64,000 nucleotides of DNA, taken from NCBI GenBank assembly GCA_033439295.1, contig JAVTLE010000017.1, forward strand, positions 62,001-126,000, read 5' to 3'. The stretch comes from Deuterostichococcus epilithicus (Eukaryota > Chlorophyta > Trebouxiophyceae > Prasiolales > Stichococcaceae). A program made the position numbers and the translations under genes. This document shows, one piece after another, positions 1 to 64,000 of the stretch; the first letter of the stretch is position 1; every line of letters starts with the position of its first letter. The notes beneath the pieces are model-generated. The model searched no databases. It was not told where the DNA came from and saw nothing but the letters and a program-made list of their open reading frames with translations.

Positions 1-2509
1 TTGGACGTTGCCAAAGACCGGCTGTATGTGCGCGGCAAGGCGTCACACGACCGGAGGTGAGAACCCCCTGTCGGCTGGAACGCTCCCGCCAGGTGCTGCC
101 GGACAGTATTGGCAGCCCGTGACACGTTCACCAGCACACAACACAGAGGGACACAGCAGAGAGGAGGATTGCTGCGCTTTTCATTTCAGTGTCCTTTGAT
201 GCAAATCCGGCGCCGCCTTCCTGTCATCCACCTTTTCGTAGGGTACTATGCAGGATGATGCCAGCGGTGCTGCTGCAGGGGCTGCTCCTAACGCTGACTG
301 CGCCGGCGATGGCGCTCTTTGCTCCCTGCGTACTGGCTTTGCTGCTGCACCGTATTCAACGGTTTGCCGATGCCGCAGGTCCTGCCAGACAGTGCTGGCG
401 GCACTGCTGCGGGGGCTCCTGCCGGCGCTGGCGCCGGTGCTGCCGCACATGGCTGAGGACGCCTGGCAGCACCTGCCCTGGCCTGCGCCCGCGCATTCCG
501 TCTTCCAGGTGCCAATGCCTGCCTCGCAGGGCTTTCACCGTCATCATGCGATGCGCCGGGGACAGGGGTTGGGGTTGCGGGTTTAGGACATTGCCTGCAC
601 GGCCATTCCAAGCAATGGCTTGGAGCTGCCAGCTGGTCCCTGCGTGTGACTGCCAACAGATGGGGACCACGGTTTTGTGTCGCTGTTTGCTGGGTCAGGA
701 CGCGCTGTTCAGGCGACCGGGTCGGAAAGACCAAAGCGGCTGGCACAAAGCCATCTACAGGGCCTCTGCAGGCCTGCCGGCAGCGCCTCCTGGCGAGCGG
801 CGGCGCAGACATACACGTCGTGCTGTCGATTTAGGGTTCAAACGCCGCTGAGCTGCTGTCGAACCGTACACGTGTAGGCGGGGTGGCAGCACGCGCCGGC
901 CGAGTGGCGGGATCTGCCAGCGGCAACCGCTTCCACTTTCCGCAGCCTGCTTGCCGTTCGCGCAGAGGTCAACCAGGTGGGTGGCGTTGCCTTCCGATGT
1001 ACGTTATCAGAGTTTACGATCCCGCTGCGGCTTCGCCGCGTGCGCCTGCGCGAAGACGCTCGACCTGCGCATGCCTGCCATCTCCGCACCCCTGTGAAGC
1101 CTCCTGCAGGTTCTGTTGGAGTGCTGGGCCAGCCAGCTGCTGTGCTGAGCTGCATGCGCCTTGCGTGCCGCTGAAAGCCTTGCCAAGTGTGTCTCCTGTG
1201 GCACCAAGCGTATGACGGCAACCACTGCAGGTGCTGGGCAAAGGCGGTCGGGCGGTGCCCTAAAACCCTAAACCCTAAACCCTAAACCCCCGTTCCAGTT
1301 GGTCAAGTCTGTGTACAAGTGTGTAATCCGAAACAGGGTGCCCAAATCTTGCACCCAATACTTATTCCAGGTGCTGGAAAAGGCGCGCATCGCCAAGCTG
1401 CTCGGCTCAGCGCTCGAGGCGCGGGTGCTGCTGCACGTGGCCGACGCCGGGCTGCGGGAGCGGCTGGCGGCGCTGAACGCCGCGGCCAACGGCGCCGACC
1501 CGCTGCGCTACACCTTCATCGTGTCAGAGGTAGGTCACAGCCACAGCCTGTTCGAAGACCTTCCTAAGCCCCACGGTGTGTAAGTGTGTGACATCGGCCA
1601 GCGCGGCCAGTGCTGGGACGCCGCGGACATTGGCGCTGGCCTACTACGCTGCGTGTATGTCGAGGTAGGAGGAGGTTTCGTGTTGAGGAGACTTGAGTTT
1701 TGCTAGGTCTTAGTGTGTAGCAAAAACTTGATCATACAAGGGCCTCCACTGGCGGCGTTGGACGCCACAGACAGCATCAGCAACCCACTGTGCTGTGTCC
1801 CCATCATCTCAGAGGTGGTTGTCGAAGTTTTGGCTCGTACTAGAGTTCTAGTAGAGCTACCCTACTATGTCCATTATCTGCTGAACTTCGATTCGGTGCC
1901 ACACAGGTGGAGCTGGTCGACAGCGCCGCAGAGGCGGCGGCAGCGGAGCACACCGCAACGCTGCAGCTGGAGGGTGTTGGCGAGCTGACAGTCGGCATTG
2001 CGCGCGCCCGCGGCGCAAAGTGCACCCGCTGCTGGAACTACAGCCCGCAGGTGTGCCGGTGCTCAATGCTGCTGTGCGGAAGTGTTTTTGTTCCGCACCT
2101 GGATTTGCAGGGGATCGGTTCGATAGATGCCGCCGGGCCGCACAGTGACCAGTGGGATGCTGGTCCTGTAGCAGCCCAGACATCCGTCGCCGCCACATTG
2201 CGGCTGCCAGCACAGCATGGCCGCAAGGGCCATCCCGTGTCGGCCCTTGTGCTTCATGTGGCCGTGGGGTGCTCAACAAGATAAATGGTCATTCGAGACA
2301 AGGTGTGACACAGGGATCGCTTGGACCGAGGGTCATGCGATGTTCCAGCTGATGGTTTAGCGCATCATGGGAACAGAATCCATGTTGTCACCACAATGCC
2401 TGCACAGGTGGGACAGCAGGCAGGCCACCCGGATCTGTGCGAGCGGTGCGCGCCTGTTATGGCTGAGATAGGCTTCCAACTGCCGCAGCCGGAAGCAGTG
2501 GCGGCCTGA
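1..2509 (+). CDS. Isoleucyl-tRNA synthetase, bacterial/organellar type, C-terminal part (5' end outside window)
   Basis: It charges tRNA-Ile with isoleucine, most likely in plastid and/or mitochondrion. Six in-phase exons are visible: 1-56, 379-508, 878-976, 1371-1529, 1907-2050 and 2408-2509 (690 nt, 229 codons plus TGA). They encode the end of the catalytic core (DVAKDRLYV), the anticodon-binding helical domain ([17 protein letters not shown], then LAPVLPHMAEDAWQHLP, AGW, LLAVRAEVNQVLEKARIAK) and the C-terminal zinc-binding module with cysteine pairs KCTRCW and LCERC. That cysteine module is typical of bacterial-type IleRS, hence the organellar call. The family is usually near 1,000 residues, so roughly three quarters of the gene lies upstream of the window. 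Intron 3 holds a telomere-like repeat (1258-1291) and intron 1 holds an eroded copy of the next exon (251-313). A TGTAA motif lies 347 nt past the stop. Confidence 0.93.
251..313 (+). repeat. Eroded copy of IleRS exon 379-508 in the preceding intron
   Basis: A CAG acceptor at 251-253 is followed by sequence that aligns with the start of exon 379-508. In one frame it still reads VLLQGLLLTLTAPAMA against [18 protein letters not shown]. The similarity covers splice site and exon and is judged by eye. Confidence 0.6.
1258..1291 (+). repeat. Interstitial telomere-like repeat (CCCTAAA)n in IleRS intron
   Basis: About four tandem CCCTAAA units, one with an extra A, sit in the intron before exon 1371-1529. 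This is the longest telomere-type tract in the window and matches the plant/chlorophyte telomere unit. Confidence 0.9.
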
Positions 2510-3060
2510 TGCTGAGCTTGCTCGCATTCAAGCCTCGCGGCCGGTCACTGGCGCATCAGCCGCCCTGCTGCCGCCGGCTGGGATATCAGCGTCGCTTTCG
2601 TGGCTGTCAATGAGTACAGTTTGGCCAGCCAACGAGCAGCGTGCTTCTTGCCGAGCAGCCGGTCTTTTGCACTGTTGCGGCTAGATTTTCAGTGTCAGAC
2701 ATCAATGCGGCAAACTTTCACAACCATAACCACGAAACATGTCCGTGTGCCATCCTCACGCTTGTGGTTGGTAAGCTGAGGAGCAACTCGCTCGTGACTT
2801 ACCGTACAATACAAGTCTAGGCAAGCGCTGATGCAGAGTGGCACCACCTCATCATTGTAACTTGCTAATGATGGACGCACCTGGGCTCGAGGCTTTCGAC
2901 AACCTACGACATCAATGGCTTACGGAGGCCCCACCGTTTCAAGCACGATGACACATGAATACAGGCTTCAGACTGGGCGCCCAACCCCAATAAACCACAT
3001 TGCGCAGTGCAACACGTGCCAAAACACTGCGCACTAAAAGCACAGCGTAGCGTGTGGCCA
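2510..3060. other. Convergent intergenic region, IleRS 3' side
   Basis: This lies between the IleRS stop (plus strand) and the stop of the minus-strand gene at 3061. It should hold both 3' UTRs. Apart from the TGTAA at 2856-2860, I see no convincing coding exon. Confidence 0.7.
2856..2860 (+). terminator. Putative TGTAA polyadenylation signal for IleRS
   Basis: TGTAA is the usual poly(A) signal of green algae. This copy lies 347 nt downstream of the IleRS stop codon, on the correct strand. No cDNA end is available to confirm it. Confidence 0.45.
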
Positions 3061-5651
3061 TCAGGGGCACACGAAGATCCGGTGGCGCGGTGAGCGGCCC
3101 GGCAGGGCGTGGAAGTAGTTGACGTCCAGCAGCCGGCGGCCCAGGTCGTTCTCCTGGACCGTCCGCACCTCCTGCTCACAGTCAGGCAACAAGTGACACT
3201 CAGACAAAAAAAACACTAAATGGCACGGTATATCGCATGCGTGGAGAGACGTCAGGACGCATTGACAGCGGCACGGAGTTCACCAGCTGCGCAGTTGGCA
3301 TTCGGAGCGCATGACGGGGACATTCTGGCATGACACAGTGCTTGCACGCCTTGGATATAGGCTGCCAGCACATGCTTTTCGACATTTCGACATCCAGACG
3401 TTCATGCATGGTGTGTGCCATCCAGACGGTTCATGCATGGGGTGCACCTGGAGGCCGTCCATGATGAGGTGTGTGTGCAGGACGCTGCCTGGCCCGACAT
3501 CCAGCACCGCAGCGCGTCCCTGCGACATTCCAGACATGTCAGTGCCCGGGATCTGTCCCACATCGGAAGCAGTCTGTCAGGTCCATACCGTGCGTGCGGT
3601 CTACACCATAAGAGCTTCTCGAAACTTTGAAAGGAAACCCACAGATTTCGAATGTGCTCCAGCTGGAGCGCAGCCGCAAGCCGCAAACATAAGCACCGGG
3701 AATTTGCCCCTGAGACTGCATCGGACCCCACCTGGAAGTACAGGATGTTGCGCATGTCCATGATGCGGCCGTCGAACGCCATGGGTGAGCCCTGCTGGCA
3801 GTAGCCCAGGCAGTAGGGGAAGGTGTCGTTGTTCTGCGCCGGGTACTCGCGCGCATGAAAAAGCATGCCCTGCGCAGTGCAGTGCAGCCAGCTCAGAGGC
3901 CAAAGTATCAACCAGGGCGGTGGCCGCGGTATGCACAAGCTCCAGAAGCAATGACTGTCGAAGAGGCGAGGCCGTCGTGGCCGGCTGCGTAAACCATGTG
4001 TACAGGTAGTGGTGGCGCAGACCTTGCGACTGCAGCGGAGCGCAGCTGACATCTGGCTCACGGCGCAGCCGCTCATAGAAAACCAAACCATGGATCCAGG
4101 TTTACGGTGTTGGTCGCACCAGCTCGCCGGTGGCGTGCGCGGAGAAGAGGTGCGCGTGGAATAGGTCGTACCGGCTCAGCGCCACCTAAAGTGTTGGTAC
4201 GAGGCAGGGTTTAAGGTCAGGGTTGAGCGCATGAGCGTTAACCAGCCGGTCGCGGAAGGCGACAGCGGCTCCCATGGGCGAAACGACATTTAGCGCCTGG
4301 TGCCTCCTAGAGTGTGCCAGGGTTTTAGTGCACACATAGCAGTGTTCCGCTGCAGTCTCCTGTGCCCCACGTGGTTGGCGTGAGCAGTGTTCAAGACCAG
4401 CGAAGCCTACTCGTAGGAGAAACAAACAGATGAACATTCAAGACCCGCCTGCGGAATTCCTGCGCCCGCCGTTGCCTCCGGCAAAGCCTCGAACAGCGCC
4501 GCCAGCCAGCGGTTCACCGCCGGTGACGCGAACCGGCGGCAGCTGCGCTCGCTGGTGAGCTGGCACCGGTGGCCTGCGTCGCAGGTATGCCACGTGACGT
4601 TGGTTGACCAGCCGTGAGCTCCTGTGTCCGAAGCAGTTTGCAGCGGCAGGCCTGATCGCAATTAGCAGACTGGAAACTTGTCCAGAGGCGGCTGCCGCAG
4701 GCGGCTTTCGCAGGCCTCGAATACCAACCCCAAATGCTCATTGGCTGCTTCGGGCCGAGCGATGCACGCCGTGGCAGGTAGCTTCCGCTAGCCCCTCACA
4801 CGCCCTGCCAGAGGCACGTTTCGTCACCAGCCGCCGGAGGGCACGAGCACAACAGACGCTCAACGGCTCACTGGCTGCGCCCTCCACATCGGGCACGCAG
4901 TGCTTTCGCCACGCGAGCGCATGCCGTGGCGCGCTGCGGTGGCCCGCGGCTGCCGCCGCACACAGCGCCCGCCACGCCGCTGGCGCCCGCGGCAGGCCCT
5001 GCAGCGGCAACGTGGCCGCTCGCAGCTGCGCCTCCTGCACGTGGTGGAACCGGATCATCAGATGGCTCCAGCTGCAGGTTTGCGGCATAGCGTGGCTGTT
5101 GCTCTGGCACCAGTGAAGCGTCCTGAGATGTGACTGCAGGGTGGTCCTCCAACAGAGGTAACCGCAAACCCCCACCTGCTTTCAAGTCAAACACAGAAGC
5201 TAGAGTGTGCCCTGGTTTGAAGGTGCGCACACGGAGGTTCGCATTTAAAAAAAAATGCCAGCAGGATACCCACCCACTTGGCGTTGTGCAGCGCCCGCCC
5301 CGCCATCAGTGCCAGCAGGTCTTGCGCTGTCGCTCGCCTGGCCGCCTCGTCCGGCCACGCCGCGTCCCGGGCGTCAGCACCGTGCTCGGCTTCCGTGACG
5401 TACAGGGCGCCTGTGCCGTCTGAACGGATTCCCGCAGGCTGCAGTGCCGCCACGGGCGCCGCCGAGGCGGCGAGCACAGCACAGCAGACGCACGCCAGCG
5501 CAGCGTGCCTGCGCCTAGAGCCGCTGAACGACGGTGCACCGTGCTGCGTCCGATCAGGACTGAGGACACAGCGCTGCAGTGTGCAACTGCCGCTGGCGCA
5601 CTGCTGTCCGCGCACGCCAGCAAGGTTGTAGTGCGGCAGGACGGAAGCCAT
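3061..5651 (-). CDS. Uncharacterised multi-exon protein with signal-like N-terminus
   Basis: I do not recognise the family. The proposed first exon (about 5279-5651) begins at an ATG at 5651 and includes a hydrophobic stretch (AALACVCCAVLAASAAPVAA) that could be a signal peptide or signal anchor. Later exons are inferred around 4850-5115 (FHHVQEAQLRAATLPLQ), 4440-4590 (CRRFASPAVNRWLAALFEAL), 4112-4187 (SRYDLFHAHLFSAHATGELV) and 3965-4080 (GLRHHYLYTWF). The last two are well bounded and in phase 0: 3732-3869 (FHAREYPAQNNDTF, then YCLGYCQQGSPMAFDGRIMD) and 3061-3174 (NDLGRRLLDVNYFHALPGR, then RIFVCP and TGA). Coding frame and splice sites support a real gene. Exon ends other than the last two are not fixed, and 4190-4315 may be an exon or an eroded copy. 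Confidence 0.6.
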
Positions 5652-6332
5652 TATGTAGAGTGCGCCAGAAGCTGTTAGTCTTGTAGGAGTGGTCCAGTGG
5701 GTTTGGAGCAGCAATGCCGGACTACTTCCCTCATTTCCGTGCAGCGCGAGCGCGTCACATCAAATGCGGCGCTTAGAGCAAGCGCCTCAACGCAGTTGTA
5801 ACCGCATCCAGAGGTACATCCATTCGATATTTTCTGGAATCGTTGGCGAGCACGACTTTGTCAATGCTCGAGCGGTCAAGCAGCAGTGTCGGAGCTTGCT
5901 CCGACACCCGGATCGCAGTGTGAAATGCGATGCGCAAAAGTCAGGGAAGCAGTGGAGAGCGCGGTGCAGCCGTTGGAAAGTTTGAGTAGCCAGGAAGGAT
6001 GCTATGTCGCTCTGCCGCGGATCCGGTCAGCACACGAGGGGTATCACCTACGGCCCGCTATAAACCCCCATGCACGTGACCCTCCCGAGACCAAAACACA
6101 GCATGGTGGCTCAAATCAGACCAGTTCGCGGTGACTTTGCCCTCGTCCGGCCCTGATTGACGCGCTGACCTGATCCACGAGGTCCACAAGCCGCATCGAC
6201 ATGGCGTTGAGGAAAGGATCAACGCTGAGAAGACTTTTGATCGAGAGCTTCCGCTAGCAGAGTGTCCATCCTACTCTTGTGATCTTGGGTCTGAAGCGAC
6301 CTACAGCACATAATCGTTCGAGCTTGGCTGGA
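5652..6332. other. Divergent intergenic region upstream of BIG
   Basis: This holds the 5' flanks of the minus-strand gene (start 5651) and of BIG (start 6333). It is less GC-rich than the exons. I see no TATA box or recognisable operator. A bidirectional promoter is possible but unproven. Confidence 0.6.
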
Positions 6333-9300
6333 ATGGCACCGTTCGGCCTGTCTCTGTTTGGCGACTCAGGCGACGCCCAGCTGCCCGACAGGATCGAGCC
6401 GTGTAAGCGCGGCTCGGATGCGGCCTTTGAGAAGTTCATCGACGGTGCTCTGGCGCGCATCTACAACGAGGCCAGCGGCAGGTCGGCGGAGGGTAAAGCG
6501 CTGCGCGCGTCCTGCAAGCCGCTGCTGGGTGCGCGATCCGGGCCTGCTCACGGCAGACCGTCAAAATGCTGCAGATCTCCTCTGCCAGCAGAATCAAACG
6601 TTGAACGGAACGGCGCAACCGACATATAGGTAGCCGGCTGTGTGGCACACCCAGCGCAGACAATGCAGGACAAGCGAGAGCTGGCATCCCTGGAAACCTG
6701 AATTTGACCAGCCTTTCCGAGTGCTCATCAAGGCACCCAAGCTCACCTGGCGTGGCCTGTGAGCGGCGATGCGGACCTGAGCCCGGCTCCCTGGGGAGCA
6801 GCCGTGCGCCTGACAGATAACCGAAACCGATGGAACCGAGCAGGCGGACGGGGAGGGCAGCACCAGCGGCCGGGTGGCGGCTCCGCTGGACAAGACCCCC
6901 CGGCGGCGCGAGCCCCAGGTGATGTCGACGAACTCACTGAGGAAGCGCCCTTGCCTGGCGTCTCGCAGACAAGCTGCGGGAGGATGGAGAGGCAAACCCG
7001 GACAAGCGGGTCACGGCGCCGCTGGACAAGCCGACGGCGGCGTGGGTGCTGGAGCCGCTACGGCTGGCGGCCGGCGCAAGCAGCCACAAGCTAGTGGAGC
7101 CGGCCCTCGGCTGCCTGCACAAGCTGGTGAGTGGATGCCACAACAGGGGGTCGCCCGCAGCAGGGGCGCATTGTTGTACACTGCAAGATCGCGCAGTTTC
7201 AGCTGACGGCTCCTGCGCCTGGTGACCGGCGCCTGCTGCCACCTGCTTCTGGAGACTACCCGGCCACGCTGGGTCAGCCTTCGATGCCCTCTGCTTCCGA
7301 CAATCCGCATAACAACTCAGAGGTGTGCCGCATCTGACCAATGGCGCTGGTACACCCCGCAGCAAGCGCGGACAGCTACATGTGGGTGAAGGGATCATAT
7401 AAACTCATTCCTGGCGTTCCTCTGTACCAAAACTTTCTGGTGTTCATCTGCACATGCTGGCGAGCCCTGCGCTATCAGCAGCCCCGGCTGGCATAGCACG
7501 CGCTCGGCCGATTGGCAGAGTGTGTCCAGCAGATCAACAGCAGGTCGCCATCCGTGCTGGATGCTCATTTCACATGCCCTGGTGGTCAACAGCTCTCTCC
7601 AGCACCCGTGCTGCTGCCGGCCCCACTGCCTGACCCCCAAATCGCCTGGAACCTGCATCAGCTTCTATGAGCACGCCGGTGACTCGTACCTGCACTTTCA
7701 ATTCCATAATTGAATGCGAGCTCAGATGTGGATCTGCTACTGTCCGGTCAGTGGGCGCACTCATACCTCGAGCAAGACACGCGATTGTCTGTCATCCTCT
7801 TCTGAAGCTTTGCTGAAAAACTCCATCGACTCCAGTCAGGTCGGTTGCGTCTGCTGCAGGTGGCTTACTCGTACCTGCAGGGGGAGAGCACTCGCTCAGG
7901 GCGCCTGGACGACGACACCCTTATCTCCCAGGTGCCCACACTTCCTCTGCTGCTGCTGGCTCGTCCTCTTGGGCTGTCGACTCAGGAGGGGCAGCCAGCG
8001 CGGCACTGCAGAAGGCTGCATGCTCCTCTGCAAACTGCCCGTCTCACTCGAGGTGCGCGCGGAGGCGGCTGCGGCAGCACGTGCAGTTGCAACGCTGCCG
8101 GGCTCGAGCGAAGGGTGGACGCACCGCGCGTGTCTCCGTCCTCACGCAACGGCCCTGTACTGTGTGTCTGCAACGCGTACATGCAGGGATCAACTAAGAG
8201 CGCGACAGATCAGTGCCCAGACACAAGTGCTGTGCATGTTTTGGGCATTGCCTCTGCATCATCGCAATACACAGCAATGCCAACGTGCAGCTGGCAGTCC
8301 CTTTCTTGGTGCCATCACGCTGCCCTTCGGAGGGGTGAGTGGCTGCTCCTGACACAGTCACCCACCCGGGCCTGCCACATATGGGAAGGCAGATATAGAT
8401 GAATTCGTGTCACAGGTGGTGGGCATCGTGTCGCGGTGCGGCGAGAACTCGAATGCGGACGTGCAGCTGGCGGTCATCCGGGCGCTGCTCACCATCACGA
8501 CCGCAGAGCACTTCCGAGCGCACGGCGATTGCCTCGTCCAGGTGCCGCGACTATGCTGCCTCCTGTAAGTGTGGAAACCTTTGTTGCGCTCAGCTGTGGA
8601 CAACCAGCACAGCGGAGCACTTTTTGGCGGCAAAGCGACCGCCTCGTGCAGGTGCCCTTGCCTGCATCGTCAGACGCTGCAAACGCTGATACTGTCAGCC
8701 GTTCAGGCGCTTGACGTCGCCGCTTGTGGCACTGTCGGACCGGATTGCCTGCGCCAGCGTCCAGTCCTCCGTTGCTAAGCTGGACCTTCGGGGCCAGCCC
8801 CGTCAGAAGAGTCCTCACAACAGGAAACACATGAGACAACCCCGAAACTCCCGAAGCAGCGGTTTTTCAGCTTTGCAGCCGCACATGCAGGCCATTCGAA
8901 CAGTCTTCAACGTGGCGATCGGCGCTGACAGCGCCGACATCCAGCGCACCGCCCGCAATGCGCTGCTGCAAATGCTCAACACCGTGCTGAAGCACGTCAC
9001 CCTGTACCCCCTGGTGAGAGTCTCCTGCTGTTGGTCCCGAGTCGCTGGTTCCGGCAGCTCTGACAATATTTCCAGAGACACGTGCCAGTTTTGGAAGTGC
9101 AACTTGAAGTCAGAGAGCATGTGACAGCTGCAGACCGCCTGCGCACGCTTATCGCACCGGGAGGCTTCCCCTTGCACTGCATCGGTTTTGAGCTCGCGCC
9201 TGCACACGCAGTCCCGCCGGTCGTCGCCGGCATACGCCCTGGACCCGGCGTACAGCGGCGGCTGGACGCCCGGGGGGCCGGAGACGCCTGCGTCGGCGTT

Positions 9301-12300
9301 TGGCCGTACGCCCACGCACGGCAGCTCCCCGCACCTCGGCCCGGTGCCAGAAGGCGAGCCTGCTATTCAGCATTCACCACTGCGCCAGGGCACTCTGTGG
9401 CTGGGTCTGATCAGGAGCTGTGTGTGGCAAGTGCGCATGCGCGTGTGCGGCCAGGCGAGTGGCTGCGGCCGCGAACCCAGAGGCACGCGTGAGGCGTGCA
9501 CAACTGCTGAAAATGAGCAGGGATTTTCCTCTGTTCACTTGTCCTGTGAGCCGGCTGCGCCCTGTCTCTTGGAGATCTTGAATTATGTCTGTGCAAACCA
9601 TCGTCTTGCCAGGGCTGCTGCACAGCCATGTCATGTGCTGGTACCTGAGTACGAGTAGGGAGTTCTAATCGATATCAGCAGCATCCTGCCTTCGAAGAGC
9701 CAGGTAGACATCGTCAAGAGGCACCGGCTCAGGAAGGAGCCAGACGCTGATGCGACTGCGCTAAGACTGCAGGCGCGCCGCTACCAACGGCAGACGTGGC
9801 AAGCACGCCGCCGCCGACGCCGCCGCCCACGCCCCCGGCCGGCAACGAGGCTGGGGAGGCCGGGAGAAACAGCAGCGGCAGCGGCGACGGTGCTGCGGAG
9901 TCGCCACGCACACCGCGTCCGCCAGGTGTCGCTTCAGTTCACACATCGAAAGCCGCGCTTGTTTCACAGTGGTGTAGCCTGACGCCGCAATCTGGCCGAG
10001 ACAGCCATAGAACTTTCCTGCACTCTTTCACCCGACGACACCCAGAACGAGGCGGAGCAGGCCGGCTACACACAGCCTGTATGCGGCGCCATTGCCAGGC
10101 CAGTTTCAGGAACGGAAGCACAGAAGCATCATGCGCTGCAGGCACATTGTCGAATGATGCGGCCGCAGCGGAAGACGGCATGTCGCTTGCCGTAAGCGGG
10201 GTTGGCCTGCCGCCGCTGCGCCTGAACTCTGGGGCTCCAGCGTCACCGGCGCAGACGCCGCGCCGCGACGGCGGCAGCCAGGAACGGGCCGGTTACGCCG
10301 CCGGCGGCAGCGACGGCGGCGGCGGTGGCGCGGATGCGGAAGCGGGAAGCAGCCCCGCGGGCAGCGAGGCAGTGCGCAGCGCGATGGCCAACACACGCAC
10401 GGCGGAGCTGGCATCGCTGGCGGAGCAGGCAGACATCAGGTGAGGCGTGCGACCTTGCAGGTCACCCAATGTTATGCTGGCGCCAGTCTGGTCTCAGCAA
10501 CGGTAGCAGCAACGTCAAGAACGTTGCGACGGCCCAACCTGGTGCCAATCTTCTAATTCCGTGCTGTTGCTGCTTTCCGAACGTTGAGTATGGACTTCAA
10601 GCAGCGCTGTAGGCAGGTGCGCGAGGCTTTGCGCTCCTCCCAAATTCTGTATTGTCCGGCAAAGCTGCCCAGCTAGCTTGATATGGCGGTCAGCAGGAAG
10701 TGGTGCAGCGTGTGGCTTGCACCGCTCGCGGCAGTCCCTCCGACCCTACTCGCAGCTCTGAAGCTGGCGCTTGGTTAAGTGGATGCATCGTTGGGGCAGA
10801 GATGCCATCTCCTTCCCCACTGCTCAGTGATGATGAAACAATCACAGGGTGTGGTGGGAAGGCGCTGGACGAGCCGGATCAGTTTCGGAGAAGAAATCAC
10901 TGCAGATCGGTGCCCTGCTTTGATGCATCTATCTTGCTTCAGGAGCAGGTTTCTATGCGCTTCTGACAGGGGACTGTGCAGGAGCTGGGCCGGCTTGATG
11001 CGGAGCCAGAAACGGCAGCCGCCATGCAGAACTCCTGTCACGTTCAGAAACAACGAGGCTGTTGCACCAACAGGGGCCTGGAAAGGGCGCTGGACCAGCT
11101 CGATGCGGCATCGGAGGCAGCGGACGCCGCGGCAAATGCGGAGGGCGGCCAGATCGCGACGCCGCGCGACGCCCGGCGGTCGCTGATGCGGGAGCGCCGC
11201 GCCGCCGCCTGGCGCCACCTCAACGTCGTGGAGCGGGACCTGCTCATCGTCGTCACTGCGCTGTGCAAGGTAGTTAGGGGTTGTTTGTACGGTGGTACTG
11301 AAGGAGCTGTGCAAGGTGGCTGGGGGGGAGGAGCAGGGGGTTACCGGAAAGGGGCTTTCATGCCAGCCACCAGGGAGGCGCCGGCGCACCGCAGTCGATA
11401 CGGCCTGGTAGTCTCCGGCTGCTGGCCTTCGTTTGTGCAGCAGTCTACAGCAGCGTCTGAACCCCTGTACGAGTGGCTGCTGTTCTGGAGAGGGCTTGTA
11501 CTGCGAATGTCGCAGCACTGCAGACTTTAGCACCGTGCCATGCAAACATGGACCTTGGCACTCGCGGTGTGCACCTTCAGGACCATGCAATATCTGTTTC
11601 GCAAGTTCTGCGGCTTGCTGGCGGACACTGTAGCGCCAAGCTCATGTCGATGGGCTGGCTCCCAAGCAGTGGTATGTAGTGTTGTGTCCGGGTGCCCGAT
11701 TCTGCACGAGTGCCGCAAATGCCAAGGCACTCGTCTGAATGATGCCGTCCGACTCAGTGATTCAAATGTCTGCTTGAGAGCCACAGCTGCAGCGCATCAG
11801 CGCGCCCAGACTGCTGCACACGCATGCGCACCCATGGCTTGCCGGATTGGCTTTTGGCGCCGTGGCCCAAGTCGAGCGCATCTAGGGCCAGAGGTAGAGA
11901 TTGAAAATGCAGTCCAACTGCAATTCAGTTGCTAGCAGCAGGAACAGCGCTTTGCTTATCCCATGCTGCAGACCATGCCTTGGACCAAGGCGTCGGCGTT
12001 GACTCCGGGTGGCGGCGCGGTGGCATGCATGCATGCACCCAGGCCAGGCTGCTGCTGCGCTTGAGGACGCTGCCACATCAAGAACTGGTGAACGCTTGCG
12101 ACCTGCAGATGGCGGCGCGGGAGACGGGTTTTGGCGCGGTGGAGGCATATATGCACCGGGGCAAGCTGCTGGCGCTGGACCTGGTGGTGCGCCTGCTGGA
12201 GAACCCGCTGCAGGTGAGTGATGTCAGGGTTATGTGGATTAGGGTCTCCTCTCTACTTCCACTTTGACTCTTAACATCAAGTCTGATGCTTTCGATTGCT

Positions 12301-15300
12301 GAACTCGACCTTGCTCTCTTTAGATGGTTAGCAGGTAGGGAGCAAGGGCGTTGGTCGTGTGGAGAAGTTGCTGTGCTAGCGGACGCGATGTGCTCGCAGC
12401 AGGCAGTGCAGCAGCCTCGAACAGGTGCAGGCGTCCTGGCTTACAGCGTCAGAGCACGCCAGAAGACCAACGATGGGCGCCGGCAGAAGCTGGCGCTGAA
12501 ATTATGGTGAAAATGCAGATGGGCAGGCTCCGGACTGGTCCGCTCTGGAGCCTGCTCCTCCATGCTTTCTTGCCACGGCCGCAGCGCCAGCGTGCACCAT
12601 ATCCCGTGATCCTCGTGTGTGCGCCAGCAACCACTGCAGGGCGCCGGGCGACACCCAACCGGGTCTCGCGGCGCATCTGTGCCAGCCGCTGCGCTTGGCG
12701 CTGCTGCTCAACAAAATTAATACTTCATACGAGTCACTGAGCAGCGCCCCTCTCTCACCCTTCAGGTGTGGGGCAACATCCGGCCGGAGTTTGCGGAGCA
12801 GCTGCGCCAGCCGCTGTGCCTGGCGCTGCTGCGCAACTGCACCAGCCCCTATGACGAGGCGTACAGGTTTGGTCAACTCTCACTATGCACAACAATACAT
12901 CTGTACGTCTGTCCTAATCATTGCAAAACGTATTGTCTGTATGTCCAGCATAGCAGCAAGACTTCTGATGGTTCATTTATTGCAGCCTGGCGGCGCGCCT
13001 GTTTGGCGGCCTGCTGCTGCAGCCGCGGCTGCGCACAGGGCTGAAGGCGGAGCTGGGGGCCTTCTACCCGCTGCTGCTGCTGCGGCCCATGGAGAACGAC
13101 AGGTGGGGTCACGACCTAGGGTGTTGCAGACACCAGTCCACGTCACCACTCCCTGAGCAAACGGTCAGCCGGTGTGATGTGACTAATGAAAGGCGTATTT
13201 GCACGATTCCAGATGCTACAGTGGATGCGCTGTGCAAGTTGGAGGTGGTTCTAGCAGACGGCAATTGGAACGAAACTGTCGAGATATCTGCACACGAAAG
13301 CGGGCTGCTGCTGTGCTGATTTCACCTGACGTTGCCGTTTGGCGCCGCAATGCTCGTTACGTCATGCCACTGCTGCTGGAGTTTCAAGCGGCTCGGGTGA
13401 AACTCGACGAGCATCTTGGCGCCATGGTGATATGGCAACAGTCATTGATGGCGACTCGGAATCAAGCACCAATTTTCGCACACCGTCGGTGTGTCATTCA
13501 CCATCAAGCCCACCCCTTCGCTGCAGGACGGACGTGAAGCGTCTGCTCAGCACAGTGGAGGGCTGGGCGCTTGAATCCGGTTTGCAGCCTTGACTGAACC
13601 AGCCAAGCCATTCGCCGCTGCCCACTCCTCAGAATCGGTCCTGTGATGCTGCAGGGTGGAGCCGGCGCAGCTGCGCAGCGCGCTGGAGGCGCTGGCGCGG
13701 CTCACGGCTGACCCGCAGCTCCTCGTCGACTTCTTCGTCAACTACGACTGCGACCTGCAGGCGTGTCTCTAGGGGTAGGGTTTAGGGTTCTTGCGGCACA
13801 CTGACACAGGACGTACCGGTGCTAGCGCCCCCTGCCACGGCGTAAGCGTGCGCACCTGCCCAAGGGCCAGTACGAGAGTACCACTCTGGTCACTCGGGCA
13901 GTCCTTCGGGGTGCCACTGAAATCACTCAATGGAGGCGAGGACCAAAGTGTCTGCACGCTCATCGGATTGCTTGCTGCTGAGCCCATGGTACTCCCCGCA
14001 TCCTGATGCATAGTCATGCGTCCTGGCGTCCAGGTGGCCGCCCTGATGGACGCACATTCGAATGGCGCCTGGCGCGAAGGCGTGGCGGGCAGCATCTGCG
14101 ACAGCACTTTGCTACACCTTCGATGCCCTTGTCATGTGTGTGTTGCATGATGACAGGCGGCAAACCTATTCGAGCGCACGGTCAAGGGGCTGGCGCGGTG
14201 CGTGGTGGCGGCGCCGGCGGTGGACGCGCGCGCGCTGGCGCAGAAGGCGCAGCTGGCGCTGCTCGTGTCGCTAGACGCCTGGGCAGGGCCGCTCAAGGTG
14301 ACGATCTTGAGCTTCAGATTGCGGCTTTTCTGACTTCCTGTCCTGCGTAAGGTTTTTTTGAGACATTTGCACGGTCTGGCGCAACCGCTGCTGCAGCCGC
14401 TGCTCGTCTCGGTGGACGCCTCCGCACCGCTCAATGTAAGGAGCCTCACACATCTGGTAGGGTGTACATGTAGCGTCCCCCAGCCTCGAAATGCCACAAC
14501 AAGGTCACACTGCCAAGGGACTGCTCCGCCCACTGTGTCCCCAATGCACATCCTGGTGGCGGCTGCGCTGCAAGCGGATGCGAAGCTCGACTGAGGCTGA
14601 AGGCATACTTTACAAGACGTTTGAACATGGCCAGCCCATGTGCGAATACCCCAGCATTGCCCGCGCTTTTGTCGCGCTGCACAGCAGCATCTGGCTCGGT
14701 AAATCTCCACGGCGCTCTGAACTGGAGTAACTGCTGGCGTGCAACTCTGGAGCAGTGCCCAGAGTTGTACGCCGGGTCGTTTCCCACTTTGACCAGCTGC
14801 GCGTTGCCTGTTCATCGGGTGCAACCTTTGCTGGGGACAGGCAGCTTCATGTCGTTCCTGCACGCAGCGCACACAAGAGAACAGGGTGCTGCAGTGTTGC
14901 CGCTGCTCTTGGCGCAGCCATGATGTCCTCCTGCAGCCGAGAGAGCAGACCAGCAGCTGTTAACAGGTTCGAGACTCAAGGCTCTAGTCTTCTAACCCCT
15001 CGGTAGCAGTACGCCCCCACACGTCCGCACCTCGCATTGGTTGCATTTCGACCAAGGTTGTAACACTTTGCCCGCAAGATGCACGACGCCAAGGGAGCCT
15101 ACAGGGAGTCTCCTGTGACCTGGAGGGAGGAAAGCGGAGGAGCAGTGAGCTAGCTGTGACCCCCAACCGCGAGGCGGACGTCTGTTCGCGAGGCAGCTTT
15201 TTCTGTGACGTCCAGGATGCGGCGCGTGACCTGGAGGGAGAGGAAGCCCAGTCGGACGAAGATTGTGCTAGCTGTGGTTCACAACCGAAAGGAGTTTCAT

Positions 15301-18300
15301 CTCATGAGGTAGGTTGTCTTTGAGTATACAGGATGCGGCGCGTGACCTGGAGGGCGAGGAAGCCCAGTCGGACGAGGAGTGGCCGGCGCCGGCGTCGCTG
15401 CGGCGGGCCAGCGCCGGCGCTGGCGCCAGCCCCACCGCCGGCGGCGGCGGCGGCCCCGGAGCGACGCCGGAGGAGGTCGCTCGCTTTGGCGCGGCCAAGG
15501 AGCGCAAGCACCTGCTGGCTGCCGGCATCGCTGCTTTCAACAGGTGATTTGCACTGAGACATTGAGACTTCGGAAAGATGGCGCATCGGAATGCCATGCT
15601 GGCATGTTGAGAGCCTGACAAGTAGGCACGCGACCACATGCTGGCAGCCGGCATTGCTGCTTTCAACAGGCGCTTGTTGGGTTGCACGGCATTGAGGGAA
15701 TCTGCGTTGGAGGTCATGCGAGCTGGCGTGTGCGACCCTGACAGGCAGGCGGGCGACTGCCTGCTGGCGAATGGCGCTGCTGCCTGCATGTATAAATTGT
15801 TGCATCGCCACCAAGAACACACCTCATATCTTCACGTTGCGGTAGCGCGCACAAAGATCCTGCCATGGCCAGCGGTTCTCGCTGGGGCGCGTACATTTCC
15901 CTGGGTGTATGAGTTGGAATCGCCCGTGGATGGTCTCCGCCTCGAAGACCCCCACCACGACCAGGTGCTCGCCGGGAAACTCGAAGCCAGCTGGGCTCTC
16001 TGACAGGCCCCAGCTGTCTTGGGTGCCACCTCCCAGGCAATCACCTGGAGGCCATTCCCACCCATTTGTGATTGGAGCTGCCTTTGTGTGCCTTTGGGTG
16101 TGCCACGCACCACAAGCACTGGCATGCCTCTGTCGAATGCCACCAGGCAGGGCGAAGAGTGGGGCGGCACCACCGTGTCGTTTGCCGTAGCAGTGCACGA
16201 TCTTCTGTTCGGCCACTCGCCCCCTTCGCCAAGCAGGAATGCGGGCAAGGGCGTGGTGGCAATGGCGGCAGCCGGCATTGTGGAGCGGTCTCCGGCGGCG
16301 CTGGCGGCGTTCCTGCGGGAGCACGAGGCGGAGCTCGACAAAATGCAGGCAAGACGTTTGCACGGATCTGAAATGATGAGCTGATGCACTGCAAGCGCAA
16401 AAGTGAGCAGGAGGGCCCCAGTTGCAGCGGTAAACACCCCTGCAGACTGGATCACATGTGCCTCTGCCTCTGCCTGAGCAACAATCCCAAACTTGCGAGG
16501 TCGATTTGCTATGATCAGCATGTCTCAGCAATGTGCAACACAGATGGGGGAATTCCTGGGCGGCCACGAAAAACTGGCGGTCGCGACCATGCACGCCTAC
16601 ATCGACCAGGAGGACTTCGCGGGGCTGGCCATCGACGGCGCGCTGCGCCAGTTGCTGCACGGCTTCCGCCTGCCGGGTGTGACGGCGGTCAAAACCTTAA
16701 ATATCTGATGTAGGATGATCCTGCCGGTGTCAAAGTTGTGCGCGGCAGCCCCAGGCCAGAGGCAGCAGGCTCTATGCCTGTGCTTTTACCTCAGCATTGT
16801 CTTTATATGATGGACGGGTGGGACAGGCAGGGTGGTGGCTGTCATTGGGTTGGTCCGGTGATTGGACCGAGACTTTGCACCACACACCTGCAAACCACAC
16901 TGGTCTTAACCCCCGCGGCTGTGGCGAATGAAGCCGGGTGCCCAGCGTGCAGCCTTCATATGGTGTCCTGCCGCGTAGAGGCTGCAATCGTTGCGGGGCC
17001 CCATATACAGCATCTCCCATGCTGCATGCGGCCATCGCATGATGCACCATCTACAGCGGCACCCTGCTCCATAGATGCCGCTTGTGTGCTGGATGCTGCT
17101 TTCTCACGCAGGCATGGGCGCAGATATGCAGACGACCCGGACGAGCATGAAGCAACCCTCAGACGAACAACAATAGGCGCCTGAGACTTTAGACAATGAT
17201 CTGTCGCAACCTGCAGGCGAGGCGCAGCAGATTGACCGCATCATGGAGAAGTTCGCCGAGCGGTTCTGCGACGCCAACCCGGCAGTGTTTTCCTCTGCGG
17301 ACGGGGCTTACCTGCTGGCTTTTGCGCTCATCATGCTCAACACCGATGCGCACAACCCCATGGCGGACGCCCATATGTCGAAGCAGGACTTCGTGGGCAT
17401 GTGCCAGGTCCAGCAGGCGAGTCGTCAACTGATCAGTCTTCGTAACATCGCAACCAATGTTAGTAACGAAGCGCTGCCAACAGGCACAACCGGCAGTAAG
17501 TCCACTCATGTTGCTGGAAGTTCTTCTGGGCCTGTGTTACGTTAGCAGGTGGGCCAGCAACAAAATCAGTGCTGTAATCATGCCCTGGGAGCAGTCGGGC
17601 TGCCTGCCAGCTTACTTTCGCGCGCCTGCCGGAAGTTGGCCGTGCACAGGCACGACGGCTTCGGTCGTGGTGTGCAGGACCTGCTCTTCTGGCAGTCAGC
17701 GTGCGTAGGCATGCAAGCAGCCTGTGCAGCAAGCAGTGCAGGTGTCATAGGGTCCCACGTGCATCTCCTCTATCTTCGCGGCCATGACATACATCATGCA
17801 GCACGGGAAGATGGCGGCAGTAGTCTGCTGTACCCACCATAAGCTGGTCCTGCCGGCATGCGTTGCATCCTGACAACTTGCCATGCTTTGCACAGAGGGT
17901 GGTGACAGTGAGTCAGCGCCCACACTGCCGACTGCCAAGCCGGAGGCAACTGGCAACAGACGAAAGCCTGCGTTTCAAGTATCACAACCAATCGCAGCTA
18001 AATCGAATCTTTCCAAACCCGTCCTCCGTTTACCCATGTTGCTGGGCGGGGACGGGGAGTTCCAGGCCATCCTGCCGGCTGCCGAGCTGGAGGCAACTGG
18101 CACAAGACTATCGCGTACAGTCCAAACAATGACGCAGACGAATTCGGCTTATGTTTCACCATCCGGCGCAGGGAGGGGACGGTGAATTCGAGGCCATCCT
18201 GCCGGCTGCAGAGCTGGAGGCACTGTATGACCGCATCCTGGCGGAGGAGCTGGTCGTCAAGGACTCTGGAGACGTCGTTGGTGGCGGCGGCGGCGGCAGC

Positions 18301-21300
18301 TCGGCGGCCCGACGCGGGCAGCACGGCGGCGCCCGCGGCCGTGCGCNGCTCAACGCGCGCCTGGCGGCGGCGCTGGGCCTCACCCAGCTGCTGCTGCCCT
18401 TCAGGCGAGTCGGACTGCGAAGTGGTTTAGGTGCAGTTATATCCTTTGGGGATTTTCCTCTTGTTCTTTTGGGAAACAATGCTGCTGTTTCACCGAGTCT
18501 GTCTATTGCATCTGACACTGCAGCGTCTAGCGGTCGCACCGCTTGCTTCAGCAACGTGTGCCTGCCATGTACAGTTCCGTCGTTTGCTGGCAGTCTGCCG
18601 GTGCAAAACGCGTTTCAGAGCTGCGAAATCTTACAGTGCATCCCCAAATACAACATCATTTGGCACGGTCAACACGTAACGGGCACTGTCTGCCTGTCGT
18701 AAGCGACAGGTAAGCTGTGGTGCATCTGCCACTGATGGGACTCGTGTTTCGACTAGCAGCTGTTCCATGCTGTTGACCGTCAGGCCGGAGCTCAAAGCCT
18801 GCCTCAGCCGTTTCACCTGTGGGTAGTCTATTGCAGCCTCTTGGAGTCTGAGCGGTTGCGGCAACAGGTGTGCACTCCTGCAGAGCCAGCGCGGCGTGGG
18901 ACAAACAGTACGGGGTGGGACGCGGAACTGCGGCAGTCGCTGACAGGCTGTGCAGACTACGCATGAGCTCTTCAGGATCAACTCGGTCCTCTAATCAGGG
19001 TGATTGCAATTTGAGTTAACCCTACAGGGCGGGCGCGGTGTGGGACAAGCAGCATGGAGTGGACGTGGAGCGGCGGCGGCTGCTGGAGGCGACCCGCGAG
19101 GCGGTCGCGCGGGGGCTGGCCGCCGGCAACCTGTGGCACACCGCCAGCCACGCCGAGCATGCGCGCCCAATGCTGCAGGTGCTGCGTGTTGAATCCCAAA
19201 CCCCGAGAACCCTGCTGCCGCCCGGAGGCTGAACACTGTTGTGATGTGCAGTGTCCTTACGCTCTTGCACGATCTGCTGACATCAACGAGACACGGAGGA
19301 ATGTCTTGTTGGGCCAGATTTACTGGCACTGTGCTGCTGCAATTGCTGCACTTGGCATGCAGCCTCCCAGCAGAAAGGCCTCTGAGGAGTGCTGCAGCTT
19401 AGGCGGCTCTGTCGTGGCAGCACTGTGCCGACTGCATGTGACATAATCAGGTCAACGACCGCTCCAGACAAGAACGCAAAGCTGGTGCACGTCCTGCTGT
19501 GCTAAGCGTTTTGGTGGCGCAGGTCTGCGGCACGACACCGCTGTGCAGCCGGCTTGAGGCAGTGGCAGCGGCGCCAACTGCAGCTGCCGCCAGCAGCTAC
19601 TCAGGCACAGCGACGAAACGGCCCGCGAGTTTTCTACTGGTGGAGGCGCCCTGTTGTGACGCCTCGGTTTTCGGCGACGCGCTGGCCTGCAGGTGTCGGC
19701 AGCGCTGGCCACGGCACCGGCGCATACTCCCACAACCTGCAATGTGCGCTAGGAGGCATTGAGCTGATCAAGCACCACGATGATGCAATGCAGGTCAGCG
19801 GCGAGGCGTTGCTGCGGGGCCTGCGGGCGGCGCTGGCGGCCGCTCCCGACGCCGCCGCTGCGGGCCCGGCGCTGGACGGCTACACACTCGCCGTCCGCCT
19901 GGCGGGCGTGTTGGGCCTGGACGCACTCGCAGAGGCCTGCGTTGACGGTAAGCTGTCAGTCCGCAGTGTGGTGTGCCATGGGGTCGCCGACCCGCTGTGC
20001 CGGACAGCTACGCAGACAGCTACACGCTGGCCGGATCAGGCAGGCGAGCGTGCTGAGACCTGGTCTGCTGGCCAAGGCCTCCATTAGCGGTGTGTTTGTG
20101 ACAGAGACATCTGTACGTCCGCTCTGCCGGCTCAGACACCCGTTGAACCACCACCTTGATGCAGCGCTGGCGCAGGCGGCATGCCGGCGCCAGCAACGCT
20201 CGGCTCGTCACTGGAAGCGTTTCGAGTGGTGGCGCTCAGCGCTCCGACCTCGTGGCAACGTCCCTTAACTGAAGTGCTATAAGCAGGTTTTGCTGCGAGG
20301 AGGTGCTGCTGTAACAAGGCAGTTTTGCGATGCACCGCCTCTCTTGCTTCCTGCAGCCCTGGCGGAGGCGGCGGGCGTGGCGGCGCCGGCGGCGCCGGGC
20401 TCGCCGGCGGAGGCGGTGCAGGTGGCGGCGCTGGGCGCACTGGTTGGCCTGGCGGGCGGTCCCGAAGCGGGCCTGCTGGGCAGCGGCTGGCCAGCGGTGC
20501 TGCGTACGCTGTCCGAGCTGCACGCGCTGCAGGTGTGTTCCCTACTTGGCTTGCAAAATACTACACTGTAAGAGTTGCTGAAAAAAGAGTTGCTGGAAAA
20601 ACATTTTGAAGGAGCAGGTAGTCGGTCGAAAAGAACCAAGTGCTGCAGGTGCAGCTGCGCCCAGTGGTGGAGACACAGCCCGTGTGCTGTGGGTTTGCCA
20701 GAAAGCACGTCATCCTGTGTGTGTGTGTGTTGCGACCTGTACGCAGCGGGGGCATTGGCCAAGACTGGAGGCGTCGTCTCGGAAAGGGCCGCAAAGTGGA
20801 TTTCAGGCCGCGCCACGGCTGCATGTGATGCGTGCTATCTAGCCATGCACATGCTCTTGTTGTGGGGCCGGCTCCGAGCTCGAAAGCCATGAACCAGCTG
20901 CGATAGCTTCCATGCTACTGTTGCACATCCTGGAGGCACGAATCTCAGGCTGACCAAGGTGCCAAGGTCGGAAGAGCGGGTGCAGCAACACTGCTCGATT
21001 GTTCTGCACCCGGGCAAGCAACCACCCTGCAAGCAGCGCGCATCGCTCGCAGACGCGCTCTTCACGCTGGACTTGCATGCGCAAGGCAAGCATGCAGATG
21101 GTCATTTGCTGCATGCCTTTGCGCGTCGCGTCCAGTGGTCTGGCACCTTGCGGCAATGCATGCCCGTGTCAACAACGTGTTGGCACAAGCCTGGGAGTGC
21201 CAGGCCATTCGAGGTGCACCCTGCTGTAACCCGTTCACTTCGATGAAACATTTGGGCGGTTTGACTAGATGCAAGACACACAATTGTGGGACACTGCTGG

Positions 21301-24300
21301 CAGGAGATATAACCCTCGGAAGCTTGCCGCTGAAAGGGTGCGCTACCAGGCGGCTGCGGGATTAGAAAAATCAAAATAATGAAAATTTAGTTTCCCTCCC
21401 GTTGCGAACCGCGAAAGTATGTCTTTTCGGAAATTGTGCATCCGCAGGGCACGCTGACAGAGCAGGCCGGCGCACGCGCCGCGGTGGCAGCTCAGGCGGC
21501 GGCGGCCGGCGGCGGCAGCACTGCCGGCAGCATCCTGACCACCATGTTTGGCCGCAACGGACCGCCAGTGGTGGCGGGGTATGCCGCCCCGCAGGCCGCT
21601 GCCGCAGCCGGCGCAGGCGACGAGCCGCAGGTATTTAAATATCTGTTTAGACATTCCCTTGACACTTTCCTTCATGTCCAGGAGGGTCATGTCTGAGAGG
21701 GCCATTCTGTGACCCTGGTCGCCTTTTCATGAGTTATATTACAGCGTCAATGACAGTTGCACCTGCAGCCTCGTTGAAGGGGCAGCATACATGCCATCGG
21801 GCGTGTTCTGCCACCGCGCAGTAGCTGCGGAGGATAATGTCACTGACCTTCTGCCGCCTGATGCAAGCAACTAGCCGTAGGATGCCGCAGTGTGCGCATC
21901 ACCTGGGGGTGCGCTTTTTGCGAGCACCTGTCAAGGTGCACTGCGGTTGCCTGCCCGCTGCACTCTGTGACAACCCAGCTGCGAGCACATGCCACAGCCG
22001 TCAGCCGGCGATGAAACAGCTGCAACGGCCTCGCCTGTGCAATGCAGCGGTGTCGCATGTCAGTTGCATGACAATTAGGTGGTACTCATACGTTTCCGTT
22101 TACAATCATACAGGCGGCGCAGCCGCCGGCGGTATCAGGCCCGGGCGCAGCACACGTGCTGTGGGCGGCAGGGCCGGGGGCGGCTGCGGTGGAGCGCGTG
22201 TTCGAGCGGTCAGCGCGGCTCAACGGCGACGCGGTTGTGGTCTTCATGCGCAGCCTGGCGGCCATCAGCCAGGAGGAGCTCGTTCCTGTCCTGCTCACTG
22301 ACAGGCCCAGGTGGGTTGTTCGCGTTAACTGGCTTCGAAGGGCCCTGGAAACGGAGTCTGCCCTGAGAGGTAGTTGTGGTCTGCCTGGGCAGGCAGCCTG
22401 GCGGCCATCAGCCAGGAGGAACTCGTTCCGGTGCTTCTTGCTGACGGACCCGGATGTGATGCTCGGGTCACTTGTCTCGAAAGCGCCTGGGAAAGAAGCT
22501 TCCCAGGGCAGGGCCGCAGTGGTCTTCATGCGCGGGCAGCCTGGCGGCTGTCAGCCAGGAGGCGCCTGGCCCTGCGCTGGTCACTGACAGGCCGAGGTGG
22601 ACCATAGGGTTGCAGATCGCCTCGGCAAGTGTTGTGGCCTCATGGGTGGACTTCGCACTGTGGAGCACTGTGGAGGGTTGGTAGCACGTTGACGGCATGA
22701 GCGTGCATGCTTTTGAAAGGCTGGTCCAAACAGACCCGGAAGCGCTGCTGCACAGCGTCAACTCGGATGGGCCAATCTCGCTGCCGGGAGGCGCGATACC
22801 AAGGAGCTTCTTGGCGCCTGTGATTTCCCTCAAAGGCGGCATGCTTTGGGGCTGGGTTTGCGGGGTTGAATGTGTGACCGGCCGCCAACTGAGCGAGCTC
22901 GGCGCCTGTTCTCCAGGCCCACTTTTGCCGACTGTTCCTCAGCTTAGCTGCGTTGACGCTTCCCATCCGGAACTGACATGGCTTCCAGCAAGTCGTCGAT
23001 GTGTCACATCTCTGTCAGATTATGATTTCGTTGCATGTGAGAGGCCATCAGGACGCCATGCTGCGCTCAATTCTTGAGCTGGCAGGCCAGCAGTGCGTAG
23101 CTGCGGCGGCCGCCGGCGTAGGCGATTCAAAGCCAGTACACGGCCACGGCTGCACCCCTGGCTGTGGTCACGACGCTGCCGCTCGCCTCTGCTGCCGCAG
23201 GCGTACCACACGGCGCGACTGGTGCAGCCCGCAGCGGCCAACCAGGGTGCCGCACAACCACCAGCTGGGCTCGCGAGCGATTCACTCTCGGCTGAAGAAG
23301 CTGACGCGGTCTCTGACTCTGCTGCCTGCCCCGCATGCTGCAGGACGTACTGCCTGGTGCGGCTGGTGCAGTGCGCGGCGGCCAACCTGGGGCGCATCCG
23401 CCTGGTGTGGGGCCGCCTGTGGGCTGTCGTTGCGCCACACCTCGTCTCCGCCGCCTGCGCCAGGTGCGGCGCATGAAAACCCTAGACTCACCCTGCCTGA
23501 CCTCTTCGGCAGTGGTCCAATCCACAAGTGGACACAGGGTGCGGCGGGACGACCTGAGATCGGCAGTGGTTTCCAAACTGCAGTGTTCAAGCTGTCGCAC
23601 CACACCCTGTGTCTGCGCCTGCGGCGGGTGCTGTTGGGGGCTGTGCTGGCCTGTACAAGCTCCATGCTCTGGCTGTTGTCGTCAGAGAGAGCCTCTGCCA
23701 TGTAGAAGGCCTCATGTGTGCTGCGGCACGTGTAGTGCACCACACCGCAGGTGGCACAGCGAGAATGCCCTTCACATCAGAGATGCCTGGGTGGCAACTC
23801 CTCATGCAGACAGTTTCGCCATTGCTTGCCGCAACGGCAACACTTTGTGCTGCTGCGGCGGAGCAGCTGACTGTCCAAGCCAGTCTGGAGATAGTCCTTG
23901 CTTACATCTGAACGCGTCCTCAAACTCTCATTCAAACCTGTTTCTGCGTCGCAGGGACGATGATATTGCGCTGCTGGCGGCAGAACAGCTGGGCGGCCTG
24001 GCCTCGCGGCTGCTGTCACGCGCCGAGCTCAGCCACTTCACACACCAGGTGCGACCAAAGTCAATGTAAATGCCTTCTGCCAGCTGCTATCTCCCGCCTC
24101 CTGCAAGCAGCCGATGCTTGGCTCGGTGTTGCGATACCCCACACCGCTGATGTGCAGAACACCCTGTAGTCGCATGGGCGCTCTCGGACACAGCGCAGAT
24201 CCAGCAGGGGGCTGTTGCCGGCAGACTGCTGTGCGCTTGTGTGCAGCCAGCTCCGAAACAGCAGCACCTTCTTGGTGGCTGCGGGATCCGATAGTGCTCA

Positions 24301-27300
24301 GTAGACTGCTCTGGACGTCCCCTGTCACTCAGTCCCGTCAACACAGAGACTGTGCTTTACTCTACGACTCAAGGAACACCCCAGTCAGCAGGGACCGACC
24401 GGAGCAACAATATGTGCGGCGTGCCGCTGTCTGCAGTCTGTCAACAAGCATACGTTTTGACTTGTCTGCAATCTCCTAGTCTCGTCCTGAATGGATCCAG
24501 GTCTAATGCGGTCAGTACTTGGTCTGGCACCGTGCGTGCTGCCTCACACCAATGATGGGGCTTCAGCCATGCTCGCTGGTGCCTCCCGTTCTCAAGCCTG
24601 TGGCGCTGGCAGACGCCCCCGCGCCAGCATGCTATCACCTTACTACGCTCGCCCGCCCTACAAGCTGCCGAGGTCCCAATCGCAATCACCCTGTCGCCTT
24701 CCTGACCTTGCCATCTCCTCTGCTGACAGGAAGAGGCACTGAAACCCTTCGTGAGTGTGCTGCGGCTGGCGGACAGTCCGGCAGTGCGACAGCGCGCGGT
24801 GCAGGCTGTAGCGGCCGCCATCACCGTGCACCCTCGGGGCCTGGGCTCTGGTGAGCGCAGTTCCCCAGATACTTCTCGAGCGCATCTCGCCTGCACCTAC
24901 AGGATCACTGGCTCCAGAGGCTGGTGCTCGAGCTGCTGTGCCTGCCAGCGATGTCGTGCATCCCCGCGGCCTGGGATTCGCTTCTTCAAGCTGTCGCGTC
25001 CTGCAAGCTCAGTTCTCTACAATGCGAATGCATGGCAGCCCAGGGGAGCGGCCCCGCACAGCATAGCGCTTGTGATGGGGCTTCTGGTTGCAGCACTTAA
25101 GGCGGCATTGGGCTGGCTGACATGGCTGAGCCTGCTTGTGCTGGCTCGCCAGGCCTGCTGGCTGCAAATGCAGGCAAGTTCGCAGCCCCTGACACGGACT
25201 CATTTCATTGCTGCAGGCTGGCGCCGCGTGCTGGAGGCGCTGACGGTGGCGCTGGGCGACGCTTCGCCGCCGGTCGTCAACCAGGCCCTGGACGCCATCC
25301 AGCCCGTGGTGGAGGCGCTGTACAGGTGGGAAGCCTTTTACATGAAGCCACCCCTGGAGACAACATTTGGTGGCACAAGGGTTTTGTCCATGAGTTGGCA
25401 TCTGGGCACCTGACACAAGGAGAAGAGACTCTTTAGTTCCCATTGGTCGGCCAGGCGCTTGACGCCGCGACATTACCCTGGCTCGTAAGAAGTAGTGTGA
25501 GTGTGGGCCACGAAAATGCTTGAAGCCACTGCACCTGTTGCAATGGCAGACGTGTGCATGTCAAGACAACAGCTGCTGCCGATATATTACTGCACCGCCT
25601 GATGCAAACTGGCGGTGACGGGTGACGCTCGACGGACGACGAGCTGCTGGCCTCTCGGTACCAACGTGTTACCACAGGCAGGCACAAACCCAATCAACCG
25701 TGGCAGTTGACGGTTGTCAGAAAATGACAGGAACTCCAAGCTCGTGTATGTGCCAATGTGCAGCGGCGTGGGCGTCGGGCACGACTTCTTCCCGGACGTT
25801 GTGGCGGCGCTGGAGGCGGTCGTGCGCGCGCCGTGGCACGACGGCCACTCCATCGGGGGCCTGCACCTGCTGCAGGTTGCGGCACGGCGCCTGGCCGCCA
25901 GCACGCCGGAGGTGAGGTTGCAAAACCCTTAAATCCTAAACCCTCTTTTTCGACCGCACCGCACCCTGCGTGCCGCCATGCGAAATCTCCCAATCCCTGG
26001 CATGGTATACGATCCGTGCGGAAAGGGCTTCCGCCCGTCGTCGCTGCTGAGCGTCAGCGGCCGAGGCTCTGGGGGCCGGCACTGAGGCCCTGCGGCTGCT
26101 CTGCTAGTGCTGTGATCAGATCAGCAAGCAGTACAGTACGAGGTTCAGGAGTCTGCCTCGTAGGGGTCCAGGCTCCGCGGCTGCTGCGCGGCGCTCCTGC
26201 TGGCCGGTCCCTCGCAGCACAGCCGGCATGGCCATAATCTTCAACCAACGGTTTCTCCGGTGCACGAACCTGATGCGCGAGGGGCGCTCGGTTCAGGAGC
26301 TCTGCCAGTGCTGTGCCAAAACCTCAGGCTGAGCGGCTGGTCGGCCTGACTCGGTGCCAAGCCTGCTGAGCTGGGTTTTGGCGCTGGCGGCACTTCGCCG
26401 CGGGTGCCATGCAGCTGGCAGGGAGGGACGCTGCGCAGTGTTCCCAGGCCGATAGCCCACAGGGAGCAGCGACCAGGCTCTTGGAGAGGTTTGGCGAATC
26501 CCCGTTTTGGCACGTGCAGGACTGGACACGACAGGCGCCCGCTGGTCGACGCGCTGCGGCGAGGCCTGGCTCACCCGACAAAGCGCAGCCAGCGCCGGCG
26601 GCTGGTGCCGAGGACGCCGCATCGGAGGCGGGCTCCGAGGCTGCGGCGCAGCCGGCATGGCCCGTGACTCGCATGCCCAGGTGCCTTTCTGTTCACCGTG
26701 CTCATGCCAAGCCTGACCTTCAGGGTTTTACAGGTCTATGATGATATGCCACCCTGCGGCCTTGTCTCCGCCCTGTGAGCTGCACTTGAGCTGCAGGTCG
26801 GGAGCCTTTGGCAAGTGTCGCTGGAGGGGAGTCCCATCAGAAAAGTGATAGTGCAGAGTGCAGCGTGCCTGTGGAAGAACCCGACGCTCGAAAGCCAACT
26901 GGCGCTGGTCGTGCAGCAGCTGGCGGCAGTGCGCAGAGGCGGGTGCACAGTGCTGCACATCTGCAGTGCCGCACGATTGCGGGGCACATGCACATGCAGC
27001 CGTGGCCCACAGCAGGTGCACTGCTGTCGACAGCCAAACACGTTCCGCGCCAGAGAGGCCAGCGGGTCAACACTCGGAAGATCCAATGCTTTTGGCAGCC
27101 CTCCCATCGCCAAAAATGTAGCTGGCTGCGCTGATTCTGCCAATACCTGCACAACGAGACTTTCAATACGCTCTTTGGGACCTGCTGCAAGTGCTTGCCT
27201 CCAACCGACAGCTTGCCGCACCGCCGCAGGGTGGGCCACGGGCAAAGCACCCGTGAGGGCCGCTCGGCGGGCACTGTGCTGTCGCTGCACGATGTCGATT

Positions 27301-30300
27301 GCCTGGCTCCCTCTCAGCTGTCTTGCCTGCGTAAACCCTAGACCCAAACCTTGGCAGGGCCGGCGAGGAGGGTGCGGGACACCCCTGGGGGTACCTGGCC
27401 GGCGCATTTGGCGAGGTGGCGCGGCACGACCCGCGGCCCGCCGTCGCCGACGCCGCCGCGGGCGCGCTGCTGGAGGTGGCGGCGGCGCACGCCCGGGTCT
27501 GGGACGCCGCCGCATGGAAGGTTGGCAACCGCACAAGTCCACGCCTCGAGGCATCAGCATTGACTCTGCATCGCACAGTGAGTTTTAGGGGGTTTGGGCG
27601 GGTCCAGACAACGCGTTGCGAGGCATGAACGGGTGCAGAACCCAGCTGCGCCTGCGTGTTTGCCCCGAGTGCATGGCAGGGCCGGCTCTCCCTGCAGGTC
27701 CCGCGGTCGTTGGTGAGATGGGGGATGTCGAAGACTGCCGCTGCTGATGCTGCGAAGGCATGTTCCGGCGCCGTATGCCCAGGTAGAGTAACAATGAGTT
27801 GCCGTTGCGATGCAGGCGGTGCACGTGCGGGGCGTGGCGTACATGCTGGAGCTGCCGGCGCCGCCGTCCCGGTCCTCGTCCAGCTCAGCGCTGGCGCCGG
27901 ACATGGCAGCAGCCCCCGGCGCTGCAGCGGTCGCAGCGGGAGCAGCCTCCGGAGAGCGTCACGCTGGCGCCAGGTCGAGCACCGCTGATGGGGACAACAG
28001 CGGCGGCGGCGGCGGCGGAGGCAGCTTCCTTGCGCCGCCCGCACAGGCGCCGGCGGGCTGGTCGACGGAGGGGCTGCCGCGGCTGGTGCGCCACGGCGCC
28101 GCACACTTTCCGGCATACGCCCGCCTGGCGGCACAGCACTATCCTGCCTTCGGCGCCGGCCTTCTACGGCAGGTGTGGAGTCGATCAACCCTCGTCGCGC
28201 TCCCAAAGCCTGCCTGTTCTGCAGACAGCTTCATCGAAACCCATGGCAGTGCACCGTCCACTCCGCCTGGCGGCATAGCACTATGGCGCCCTGGGTGCCG
28301 GCCTGCTGCGGCAGGTGTGAACACCGACGGTGTTCTGATCCTCCATCCTTGTGCTGCACAAGACATGTAGCTTGCAGACATCACCTGACATGTTTTTCCG
28401 GGACGGCTCTTGGTTTGCGGTGTGTCTGCGCGCCAGTCAGAAGGGTCTTTCGACCCCGGTGCCTGTGGCTTGCTTGAGGCATGAGACCCGTCACAACACC
28501 GGATTGCGGTGCTCAGGGCGTTCGGCAGTCTGCCCGGCAGGTTCCTGGCAACCCCATTCTGCACTCGCTAATGCGTCAGACTTCCATTGCAACATTGGCT
28601 GCGCCTTGCGATGTCTAAATTTCGTGGCAGTGAGACGGTGTCTCCCTAGCCCGAGAGGCTTACTAGTAGCGTGCAGCACGGCCTCAATCTCTCCCTTGCA
28701 AACCTACCCGCTTGCTATCGAGCCTGTGGTGTGCAGGCTGGTTTGAAGGCCGTGTCGCCACCCTGGCGGGCCTCACGCACATGCACAGTCTTTTGCTCAG
28801 GGGCTCTCCACTCCGCGAGGCAGCTGGCGAGCGCAGCAGCTGCCATGCGAGACCTTGGCCTGCATCTGCGCCGGCAGTCTTACTTTGTGCTGACCACAGT
28901 CTGTGAGCGGCGCAGCGGCGCCGCGGTGATCTGCTTCGTGACTACACGCCGTGGGTATGTGCACCTCGAGGTTGCCCTTGTGGAGTCGGCACAGGCACAA
29001 CAGCATGTGGTCTTGCTCAGTTCTCGCATGCGTGTGCTCTGTTCTGTGCAGGCACTGGCGACGCTGGCGCGCTACGGGCGTGCCCCGGAGGACATTGCGT
29101 GTGGTATCGCTCGATCCCTCTCACGCGTCTACTACTTCCCTTGCAGGCGCTGGCGACGCTGGTGCGCTACGTGCGTGCCCCCGAGGAGGGGCTGGCGGCG
29201 CACGGCGTACGCCTGGTGGTGCGCCTGGTCGATGCGCTGGCGCCGGCGCTGGACGCCCCAGGGTGGGCCGCCGTCGTGGACGCGCTGCTGGCGCTGGCGG
29301 CGGAGGACCCGCTCAGCAGACTGGCCCCGGAAGCAGCGTCAGGTGGACTCCTGCCCGGCCCCATGCTGCAGGGTTGTGATCTGCGATGTGTGAAAAGCAG
29401 CGCAGAGCCGGCCAGCCCAATTCGGTGTGCCAACGCGCAATTAATGCCCCTAAGCCGGCCGATGTGGCTTGTATGCATTGCTCGCCGGTTGGCACAAGCG
29501 CATGGCGCTGTGTGCGGTGGCGACTCATACTATCCACGCCGGCTCTGGCGCTGCCTTGGGACATCCTGACATGGCCCTGAGTCATTGCAGCAACGCTTTG
29601 ATGAGCCCAGGTCAACACGCAATGGCGCGCAGCTCCTGGCAGCAGCAGAATGTCTGAAAGTCACGTGCCGATCGACTGACTCTTGAAAGATGCTCGCTGC
29701 TTGCTCGCTGCTTGCTCCAGCAGGAACGTATCACTCGCAGCGGTGCTTCTCGCTGAGCACGCTGTCAGGGCCTCAGCGCCCACTGTGCACACGTCTTCTC
29801 GCCCTGCTTGGGAGCAGGTCACGGGTTGCAGCCCTGACACACGGCGCGGCAGCTGGGTCGCACGCAGCCTCCGGCGGCGCGGGCGGCGCGCAGTTTCACA
29901 AAAGATGAAGATGAAAGGGGGCCGCTGACACACGGTAGTCATGTGGCAGCTGTGCTTCCACCGTGATTCCAGACGGTTTCCTTCGTCTCTGCAGGCCTGG
30001 TGAACGGTGAGGCGACCGGATCGCACGCGGGCTCCGGCGCCGGCGCGCGGGGCCGCTGCCGGGTGGTGGTCATGCTGCAGCGCCTTGTGGGCAGGGTGCA
30101 CCAGGCGCACGGCGGCGCGATGCCGCCGCCGCTGGCGCTGCAGCTGGTCAGCGTGCTGCAGGTGCGACATGGCCATGCCAGGTTTCCGGCATTCACGCCC
30201 TTGTGTGTGTTGATGTGTGTTGATGTGTGTTGATGTGTGAAGGGGGTCCACGAGTTTCACACACCCTGCACGGCGGCTCGCCAGTCGTCTTGCCGGCTCA

Positions 30301-33300
30301 GCAGGGATAGGTGGAGGCCGCACTGAGGTGCCTGCACAAATCTGGCCCTGCAGGTTTGGGAAGAGCCGCACTGGGGTGCCTCTCTTGTCACGAGCCATGA
30401 GCAGCACATCCGTCCTGCGCTGTCGTGTCGTGTGCATTGCTCTGGAGAGCCATAGCCCCTGGTGGCATCAGGCCCTGACTATCCTGGGCTGAATGGTCAT
30501 GCTGTGGCACTGGAGACCGAGGCCTCGTCTCAGTTCTTGTTTTTCAGGCGGCTGCTGACCATGGAGCGTGCAATGCAACCTGACACTTCACAACTCCCGC
30601 AGTCGTGATCTCTGCTGCTGCATTCCGCAGGACACAGTCGCGCGTGCCGCCGCCTTCAACCGGGACGCCGCCCGCCGGTCCACTGCGATGGGCGCGCTGG
30701 GCGTTCCTGCTTCCACCGCCGCCGCCACCTCGGAGCCTGGCGCTGCGCTGCTGCCGCCCGCCATCCGGGTGAGAGCCCAAGCGCCTGTGTCTTCACACAC
30801 ACACACACACACACACATAAAAGTCCGATCTGCTGCCAACCGTATGGTAGCCGTGCCGATCCAGAAGCCGCATGCAGCAGCAGCAGCGAGAGGCGCTGGA
30901 AGGTTTTCGCTGGATGGCGACCCTTCCGCCATGCTCGTTCAGGCTGCAAGGGATTTGGCGGCAATAAGTGTTCGAAGTCTGCATGCAGGCCACTCGCTGA
31001 CCAGTGGAGCAGCTTGTCGCTCGCAGATCTCTCCAGCCAATCTGCTATGTATGCCTGAAGGCTCCCGCCGGCATTTATCGCATGGAGCAGTCGCCATGGC
31101 CGCAGCCACAGCAGGCGCCCGTCATGGGAGTGCAGCACTTGCAATGCCTTCGATATGCGCACTGCCATTTCCTCACGACCTCATTGTAATGATTGTTTCG
31201 TGTCTCCGTCAGGCTGCCGCCGGGGCAAACAGCGACGCTGATCGCTGCGCGGCATGGTGCTGTGGCGGCAGCACAATTCATCCTGTCATCCACATTCCAG
31301 TCTCGCCATTTCACCGTCTGAGATTCCGCAATGGTCTCGCATCCTCAGGTTGCGGCAAAAGGACAAATGGCGGATGACGGTTCTGGCGACGCGCGTTCGG
31401 CTGCGGCGCAGTGCAGCGCTGTGGCGGCCGTGCAACAGCAGTCCATGGCGGCGGCGCAAGAGTAATCTCGCCATATGAACAGCAAGACGAACCTGGCAAC
31501 GACGTCTTTTCCTGGTCTGCCACAGGCTGCTGTCGGAGCAGACATCGATGACGACGGCCCGGGTGACGCGCTGGCCGCCGCGGCGCGGAGCGGCGCTGTG
31601 GCGGCGGCGCGGCAGGAGGCAGAAGGCGGCGCGCTGCTCGTGGCGGCACTCCTGCGCTGCATGTGCCCGGCGGGGGACGCCGCGGAACCAGACGCTCGGC
31701 TGCAGGCCAGGTGTGCTGGCCACGTAATGACCACCCACCAATCCACCAGAACCGAACCAGTGACAGCCTACAGCGCGTTGGTGACAGCCCTACAACGTTC
31801 AAAGTTCATCCTGCAGGGTCACCGCCGAGGCGGAGCAGCGGTTGCTGTCGGTGTGCCGCGCGATCGTGGTGCAGGCGGCAGCCGACGCCTGGGCGGCGCA
31901 CGAGGCGGCAACCGTGGCGGCGGCTGCAGCTGCCGGGGCTGGGGGCGGCGCCGCCAACGGCCCCGCTCCGGTACGAAATCCTACACCCTCTTGATGACGA
32001 TTGCGCGCCCCTCTGACCCAGCACCGTGATGAGCGCAGCGCGCTGGGAGCCTCGCTGATGGGTAACATGGCTTTTCGATGTTGCGGTCTGCCCTTGGTCG
32101 TTCGCATGCAGCAGACAACCTTTCCCTCTGCAGCATGATGCCCAGCTTGCCATACCTCGGCCCGCACAGCCCGCTGGAAGCGTGTTGCGACCGCCGCCCC
32201 AAGTCTGCCGCTAGACAAGCATCTGTGGCCTGGACGCTGCTCTGCAAAACCTTGCAGGGTGCAGCCACTGCACTTTCATCAAGGGTTATTGCGATGGATT
32301 GGCGGCTAGCACTGCAGAGCCCGCGAGTTGCTGGAGACGAGGGTCTGGGAGATTCTTCCAGGAGATGTTTCGTGTGTGAAACTGTCTCTGCCCCAGATCC
32401 ACAGCCCACGTGCGTCTCAGCTTGGCATGGCGGTGCAACACGCCGGCGGCGAGCGACGTGATGTGGCCACCAGCAGTGGCGTCCACACCGACGCCTCCCA
32501 GTCAGATGGACCCGCTTGGGAGGCGTCGAGTGTGACGACAACGGCTGGTGGCCATATCGCGCCACATGGCGACGTTGGCACACTGCTATACCCTTTGCCG
32601 TTCCGCCGCAGGGTCCCACAGCGGCGAGCATGAGTGTGCGGTGGGAGGCTGGCTTGTGCGGCTCATTGTGCCTTTGCATCCGCTGTGCGTAGCACNCCCC
32701 CCCCCTTGCGTTCCTCCTTACCACAGGGCCGCTCCGCGGCGAGCGAGGAGCTGGGCTTGCAGGCGCTGCTGCGTGGCCTGCTGCCGTCGTCGCCGCCACG
32801 TCACCCACGCGCATGGCCGTGCCGCAGGGCCGCCCGGCGGCGAGCGAGGAGCTGAGCTGGGAGGTCGCGGTCCGCGGCCCGCTGCTGGTGGCCATCCTGG
32901 AGGCATACCGCGCCGTGTCGCCCGACGCCTGGCGCGCCGAGCTCGCGTGCGTCACACCCGCTTTCCCCGGCGCTCTGTGTTGCTCGGCAAAATCCGGCCC
33001 AGCCCTTTCATACCTGCGTCTTCCTCTCGGAGCCTGGCGCACCGACGTCGCGGGCGGGCGCGGTTCTGNNCCCCCCGGGGTCTGGCGCTCTCGTCCTGTT
33101 TGGCGCCCCTCGCTGCTCGGCTCCGTGATGCGCCTGGCTGTGCAGCCCCAGAGGGCTGTGGACCCGGCACAGCAGCTCCGTGAGGGAGGCTCATCAGGGG
33201 GGAGCTGTGCTTGTAGGGTACCTGGGCCTGGGATGTGGCCGCCTCCACTACTTTTCCTTCTGTAGACGGTCAACAGGTGAGAGCTACCCTTTGCCTCCGC

Positions 33301-34335
33301 AGGATCAGTGTTTTTTGTGTCTGCCTTGCATGGCCGCACGCAACGCGCCACAGCTGGCACACTCTGCTTGGGGCCGCTAGCCCAAACCCTAAACCCAATG
33401 CAGAGCTTGGCGGCGGCGCCGTGCATGCGGCCTTGCCAGGCAGAGACAAAATCGATCCTGCAGGAGGCAGAGGGTAGCTCCTCACCTGGTGGCCTTCCCC
33501 AGAAGGAAGGAGTCAGGAATGTGGAAACCCCAGGCCCAGGTATCCCGCGAGCACAACTTCCCCCTGATGAGCTGTCCTCAAGGGGCTGCTGTGCCAAGGG
33601 CACAGCAGCCTGGGGGGTGCCGCAGGTGGCGTATGGTCAGGCAGGATGCATACAGGGGATGTGAAGGGCCAGCCCCAGCGGCTCCCAGGCCGCGGACACA
33701 CGCCCGAATGATATGCTGGTTCTGCCGGGCCATACATGCGCTCCCTTAGTGGCGGCGATGGTACAGCAACACCTGCGTCTCGTGACATCGTCTGGCGCTC
33801 CAAGGTCTTTGCTGGCATGTGAAATTATGCGCTGTGGCCCTTGTGAGTTCCGTTACAGCGCCGCAGCTACTGTACATGCGCCTGATCAAGTCGACGTGCA
33901 GCGGTCAGCCGGGTGTCCGAGCTGCAGCCCGCTGTGCAAATACTGCAGAGCTTCCAGTGTGTCGTCCTTGCCCTGAAGGCGATAGCACCTGGCAAAGTTG
34001 GCATGCAGAAGTCAGGCGACCACCTCCGGCTGAACCCCTGGATACTGCTTTGTCAAGGCTGCAGAGCCTTGGAAGTAGCTCATCGGTATCATGCAGGAAG
34101 CTGTACCTGGCTGAGCTGGTGTGCGCGCAACCGGGCATATCCTGGCACCCATGCATGTGATCTCTAAGCCTGCAATCCAATCCTGCGGAGCCTCTGACTT
34201 GGTGTTGTACTACCCCGCAGGCGATTGTACCCGCACCTGGCCAAGCTGGTGTGCAGCGGGCAGCCAGGGGTGCGACTGGCGCTGGGCCACCTCATGCGGC
34301 AGCAGCTACCGACGGCCATCTCCGCCGCGGCTTGA
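6333..34335 (+). CDS. BIG: BIG-type brefeldin A-inhibited ARF guanine-nucleotide exchange factor (Sec7 domain)
   Basis: It activates ARF GTPases at the trans-Golgi/early endosome by GDP-GTP exchange. Exons read here: 6333-6528, 6969-7126, 7860-7931, 8416-8541, 8891-9013, 9212-9353, 9773-9925, 10169-10439, 11074-11269, 12109-12213, 12766-12866, 12986-13102, 13655-13760, 14157-14297, 15332-15543, 16237-16348, 16544-16676, 17217-17407, 18172-18404, 19028-19178, 19794-19947, 20357-20532, 21448-21630, 22114-22310, 23344-23463, 23955-24048, 24730-24850, 25217-25325, 25764-25911, 26520-26680, 27358-27520, 27816-28172, 29147-29342, 29995-30161, 30631-30768, 31526-31710, 31817-31970, 32828-32946, 34221-34335. 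The sum is 6,096 nt, all phases agree, giving 2,031 residues, slightly longer than land-plant BIGs. DCB and HUS regions precede Sec7 (about residues 721-915), which has [21 protein letters not shown] with catalytic E823 and [12 protein letters not shown] repeats follow. Four introns begin GC. Sec7 carries F857/A858 where BFA-sensitive forms have Tyr-Ser. Many introns hold eroded exon copies. Confidence 0.95.
6841..6912 (+). repeat. Eroded copy of BIG exon 6969-7126
   Basis: The translation contains [15 protein letters not shown], against [15 protein letters not shown] in the real exon just downstream. It lies in the intron before that exon and cannot be included in phase with exon 1. Confidence 0.7.
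8235..8330 (+). repeat. Eroded copy of BIG exon 8416-8541, upstream
   Basis: The core ACGTGCAGCTGGC and flanking bases align with the middle of exon 8416-8541 ([11 protein letters not shown]). It sits in the intron immediately 5' of that exon and is interrupted relative to the reading frame. Confidence 0.6.
8584..8656 (+). repeat. Eroded copy of BIG exon 8416-8541, downstream, with donor site
   Basis: This copy matches the 3' half of the exon, including AGCACTT and the end GCCTCGTGCAG followed by GTGCC, the same donor context as the real GCCTCGTCCAG/GTGCC. The exon is thus flanked by partial copies on both sides. Confidence 0.7.
10977..11031 (+). repeat. Eroded copy of start of BIG exon 11074-11269
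   Basis: It reads [16 protein letters not shown], against [19 protein letters not shown] in the exon. A short stub of the exon end (GAGCTGTGCAAGGTGGC) recurs at about 11299-11318, downstream of the exon. Confidence 0.45.
12007..12065 (+). repeat. Eroded copy of BIG exon 12109-12213
   Basis: The shared blocks GGTGGCGGCGCGG, ATGCACC and GCTGCTGCTGCGCTTGA follow the same order as in the downstream exon ([20 protein letters not shown]), with an internal deletion. Confidence 0.6.
12640..12716 (+). repeat. Eroded copy of BIG exon 12766-12866 with acceptor
   Basis: A CTGCAG acceptor at 12634-12639 precedes sequence containing GCCAGCCGCTGCGCTTGGCG, close to GCCAGCCGCTGTGCCTGGCG in the exon ([12 protein letters not shown]). 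It lies in the intron directly upstream. Confidence 0.65.
13521..13570 (+). repeat. Eroded copy of BIG exon 13655-13760 with acceptor
   Basis: CTGCAG followed by about 44 bases aligns with the beginning of the exon, for example CTGCTCAGCACAGTGGAGG against CTGCGCAGCGCGCTGGAGG. It ends in GGGCGC where the exon has GGCGC. Confidence 0.65.
13774..13790 (+). repeat. Telomere-like motif just inside a GC-donor intron of BIG
   Basis: TAGGGTTTAGGGTT lies about 15 nt after the end of exon 13655-13760. That intron starts with GC rather than GT. Confidence 0.8.
14372..14441 (+). repeat. Eroded copy of BIG exon 14157-14297 with donor
   Basis: It reads [20 protein letters not shown] before GTAAGG. The real exon ends [21 protein letters not shown] before GTGACG. 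It lies in the following intron and cannot be included without changing the in-phase model. Confidence 0.7.
15092..15290 (+). repeat. Two tandem copies of start of BIG exon 15332-15543
   Basis: The nearer copy (15216-15266) follows a CCAG acceptor and differs from the exon start at about 4 of 51 bases (about 92%). The farther copy (about 15092-15170) shares with it an eroded tail around GCTAGCTGTG. Translation of the nearer copy starts [15 protein letters not shown], as in the exon. Confidence 0.85.
15618..15782 (+). repeat. Two copies of end of BIG exon 15332-15543, downstream
   Basis: The first (to about 15672) repeats CTGCTTTCAACAGG almost exactly, but its donor reads GC instead of GT. 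The second (about 15735-15782) is more eroded. With the upstream copies, this exon has four relics around it. Confidence 0.7.
17896..18101 (+). repeat. Two serial copies of start of BIG exon 18172-18404
   Basis: The copy at 18045-18095 differs from the exon at about 5 of 51 bases (about 90%) and reads [16 protein letters not shown]. The copy at 17896-17951 is older. Both share the derived ending GGAGGCAACTGGCA, absent from the exon, so one was made from the other after divergence. Confidence 0.85.
19523..19600 (+). repeat. Eroded copy of BIG exon 19794-19947 with acceptor
   Basis: GCGCAG followed by GTCTGCGGCA aligns with GTCAGCGGCG at the exon start and continues through an alanine-rich segment of similar spacing. 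Confidence 0.5.
20716..20731 (+). repeat. (GT)n microsatellite in BIG intron
   Basis: A simple TG dinucleotide run of about eight units lies in the intron between exons 20357-20532 and 21448-21630. Confidence 0.8.
22392..22597 (+). repeat. Two tandem copies of end of BIG exon 22114-22310
   Basis: Both downstream copies repeat AGCCTGGCGGC followed by TCAGCCAGGAGG. The second also keeps GTGGTCTTCATGCGC and the end CACTGACAGGCC before GAGGTGG. The exon encodes [20 protein letters not shown]. The three units form an eroding tandem array across about 490 bases. Confidence 0.85.
23201..23255 (+). repeat. Eroded copy of BIG exon 23344-23463
   Basis: It follows a GCCGCAG acceptor-like site and reads [16 protein letters not shown], against [16 protein letters not shown] in the exon. 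Confidence 0.75.
24941..24978 (+). repeat. Eroded copy of end of BIG exon 24730-24850
   Basis: GTGCATCCCCGCGGCCTGGG matches GTGCACCCTCGGGGCCTGGG at the exon end (TVHPRGLGS). It lies about 90 bases past the donor. Confidence 0.6.
25924..25944 (+). repeat. Telomere-like motif 12 nt after a BIG splice donor
   Basis: ACCCTTAAATCCTAAACCCT is a degenerate CCCTAAA tract that follows the donor of exon 25764-25911. Confidence 0.7.
27331..27350 (+). repeat. Telomere-like motif just before a BIG splice acceptor
   Basis: GTAAACCCTAGACCCAAACC ends 7 nt before exon 27358-27520. Confidence 0.65.
28261..28316 (+). repeat. Copy of end of BIG exon 27816-28172 with donor
   Basis: About 43 of 54 bases match the exon end, including CGCCTGGCGGCA and GCGGCAG followed by the GTGTG donor context. 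It lies roughly 90 nt into the following intron and carries an in-frame TAG. Confidence 0.8.
29049..29094 (+). repeat. Copy of start of BIG exon 29147-29342 with acceptor
   Basis: GTGCAG then 42 bases differ from the exon start at about 5 positions (about 88%). It reads [14 protein letters not shown], against [14 protein letters not shown]. The copy is about 95 bases upstream of the true acceptor and in the same phase. Confidence 0.85.
29834..29891 (+). repeat. Eroded copy of start of BIG exon 29995-30161
   Basis: GGGTCGCACGCAGCCTCCGG aligns with GGATCGCACGCGGGCTCCGG in the exon, and the GC-rich continuation is similar. Confidence 0.6.
30201..30240 (+). repeat. Minisatellite, 11-nt unit
   Basis: About three and a half units of TGTGTGTTGAT lie in the BIG intron after exon 29995-30161. 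Confidence 0.85.
30794..30818 (+). repeat. (CA)n microsatellite in BIG intron
   Basis: About twelve CA units begin 25 nt after the donor of exon 30631-30768. Confidence 0.9.
31213..31456 (+). repeat. Two eroded copies of BIG exon 31526-31710
   Basis: Copy one (31213-31268) follows a CAG acceptor, starts GCTGCCGCCGGGGCAAACA (exon GCTGCTGTCGGAGCAGACA) and keeps GGTGCTGTGGCGGC. Copy two (31386-31456) keeps GCAGCGCTGTGGCGGCCG, against GGAGCGGCGCTGTGGCGG in the exon. Confidence 0.7.
32612..32792 (+). repeat. Two copies of start of BIG exon 32828-32946
   Basis: The nearer (32727-32792) follows a CCACAG acceptor and has about 27 of 30 bases identical at its start ([10 protein letters not shown] against [10 protein letters not shown]). 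The farther (32612-32645) keeps GGTCCCACAGCGGCGAGC after its own CCGCAG. Ambiguous bases near 32696 show the region was hard to assemble. Confidence 0.8.
33381..33397 (+). repeat. Telomere-like motif in last BIG intron
   Basis: CCCAAACCCTAAACCC lies in the long intron between exons 32828-32946 and 34221-34335. Confidence 0.7.
33868..34155 (+). repeat. Three serial copies of BIG last exon 34221-34335
   Basis: The copies lie at about 33868-33922, 33978-34032 and 34097-34155. The first reads [17 protein letters not shown], against [17 protein letters not shown] in the exon. The second keeps GGCGATAGCACCTGGCAAAG. The third follows an ATGCAG acceptor and keeps GAGCTGGTGTGCGCGCAACC. Spacing is roughly regular at 110-125 bases. 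Confidence 0.85.
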
Positions 34336-35685
34336 AGCAGCGGTGGCTGGCCTTCAACCTACCAGCTCGCACCTGCCGAGCGGCCAGAGGCACCTGGTGC
34401 CGGTGCCGGCATCGGCTGGTCAGCGCTACTTTGCAGCACCGGATTGACGATTGATCGGCAGCGGATGCGCAGACGTTGCGGGGAGGCGCCGCCCCAGAGC
34501 AGACCGCCGTCTGAGCGACCGTGGAAGCGTTGCTTCCTGATCCCAGCTGGATCGCGCATCACCGGCATGGCCCGCATTGTCCTCCAGCCAGCGGATAGGA
34601 AAATGGGCAGCGATGCCATGATGTTGCTGTGGTGGGTCATTGCGCAGCAACATAAGCAGCTTGGCGCGTCTGGCCCAGCAGCATTGCACACAATAGTGCG
34701 CTTTGACTCTGGGAGAACATGTTTTCGTGGGTGCACGATCGTTGCTGTACCAGCCAAGTTGGCAAAGTGCGCCTATCATGAACAAGGAGCAGCAGGAACA
34801 TCAACCCGCCGTCCCGATGTTCCTGTCATTTCCGTGAAGGAAGGGCAGTGTCGTTTTGAGGGCATGTTCGGAGGGCCAGGCTTTGAGATCGCGATGGACG
34901 TGGTTGCAGTCAAAGACTGTCTTTCCCCCCCAAACACCTCCTGTACCCAAAAGCTAATCAAGGTTCTGCACAACCATTCAGATGCACAAGATGAACGGTG
35001 TACACCCGAAGTTGCATGTGGGTCAGCTGCAGAATATCCATGGGTGTCACAGAGTGCTTCTCGTCGTGTTTACACTGTTTAGTAAAAATTTCAGCAAGGG
35101 AGGAATAAAGAACCAGCGCTCTCCAACAAGGCTGGGCTTACCCACAAGTGCCAACCAGAGTGCTGGCTTCCCATGAATCGCATGGGCAGCCAGCTGCGCT
35201 CGCTCAACACACAGGTACTGATTCGATCTGTGCCACACCGCAAGCCCAGATATCATTCGTCTCCACTCCAACCGCCCTCCAGATCCGACATCGACCCCCA
35301 GATCCACAAACCGTGTGGCAACCGTGTTTGCTGCATGCCAAAATTGAGCAACATAGTGCTACATGCTGTTCGCATCATCATGTGTGCTACCGTACCAAAA
35401 TCGCCACGAGCCGCGGGCCTGGCATGGTGAAGCGGCAGCGGCGCCATGCTCGCATGGTGCCCTCGTATGGCAACCATGCGGCTGGCCGTCCTGCTGCACG
35501 CTCATGCCGCCCGGGCTATCACAAAAAGAAAACTGTGTATGTACATTGCGTGGCTGTCAGATGTCTCCTTGTGCCGCCTGAATCGCAGCTTGCTGTGGGC
35601 TTCCCGGCTGACAGCGCGCGTCATCATGTGTTGGTGCTGGCGCCAGATGCCACGCGCAGTTGATACTTGACCGGGGCCCGTTCAC
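34336..35685. other. BIG 3' region and unresolved sequence
   Basis: This holds the BIG 3' UTR. A 172-codon open frame on the plus strand (ATG at about 34567 to 35082) has no recognised motif and is probably chance. On the minus strand a possible exon at about 35115-35195 (AAHAIHGKPALWLALV) could continue the gene at 35686-36261. No clear TGTAA signal was found for BIG. Confidence 0.4.
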
Positions 35686-36261
35686 CTGCAAAGCGAGTGT
35701 GCATGCGGCCTCGGCAATGAGTTTAGTAGTGATTGGAGATCCAGCAAAGACAAGGGCCACAACTGCCAGGGACACACCCGCAAGCCGCACAGCTGCTGCT
35801 TGAGAGGCAACATCAGACCGCAAGCTAGCAGCATTGGCCTCGGCTGCTATATGGTGTGCGAGGCTGACCGCGGCACAGGCTGCACTGCTGCAGCAGGTAG
35901 AAACTTCCAGGACAGGCAGTCGAGCACGTCATGCTGGCGCAGGCCGTGCGAGGGCAAACGGTCAACCCAGGCGTCGAGCCACAGGTGCAGAAGCAAGCTC
36001 ACCTGCCCACCGGGCCCGGGCATCGTCGAGAGGGGAGGAGTTGTTCACGACTGTGTACAGGAACCCGTAGGAGCACGCCGTGGCGAAGACCGCCGTGGCG
36101 TACTTGGCGTGCGTGCGCCACACCATGTCCGCGAGCGCCATGCTGCCTGTGATTTGCTGCCGTGTCAGGGGCTGCCGCGCCGCCGCCTCGGGCAAAAGCC
36201 GAGTCAGAGAAGATATTTTGAGAGGGCTGATCCCAAACTGCCCGGGCGCCGGACTGTGCGC
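35686..36261 (-). CDS. Partial gene, small membrane-type protein of unknown function (two exons resolved)
   Basis: Two exons join in phase on the minus strand: 36003-36261 (after a CCCCTTGCAG acceptor, GTGAGC donor) and 35686-35879 (GTGCAG acceptor, GTGAAC donor), together 151 codons. The first encodes RQQITGSMALADMVWRTHAK then the hydrophobic YATAVFATACSYGFLYTVV. The second encodes AVRLAGVSLAVVALVFAG, also hydrophobic. Two membrane segments with alanine-rich helices are thus likely. Neither the start codon (upstream, above 36261) nor the last exon (below 35686) is certain. No family recognised. Confidence 0.45.
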
Positions 36262-37878
36262 CTGCAAGGGGCAAACGGGCCTGTAATCGGTTTGAAGCAG
36301 CCTGAGAGAGCTGGGCAGCGGCAAGGGAGCGCGAGTCGTGAGTGCGAGCGGCGTTTGTGCCGTGCGGGTTCGCCTCGAGCCTGAAGCAATCTTTACTGAG
36401 ATTCCCGGCTGGAACCTAGCATTACAGAATCCAATGCAGGGTTTGGCTGACTCATGTCACTCCATTTTGTATGCGGGCAAGCTGCTGAATGTAAAAGGCC
36501 ACGAAACAGCCGCAAACACTTGTCTGTATTCTCCGCTGCAGCTTCATTGAGGACCTGGGACGATTGGCGACACACCGAGCCGATCAACCTACCAACGCTC
36601 CAGCGCTTGGATTTTTCGCAGCCCAAAGGTGCACCGCTGTCCTCAAGGATGCGCGATCGGCCAGTAATAATAATGCACATTGGCCTGTTGGATCTCGGAT
36701 AAAGACGCTTGCCTCGAATATCAGGCACATTGTGGCGTCGATACCTTCTGGCGTTGCAACCGATCGCGAATGCATTCTCGCGGAGATCATGTAGATCCAT
36801 GTAGTTCACTCATCTCGACCTGCGGGTTGGAGAAGATCGATCGTTTTCTGTGCAATTTATGATTGCAAATGGGCTGGCCATCGCCTCACTGGTGACGGTG
36901 CATGCATCAGGCGCCGCTGGCCATGTATGACAACTGAATGCAACAGCTCAGCTGTGCGGGCCATGATCTGGCAAATGATGATCCATCGTGATCAATATAA
37001 ACGTGAAACCAAGTTTATGAGGAAGACCGCGATATGTAGTGCCATGGCGCAGCCTCGGATTTTCTGCGCAGCGCCGACCGTTCGCTGCACAGTGAGCTGT
37101 ACACATCCAGTCAGCATGCACACCCGTCGGCAATGAACCCTCCAGCGGTGCAACAGGCATTGACGGTGAAGTACTAGCAGCGGCCTATGACCTTCCTCGG
37201 TTCATCGTTACTGTACGTAGCGCGTGACGCAAAGGCAGCAACGGCTGGCTGGCGCAGGTCATTTATTGAAGCGTTCCAATGATGCGGCCAGCGCCCGCCT
37301 GGAGACGTGGCACCTTTGGCGGCGGCAGCAGCAGCTCTGGCCGCCTGCGCGCACAGACCGGCAGGCCCGGCGGGAACGCATCATCGTCAGGTGCAACCGC
37401 CAGCACCAGCAGCCGCGCCAGTCGCAGTCCGCCAGGTGAGAGGCTTTCATAATTACAAGATCAGGGAGGGGCCGCCGAGTCATCAATGCTGCTGTTGGGG
37501 AAATGTACACGGCTGCGCTTCGGCGTCGCCGTTCACGAGGCACCTCCAATGTCAGCTGACGAATAGTACCTTGTGTAGTCTGGCAGCTTTGCAAGGCCGG
37601 AGGCCGGTGGGGAGCACCTGCAGCAGTCACTGCCGGTCATCTTGCGTGTCTGCCCACTGGTTTACCTTTCCCCCCTCCGTGTCAGTGTCGACTGCATGCC
37701 GAGTCCGGTCGAGCCATCTGCAGTCCTGTTTTGTGTCGATCCAACCTGTGCCGCATGGTGCTGTGCAGCCCACGCCCCTCGCATCGGCAGACTCGCGCCA
37801 GGCGAGCAGGCAGGCATTGGCTGCTGGGCAGCTGGCCAGCATGGGCGCATTGGCACAGCCCGGCGGGCCCGGGCGCAG
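36262..37878. other. Unresolved region with lower GC
   Basis: A 134-codon minus-strand open frame (ATG near 36800 to 36393) and a plus-strand open stretch at about 37224-37436 (LETWHLWRRQQQLWPPARTD) are present. Neither has recognised homology or a complete splice context. I see no repeats or RNA genes here. Confidence 0.35.
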
Positions 37879-38878
37879 TTTGATACTGCATGCCGGCAGG
37901 CGGCGGCTGTGCTCGAGTGCAGCACGCAGGTTGCCGGCGTGGTGATGGTGGTACGGTTTCTTCTCTCGGTGGTTCGGCAGTTTGATAGGCCCGCAGAGCA
38001 CTCGAAGGAAGACTTGCACGTGCACAGGACACTGCTTCCTGACAAATACTAGTTTGTGCAGAATCATCAACAAAACTCCATTGCGATGATGCATGCAGTG
38101 CATGACCGGGGCCACGGTGCTGGCCAAGGTCGGCGCCTGGTGCTGGGACCTCGCCAGGCGGCTGTTGGCGGCGGTGCTGCGGCGTCGCGCCGCCGGAGGA
38201 GTCCCGACTACTGAGCCTGGTGCCGACCCTAACATGCAGGTGAATCACGCATGTCCAGGTGCGCCATACGGCACGCCACTTCTTCCTGTCAGTTCAGCTC
38301 ACCATCAGCGGGCGGAAGCCCCTTTCACTGCTGTGCATCTGTGAAACTCAAGATGCGTGTGAGTTCCGCAGCGTGTGCGCTCAATGAGCAGCTGCTGTTG
38401 CTATCATACCACAGGGCCTCCAGGCGGAGCAGCAGCAGGGAAGAATTAGTGGTGCACACAAGGTGCGCTGAAAGTGCAGATGGAAATGCAGACGAACCTG
38501 AACTGTACATATGGCGGCTGTGTAGATCACCATCAGCAGTAGGCCAGCAGTCTTCCAGATCAGAGGAACTAGGCATGTCAGCCTGCAGGCCTACAGCTGG
38601 CTTGGACAGCTGGCGGACAGCGCCGCAGTGTCGACGCCGCGGTCAGGAAGCAGCCGCCGCTCGGCCACTGCACGGCAGGTTTGTCACATCCTGCTTTGCT
38701 GGCACAGCTCGTAAAATCGTCTGCTGCAGCCTTCCGAGACGCTCTCTTGCAGTCGACGGGGCAGCTGCTAGTGCTGCAGGCTGCAAGCTGTCTGCTGACA
38801 GCCGTGGCTCCGCTGCGGCTCCTGCGGAATCGGGTCACCAAGTCGCACAGCCCAGCAGATCTGAGGGTGGTGTCCTGA
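37879..38878 (+). CDS. Possible gene fragment, unknown helical protein
   Basis: Four consecutive segments with good AG acceptors and GT donors join in phase 0: 37879-37929 (FDTACRQAAAVLECSTQ), 38099-38239 (TGATVLAKVGAWCWDLARRL), 38415-38462 (GLQAEQQQGRISGAHK) and 38708-38878 (LVKSSAAAFRDALLQSTGQL, ending LRVVS and TGA). The chain is rich in amphipathic and hydrophobic helices. Start codon and upstream exons were not found. A competing frame at 38770-38971 contains CVVCRTAPAACNG, so the end is uncertain. This is an inference from splice signals and frame only. Confidence 0.3.
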
Positions 38879-39924
38879 ATGACGATCTGTTGCAGAACTT
38901 GTGCGTGGTGTGCCGCACGGCGCCGGCGGCATGCAATGGCCCGCCCTTCCATGACGCCTGCACGTCACCAGGTACCGATCCCAGATCACGTCCTCAGATG
39001 ACGCCTGTCGGTCAGAGTTCGCATTGATGCTGGCTGCTCAGTTGTGCCATGTGGTTTGCTTTGCTTTGTGGCGCCGCACCCATCAGCAGAGGAATGCAGG
39101 TGATGTTCGATGTACCGAAGATGGCTGGGTGGCACAAGCTTGCGCAACCAGCCCTGCGAAACTGACCCGCCTACCGCACAGCTGTTGGGCCTTCTATCCC
39201 GACATGCTGAGCGGTCCGCACTTGCACGTTTCCGCAGTGTGCCGGCGGACCATGGCGCACAGCATGAGGGAGGTCCAGCGGCTATCCTGCGCTGCCCGCG
39301 CCGCTCAAGCAGCCGGCAGCTAGAGAAAGTCACATTGCACCCGAAATAGGCAGCAACGAGGCACTCTATCATGTGGAATGTGAGGTCAGAATACGAGCTT
39401 CAGGTGCTTTATTCATGAGAGGCATGTGGCTCGGCGTATGAGATTAACAGACAAAGATACCCAGATTATGTTCGTTGCGAGTTTTGCAGCGTTATGTGTT
39501 GGTCTTGCTGGTCTGAAGCCTTGTAAACCGTGTGCTACGAAAGAGGGCTGAGGTCTGGCTCCGGCGGGCGGCGGCACGGCGTGGCGCAACGCAATAATGC
39601 CCCGCTGTGCAGCCGGCCGTTCGGCGGTGATGGCTGACAAGGTCAAGGTACCTATTGGTTGTGTGCAGCGAACCCACACGACACTGGCATCTGAGCAGCA
39701 ACGAGCTGGTAGCGGATGCAGTTTGCGGGAACAGTTGGCGGAAAGTTAAAAAAAAAAAAAAAGTTTAATTATTAATTAATTAATCATTAAATTAATTATT
39801 TTAGCGGCATGCGGCGGACCCAAATCGCCACGTCGACGACAGTAGCTCGTCGGACAGCACGAACATTCGATGCACCACAGTTCATCTTTGTAGCCGAGGT
39901 ATCAACTGTCCCCAGTTTGCGCAG
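38879..39924. other. Intergenic or unresolved region upstream of the dehydrogenase gene
   Basis: There is no convincing exon. It contains a cysteine-rich open stretch at 38880-38971 and the AT-rich block at 39747-39804. The second half presumably includes the promoter of the gene starting at 39925. Confidence 0.45.
39747..39804. repeat. Poly(A) run and TTAAT-rich block
   Basis: A run of 16 A is followed by overlapping ATTAATTA units, about 58 bases almost without G or C inside a GC-rich genome. It lies about 120 bases upstream of the ATG at 39925. Confidence 0.85.
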
Positions 39925-42900
39925 ATGATGCATTCGATGAGGATCATGATGCAGCAGCCGGCCAGCATGGCGTCAACGAGCACGCGGTCGGTGTCGAGCT
40001 GCTCTGCGGCCCCGCATCACGCGCTGCCACGCTGCAGGCAGCCTTTCACCAGCCTCTCATCGTTCCGCGGACGTACTGCGCAGGATGCGACATGCGACAG
40101 GCGCACTCTGTGTGAGTGCACCTCCGCTCAACATGCACGTGCAGTTGAGCTGGCTGTGGCCGAGTTCGATTTTTGGTCAGCTGCTGCACGCTGCAGCTGT
40201 CATGAGCTCACCTGCGCATCGTGACGCGTGTATCATTGCAGCCCCTGCAGGCATGCTAAGCAGAAGCACAGCTGCATGTCTCGCCGCATGCATGCACCTT
40301 CTCTGCCACTGCCGATCCTGGTGACGGCGTTTCGGTAAACGCGTTCTTGTTTGGCACCGTATGACACCTGCGGGCCCACATAGCTCCGCCTTTGGGTGCT
40401 CGAATGCTCAGCCCTGCCAGCACCGCCGCGAGTGGCTGCCATGGAACACAGTCAAGGGAGCAGCGCGCCAGTTTGAGATAGCAGCAGGAGCCTGCCTGTC
40501 CACCCACCTGGCGTCACGCTCAAGCCGTGAACTCCTCCGGCCAAACCCACGTAATCGCTGGCGGAACTACGAAGGGTCGCACCACATTGCGCCCAAACCC
40601 CGCCCACAGAGACCGCAGCCTCGATCCTGCATCCTCAAAGATGCTGGCCACTATCCCCTCAGGCACAGCGACGCCCAGCGGCGCGTCGGAGGGCTTTTTT
40701 CCGGCACCACCGCCGCCGGAGCCGACGATGAGCTACGACGAGGAGCTGCCGTCAGACGCCGAGGTGGTACCGCTGGGGCCCAGGCGCCAGATCACCGACG
40801 GCAGCAGCGCCGGCGGCGGCAGGTGGGTGGGTGCTGACGAATTGTCCCTGCGCCGCGATGAGTCGCCGTTGCTATGACCAATCCCAGTTGCCAGACCATG
40901 TAGCTTCCCGCCAGTGTGTGGTGCCGCTCGGACTGCCGGCAGGCGGGTGTGGAGCCGGCTGCTGCTGCATGCATCAGCTATCTGGGGTGTAGGGTCCAGG
41001 GTTCAGGGCGATGCTGCTGTCAGGTCGGCCTGCTCTTCGGTGGCCTCGGTGGTCTAATTCCACTACGGCTCTCAACGCCGTGCCTGTTGCTGATGGCACT
41101 GAGCGATGCAGCTGCAGGCCGGGAGAGCTGCTGCTGCGGTTGGACGTTGGTGATGTTCAGGTCGACAATGTTCAGGGCTGGACGTCAGGAGGCTTGGACC
41201 CTTAGTCATGCTCCATTGCGGCAAACACCGGCATGAAAATGTGTCAGGATCAGTTGGGAGAAGTGCTGGCATGTGGTCGAGGAGCATGTTCTGACCGTCT
41301 CTTGCTACGGCCTTGCAGGTGTTGCTGGCCTGGAGGCGGCGGTGGCGGCGAGCGCGCCCGGCGCATCGGCAGCGTCGCGGCTGAGTGTACGAACAGTAGC
41401 TGACGAATCCCACAAGGGAAAACCCTCCACTGTCCTCCTGTGCAGGTTTGAGGGTATGAAGGCGGCGGTGGCGGGCGCGAGCGGCGGCGTTGGCAAGGCA
41501 ATAGTGGAGCGTCTCGTGCGGGACGGCGTTGCGACTCGGGCGCTTGTGCGGGACCCCTACGCAGCGGTGAGCGCCCAGCAGAAGCACACCCGCTGTGTAA
41601 TGCGGCTGAACAATGCGGCGCTGCGTAGGGGGTCTTACGGTTGCAGCTGCGGCCCGCCGGTCGAGAGCCGCACGTGTGTCCGCCGTGACTTCAGCACACC
41701 TGCAGTTCACATTCGCAAGCCTACTGAAGCGGACGACTTTTTGCGGTCGGTCTGCCTCTGATATGGGATTACAAGCAAGGCCATCCAGTCCGGTCTGGTG
41801 ACGGTTTCCCCTCTGGTTCAGCGCGGGCAAGGCAAGCCTGGTCTTGGCGCAGGCCAAGAAGCTGCCGGGAACAGGTTGTGGCGCAAATGGACGAGCCAAC
41901 CTTATCTCAGCTGCACCTGCACCGTGTGCCTTCTCCCTGTTTTCAGCTGGCTTGCATTCGCCTCAATACAGACCCGCAAGCTCCCTCGAGCGGGACCCCG
42001 ATGTCTTGGGAGCGGTGCGCCCCAATGAGAATGTCTATGACTTTTGTAGCGGCCTGCAATCGTGGCCTGCCATGCCGGCGCAGGCGCGGAAGCTGCCGGG
42101 GACAGACCGAGGCGTGGAGCTTCGGCGCATCGATGTGACGCAGTACATGGGGCTCCCCGAGGCGCTGGCAGACCAGTGAGCTCCTTGCCAGTTCCGCAGG
42201 AATGTTACAGGACTGCACCAAGCTGTCGAAAGCCCTGAGGCTGCCCGCACATCGGATTTGCCGGATGTGTGGTGCAGCGCTCTGTGTGCGAACTTCCTGT
42301 ATGTTCCGTATGGCTACTGCCTGAGCTGCTATCTCGTTCCGAGAAGGGAAGTTTCTGTGTGTCGTTGACGATTGTAGGGAGGTTGTGCTCATCTTTGCAC
42401 TGTTCCGCCACAGCACTCCCGGCAGCAGGGCGGGCCGCCCCTCCCTCGCCCGCGGCGCTCCAGCTCGCTGCTGCATGGACGAGGAGTAGGCCGTGAGGTC
42501 GTGAAACCGCGAACGCAGGTTGAGGGCTTGGTGAAGCCTGAAGCAGTCCCTGTTGCGTGCGCAGGGACGTGCTGCTCATCGCTGTGGGCACAAAGCCGGC
42601 GCTCGACCCGCTTGGCCCGTACAGCGTCGACTACCAAGGGACAGTCAACCTGATAACTGCCGCCAAGGCTGCAGGGGTGAAGAAGGTGCGCCCCTGCATC
42701 GGGAAGTCGGCTGTTGTCAGACGTTTTTCAGTCTCGCTGAACACACAGCACCCATGTGCGCCTGGACGAGGCAGGCGGCATGCCAGGTTCCAGTGGTCAA
42801 GTCTGCTGGGGCACCAATGATGTTGCATCGCTGTTGTTCGTTTGCAGTCCATGTCTGCACACCGCTTCCAGCTGGTGGCCGACAAGTGGCTGCCTTATCT

Positions 42901-43957
42901 CGGGCACACAGATGGAGTGCACACCCTGCCGGAACCCGATTTCAGCCACTGCTCTCTGCCTTCCAGGTGGTACCGGTTTCGAGCATGGGCACGCAGCGCC
43001 CATCTTGCCATCCGCCCTGCCGTTTGGCATGCTGTGCCGCGGCAGGGCGACTGTGACAAAGACTCGATGTCGTGCTCCGTGTGTACATGTTGCAGGTGGT
43101 GCTGGTGACTAGCGTAGGCACTGACGCGCCCTTCTTCCCGCTCAACCTGCTGTGGGGCGTGCTGTTCTGGAAGAAGCGCGCCGAGGAGGCCCTGCAGCGG
43201 TCAGGGCTGGACTACACCATCATCCGGCCAGGTGTGCTTGCAGGGCTCGCCTGGCCGAACTTTAGAAATGCCAAGTCATCAAGCCCGGTGGCAGTTGTCT
43301 GAGCTGCAACTACAACACGATGCTGCAGCTCCTCTCCCACCATGCTGCCATGCGGCAACAGGATGCGGCGCACTTGTGGCAGCAGACAGCGGTGTCATTC
43401 CTACAATCAATGCTGATTGTCTCCAGCTCACATATGTACTGTGCTCATTGGGCTCAGGCGGCCTGAAGAACGAGGTGGGCACAGGCAAGACGGCAGGCGG
43501 CATTGTCATGGCGGGCCCCGACACCTTCGGCCTGCCACCAAAGGCGGCGCCCGGCTCCATCCTGCGGCGGCAGGTGCGCCTGCATGCAGATATCGCCTCA
43601 ATGATCTTGTGGTCGTCCGTGCCCTGCTCCGGCGGTCTGTGTCAGAGCGGCTCTACGTGCTCGACCGCATCTAGCATTGAGATCCAGGCATTGCTGGCAT
43701 TCTGTTGTGGGATTGCCACGGGTCAGAAGCAGGGCGGCTTCTTACCTGTCAGCCAGGAAATATGGCTTCGCACGTGAAGAATCCCCCATGTGCTTTCATG
43801 TATCAACATTCCATGCTGCGTGCAGGTGGCTGACATCTGCGTGGAGGCACTGGTGGAGGATGGCGCGAAGAATCGCGTGTTTGAGGTTGCGGCGCAGGAG
43901 AATGCGCCCTACCGCCCGATCAGCGACCTGTTCGCCTCCGTTGCATTCCGGCTTTGA
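39925..43957 (+). CDS. Plastid-type atypical short-chain dehydrogenase/NAD(P)-binding protein
   Basis: An NAD(P)-binding Rossmann-fold protein resembling plant TIC62- and At2g34460-type atypical SDRs. The substrate is unknown and the chloroplast location is inferred. The ATG at 39925 starts a Ser/Thr/Arg-rich presequence (MASTSTRSVSSCSAAPHHAL), transit-peptide-like. A Pro/Glu-rich linker exon ends at 40822. In-phase exons follow: 41446-41566 with the dinucleotide-binding GASGGVG and ALVRDPYAA; 42084-42175; 42565-42685 with LIAVGTKPAL; 43096-43231 with VTSVGTDAPFFPLNLLWGV, KKRAEEALQRSGLDYTIIRP; 43458-43573 with GGLKNEVGTGK; 43826-43957 ending ASVAFRL and TGA. The classical SDR Tyr-x3-Lys is not evident, as in the atypical class. 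The junction between exons 1 and 2 (about 40060-40620) is not settled. Introns hold eroded copies of exons 42084-42175 and 43096-43231. Confidence 0.88.
40988..41008 (+). repeat. Degenerate telomere-like motif in dehydrogenase intron
   Basis: TGTAGGGTCCAGGGTTCAGG resembles degenerate TTTAGGG units. It lies in the intron between exons ending at 40822 and starting at 41446. Confidence 0.4.
41852..41892 (+). repeat. Eroded copy of dehydrogenase exon 42084-42175 with acceptor
   Basis: GGCGCAG then GCCAAGAAGCTGCCGGGAAC matches GGCGCAG then GCGCGGAAGCTGCCGGGGAC at the real exon. A second, weaker copy is possible near 41965-41995. Confidence 0.7.
42967..43034 (+). repeat. Eroded copy of dehydrogenase exon 43096-43231 with acceptor
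   Basis: After TTCCAG it reads VVPVSSMGTQRPSCHPPC. The exon reads VVLVTSVGTDAPFFPLNL. The copy ends about 60 bases before the true acceptor, and a further relic may lie at 42785-42830. Confidence 0.7.
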
Positions 43958-44559
43958 CTTTCGAATCGTTGGATTGAGTCCGTAGCATGCGCTATGCTTG
44001 AAGAGATGGGGCACATCTGATGACGGGCAACATTGTGAGGACGAGTCGAGCGAGTGAACATGTGCCTGCCTACGGTAGCAGTTGTTTCGACTCCTTGTGT
44101 CAACCATTGCTGATTCGCACTACATATGCGCTCGTTTGGAAGACATTACGGTGGATGTCATGTCAGTCAGTTCTTCAGAGGTGCACGTGTTGAGCCGCGA
44201 GCTAGTTGTGCCACAGCTGCAGCGACGAATGGCTCCCATACATCCGCCAGTTGTTGGTGCGGCGGAAGTGTCAGCTTCCTCAGCCCTCGAGAGCCTGCTG
44301 CTTCCTTCCGGCTCTGTAAGCGTCTCGCACAGCACGGCAGAACACAGTTTGTGTTTCCTCGTGACCTGTTGCACCGTCAGCGGCCGCTTGAGCCAGACTC
44401 GACGAGGTGCTGGTGCCGTCCGTCATTTCTCCACTCGGCCGCCCTGGTCCACAGTCGACCAGCGAGCGACAGCTGCGTCACAAAGCCCGCGCTAGCAGCA
44501 AGGTGTACTCACCTTCAAGCAGCAACTACCACAGACGCCCACATACACGGTCTGACCAG
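43958..44559. other. Intergenic region, dehydrogenase 3' UTR and mannanase 5' flank
   Basis: The stretch contains a TGTAA at 44315-44319 and no convincing exon. The mannanase promoter should lie in its second half, but no TATA box or other element was recognised. Confidence 0.6.
44315..44319 (+). terminator. Putative TGTAA polyadenylation signal for the dehydrogenase gene
   Basis: TGTAA on the coding strand, 357 nt past the stop, nearly the same distance as the TGTAA after IleRS. Confidence 0.4.
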
Positions 44560-47500
44560 ATGGGCGGCAGCAGGCATCGAGTGTGCTTGGCGCTCCTCCT
44601 CGGCGCCGTTCTGCCGTTCGCCGCCGCACAAAGTACGCCAGGTGCGACTACACGGAGCTCGTCCCAGGATGGCGTGACACCTGTCGTGCAGAGCTTCACC
44701 AAATGAACCGAATAGGGTCAGACTCAGTCATTCCAGGTCGCTCTCAGCCCGACAGACAGGTCAACGAACATTACAGAGTCCAAACCTCAACCTTTGCTGT
44801 CAACCAGCAGAGGGACTGAGATTGCGGTGCTGTCACATTAGTGTGTGTGTCATGCTGCGTCATTCAAACGGCTTGCGAGGTCACATTGACTGGCTTGCTG
44901 TGACCAGGCTCCCCACTGGGAAATCGTTGTGCACACACTTGACAGTTGGGCTCTGATGGCTGCAAAGGCACATGCAGCACTCACGGCTGGCTGCTGTACA
45001 TCCAGCGCAACAATCCTGCTGTTGGCAGACCAAGAGTCGTTACGACCCTGTTTTGAAAGCATAGCGCCAGAGCAGGCATCTCCACTGTCTATGCGGCATT
45101 TGTCACCGTAAAGCGAATGGTTTGTGATGCCACCTGGCGGGCGGCTGCAGCAATTTCACGGCCGCCATCATGCTAAATTCGAGAGCTGTCCCTTGCTCCT
45201 CAGACGCTGGCGCTGTGCATCATGCAGGCGCGCCGGCAGGGCAGGTGGCGGTGCGAGACTTTCCGCCGCTGCTGGCAGGCGTGCCCGCGCTGCCGCGCTT
45301 TGTCCAAGGGTCAGCGCTGCTGACGCAGGCTGGCGCGTCGCCGGCCGGCCGGCCAGTGGGCCTCATCCGCGTTTCCGGCGCCAAGTTCGTGGACGATGAC
45401 TGTAACGAGTGGCTGCCGGCCGGCTGGAACTCGTGCGCCTCTTCCAGCTCCTCCTGGGCTGCCACTTTTCTATTGACGATCACACATCAGCCTTGCCAGC
45501 AGGCTACTTGTTCCAAACAGCTTGCCAGCCACAGTGCAGGCCGTCAATTGCAGCAGCTGTCATCTGGAGCAGACAGTTACATGCAAACGGATGCACCTTT
45601 TGTTGTGTGGCCCAAGCACAAAGCACAAGCTGCGTCTAAACCTCGGTCTAGTATCGTTGCTGGCATGCCCACCGAGTGCAACAGCTCCAGCGGCTGGTCA
45701 TGGCCAGCGCTGCCCCGTCCTTCTGCCCTCCGCTGTTCTTCCATATTACTGCTAATTTGGACTTCCTGAAGACCACCAACAATTTCGTGACTTGCATGCT
45801 GTGTCTGGCCCGCATGCAGGTATAACGACCTGACGGTCTCCGGCGCCGCGGCGGCTGCGCAGCTCAGCAACGAAACTTCGGGCCTGGCCGCCGCCGACGA
45901 CCCCGTGACCCGCCGCTTCGCAACTGCCGTCGCCAACAACCTCAACACTGTGCGCATCTTCGCCAGCCAGGGCGAGGCTGGCAATGCGCTGCAGCCCTCG
46001 CCTGGTGAGTCGTGGCCCTAGCTCATCCGCGTCGGTCAGCTGCTGAGGACCAGCTGAGGTGCGGCCCAGACGTTGTGGTGACGAGCACAGTACCGCAGCA
46101 AGCCCAACGTGCATGTTCTGGGCCCGATGGCCGCAGGCTACCTCTTTGTTTGTTGGCGGGTTACCTGCAGCTGAAAGCGAACAAGTATGGCTGCCTGTGC
46201 TCAGCGGAGAAGAGCCTGCCCTGATCTGATGCCCAGCACTGCGTGCAGGCGCGACGATATTGATCCAGTGTCGTCCACCTACTCGGGAGTCCTTTCCAAT
46301 CACTCTGCTCCAAGCACGTGCATAGCAGCAATTTTCAACGTTGCACGTGCATTCTGTGCACGCGTCTTCGATGAGGACGTCTTTCGCGGCATCGACTACG
46401 TGCTTGCGCAGGCGGGCCGCTTCGGAATCCGGGTCATCATTGTGCTCAACAACTACTGGGAAGACCACGACGGCGTTGGCAATGTGGGCTTGCTTTCCAA
46501 TCTCATATTGCTTTCGTTCCTGTTCGATCTGTTGCCGTCGGTATGACACTGGGCATGACGGCATTGGCAGCATGCACTTGCAAAATCACTCGCTCCGCAT
46601 TCTGTGGCGGCCGTTGCTGACTATTTGCGAGCCGGGTTGCGTCCTGCCAGTGATGTTCAAGTGGAGATGGAAGATTGGGTATTATCGTCACTGGCGGAGC
46701 CAGCAGTGCCGACATGCAATCACAATTGAATGCAGCGATACATGTTGCTTGCATTCCCTGGCAACGCAGAGCATAGATGCAGACCGATTTTGCGTTCATG
46801 GGCTGGCAGCACCAATAGCGTGCCAGTAGCCTGCGCCGTATGCGAATTGCAACAAGATGCAATCGATTTGCAACTTGTGCAGATGAGCATCTCGCGGTAG
46901 TCTGGCACATCTTGCGCTTGGTTCAGCGCAACTTGTTGCACTTGTTGCATTGGTTCACAATGCAGCCTGGCACTTGCTAGACTGTTTGCAACTGCAGCCT
47001 GGCAGACTTACTCCCGCCGGCCCTTCAGGAGAGATCGATGTGTGATTATCCTCTAGACCTGATGACCCCACCGCCACTTAGTCCGCTTTTGCTATTCTTC
47101 TGCAGTACCTGGAGTGGGCCGAACTGGCGGACAGGAACGGCACGTGTAGTGAACCATCAATTTGCGAGACAGCCACCAACAATCGGGGCCGTCAACAACT
47201 GCGGTGGCAGCCCTTCGCTTCTCACTTTTACCCGCTGCCGCTGAGTCCGTGTTAATTCTGACCGACCTGCAGTACGTCAAGTGGGCCAACCTACCGGACA
47301 AAGACGCCTTTTGGGGATCCAGCGCGGCGCAGACCCTGTTTCAGGCGCACATCCGCAAGGCATGCCTCGATCACTCATTCTCCTCAGCTTGAGACGGCGC
47401 ACACCAGGGAATGCAATGACTGCTGGCCTAGATAGGTGGAGTGCTGGTGAAGGGGCTTGCGCAACTGTGCTCAGGAGGCAAGCGGTGAGGACAACGACTA

Positions 47501-50500
47501 GTGGACACTAGAGGACTGACTGCACACAAAATGGCTTCTGGCTGACGAATGCCTTGATGCAGGGCTGCACTCATTCATTTCCTTTTCTGTTCTGGGAAGT
47601 GCCGCAAGGTGTGGCTCGATCATGTGGTGCATGTAGTGGGGACTTCCTTGCAACCAGCCAACGGTAGCAATCTTTCCTTGTGCAGCAGCAGCCGAGCAAC
47701 AGTGTGGAGCCCCAAAAGCATCAGTTTGGCAGTGCATCAATCTTCGATGTTGCCCCGGGCCTGGAGCCTCAAGGCGGCGTCTTTGTATGATGTGCCCGCA
47801 GGTGCTGACGCGTGTGAACGTCTTCAATGCGCGCACCTATGCCGAGGAGCCCGCCATCCTGGCGTGGGACGTTCTCAACGAGCCGCGCAACCCGGAGAGC
47901 CAGGTCATTCCAGGTGCGGTGGGTTTCTCACTGGTGCCTGCGCTGTCGCACATGCATAAACCACCGCTTGCTGCTGAGCATGAGTTGTGATACAATGTCC
48001 CACCTGGGTACTCCACTTTAGCAGCACTGTGCGACCCGGAGAGCCAGCAGGTCGCAGGTCGTTCCGACCGGTCATTGTCGACAATAATACAGTGCTCTCC
48101 AGAGGCGCTCTGGCGGCCGAGTCACGTTCAGGGATTGTAGGTGTCTCTCACTGTGGCTTTGAGGTATGTAATATGCACAGACGCATTTGCCTGCCAACGA
48201 GAGAGCTGCTGTGGGGCGGACACAAGGGGTCAGTGCCTGCATGCGAGTGCAGCGATGGCGGCGAGCTGTCCGTGCTAATTTAACTGCTGATGGAGGTGTT
48301 TCCGGGAAGCCACTGCACAGGACTGCGCCATATTTGCGGATATGGCGCATGCTGCGCCGACAGGCTGTGCTGAAATGATCCGCAACATTGTCAAGTTTCG
48401 GTAGAACTGCATGCTTCAATGCATGAGTTGATTTGCGAACACCTTCGGAAGCTGTTCCACTGATTGCTGCAGGCGACCCGGCGCAGACGACAGCATTCTA
48501 TAACACCTCCGCCAACTTCATCAAGAACATCGACCCATACCACCTGGTGCGCTCACATGGGAAGCTTGAAGAGCAGGGATAAGGGCTGTTGAGCCGGAGG
48601 CAGTCCCCCTGCAGCGGTTGTTGGCTTAGGGTTCGTTTTGCTGCATTTCCCAGCCACAGTACTGGCGATGCCACTAGTGATGCAGATCACCGGTCGTAGC
48701 AGGCACCAGGCAGCTAATGTTGAGCATCAGCCACTGACAGCAATGTTTCTTCAAATGCGTCGCAGGTGACGACCGGGGAGGAGGGCTTTTGGGCGCAGGG
48801 CAGCCCCTGGAGCGCCTTCAACCCCTGGGGCGACCACCTGCCGCACAACTGGAGCTACGGCGCCGGGCAGGACTTTTCGGCGCAGCTTACGCTGCCGGCC
48901 ATCGACTTTGGCGTCATGCACCTGTGGCCCGACAACTGGGCGGTGCTGTACGGTGCGCCTGTGCTTCCCTCACTACCAACAGCAGCATTGCTGGGCTACA
49001 TGACGGGCTTCAACATGACGAAATAGATGAGCAAGTTCTCCGCGCGCCATGCACCAGCGTCCCGGCAACGAACTGAGTGGTTCTCCATAGTGTGTATGTC
49101 TGCTGGAACTGCTGCGTGACCCGAATTTGTGAAGCTGAAATCGAGACAAAGCTCATGGCAGAGCAGCCTGCACACAGTGGTTGCTGATGCCCTGTGACAT
49201 GTGCCTGGCCCCCATGGTCTGGTGCCAGTTTCCAGAGCAGATCTGCCAGCTGCCCGCGACGGATGAGACTGCCTTAAAGTCACTTACCTGCTGATCTGAC
49301 CGCAAGCTGCCTCAGAATTTCTGGCACCAGAGGTGCCGAGTTGCTGGCGCACTGGATCGAGGGCGGTCGCTGGTTGGCGGCGGCGGCACCCCGAAACTAC
49401 CATGTCTGCCTGTCAATGCCCTGGATGAAGGGTTCGCGCTCAGTATACCTGTTCACTTCTGCAGAAAGCTGCCTTTCCCGCACGCTGGGTCGAGGGCGAG
49501 CCACATGCTGGTGGCGGCTGCTGTACTCAGCAAGTGAGCTGCTGCTGATGGCTCATGGAACGATAACGTGCTACCCTACTCCCCCTCCCCCTCTTTTCAC
49601 TGACCGCTGATGTGCTGCCGCAGATACTGGGTTCCCAGCGCGCTGGATCGAGGGCCACGTGCTCGCGGCGGCGGCGCTCGGCAAGCCGGTCATCCTTGAG
49701 GAGTTCGGCAACATCGCGACCGGCGACGCCGCCAACATCACCCGCGTGCGTGACTCGCTGTACAGGTGGGCAGCTGTCCTGGGACTTGAACCTGGATGCA
49801 GTTGGCGCGGCGGCGGCATGGCGCATGGTGGCGTTTTGTGCAACCACGGTTGACAATGCACTGGTGGAGGGGGCGATCCGGAGCTGGTGCCCCTCTGGAT
49901 GGCGTGATAGTGCAACAGCCACAACGAAAAGGCTGATGGCCTGCATGCATGCTGTAGACCGCCGGCGTCCACCTGATGCATGCCGTCAGGCCCTGCGCCG
50001 AGTAGGCAGCCTGCTCATTCAAGCCACCCCTTGTCCCCTTCAGCAACAACGTTGCTCTCAGAAGGAATCCTCACACTGCCATTCTTCTTGCACAGGACGG
50101 TGTACCAGGCGGTGGCTGCCAGCCTGACCACAGACCGGCCGCTGCGGGGCGCAATGTTCTGGGAGTGGGCGCCTGAGGGGAGCTACCGAGGCAACCGTGC
50201 GGTGCAAGTCGGCGACACCGCCTGGCAGTGCGCGGCATCTCCCAAGCGTCTCGTTTGCTGCCTCCTGGTTCTGTCTGTGGCCTGGCACTCCAACTGCAGC
50301 TTGACACTACGACTTTCAGACGGAAGGAAAAGCGGATCGCGACGGGCTGCACCGTACCTTCTGCTTCGAACAGTAGAACCTGTGCATGCTTCCTTAGTTG
50401 GCAAGCTCACGATGAGGAACTCAGACTGAAGCTTTATGTATACCCCCTGCGCAGGCTCATCACCCAGAATGGGGCGCTAGCCAACAGCAGCAGTGGCACA

Positions 50501-51159
50501 CGCATCGCCGGCTGCATTGCCGTCGGCGCAGCCGCCGCATCCCCAGCGGCACCACCAGCCGCCGCTGCCGCCGCTGCACCTCCCCATTCCCAGATGACCC
50601 GCCCGTTCACGCGGCCATCGGCTGCGACTGCAGCTCCGACCGCTGTCCCAACACTGGCGCCCACCGTGGCGCCGGCGCCGGCAAAGAATGCAGCTCCGAC
50701 ACCTTCACCAACGGCTGCATTAAGAATTCCGGCAAAGGCAGGGGCTCTGACGCCAGCGCCCACTGTAACACCTTTCAAGACAGCGCCGTCGCTTGCTGCT
50801 CAGACGCCCATCATTCTGCCAGGGCCAGAGCCGACTGCGTCGTCAACAGCATCTCCAATGGTGTCACCAAGCGCGTCCGGTCTGCTGTCGCGTCAGTTGA
50901 CGCCGGCGCCCATGGTGCGAGTTGCCTGCTGCTGTTTCCAGGTTCCCAACAATTGAATATGTGGTAACAACATCCTACGTTTCATGCACAGGCAAACCCA
51001 ACGGAATGGACAGCATCTAACTGTCCTACAATTGTGCTGCTGCAGAATGCTGCACTGAATGCGGCGCCGAGTGTGCCGCCGCCGCCGCCCAGCGCAGTCA
51101 GCATGGGCGGCCCGGTGCTGACGGCTGGCGGCACGTCAGCCATCGCCGCGGCAGGCTGA
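44560..51159 (+). CDS. Secreted endo-1,4-beta-mannanase (GH5-type), 644 residues
   Basis: It hydrolyses internal beta-1,4-mannosidic bonds, acting outside the cell or in the cell wall. Twelve in-phase exons: 44560-44641, 45228-45432, 45820-46004, 46329-46483, 47273-47359, 47802-47913, 48473-48546, 48766-48952, 49624-49765, 50096-50227, 50455-50914, 51046-51159 (1,935 nt). Residues 1-24 are a signal peptide (RVCLALLLGAVLPFAAAQ). Family landmarks: AGWNS, LNTVRIFAS, RVIIVLNNYWEDHDG, YVKWANLPDKDAFWG, then DVLNEPRNP with acid/base E265, DFGVMHLWPDNW, ILEEFGN with nucleophile E389, and GAMFWEWAPEGSY. After the catalytic domain a Pro/Ala/Thr-rich tail of about 150 residues looks like a linker or glycosylated stalk without a recognisable carbohydrate-binding module. 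One intron (after 47359) uses a GC donor. Introns contain copies of exons 5, 6 and 9. The start of exon 4 is the least certain boundary. Confidence 0.93.
47106..47143 (+). repeat. Copy of mannanase exon 47273-47359, open and with splice sites
   Basis: CTGCAG precedes 38 bases reading YLEWAELADRNGT, against YVKWANLPDKDAF, followed by GTGTAG. About 25 of 38 bases match. The copy is 38 nt, not a multiple of three, so inclusion would shift the frame. Confidence 0.7.
48030..48065 (+). repeat. Copy of end of mannanase exon 47802-47913
   Basis: GCGACCCGGAGAGCCAGCAG matches GCAACCCGGAGAGCCAG, and it ends in a CAGGT context like the real donor. Confidence 0.65.
49331..49534 (+). repeat. Two tandem copies of mannanase exon 49624-49765
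   Basis: Copy one (49331-49393) follows CACCAG and keeps GCACTGGATCGAGGGC then GGCGGCGGCGGCACC. Copy two (49465-49534) follows CTGCAG and keeps GCTGGGTCGAGGGC and CTCAGCAAG. The exon encodes RWIEGHVLAAAALGKPVILE. Both retain the acceptor. Confidence 0.8.
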
Positions 51160-52002
51160 AAAAGGCAGCTGCTGCCAGAAGTACGACAAGGCTACGATGC
51201 GCCTGCCATTCAAGTGGTACATATTGCTGCCGACAGATGGTGCTAATGCAGCCGACTGATGGTCGTCATATCTGCAATGCTGGTTGAGCTGTGAACTTGT
51301 CTTTGGGAATGCATCATTGCAGCTAGACTATTATCTCATTGCAAGTCACTGTAGTACGAGTAGTTCGATCGTCAACGGTGTGCCGCATCGCAAAGGCTGG
51401 ATTTAGACGTATCCTTTGCGGACATCTGCCAGCAGCTTTCAAGTGGCGCAATTGGCTTGGACATGTCATATTTTGTCAGCTTGCCAACATGTAGATATTT
51501 GGTGCAGCATTTGAGAAGCACATCTGCCCGATCATCAACCCACCCCTTGTATCCCTACTTTTGCGCATACTGCCAAAAGGCGTCCTGCATGCACTGGTGC
51601 GTGTGTGAGTATGCTCCAACCGAGATTGCCAAGCTTCACTATGTTAAATAATGTTGTTCGTGTGGCGGCAGCATAGAGCCTCTCAATTCTCTGCCTTCCT
51701 ACGTACGGTAGGAAGAAATCCTACCTACCTAGAGATAGGAGCCTGGGTCATGATGCTACACGGTACACTGCGACTGCTTCAGGGCAGCTGCTGCCGGCTC
51801 TCTATTAGAGTACCTAACTACTGGTCTTCGTTGGCCCACCCAAGTGTCAGCCCAGCTGCTGTCAGTTTCCATCACATGCAGGACTTGCGGCCTCAAGACC
51901 GTAACACGCCGATGTGCATGCAGCAGACACAAGGTGTACACTTGATGAGCCAGATCATCAGAAGGTCGGGGTGGTCCCGCTCACAGGAAACGGCGCATCG
52001 CC
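51160..52002. other. Convergent intergenic region between mannanase and repeat protein
   Basis: Both neighbouring genes end towards this stretch, so it should hold two 3' UTRs. Its GC content is lower than in the exons. It contains overlapping inverted repeats at 51695-51724. No coding exon recognised. Confidence 0.7.
51695..51724. repeat. Two overlapping hairpins sharing one arm
   Basis: CTTCCTAC pairs with GTAGGAAG (loop GTACG), and GTAGGA from the same arm can instead pair with TCCTAC (loop AGAAA). The two structures exclude each other. Confidence 0.7.
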
Positions 52003-55000
52003 TTAATCTGTGGCCTCGCTGGCCATGTCGCCAGTCCGCTTCGTCACCTGGCGCAGCAGCTGTTCCGCGTCAACCTCCGGGCTGGTGCTGCGGCTGGTGC
52101 CGTTTGCCGCTGCGGTGTCTGTCCCCGCATCTGCTGCCGCAGCTTCCAGCTGCCTCTGCCCGGCCTCGCCGCTGTTGGCGGCGCCTGATGCCGCTGTCGC
52201 AGCCGCAGCGTTGTTTGGCGAGCCTACCCCTGCCCTCAATCGCTTGCGAGCATCGCCTGCAGGCTCACACAGCGATGTGAGCGGTTGCACACGCTCTGTG
52301 GCATATTCGAAACCAGTGGGCAAGCTGCGCAGCCTGCAGCAGTATGGTGTACACTCGGGAGGGAGGCGAGCATGGCTGCAGCATGCACTATGTGCGGACC
52401 TGCCGAGCGCTGCGCCGAGGCCGACCGTTTGCCCACGGAGCGAGGCGGGTCAGCAGACGCGCCCGACTGCGGGGAAGGCGGCGGCGATGACTGCGGCGCC
52501 GGTGGCTGCGGCGAGCTGCCCTGCTGCTGCTGCTGCTGCTGCGGGGGCGCCGGCGGTGCCACGGGCGGTGCCGCGGGTGGCGCTGCCGCGGGCGGTGCCG
52601 CAGGCGGCGCCGCCGCGGCCGCCGGCGCCGCGTCGCCGTCGGGCACGCCCCAGCCGAAGGCGGCCCGCCCCGNCGCCTGCCGCAGCGCGCGCAGCCACAG
52701 CGAAGGCTGCCCCCTCCGCCGAGGCTCCTCCACCAGCAGCGCCGCGGCCTCCGCCGGCGTCAGCTGCGACAGCCGCCGGCCGTCGGGCGCAATGTGCCGC
52801 TCGGGGTGGTCGGCCCGCTGTTTAGGGTTTAGGCTGCCGCCTGCCCCGCCGCGGGCCGCAGGCGCGCNCGCGGCGGCTGCCGGGCTGTCTGCGGCGCCGG
52901 CGGCGCTGCCGCTGGCGGTGCCAGCCGGGCCCTGCCTGCTGCGGCGGCGCGATGGCGACGATTCGCTGGACGCCGCTACTTCGGGCACCTCCGCTGCTGC
53001 GCCGCCCGAGTGCCGCAGCCGCTTGCCGCTGCGCTGCGGCTGGTGCTCGTCCTGCCGCCGCCGCCGCCGAGGCGCCGGCTCCGCGCCGCCTTGACTTGCT
53101 CCTCCCTCAGACTCTTCGTCCGACACCCCTTCCGCCGAGGCGGCGTCCGGCGACGCGCTGCGCGCCGCATGTGCCNCCGCCNCCNNCGCCCCCAGCGCGG
53201 CGGCGGCGTCTGCGTCTGACGCAGCACCTTCCGCTGCTTCCAGCTGCCGCAGCAGTGCACGCAGCCAGACGGACTTGGGGCCTCCGCGGCGCGGCGGCTG
53301 CGCCGCCAGCAGTGCCGAGGCCTGCGCGGGCGGGCAACACAATTGTGTGCGGTTCGGGGCGAAGCTTCATCCTTCCAACAGGCTTCGAGGCCTTTGCTGC
53401 CAAAGGAGCAGCTTCGACATCAGGGCACAGCCAACCTCGCAACACATTGCCATCACCTCTTCCAGCAGAGTGTTCTAAGCTGGCTGTACAGGCTGGTTGC
53501 CAAGTTGACAAGCAGGCATGCACATCCGTCATACACGGAGGCAGCCAGCGGAGAAGATCCAAGGTCTACTAATGGACATGGTGACACACATTGCCGCAGC
53601 TGCGAGGGGTGCACGCTGCGGCGCCACTTCATCGTCTGCCGCCGTGACTTTCATGCATTTCTGGGTTTCGAAATCCTGTTTACAGACTGCCGCGAGATGG
53701 GCACACCTGCTCCGCTGTCAGCTCAGACAGCCGCACGCCCTCATCGGTGAAGTGCCCGGCTGGGTCCGCTCGTGAGTCCTTGCCGTCCGACTCCGCGCCG
53801 CCGCCCGCCGCCGGCCGGCCTTGCGCCTTCTGCCGCTGCTGCCCCTGCGGCTGTGGCTGCTGCTGACGCCTCCGCTGCGCCGGCGGCGGGTCGTCGGGCG
53901 CCGGCGCCGCCCCCGCTGTCTCGGCCGCCCGCTTCTGCGCGCCGCGCCCCTGAAACCGGTCCTGCCCAGCCGCCTGCCGCAGCGCGCGCAGCCACAGCGG
54001 CGGCGGCCCAGCGCGCACCGGCTGCGCCGCCAGCAGCGCCGCCGCCGCCGCAGCCGACAGCCGCGACAGCGGGCGGCCGCCGTCAGTCGCGTGTAGCGAC
54101 GGGTGGTCTTTGGGCAGCTGCTCCCGGGGCCGCTGCCGCTGCCGCTGTTGCTGCTGCTGTTGCCGCCGCTGCTGGGGGCTCGCGCCGCCCGGGTCGGCAG
54201 CGGCGGCGCCGCCGCCAGGCAGCTCGCCGGCCGTCGCNGCGACCCGCTTCCGCNACGCGCGCAGCCACAGGGTGGGCGGCGCGGCGCGGCGCGGCTGCGT
54301 CGCCAGCAGCGCCGCCGCCTCCGCGGGTGGCAGCTCCGACAGCCGCCGCCCGTCATCCGTCGCGTGCAGCGACGGGTGGTCCCGAGGCAGCTCGTCCAAG
54401 CCACCGTCTCGATCGGCGGCGGCGGCGGTGTGGCCGCTGCGGCCGCGGAGCTGCGCAATGACTACGGGCCGCCGGGCACCGAGCCGCTGCAGCTTCACGC
54501 CGCGGCGGGGGGAGCTCGGGAAAGGCCCCGGCGTTGGCTGGTCCGCCGCCCAGCCAGCCTGCAGCCGCAGCGCTTTCAGGAAGTTGGAAGCGGGTCCGGG
54601 CTTCTGGGGTGGCTGCCCCTGCACGTAATGACGCACACGAGGAATGGTTTGATCCTCTTGCAATTTGCTAGGGTTTACACAGTCACGACGCAACGTGGTG
54701 ATGCGCTGCCGCGGCTGACATGAGCACCGACTGATGAGGTGCAGGCAAGGCGCAGACAGTGCAGTGAACATGGCACTGAGGGATGCCGGCGCATGGCGCC
54801 GCGGCGCATGCCACTGCACAGAGCTGGTAGCGGCCCCTTTGCTGCTGTGCGATGCTGTTCGACACGCAAGAGGAAGTGGTGCGGAGGATGCTCAAGGAGA
54901 CAGGCCCACCTGCAGCAGCGCTGCGGCTTCCTTGCGGGTGAGCTCCGATAGCCGCCGCCCGTCCGGCGCAGAGTGCTGCGACGGCTCCGGCGGCGGCTTG

Positions 55001-57123
55001 CGCCGCCGGTTCGAAGGCCCCGCCGCTGCCGCCAGGGCGGCAGCCGCCGCCGATTGCGGCGGCTCGCCAGCTTCCTGCTCTGTGCGGCTGGCCGCGCCGC
55101 CGGCGCCGGCGCCGCCGCTGCTGCCGAGCTTGCGCTTACCTGTGCTTACCGCCTGCGCCGCCGCCACGGCCGCGTCGCGGGGGCTGGCTCGCCTCGTTTG
55201 TGCCGCTGCTGCAGGTTGCCAGACTCCCGTGGGCTCACGGCGCCTGGTCGCCACGCCGCCACCTGGGGCTGGCGTAGCCGCTGCCGCCGCCCCTGCTGCC
55301 GCAGCCGCGGCTGGCGGGGCCGCCGGCGACACGCTGCTGGCGTCCAGGGTCTTGTAGCGCGCCAGGCCCGCCGCCTGCCGCAGAGCGCGCAGCCACAGCG
55401 ACGGCTGCCCCTTGCCCGTCGGCGGCTGCGCCGCCAGCAGCGCCGCCGCCTCGCCGGCGGTCAGCTCCGACAGCTGCCGGCCATCTGGCGCCGCATGCCG
55501 GGAGGGATCGTCCTTAGGGCCAGACACAGTCCACAGGCGCGGNAGNGGCGACGGCAGCGGCGGCGGCGAGTCGCCCCGCGGGCTCGAAGCGGCCGGGCTC
55601 ACGGCCGCCNGCAGCGGCTCTGCGGCGGCATCTTCGGCATCTCCACCCTGCTGAACAGGCTGCTGGGGCTGACTGGCTGCATCCGGCGCAGCTGAGGCTG
55701 GCTGGTCGGAGGCTGCCCCAGAGGCGCCCGGCGGTGAGCTGCCCTGGCGCATGCCCGGNAGCCGCTGCGCCTCGGATTCCACGCCGGAGCCGGACTCACG
55801 CAGCGGCACCCAGGCCGGTGAGCCGTCAGCGGCGCCCGGCAGCGCATCAACAGCGGCTGGGGATGCGCCAGCGGCGGCTGGTGCCTCGTCAACAGCTGGC
55901 GGCGACCACCCGCCGGCTGACGCCCGCGGCGAGCCCTGCGGCGAGTCCTGTTGCGGCGTGGGGGATCCCTGCGGTGGCGGCAGCGCCTGCAGCGGCGGCG
56001 ACGGATCGGCAGAGGCGTGCTGGCGGCCGCCGCCGCGCCGGCTGCGGGTGTAGTTTGCGGGCACATGGTCAGCCGCCTTGGTCTTCCAGCGGCCCTGCAG
56101 CGTCGGGCAGCAGTGACCCAAGTGTGCCCGCGGTTGCTGACGGAGGGTGAATCTTAGCACGAAAGCACTGCGGCACATGCCACGCTCATGCTGTCCACTC
56201 CACCAGGTTGTGTTACGAGACACATGGCGTGAGCAAGCCTGCAGGCTAACCATGTCCAGAGGTGAGATGCACCACCAGGGCATGATGCCCAAGGACCCCA
56301 AACCCGCCACTGGGGTGTACACCAACGACAGCACATTGCAAGCAGCTCCAGGCGCATAGGTCCCTACGTGTTGTGGAGACACGGCTTTCTATGTGATGCG
56401 CCCAGTCCAGATGTGACAGCCCGACACCGTTCGGCTGAGAGCGCAAGGGGGGCATCAACTGGTGACCCCAGCAGCTACTAACCTTCGATGGCCAGCCTTC
56501 AGCAGATGGGCAGGCCGGAGGTGGGTGCGAAGCTGTCGACAAGGAAGCAGGGTGACAGCAGCAACATCCCTCACCCAGCCAGCGGCCCACGCTAGCCAGC
56601 GGCCCACGCACACAAACACACAACCACGCCTGGCCCAGCGCAGTTGTGCCGCTGTCAGCAGCCAGGAAAACGAGTCGACCTGTTGCCAGAAGGTGCCGAA
56701 ACCCTAAACCCTAAGCCCACCTGGCCAGCGGCGCGCCGCAGCGCGCGGATCCACAGCGAAGGCTGTCCCGGTTTGGGCGGCTCGTCAGCCAGGAGCGCCG
56801 CCGCCTCGGCGGTCGACAGCTGCGACAGCCGGCGCCCGTCCGGCGCGATGTGCCGTGACGGGTGGTCCGCCCCGTCGTCGATATCGCTGCCGGAGGCGAC
56901 GGCGCCGGCGGCGGCGTCCGAGGAGGCTCCCGCCGCCGCCGCCAGCGGCGCGGCGGGCAGCGTCGAGTCCGGTGGCCGCACGGGCCGCCGCGGGCGCAGG
57001 CCGGCCCGCACCTGCTGGGGTTCCTGGCGGGCGAGGCTGCCGGTGGGCGCTGTTGTCGCCAACACCGCTGCAGCCGCTTCGGCCTCCTGCCGTGGCGGCA
57101 CCTCCGGTTCAGGCGGCGGGGAT

Positions 57124-57159
<36 letters not shown>

Positions 57160-60100
57160 GCCCGTGCTGTGCCTCCGCGCCGCCATCCATATGCGGCGGC
57201 AGCGCCGGCGCCCTGGCGCGACGCGACCGGAAGGTGCGNAAGCCACTGCCACCGGCGCGCCCGCGCCCGGCCGCCCCCCGCGGCCGGAGCCGCCCGCCGG
57301 CAGCGCCCGTCCGGCCGCCTCGAACGCTGCCGCCGCTGCCACGGCCGGCGGCAGTGCCAGCGGCGCNCCTGCTGGCGGCTGCGGCAGCAACGGCGGCTGC
57401 GCGGGCCGTCGCGCCGGCGCGGCGGTAGGTTGCTGCTGCTGCTGCTGCGCCACTTGGCGAGCGACTGTGTGCAAAAAAAAGCTTGTTTTGGAAGACCAGC
57501 GTCAAATGCCCCCATGTGCTCGCATGAAGGTACAATCGCATGAGAGCTTCATTCAGTGACTGACACCAACTACGGGCGCAGCACTGCCTTGGCTGACAAG
57601 CCTGCAGCGGCGCCGGCCCCGCGACAAGACGTCAAATACCGGTCAGCAGCGCAGCAGTTGTCGGCACAGATATGGTGATGCTCTGCCGGGGTGCACACAG
57701 AAGTATTCCCAGCGAAGGCAGAGCTGGCCATGTGCCCTTTGCCAGCATCTGCCAACGCATCGCAAGTAGTGATCAGACCTCACCAAACAAGATCGCGGCG
57801 GCCTGTTGCCGGTCAATCGGTGCACGTGCCAGCATCGCCGCGACCAGCTTTCGCCCCTGCACCGAACATATCCCGTGTCAAGGCTTCGCAAAGATATAAT
57901 GTTGACTTCAAGAATGGCGACTGCGGTACGCTAGCGTTGCTGCGCAAACTGCGTGGCTCTCGGCAGTGACCGACCTGCAGGTTCTGCAATGCTCGGTTCT
58001 CCCACATTGTGTGTGGCTGAGCAGCCGTGTCAGCAGCCACGCCTGCGTGCGGTGCAAGGAGCCGGGCGCGGTCTACCACACCGTTTTCAGCTGCAGCAGC
58101 TGTCTGGCCACATTTTGCAGCACTGCGCAAGGTGCAATCTGGCTCCGCATTTCCAGAAGGCGCAGGCACCCACTAATGTTGACATGGGTGTTGATACGGA
58201 GACGAGTCAGTGGGGGACAGCAGCGCGAAGAAGTGTGGGCGCACCCGCTCGGTCCGGTTCAGCACCGTCTCGTCGCGCGGCAGCTGCGGCATCTCCAGCA
58301 CCCGCGCCACGCCTGACCCGCGCCCGGCCTGCGCCGCCGGCCCCNACGCCGTGCGCAGCGGCGGCGGTTGTGCCGCGCCGACGCCGCCGCCGCCGCCGCC
58401 GCCGGCGGCAGCCGTGGAAGCAGGCCCATGCGAGCGAGCGCTGGGAAGGTGTTCGCCAGCGGCGCCGCTGCCGCCCCGTCGCCGCCCGGCCCCGCGCCGC
58501 ACCGCCGCNGNGCGNNGGCGGAGCGTCGCCACACCGGCGGNACGCGTCCGCAGCATTGCCGGCCTGGGAGAAGGCGGCCACGGCGACGAGCGCCGCCCGG
58601 GCCGCGGCGGCCTCCGCCAGCTGTGCGGCCGCAACGGCGCGCAACACAGCGTCCTGTGCGATGTGCACCTGCAGGGGCCGTATAGAACACGTTTCATGTT
58701 ACATTCTTTGGATTCTCCATTGCTCCATTTCACTGCCAATGGATACAAGTATGAATGGACACAACCTAAAGATGGGAGGTGGCTCTTATATCCACTTTCA
58801 CTTTACAGTCTTGTCTGGCACTTTCGAGAGAACAGTGCTGAGGGAGTCTTCCGCGCGGTGTAGTCGTACAGGCTTAGGACGCCATAAAACGATCTTGAAT
58901 GGCCGAAGGCGGAGGCAAGACGGCACAGGTGGTCGAGCTTCACATGGATAGCCACCAGGTAATGGACAAGTACGTATCATCAGGGTTTTAACAGTCGGAC
59001 GGTAATCGGCAGGGTATCATCCGAGGCAAAGGCCAGCCCACCGACGCGAGCGAAGTCGCCAGGGCGCCTGCAGCCGCCGCCGCGACCGCCTGCTGGCTGT
59101 GCGAAGCAAACTCCCCCGACCCCGCCATCTGGGTGAGGGCCAACTCCAGGGCAGCGCGCTGTTCCGGCGACATCGCCATCAGCTGCCGGTGCAGCGCTGC
59201 GGCGGCCTCCCGCTCTGCGGCGGAGGTGGGGACGCCGTCGGCGCCGTAGTGGCCCTGCGGCGAAGCATCCAACAAATGCTCAGCAGGCTTGCTGCAAGGG
59301 CTTGGAAGTAGGGAGGGCGGTGTGCAGAAATGGTAGACACCGTTTATGCAGAGTCTGCCTGGCTGAGGACCTGTGGAAACAACACAGAAGAGAGGTGAGT
59401 TGCATCGTCCTGGCACAGGCATCAGACGATGGCAGCCTCAAGACCCACAGCAATTGTCGGCCTCGAACGTGCGGGTCTGAAGATCATTAAGAAGATGGAA
59501 AGTGTGCGGATGTGGAGCACAGCACACGGAACATTGGCTGACTTGTCTGGCGGCGGACTCGCCAATGCATCAGCCATGCGGCATCGTACAGCCGTCCGTC
59601 CCTCAGTGTCCGAGGCAAGGCACCACGGAGATAAAGAATGCTCCGTGGGAGCATGCAAACGTCATCAAGCGAGTTGAAGCAGGTATGCGCTGTCGCTGAC
59701 GCCTGATTGGACCCCTACTTCAACAACTCGAAGAATCGAAAGGGAGCAGGAATTGGGCATTGACAAGGTCCCAGGGCACCTGCGGGGCTGGACTCGCTGC
59801 CGGCGCCGCTGGCCCGGTGTCTGCCACGCGGCGCCTCCGTGCAAGGAGAGATTCAACCATAGGCGCAAGAAGTGCCGGCGGCGGCGGAGGCGGCGGCGGC
59901 GGCTGCCGGTTCCCTAGCGGCGTGCTGCTCCCAGCGCCGCTCACGGGTCCGCCGCCAGAGCCATTTGACGCCGCCGGCGGGCGCGAGCCGTGCGCCGTCA
60001 TCGCCAGGACGGCTTGCGAGGCACCCAGCGCGCCGCCAGGGCCGCCCCGGGGCTGTGCATCGTCACCCAGGAGGGCACGCCACGGCCATAGGCCGGCATC

Positions 60101-63100
60101 GCCAGACACATGTGACAGCGGGGTCGGCGGCTGCTGCTGCGGCGGAGCCATCGCGCCTGCTGCTGCGTCGTCCAAGCTGATCCACTGGCCCGGACGCGGT
60201 GCTGCGGCCGGCCTGCCGTGCTGCATGCTGGGCTGTCACGAGGCAGCCGGGTGCACCTTTTGCAATTATCGCGCAGCGTTGTGACGATGCCTCCCAGGTA
60301 AAGCAGTACTCGTATCGCCGTCCTGAAGGTACATTCGGCACAAGGGCGTTGGAAAGGCATGAATGACGGCTAGGGAGCATGCATCGGGTGCAAGAGCCAT
60401 TTCGTTGCAGACACTGCAACCGAAGGGTTGTCACTAAATGGCAGGTCTCGTGCTGCACGATGCAGAAGGCTGCGCGGACGTAGTCAAGTGGTTGCGGACG
60501 CATTGTTTGACATCAGCACCATCCGGAGGCACACCTCCAACCTTCGTCGCCAGCCTGGTAGTATGCAATAACTGCCTCTGTCTGTATACCTTGATGAATT
60601 AGCGCAGTGTACACAAGCTGGGCTGTCGCACGTCGCAAAAGCAAATACAGAGCCTGAGGCCTTGCCGGCGATCTGCTGGCCAGGCAAGGCCCTCCAGAAA
60701 CTGTGCGTCAGGCCCTCTGACAACGTCCTGTAACGTTTTCTGAGCCCAGGCTCGTCACGCCTGATGGCAGCTCATGGTGCAGTGCGTCGCTCTGCAGTAT
60801 GTGCAGCGAGCCTGGGAGCCGAAGCAACACGCACGGCAGATTTGTGCTGAATGGCTGCCCGCCGTCTGGCTGGCATAATTGCTAATTGGAGGACGAAAGT
60901 TGTGGGACTGATGCACCAGTCGGTAGCGGATACTCCCATCCCATTACTGTCATGCATGACGACACTGCCGGTATCATCAGGTGGAGTACATCTGCAGATT
61001 TGTGCCTCAACGAAAGCACCAGCTGAAAGCGAATTGCAACGACAGACCTGCATCGTCGGTAAACTGCATATCGAACCGTGACTGCGGTCTCACTCCGGCC
61101 GGCGATTCTGTCCAGCGCCAGCACCACACAAGCGGCGCAACAAGCACAGTTTTTGATTCAACCAAGTCACTCATCATGAGGTGAAATGAACTGATATATC
61201 AACTTGTACATCGCTGACCGAGGTGCATTCATTCTATCAAATGCTGGCAACATCCCGCATGCGCAGGCTGCCCAGTTTCTGCAGCTGCTGCCATTTGTGC
61301 TGCAGCGCCATCCCGCCACTGGTTGCGCCATGGGCACCACGGGCCTGTCAGGCGTCAGCCGCCGGGACAGCGCTGGAACCGCGCTGGCGCTTGGAGGCAT
61401 GGCCCGCCTCCTGCTGCACCTGTGCCGCAGGTGCCTGCCTCGGCTGGCTGCTGCTGGCTGGCTGCTCGGCTTGTGCAGAACATGCTTCGGCAGCGTGTGT
61501 TGCCACACCCGCTGCCACCAGTGCCATTGCCAGCGCCCAGGCTGCAGCAGCCGGCGCTGCAGCCTGCCGACCACGCCCGCCACTGCCACTGCTGCCGCTG
61601 CCATCTGCGGCCCGACTGGCGAGTGTCTCGCTTAGCAGTTCCGGCGCAGCAGCGGCGGTGGCGGCGGCGGCGGCGGCTAGCAGCACGAAAGCCCGCACCC
61701 TCTGCAAGGTCGGCAGCTGCCGCGGCCGCCGCGGCCGCAGCGGACTGCAGGCGCAGCGCTGGCGCCACCCCCGGCTGCATGCCGCTGGCTGCATCCATTG
61801 CTGCTCCCGCGGCAACGCGCCTCACAGCCAGCGCCGCCGCCACGAGTGCCGTGTGCTGCAGGGCCGCCGCCAGTCCAGGCTTTAGGCTCCTGTCCGGCGC
61901 TGCACTGCCATGCCGGCCCGGTTGCGGGCCACGCCTGCGTTTGGCGGCGGAGACGCCTGCTTCCGGCTGCCGCTGCCGCCGCTGCCCCCGGAGCCGCTTG
62001 CGCGCACCCTCCGTCCTGCTGCCCGCCGCTGCTGGCTGCGCTGCCGCTGCTGTGCCCACAGTACGCGTNTGCCGGCCAAATGCAGANGGGCCACCCTGCT
62101 CAGCAGCCGCCCGAGGCGCTGGCAACGGCGGCAGTAGCGGCCCGCCTGCCGCTGCTGCCGCTGCATCAGGCAGCTGTTGCGGGCCGCCCAAGCTGGGCAG
62201 CCGGGCCGACGGCAACCGCTGCGCGGCCGGGGGCGGCGCCGCGGGCAGCTGTCGCGCAAGCGCCGCCGCCTGCACCTCCATCATGTCGCGGCACTGGGCT
62301 CGCAGGTCCTCCTGCCGGGCCGCCCGCTCCGCCGCAGAGAGCGCCGCCGGACGTACCCACTGTTGCCGCGGAGGCGACTGCCCGCCCATGGGAATGAGCG
62401 CCAGCGACGGCACAAGACGTGGCGGCCCCGCAGAGTTCACGCCCGCTGGCAACACCGCCATAGCCAGGCGCGGAGTCGCTGCTGCAGCAGGAATTCGATG
62501 CGGCGGCGCTGCCAGCGGGCTGGCGCTGCACTCTGGCGAACCAGTGGCCTGCAGCATTGGTCGACATTGAGGGTCGGCTGGTGTGCTGGCTCGAGTACAC
62601 ACAAGGTCGCCTCGGTGGTCATGTGCACAGCCTCAATCGTAAGCAAGATTTGAAAGGCATGGTGGGGACTGTCAGGGTGCTGGAACTTGCCGAGAAGCTA
62701 CTTGCTGAAGCTTTCGAGAAGCACCTGTCGGTGGCTGCCCTTTCCCGGCGGTGACGGGGTCAGCTGCAGCGCCAGCGTCGGCGGTGGCAGCAGCGGCGCT
62801 GCCATCGGTTCCCAGTGAGTGCCGCCCGGCGCCGCGTGCTGCTCCTCTGGGCTGCGCTGCAGCATCGGACCTTGCAAGCGCGGCGAAAGGGGCAGCCACG
62901 ATGGCGACAAAGCTGCCGCGGCGCCGGCCTCGCCGCCGCGGCCGCCACGGGCGCCGCCGCTTGCTGCCGGCGGCTGGGCCAGACTGCCGCAGTCCGGACC
63001 CGAGCTGCCGCTTGGCTCACCGCTCGTCAGGCCCACTTCCTGCGCCGCCGGCGTTGCCGGCGCGGGTGTGCACGGTGGCGCCGGCGCCGGCATCTCTGCA

Positions 63101-63891
63101 GAGGGCTGAGCCACCGCAGTAGATCCCTGGACCAGCGTCGCCGGCTTGCTGGAGGCTGCCACAGCCTCGGGCAGGTATGCTGGGTCAGGGGCTGCCGCTG
63201 AGGGAGGCGCTAGCTCAGCCGCCGTCGGCATCAGTGGCGTTGGCGGCGGCCGCTCAGCTAGTGTGCTCACGGGAATGACAGCAGCGGTTGGCCACAGCAT
63301 TGGCGCCCTCCTTGGCTGGCCCGCGGCCGCTCCCGCAGTGGGCTGTCCCTGCGCCGCCACCGCCGGTCGAGGCACCCCCTCGCCGCCGCTCCGTCGCTGC
63401 TGGCACTGCCACCTCCCCTGCTGTGGCTGCAGCTGCCGCTGCTGTGCCTGCCACCGTTCAGCGCTCGGGCGGCCCCACGGGCTGCCTGCCGCTGCTGGTG
63501 CATTTGATGCTGCGGCTGCTGGCGAGCTGCACCCGGTGGGCGCATCCCCCGGCGGCTGCTCTCCCATCGCCGCCGCAGCCACCGGCTCCTGCTTCGCAGT
63601 AGCATATGCTGCTGCGGCAGCCGCTGCCTGGCTGTCGGGCGCTGATGCAGCCGCTGCAGGAATGGCGCCCACCGCCGCCGCCGCTGACGGCTCCAGCTTG
63701 ACAATGGCAAATGTATTGGTGGCCGCAGTCTGCTGCGGCGCTGCTTGGGACGGCCCCTCTGAGTGAGCTCCATGCTGTGAGAGGCCAGTCGCCACAGCAT
63801 TGCCCCCGACCCCAGCGGCTGCTGCTCGCTTCTGCCGCCATCGCTGTCGCCGCGCCCGCACAGCAGCCCCGATCCCCTGCATACGGGCCAT
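52003..63891 (-). CDS. Large low-complexity, probably nuclear protein with seven ~48-residue repeats (may be two genes)
   Basis: Function not recognised. ATG at 63891 (in-frame stop 12 nt upstream) opens a 389-codon exon to 62725 with an Arg-rich start and two SUMO-type sites (VKLEP, AKQEP). Further exons: about 61835-62600 (basic, NLS-like GARKRLRGQRRQRQ, AKRRRGPQ), about 61340-61708, about 59781-60200 (poly-Pro), about 59043-59290 (MSPEQRAALELALTQMAG), about 58210-58700. Well-bounded exons end the gene: 56721-57463, then 54910 up to about 56050-56110, 53707-54618, 52400-53321 and 52003-52256. The last three and the 54910 donor are in phase. Exons 52400 to 57463 carry seven repeats (LSELTAGEAAALL then PSLWLRALRQAAG). 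Single Ns occur in C/G runs. Around N 57239 the open frame switches, suggesting a hidden indel. The link across 57464-58210 is unproven, so the N-terminal half could be a separate gene. Confidence 0.6.
52820..52833 (-). repeat. Telomere-like motif inside a coding exon
   Basis: On the coding strand this is CCTAAACCCTAAAC, encoding part of SLNPKQ directly before repeat R7. The frame stays open across it. Confidence 0.7.
56699..56717 (-). repeat. Telomere-like motif at the donor of exon 56721-57463
   Basis: On the coding strand the exon ends CTGGCCAG and the intron begins GTGGGCTTAGGGTTTAGGG, so two TTTAGGG-type units start within about six bases of the splice site. Confidence 0.8.
57121..57163 (-). 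repeat. (GCC)n tract coding for poly-alanine
   Basis: A run of about twelve GCC/GGC triplets inside exon 56721-57463, read as poly-Ala on the minus strand. Confidence 0.85.
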
Positions 63892-64000
63892 GCTCGATAC
63901 TCAATTTCCATCAGCTGATCGGCGATCTGTGGCGATTGTGATTCGAGACAATTTTGAAACTTCTGCTGGCTCTCAATGGTGGCGATCCGTGGCATGACCA

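Follow-up and report, generated by a model that had tools for sequence, protein, structure and literature searches.

Decaying tandem copies of exon edges in the introns of a predicted green-algal BIG-type ARF-GEF gene

The introns of a predicted BIG-type ARF-GEF gene in the green alga Deuterostichococcus epilithicus contain direct, partly decayed copies of the edges of the exons that they adjoin. Our preferred reading, to which we assign a probability of about 80%, is that recurrent local head-to-tail duplication of ∼140-bp segments (mostly 95–180 bp), followed by neutral decay, lengthens these introns. Intron lengthening is usually attributed to transposons. Here the source of the intron DNA is directly readable, because the real exon provides a slowly changing reference for each copy.

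Results

The gene lies at 6333..34335 on the plus strand of the window (the whole 64,000-nucleotide stretch of DNA that we analyzed) and was modeled with GHMMs as 40 exons with a mean intron length of about 560 bp. In this working model, the exon set joins into a single open frame of 2058 codons plus stop. The exon core was stable across iterated plus-strand models with stricter settings and GC donors, and the model is ambiguous at 9.2–10.4 and 26.0–26.9 kb. A free gene prediction with 156 exons was overfitted and was discarded. GC donors occur at a high share of the modeled introns (5/39), after positions 9353, 13760, 16348, 17416, and 18404; the last four appeared in every one of the four model runs in which GC donors were permitted, and the one after 9353 in one of four. 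GC content is 0.74 in exons and 0.59 in introns. The first 1463 residues of the product matched the Pfam families DCB, Sec7-like_HUS, Sec7, and Sec7-like_HDS, and an earlier model of the gene matched Sec7 structures in the PDB. On these matches we identify the host gene as a predicted BIG-type ARF-GEF, and the domain content bears out the name that an initial annotation had given it. Viral and prokaryote contigs, searched with a 63-residue Sec7 query at a sensitivity that reaches close relatives only, yielded no relative.

Downstream of BIG, 17 exons were predicted at 40.6–51.2 kb (region B). They include an NAD(P)-binding part, and another part of the region matches GH5 mannanases in the PDB, with no Pfam GH5 match at E 0.001; the region is treated here as one exon set and may be two genes. 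Farther on, a predicted minus-strand gene at 51.8–63.9 kb has large exons in which a motif of ∼45 residues recurs several times, with a reading like 'DHPSRHIAPDGRRLSQL...AAALL...SLWLRALRQAAG'; it is also seen as repeats at 52–57 kb in self-BLAST. No tRNA was found in the window, nor any Rfam match at gathering score. A short CCCTAAA array (4.4 copies), which we take to be the plant-type telomere motif, lies at 1258–1289, more than 1 kb inside the window; like the high GC content and the genes present, it would fit a green alga. The last BIG intron holds a near-continuous palindrome of ∼480 bp (33146–33615; 72% self-complementary) that folds into a single long hairpin (z-score −15.5 vs. shuffles), with a CCCTAAACCC stretch near the loop; as a guess, it might represent a foldback element or give rise to small RNAs. 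Two more short imperfect palindromes, both without spacer, lie at 32457–32561 and 39753–39802.

Self-BLAST with a word size of 7 detected direct repeats beside exon edges from 12.6 to 32.9 kb, at offsets of 94–192 bp and one of 282 bp. Every repeat pair contained an exon edge, save one that joined two copies of the exon 19 start. Among the 19 rows reported by TRF, only 22250–22562 is an array of this kind. We then compared each BIG exon with all BIG introns, which gave 78 adjacent and 1482 non-adjacent pairs. Sixteen of the 78 adjacent pairs scored above all 1482 non-adjacent ones, and 21 exceeded the 99% point of the non-adjacent pairs (0.8 expected). Both counts were the same with two exon tables, the first of which broke frame at exon 30; a rank test of adjacent against non-adjacent pairs, run on the first table only, gave P = 6e-8. 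The same comparison in region B placed 4 of 32 own pairs above all 240 others.

A more sensitive scan covered 110 exon edges (BIG and the 17 exons of region B) and accepted a copy within 260 bp at a score of at least 36. Copies were found at 37 edges (23/55 acceptors and 14/55 donors), so that 30 of 55 introns had at least one. BIG alone contributed 31 edges on 24 of its 40 modeled exons and region B the other 6, 2 of them at offsets of 200 and 224. Control counts were lower throughout: 5 edge matches with reversed introns, a mean of 4.8 (maximum of 12 in 100) with dinucleotide-shuffled introns, 10 with reverse-complemented introns, and a mean of 8.4 (maximum of 15) with the flanks of other introns, a control that can include flanks from the same intron. 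Some five to ten of the 37 matches are therefore expected by chance. The initial annotation had reported relics of neighboring exons around at least eighteen of 39 exons; the relics are real and, with copies on 24 of the 40 modeled exons, that count is fair. It had described them for BIG, where they are indeed present, and they extend to region B as well.

These comparisons also bear on the idea that the repeats are mobile introners, or belong to a dispersed family whose resemblance to exon edges is a coincidence. Such elements would account for repeats that sit within introns. However, the copies match their own neighboring exon, and at E below 0.01, self-BLAST linked different places in BIG, beyond the local repeats, by only a single short direct match of 35 bp; the remaining matches lay elsewhere in the window and were mostly GC-rich or of low complexity. 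Sequence shared across many introns was not found by self-BLAST within the window. We regard this explanation as scarcely credible.

The relics could be aligned to their exons individually, and those described next all lie on the plus strand. At acceptor edges, the least diverged is that of the exon 15 start (exon part 15332–15381), at 15216..15265 with an offset of 116 bp, 47/50 identical positions, and the acceptor AG kept; a further, older copy of the same unit lies at 15115..15169, 111 bp from the copy at 15226. AG is likewise kept in the relics of the starts of exon 11 (12771–12837; relic 12646..12712, offset 125, 55/66), exon 20 (18889..18948, offset 144, 46/58), exon 22 (20167..20242, offset 192, 56/76), exon 25 (23202..23274, offset 144, 53/68), exon 34 (29147–29187; relic 29052..29092, offset 95, 37/41), and exon 39 (32828–32893; relic 32727..32794, offset 101, 54/65, also aligned at 48/57), and in two relics from the exon/intron comparison, those of exon 35 (29841..29889, offset 163, 38/49) and exon 37 (31360..31453, offset 177, 60/81). 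The exon 19 start (18172–18222) has a relic at 18045..18095 (offset 127, 46/51) in which the acceptor is lost and, from self-BLAST and the local repeat scan, a second, older copy at 17898..17961. Two other start relics belong to exon 2 (6976–7042; relic 6840..6908, offset 136, 53/63 with 10 gap positions) and exon 10 (11989..12072, offset 122, 59/73).

At donor edges, GT is kept in the relics of the ends of exon 4 (8482–8541; relic 8586..8651, offset 110, 44/60), exon 14 (14369..14434, offset about 140, 52/65), and exon 33 (28121–28172; relic 28263..28314, offset 142, 43/52), the last with one change to an in-frame stop. The relic of the exon 15 end (15503–15543), at 15629..15669 with an offset of 126, has GC at the copy's donor, and a further decayed unit lies beyond it at 15716–15783. 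Two copies follow the exon 24 end (22234–22308), one at 22373..22451 (offset 139–143, 65/75) and a second at 22519..22600 (offset 282, 67/78). In region B, relics precede the exon starts at 41446 (41322..41371, offset 126, 38/47) and 43096 (42967..43049, offset 129, 58/82, acceptor AG kept).

The alignments confirmed the relics that the initial annotation had placed at 8584–8656, 15216–15266, 18045–18095, 22392–22597, 28261–28316, 29049–29094, and 32727–32792. One that it had placed at 33868–34155 was also recovered, but its match is weak (33871–33920 vs. 34226–34275, 37/50 at an offset of 355, accompanied by an internal repeat with an offset of 107).

The copies are direct and same-sided and span a splice junction; exon-start copies were searched for upstream of the exon and exon-end copies downstream. 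Such geometry agrees with the origin by tandem duplication that the initial annotation had proposed. Offsets of the 37 edge copies had a median of 139 bp (quartiles of 126 and 164), and 32 of the 37 fell between 95 and 180. At some edges second copies lie farther out, and 6 of 32 acceptor edges exceeded the 98% point of the control at 200–300 bp. The duplicated unit, derived by hand from the alignments, comprises roughly 40–106 bp of exon, the remainder being intron. Its length of ∼140 bp is close to that of a nucleosome. The unit that had been described as exon-scale is thus a ∼140-bp segment straddling the splice junction. Acceptor copies, in a pattern likewise derived by hand, include at least about 35 bp of intron, which would fit the need for a working 3′ splice site in the downstream copy.

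The intron halves of the unit are duplicated as well. With the bases adjoining the splice site excluded, 19 units together gave a Stouffer Z of 5.7, and 210 mismatched intron-half pairs from 15 acceptor-side units averaged 0.00. Singly, homology of the intron half was clear in 4 or 5 of the 19 units, among them exon 15 (both sides), exon 24, and exon 34; most others did not show it.

Because tandem duplication is active here, the same process might have given birth to the introns themselves by duplicating exon segments (the AGGT model), and a junction-spanning duplication did give a new intron in potato (PMC4974935). In the crossed arrangement of that model, the end of the upstream exon recurs near the 3′ end of the intron and the start of the downstream exon near its 5′ end. 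In introns of at least 350 bp, this arrangement was found in 0 and 0 of 42 (130 bp scanned per far end), although old introns could have lost it. In these introns, 21 of the 42 acceptors and 11 of the 42 donors had same-side relics (1 and 0 in the reversed control), and 7 of 42 had relics at both ends, with 5.5 expected under independence. The absence of the crossed signature therefore points to growth of existing introns. It does not support the birth of new ones, the route that the initial annotation had raised, and we consider that origin very unlikely for the introns studied here.

We next asked what became of the copies after duplication. Identity in the 37 edge copies ranged from 71 to 94%, in agreement with the spread of ages that had been claimed for them. 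Across 21 copies, differences from the exon amounted to 57/378 (15.1%), 54/380 (14.2%), and 88/373 (23.6%) at codon positions 1, 2, and 3. These 199 differences comprised 82 synonymous and 117 non-synonymous changes, 1 of them making a stop. Frame-breaking indels were present in 13 of the 21 copies, and all indels but one were of a length other than 3. Both the codon-position pattern and the frame-breaking indels fit neutral, non-coding decay: by our own estimate, roughly the observed ratio among codon positions is expected when a drifting copy is compared with an exon whose changes are mostly synonymous. The best five copies, which were chosen post hoc and summed by hand, had 9/174 differences at positions 1 and 2 and 18/84 at position 3; this skew exceeds the neutral-copy prediction, and the post hoc choice limits its weight.

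The skew and the single stop among 199 differences are what might be expected if the copies were alternative or mutually exclusive exons retained for function, as is the survival of splice sites: with one base of slack allowed, 13 of 23 copies still have the acceptor AG and 6 of 14 the donor GT. However, the aligned copies are parts of exons rather than whole exons. Constraint on the copies as tandem coding exons was not found overall, given the indels and the near-neutral codon positions, and is less clear for the best five. The protein frame of BIG reads through without the copies, which are dispensable for the protein, as had been proposed. We judge retention for function to be unlikely.

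Whether duplication favors exon–intron junctions was examined with scans of two sensitivities. A stringent scan found 27 distinct local repeats scoring at least 36, of which 23 were exon/intron pairs and 4 were further copies in such arrays; none of the 27 stood alone in an intron. At the same score there were 103 direct scan windows and 2 reversed ones. With gentler scoring, 20 intron-internal clusters appeared (4 reversed), about 8 of which overlap exon-edge arrays, leaving ∼8 intron-internal duplications after background. Introns had been described as built from exon copies; exon copies are not their only source, and weaker, purely intronic duplications contribute too. By offset, the intron-internal scan windows scoring at least 36, counted with overlaps and with exon-edge arrays included, numbered 19 at 100–140, 18 at 140–180, and at most 4 in every other bin from 60 to 500. 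Because these offsets fall in the same range, the process seems active inside introns too.

We compared these counts with a simulation in which duplications were placed uniformly and decay was set from the observed copies. Pooled over ages, it predicts ∼1.4 detectable intronic events per edge event, from 1.8 for young copies to 0.2 for the oldest. Fewer intronic events were observed than simulated; therefore, junctions may be favored, or introns may decay faster than assumed. Selection on one of the two partners should keep exon-bearing copies recognizable for longer.

The mutational process itself could favor junctions, for example through chromatin, composition change, or transcription, beyond what survival and visibility of the copies would give. 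The stringent scan points this way, as does the simulation, in which intronic events outnumber edge events except at the oldest ages. So does the distribution of matching scan windows: the stretch at 34.4–40.6 kb, without confident exons, had 0 of 394 (0 reversed), compared with 119 of 1847 in BIG (7 reversed). Counts were 20/680 in region B (1 reversed) and 0/54 at 51.2–52.3 kb (0 reversed). However, positions 1–6300, also outside the gene, gave 4 of 400 (0 reversed). The sensitive scan also finds weak duplications inside introns, with units of similar length, and the decay of intron halves seems to outpace that in the simulation, so that detection bias may explain the skew. That no intronic repeat stood alone in the stringent scan is not proof that junctions are targeted; in light of the simulation, the sensitive scan, and the offset profile it is only suggestive. 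Targeting beyond survival and visibility is thus possible but, in our assessment, doubtful.

Discussion

Local duplication followed by neutral decay suggests a simple course of events. A segment of ∼140 bp would be duplicated head-to-tail in place, adding DNA to the intron. Where the segment spans a splice junction, the exon-side copy would keep working, and the intron-side copy would become dead intron DNA subject to neutral drift. The exon half of the dead copy would long remain recognizable, since selection preserves the real exon with which it is paired; the intron half would fade sooner because both partners drift. Copy ages would form a continuum, and the copies would probably not be spliced in. 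Ordinary break or replication repair could produce the duplications, for instance if staggered breaks were filled in and joined. The small tandem duplications that form at the ends of breaks (PMC8355091) would be a plausible source of the exon-edge copies.

The copies lengthen introns, as the initial annotation had held. Those still recognizable account for about one eighth to one seventh of the 30 kb of intron sequence in the two regions together (27 to 32 above-chance copies × 139 bp). Since old copies can no longer be seen, the actual share is probably larger. Copy divergence could thereby serve as a clock, and unit length as a ruler, for intron growth.

Several known systems resemble this one. 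Gao and Lynch (2009) reportedly found internal duplication of gene parts to be common; their duplications are said to alter gene structure, whereas those seen here are gene-wide, decaying junction copies. Intron gain by tandem duplication (the AGGT model) is reviewed in PMC3443670. In the potato RdRp gene, a tandem unit spanning the 3′ side of an intron and the 5′ side of an exon made a new intron (PMC4974935). Both share tandem duplication with our case, and the potato unit also spans a junction. In both, however, the new intron arises between the copies (PMC3443670, PMC4974935), whereas in our case an existing intron takes up the copy and no crossed signature is seen. The potato event, the closest plant case, is described there as a single duplication (PMC4974935), whereas the copies here are gene-wide. 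A survey of tandem repeats found an excess near intron–exon junctions, strongest in two green algae (PMC3887541). It shares the junction excess; its units were 1–50 bp only, and in the sections concerned, the repeats were not traced to exons. Among the matches listed in the open-licence PMC literature, none described copies of exon edges throughout the introns of a gene in an alga or plant.

The nearest counterpart is the sequence stuttering of chicken dot chromosomes (Hron et al. 2026, PMC12954441), in which "exon stuttering" denotes the copying of an exon edge together with its splice site. With the potato duplication, it is a close precedent for copies that the initial annotation had thought unusual. 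More than 90% of the chicken source sequences lie within 1 base of an exon border, and the exon parts measure 20–187 bp. Units are tens to hundreds of bases long, with a median of 4 and up to 44 copies. Length varies strongly between individuals, intergenic dot DNA is also affected, and the authors mention gerbil genes as well, with data not shown (PMC12954441).

Both systems show local imperfect tandem expansions in introns, a subset of which copies a lateral exon part with its donor or acceptor. In both, the exons are intact, the source sits at the exon border, intron-only expansions occur too, and the genes are GC-rich. Our introns hold local tandem copies, with exon-edge fragments and a splice site in the adjacent intron, at low copy number. 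To judge from these likenesses, the exon-edge copies look like the same kind of event as exon stuttering. Unlike the chicken case, ours comes from an alga, was read in one sequence, has mostly one to three decayed copies, and has a narrow unit of ∼140 bp. Incidence was 30 of 55 introns here and 190 of 5,572 dot introns in chicken (PMC12954441), figures obtained by different methods and thresholds. What is new relative to chicken is thus the algal setting, the narrow unit length, and the high incidence.

More speculatively, introns in this lineage might grow by a quantum, through junction-biased tandem duplications of ∼140 bp arising so often that one is still visible in about half of the introns examined. 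The length of introns in genomes of this sort would then consist for the most part of such units, stacked and decaying, and exon stuttering in bird microchromosomes would be due to the same process; we offer this broader proposal as tentative. The comparison suggests that birds are not alone in the instability reported in 2026 for the dot chromosomes of chicken, which may follow GC-rich genes in distant lineages.
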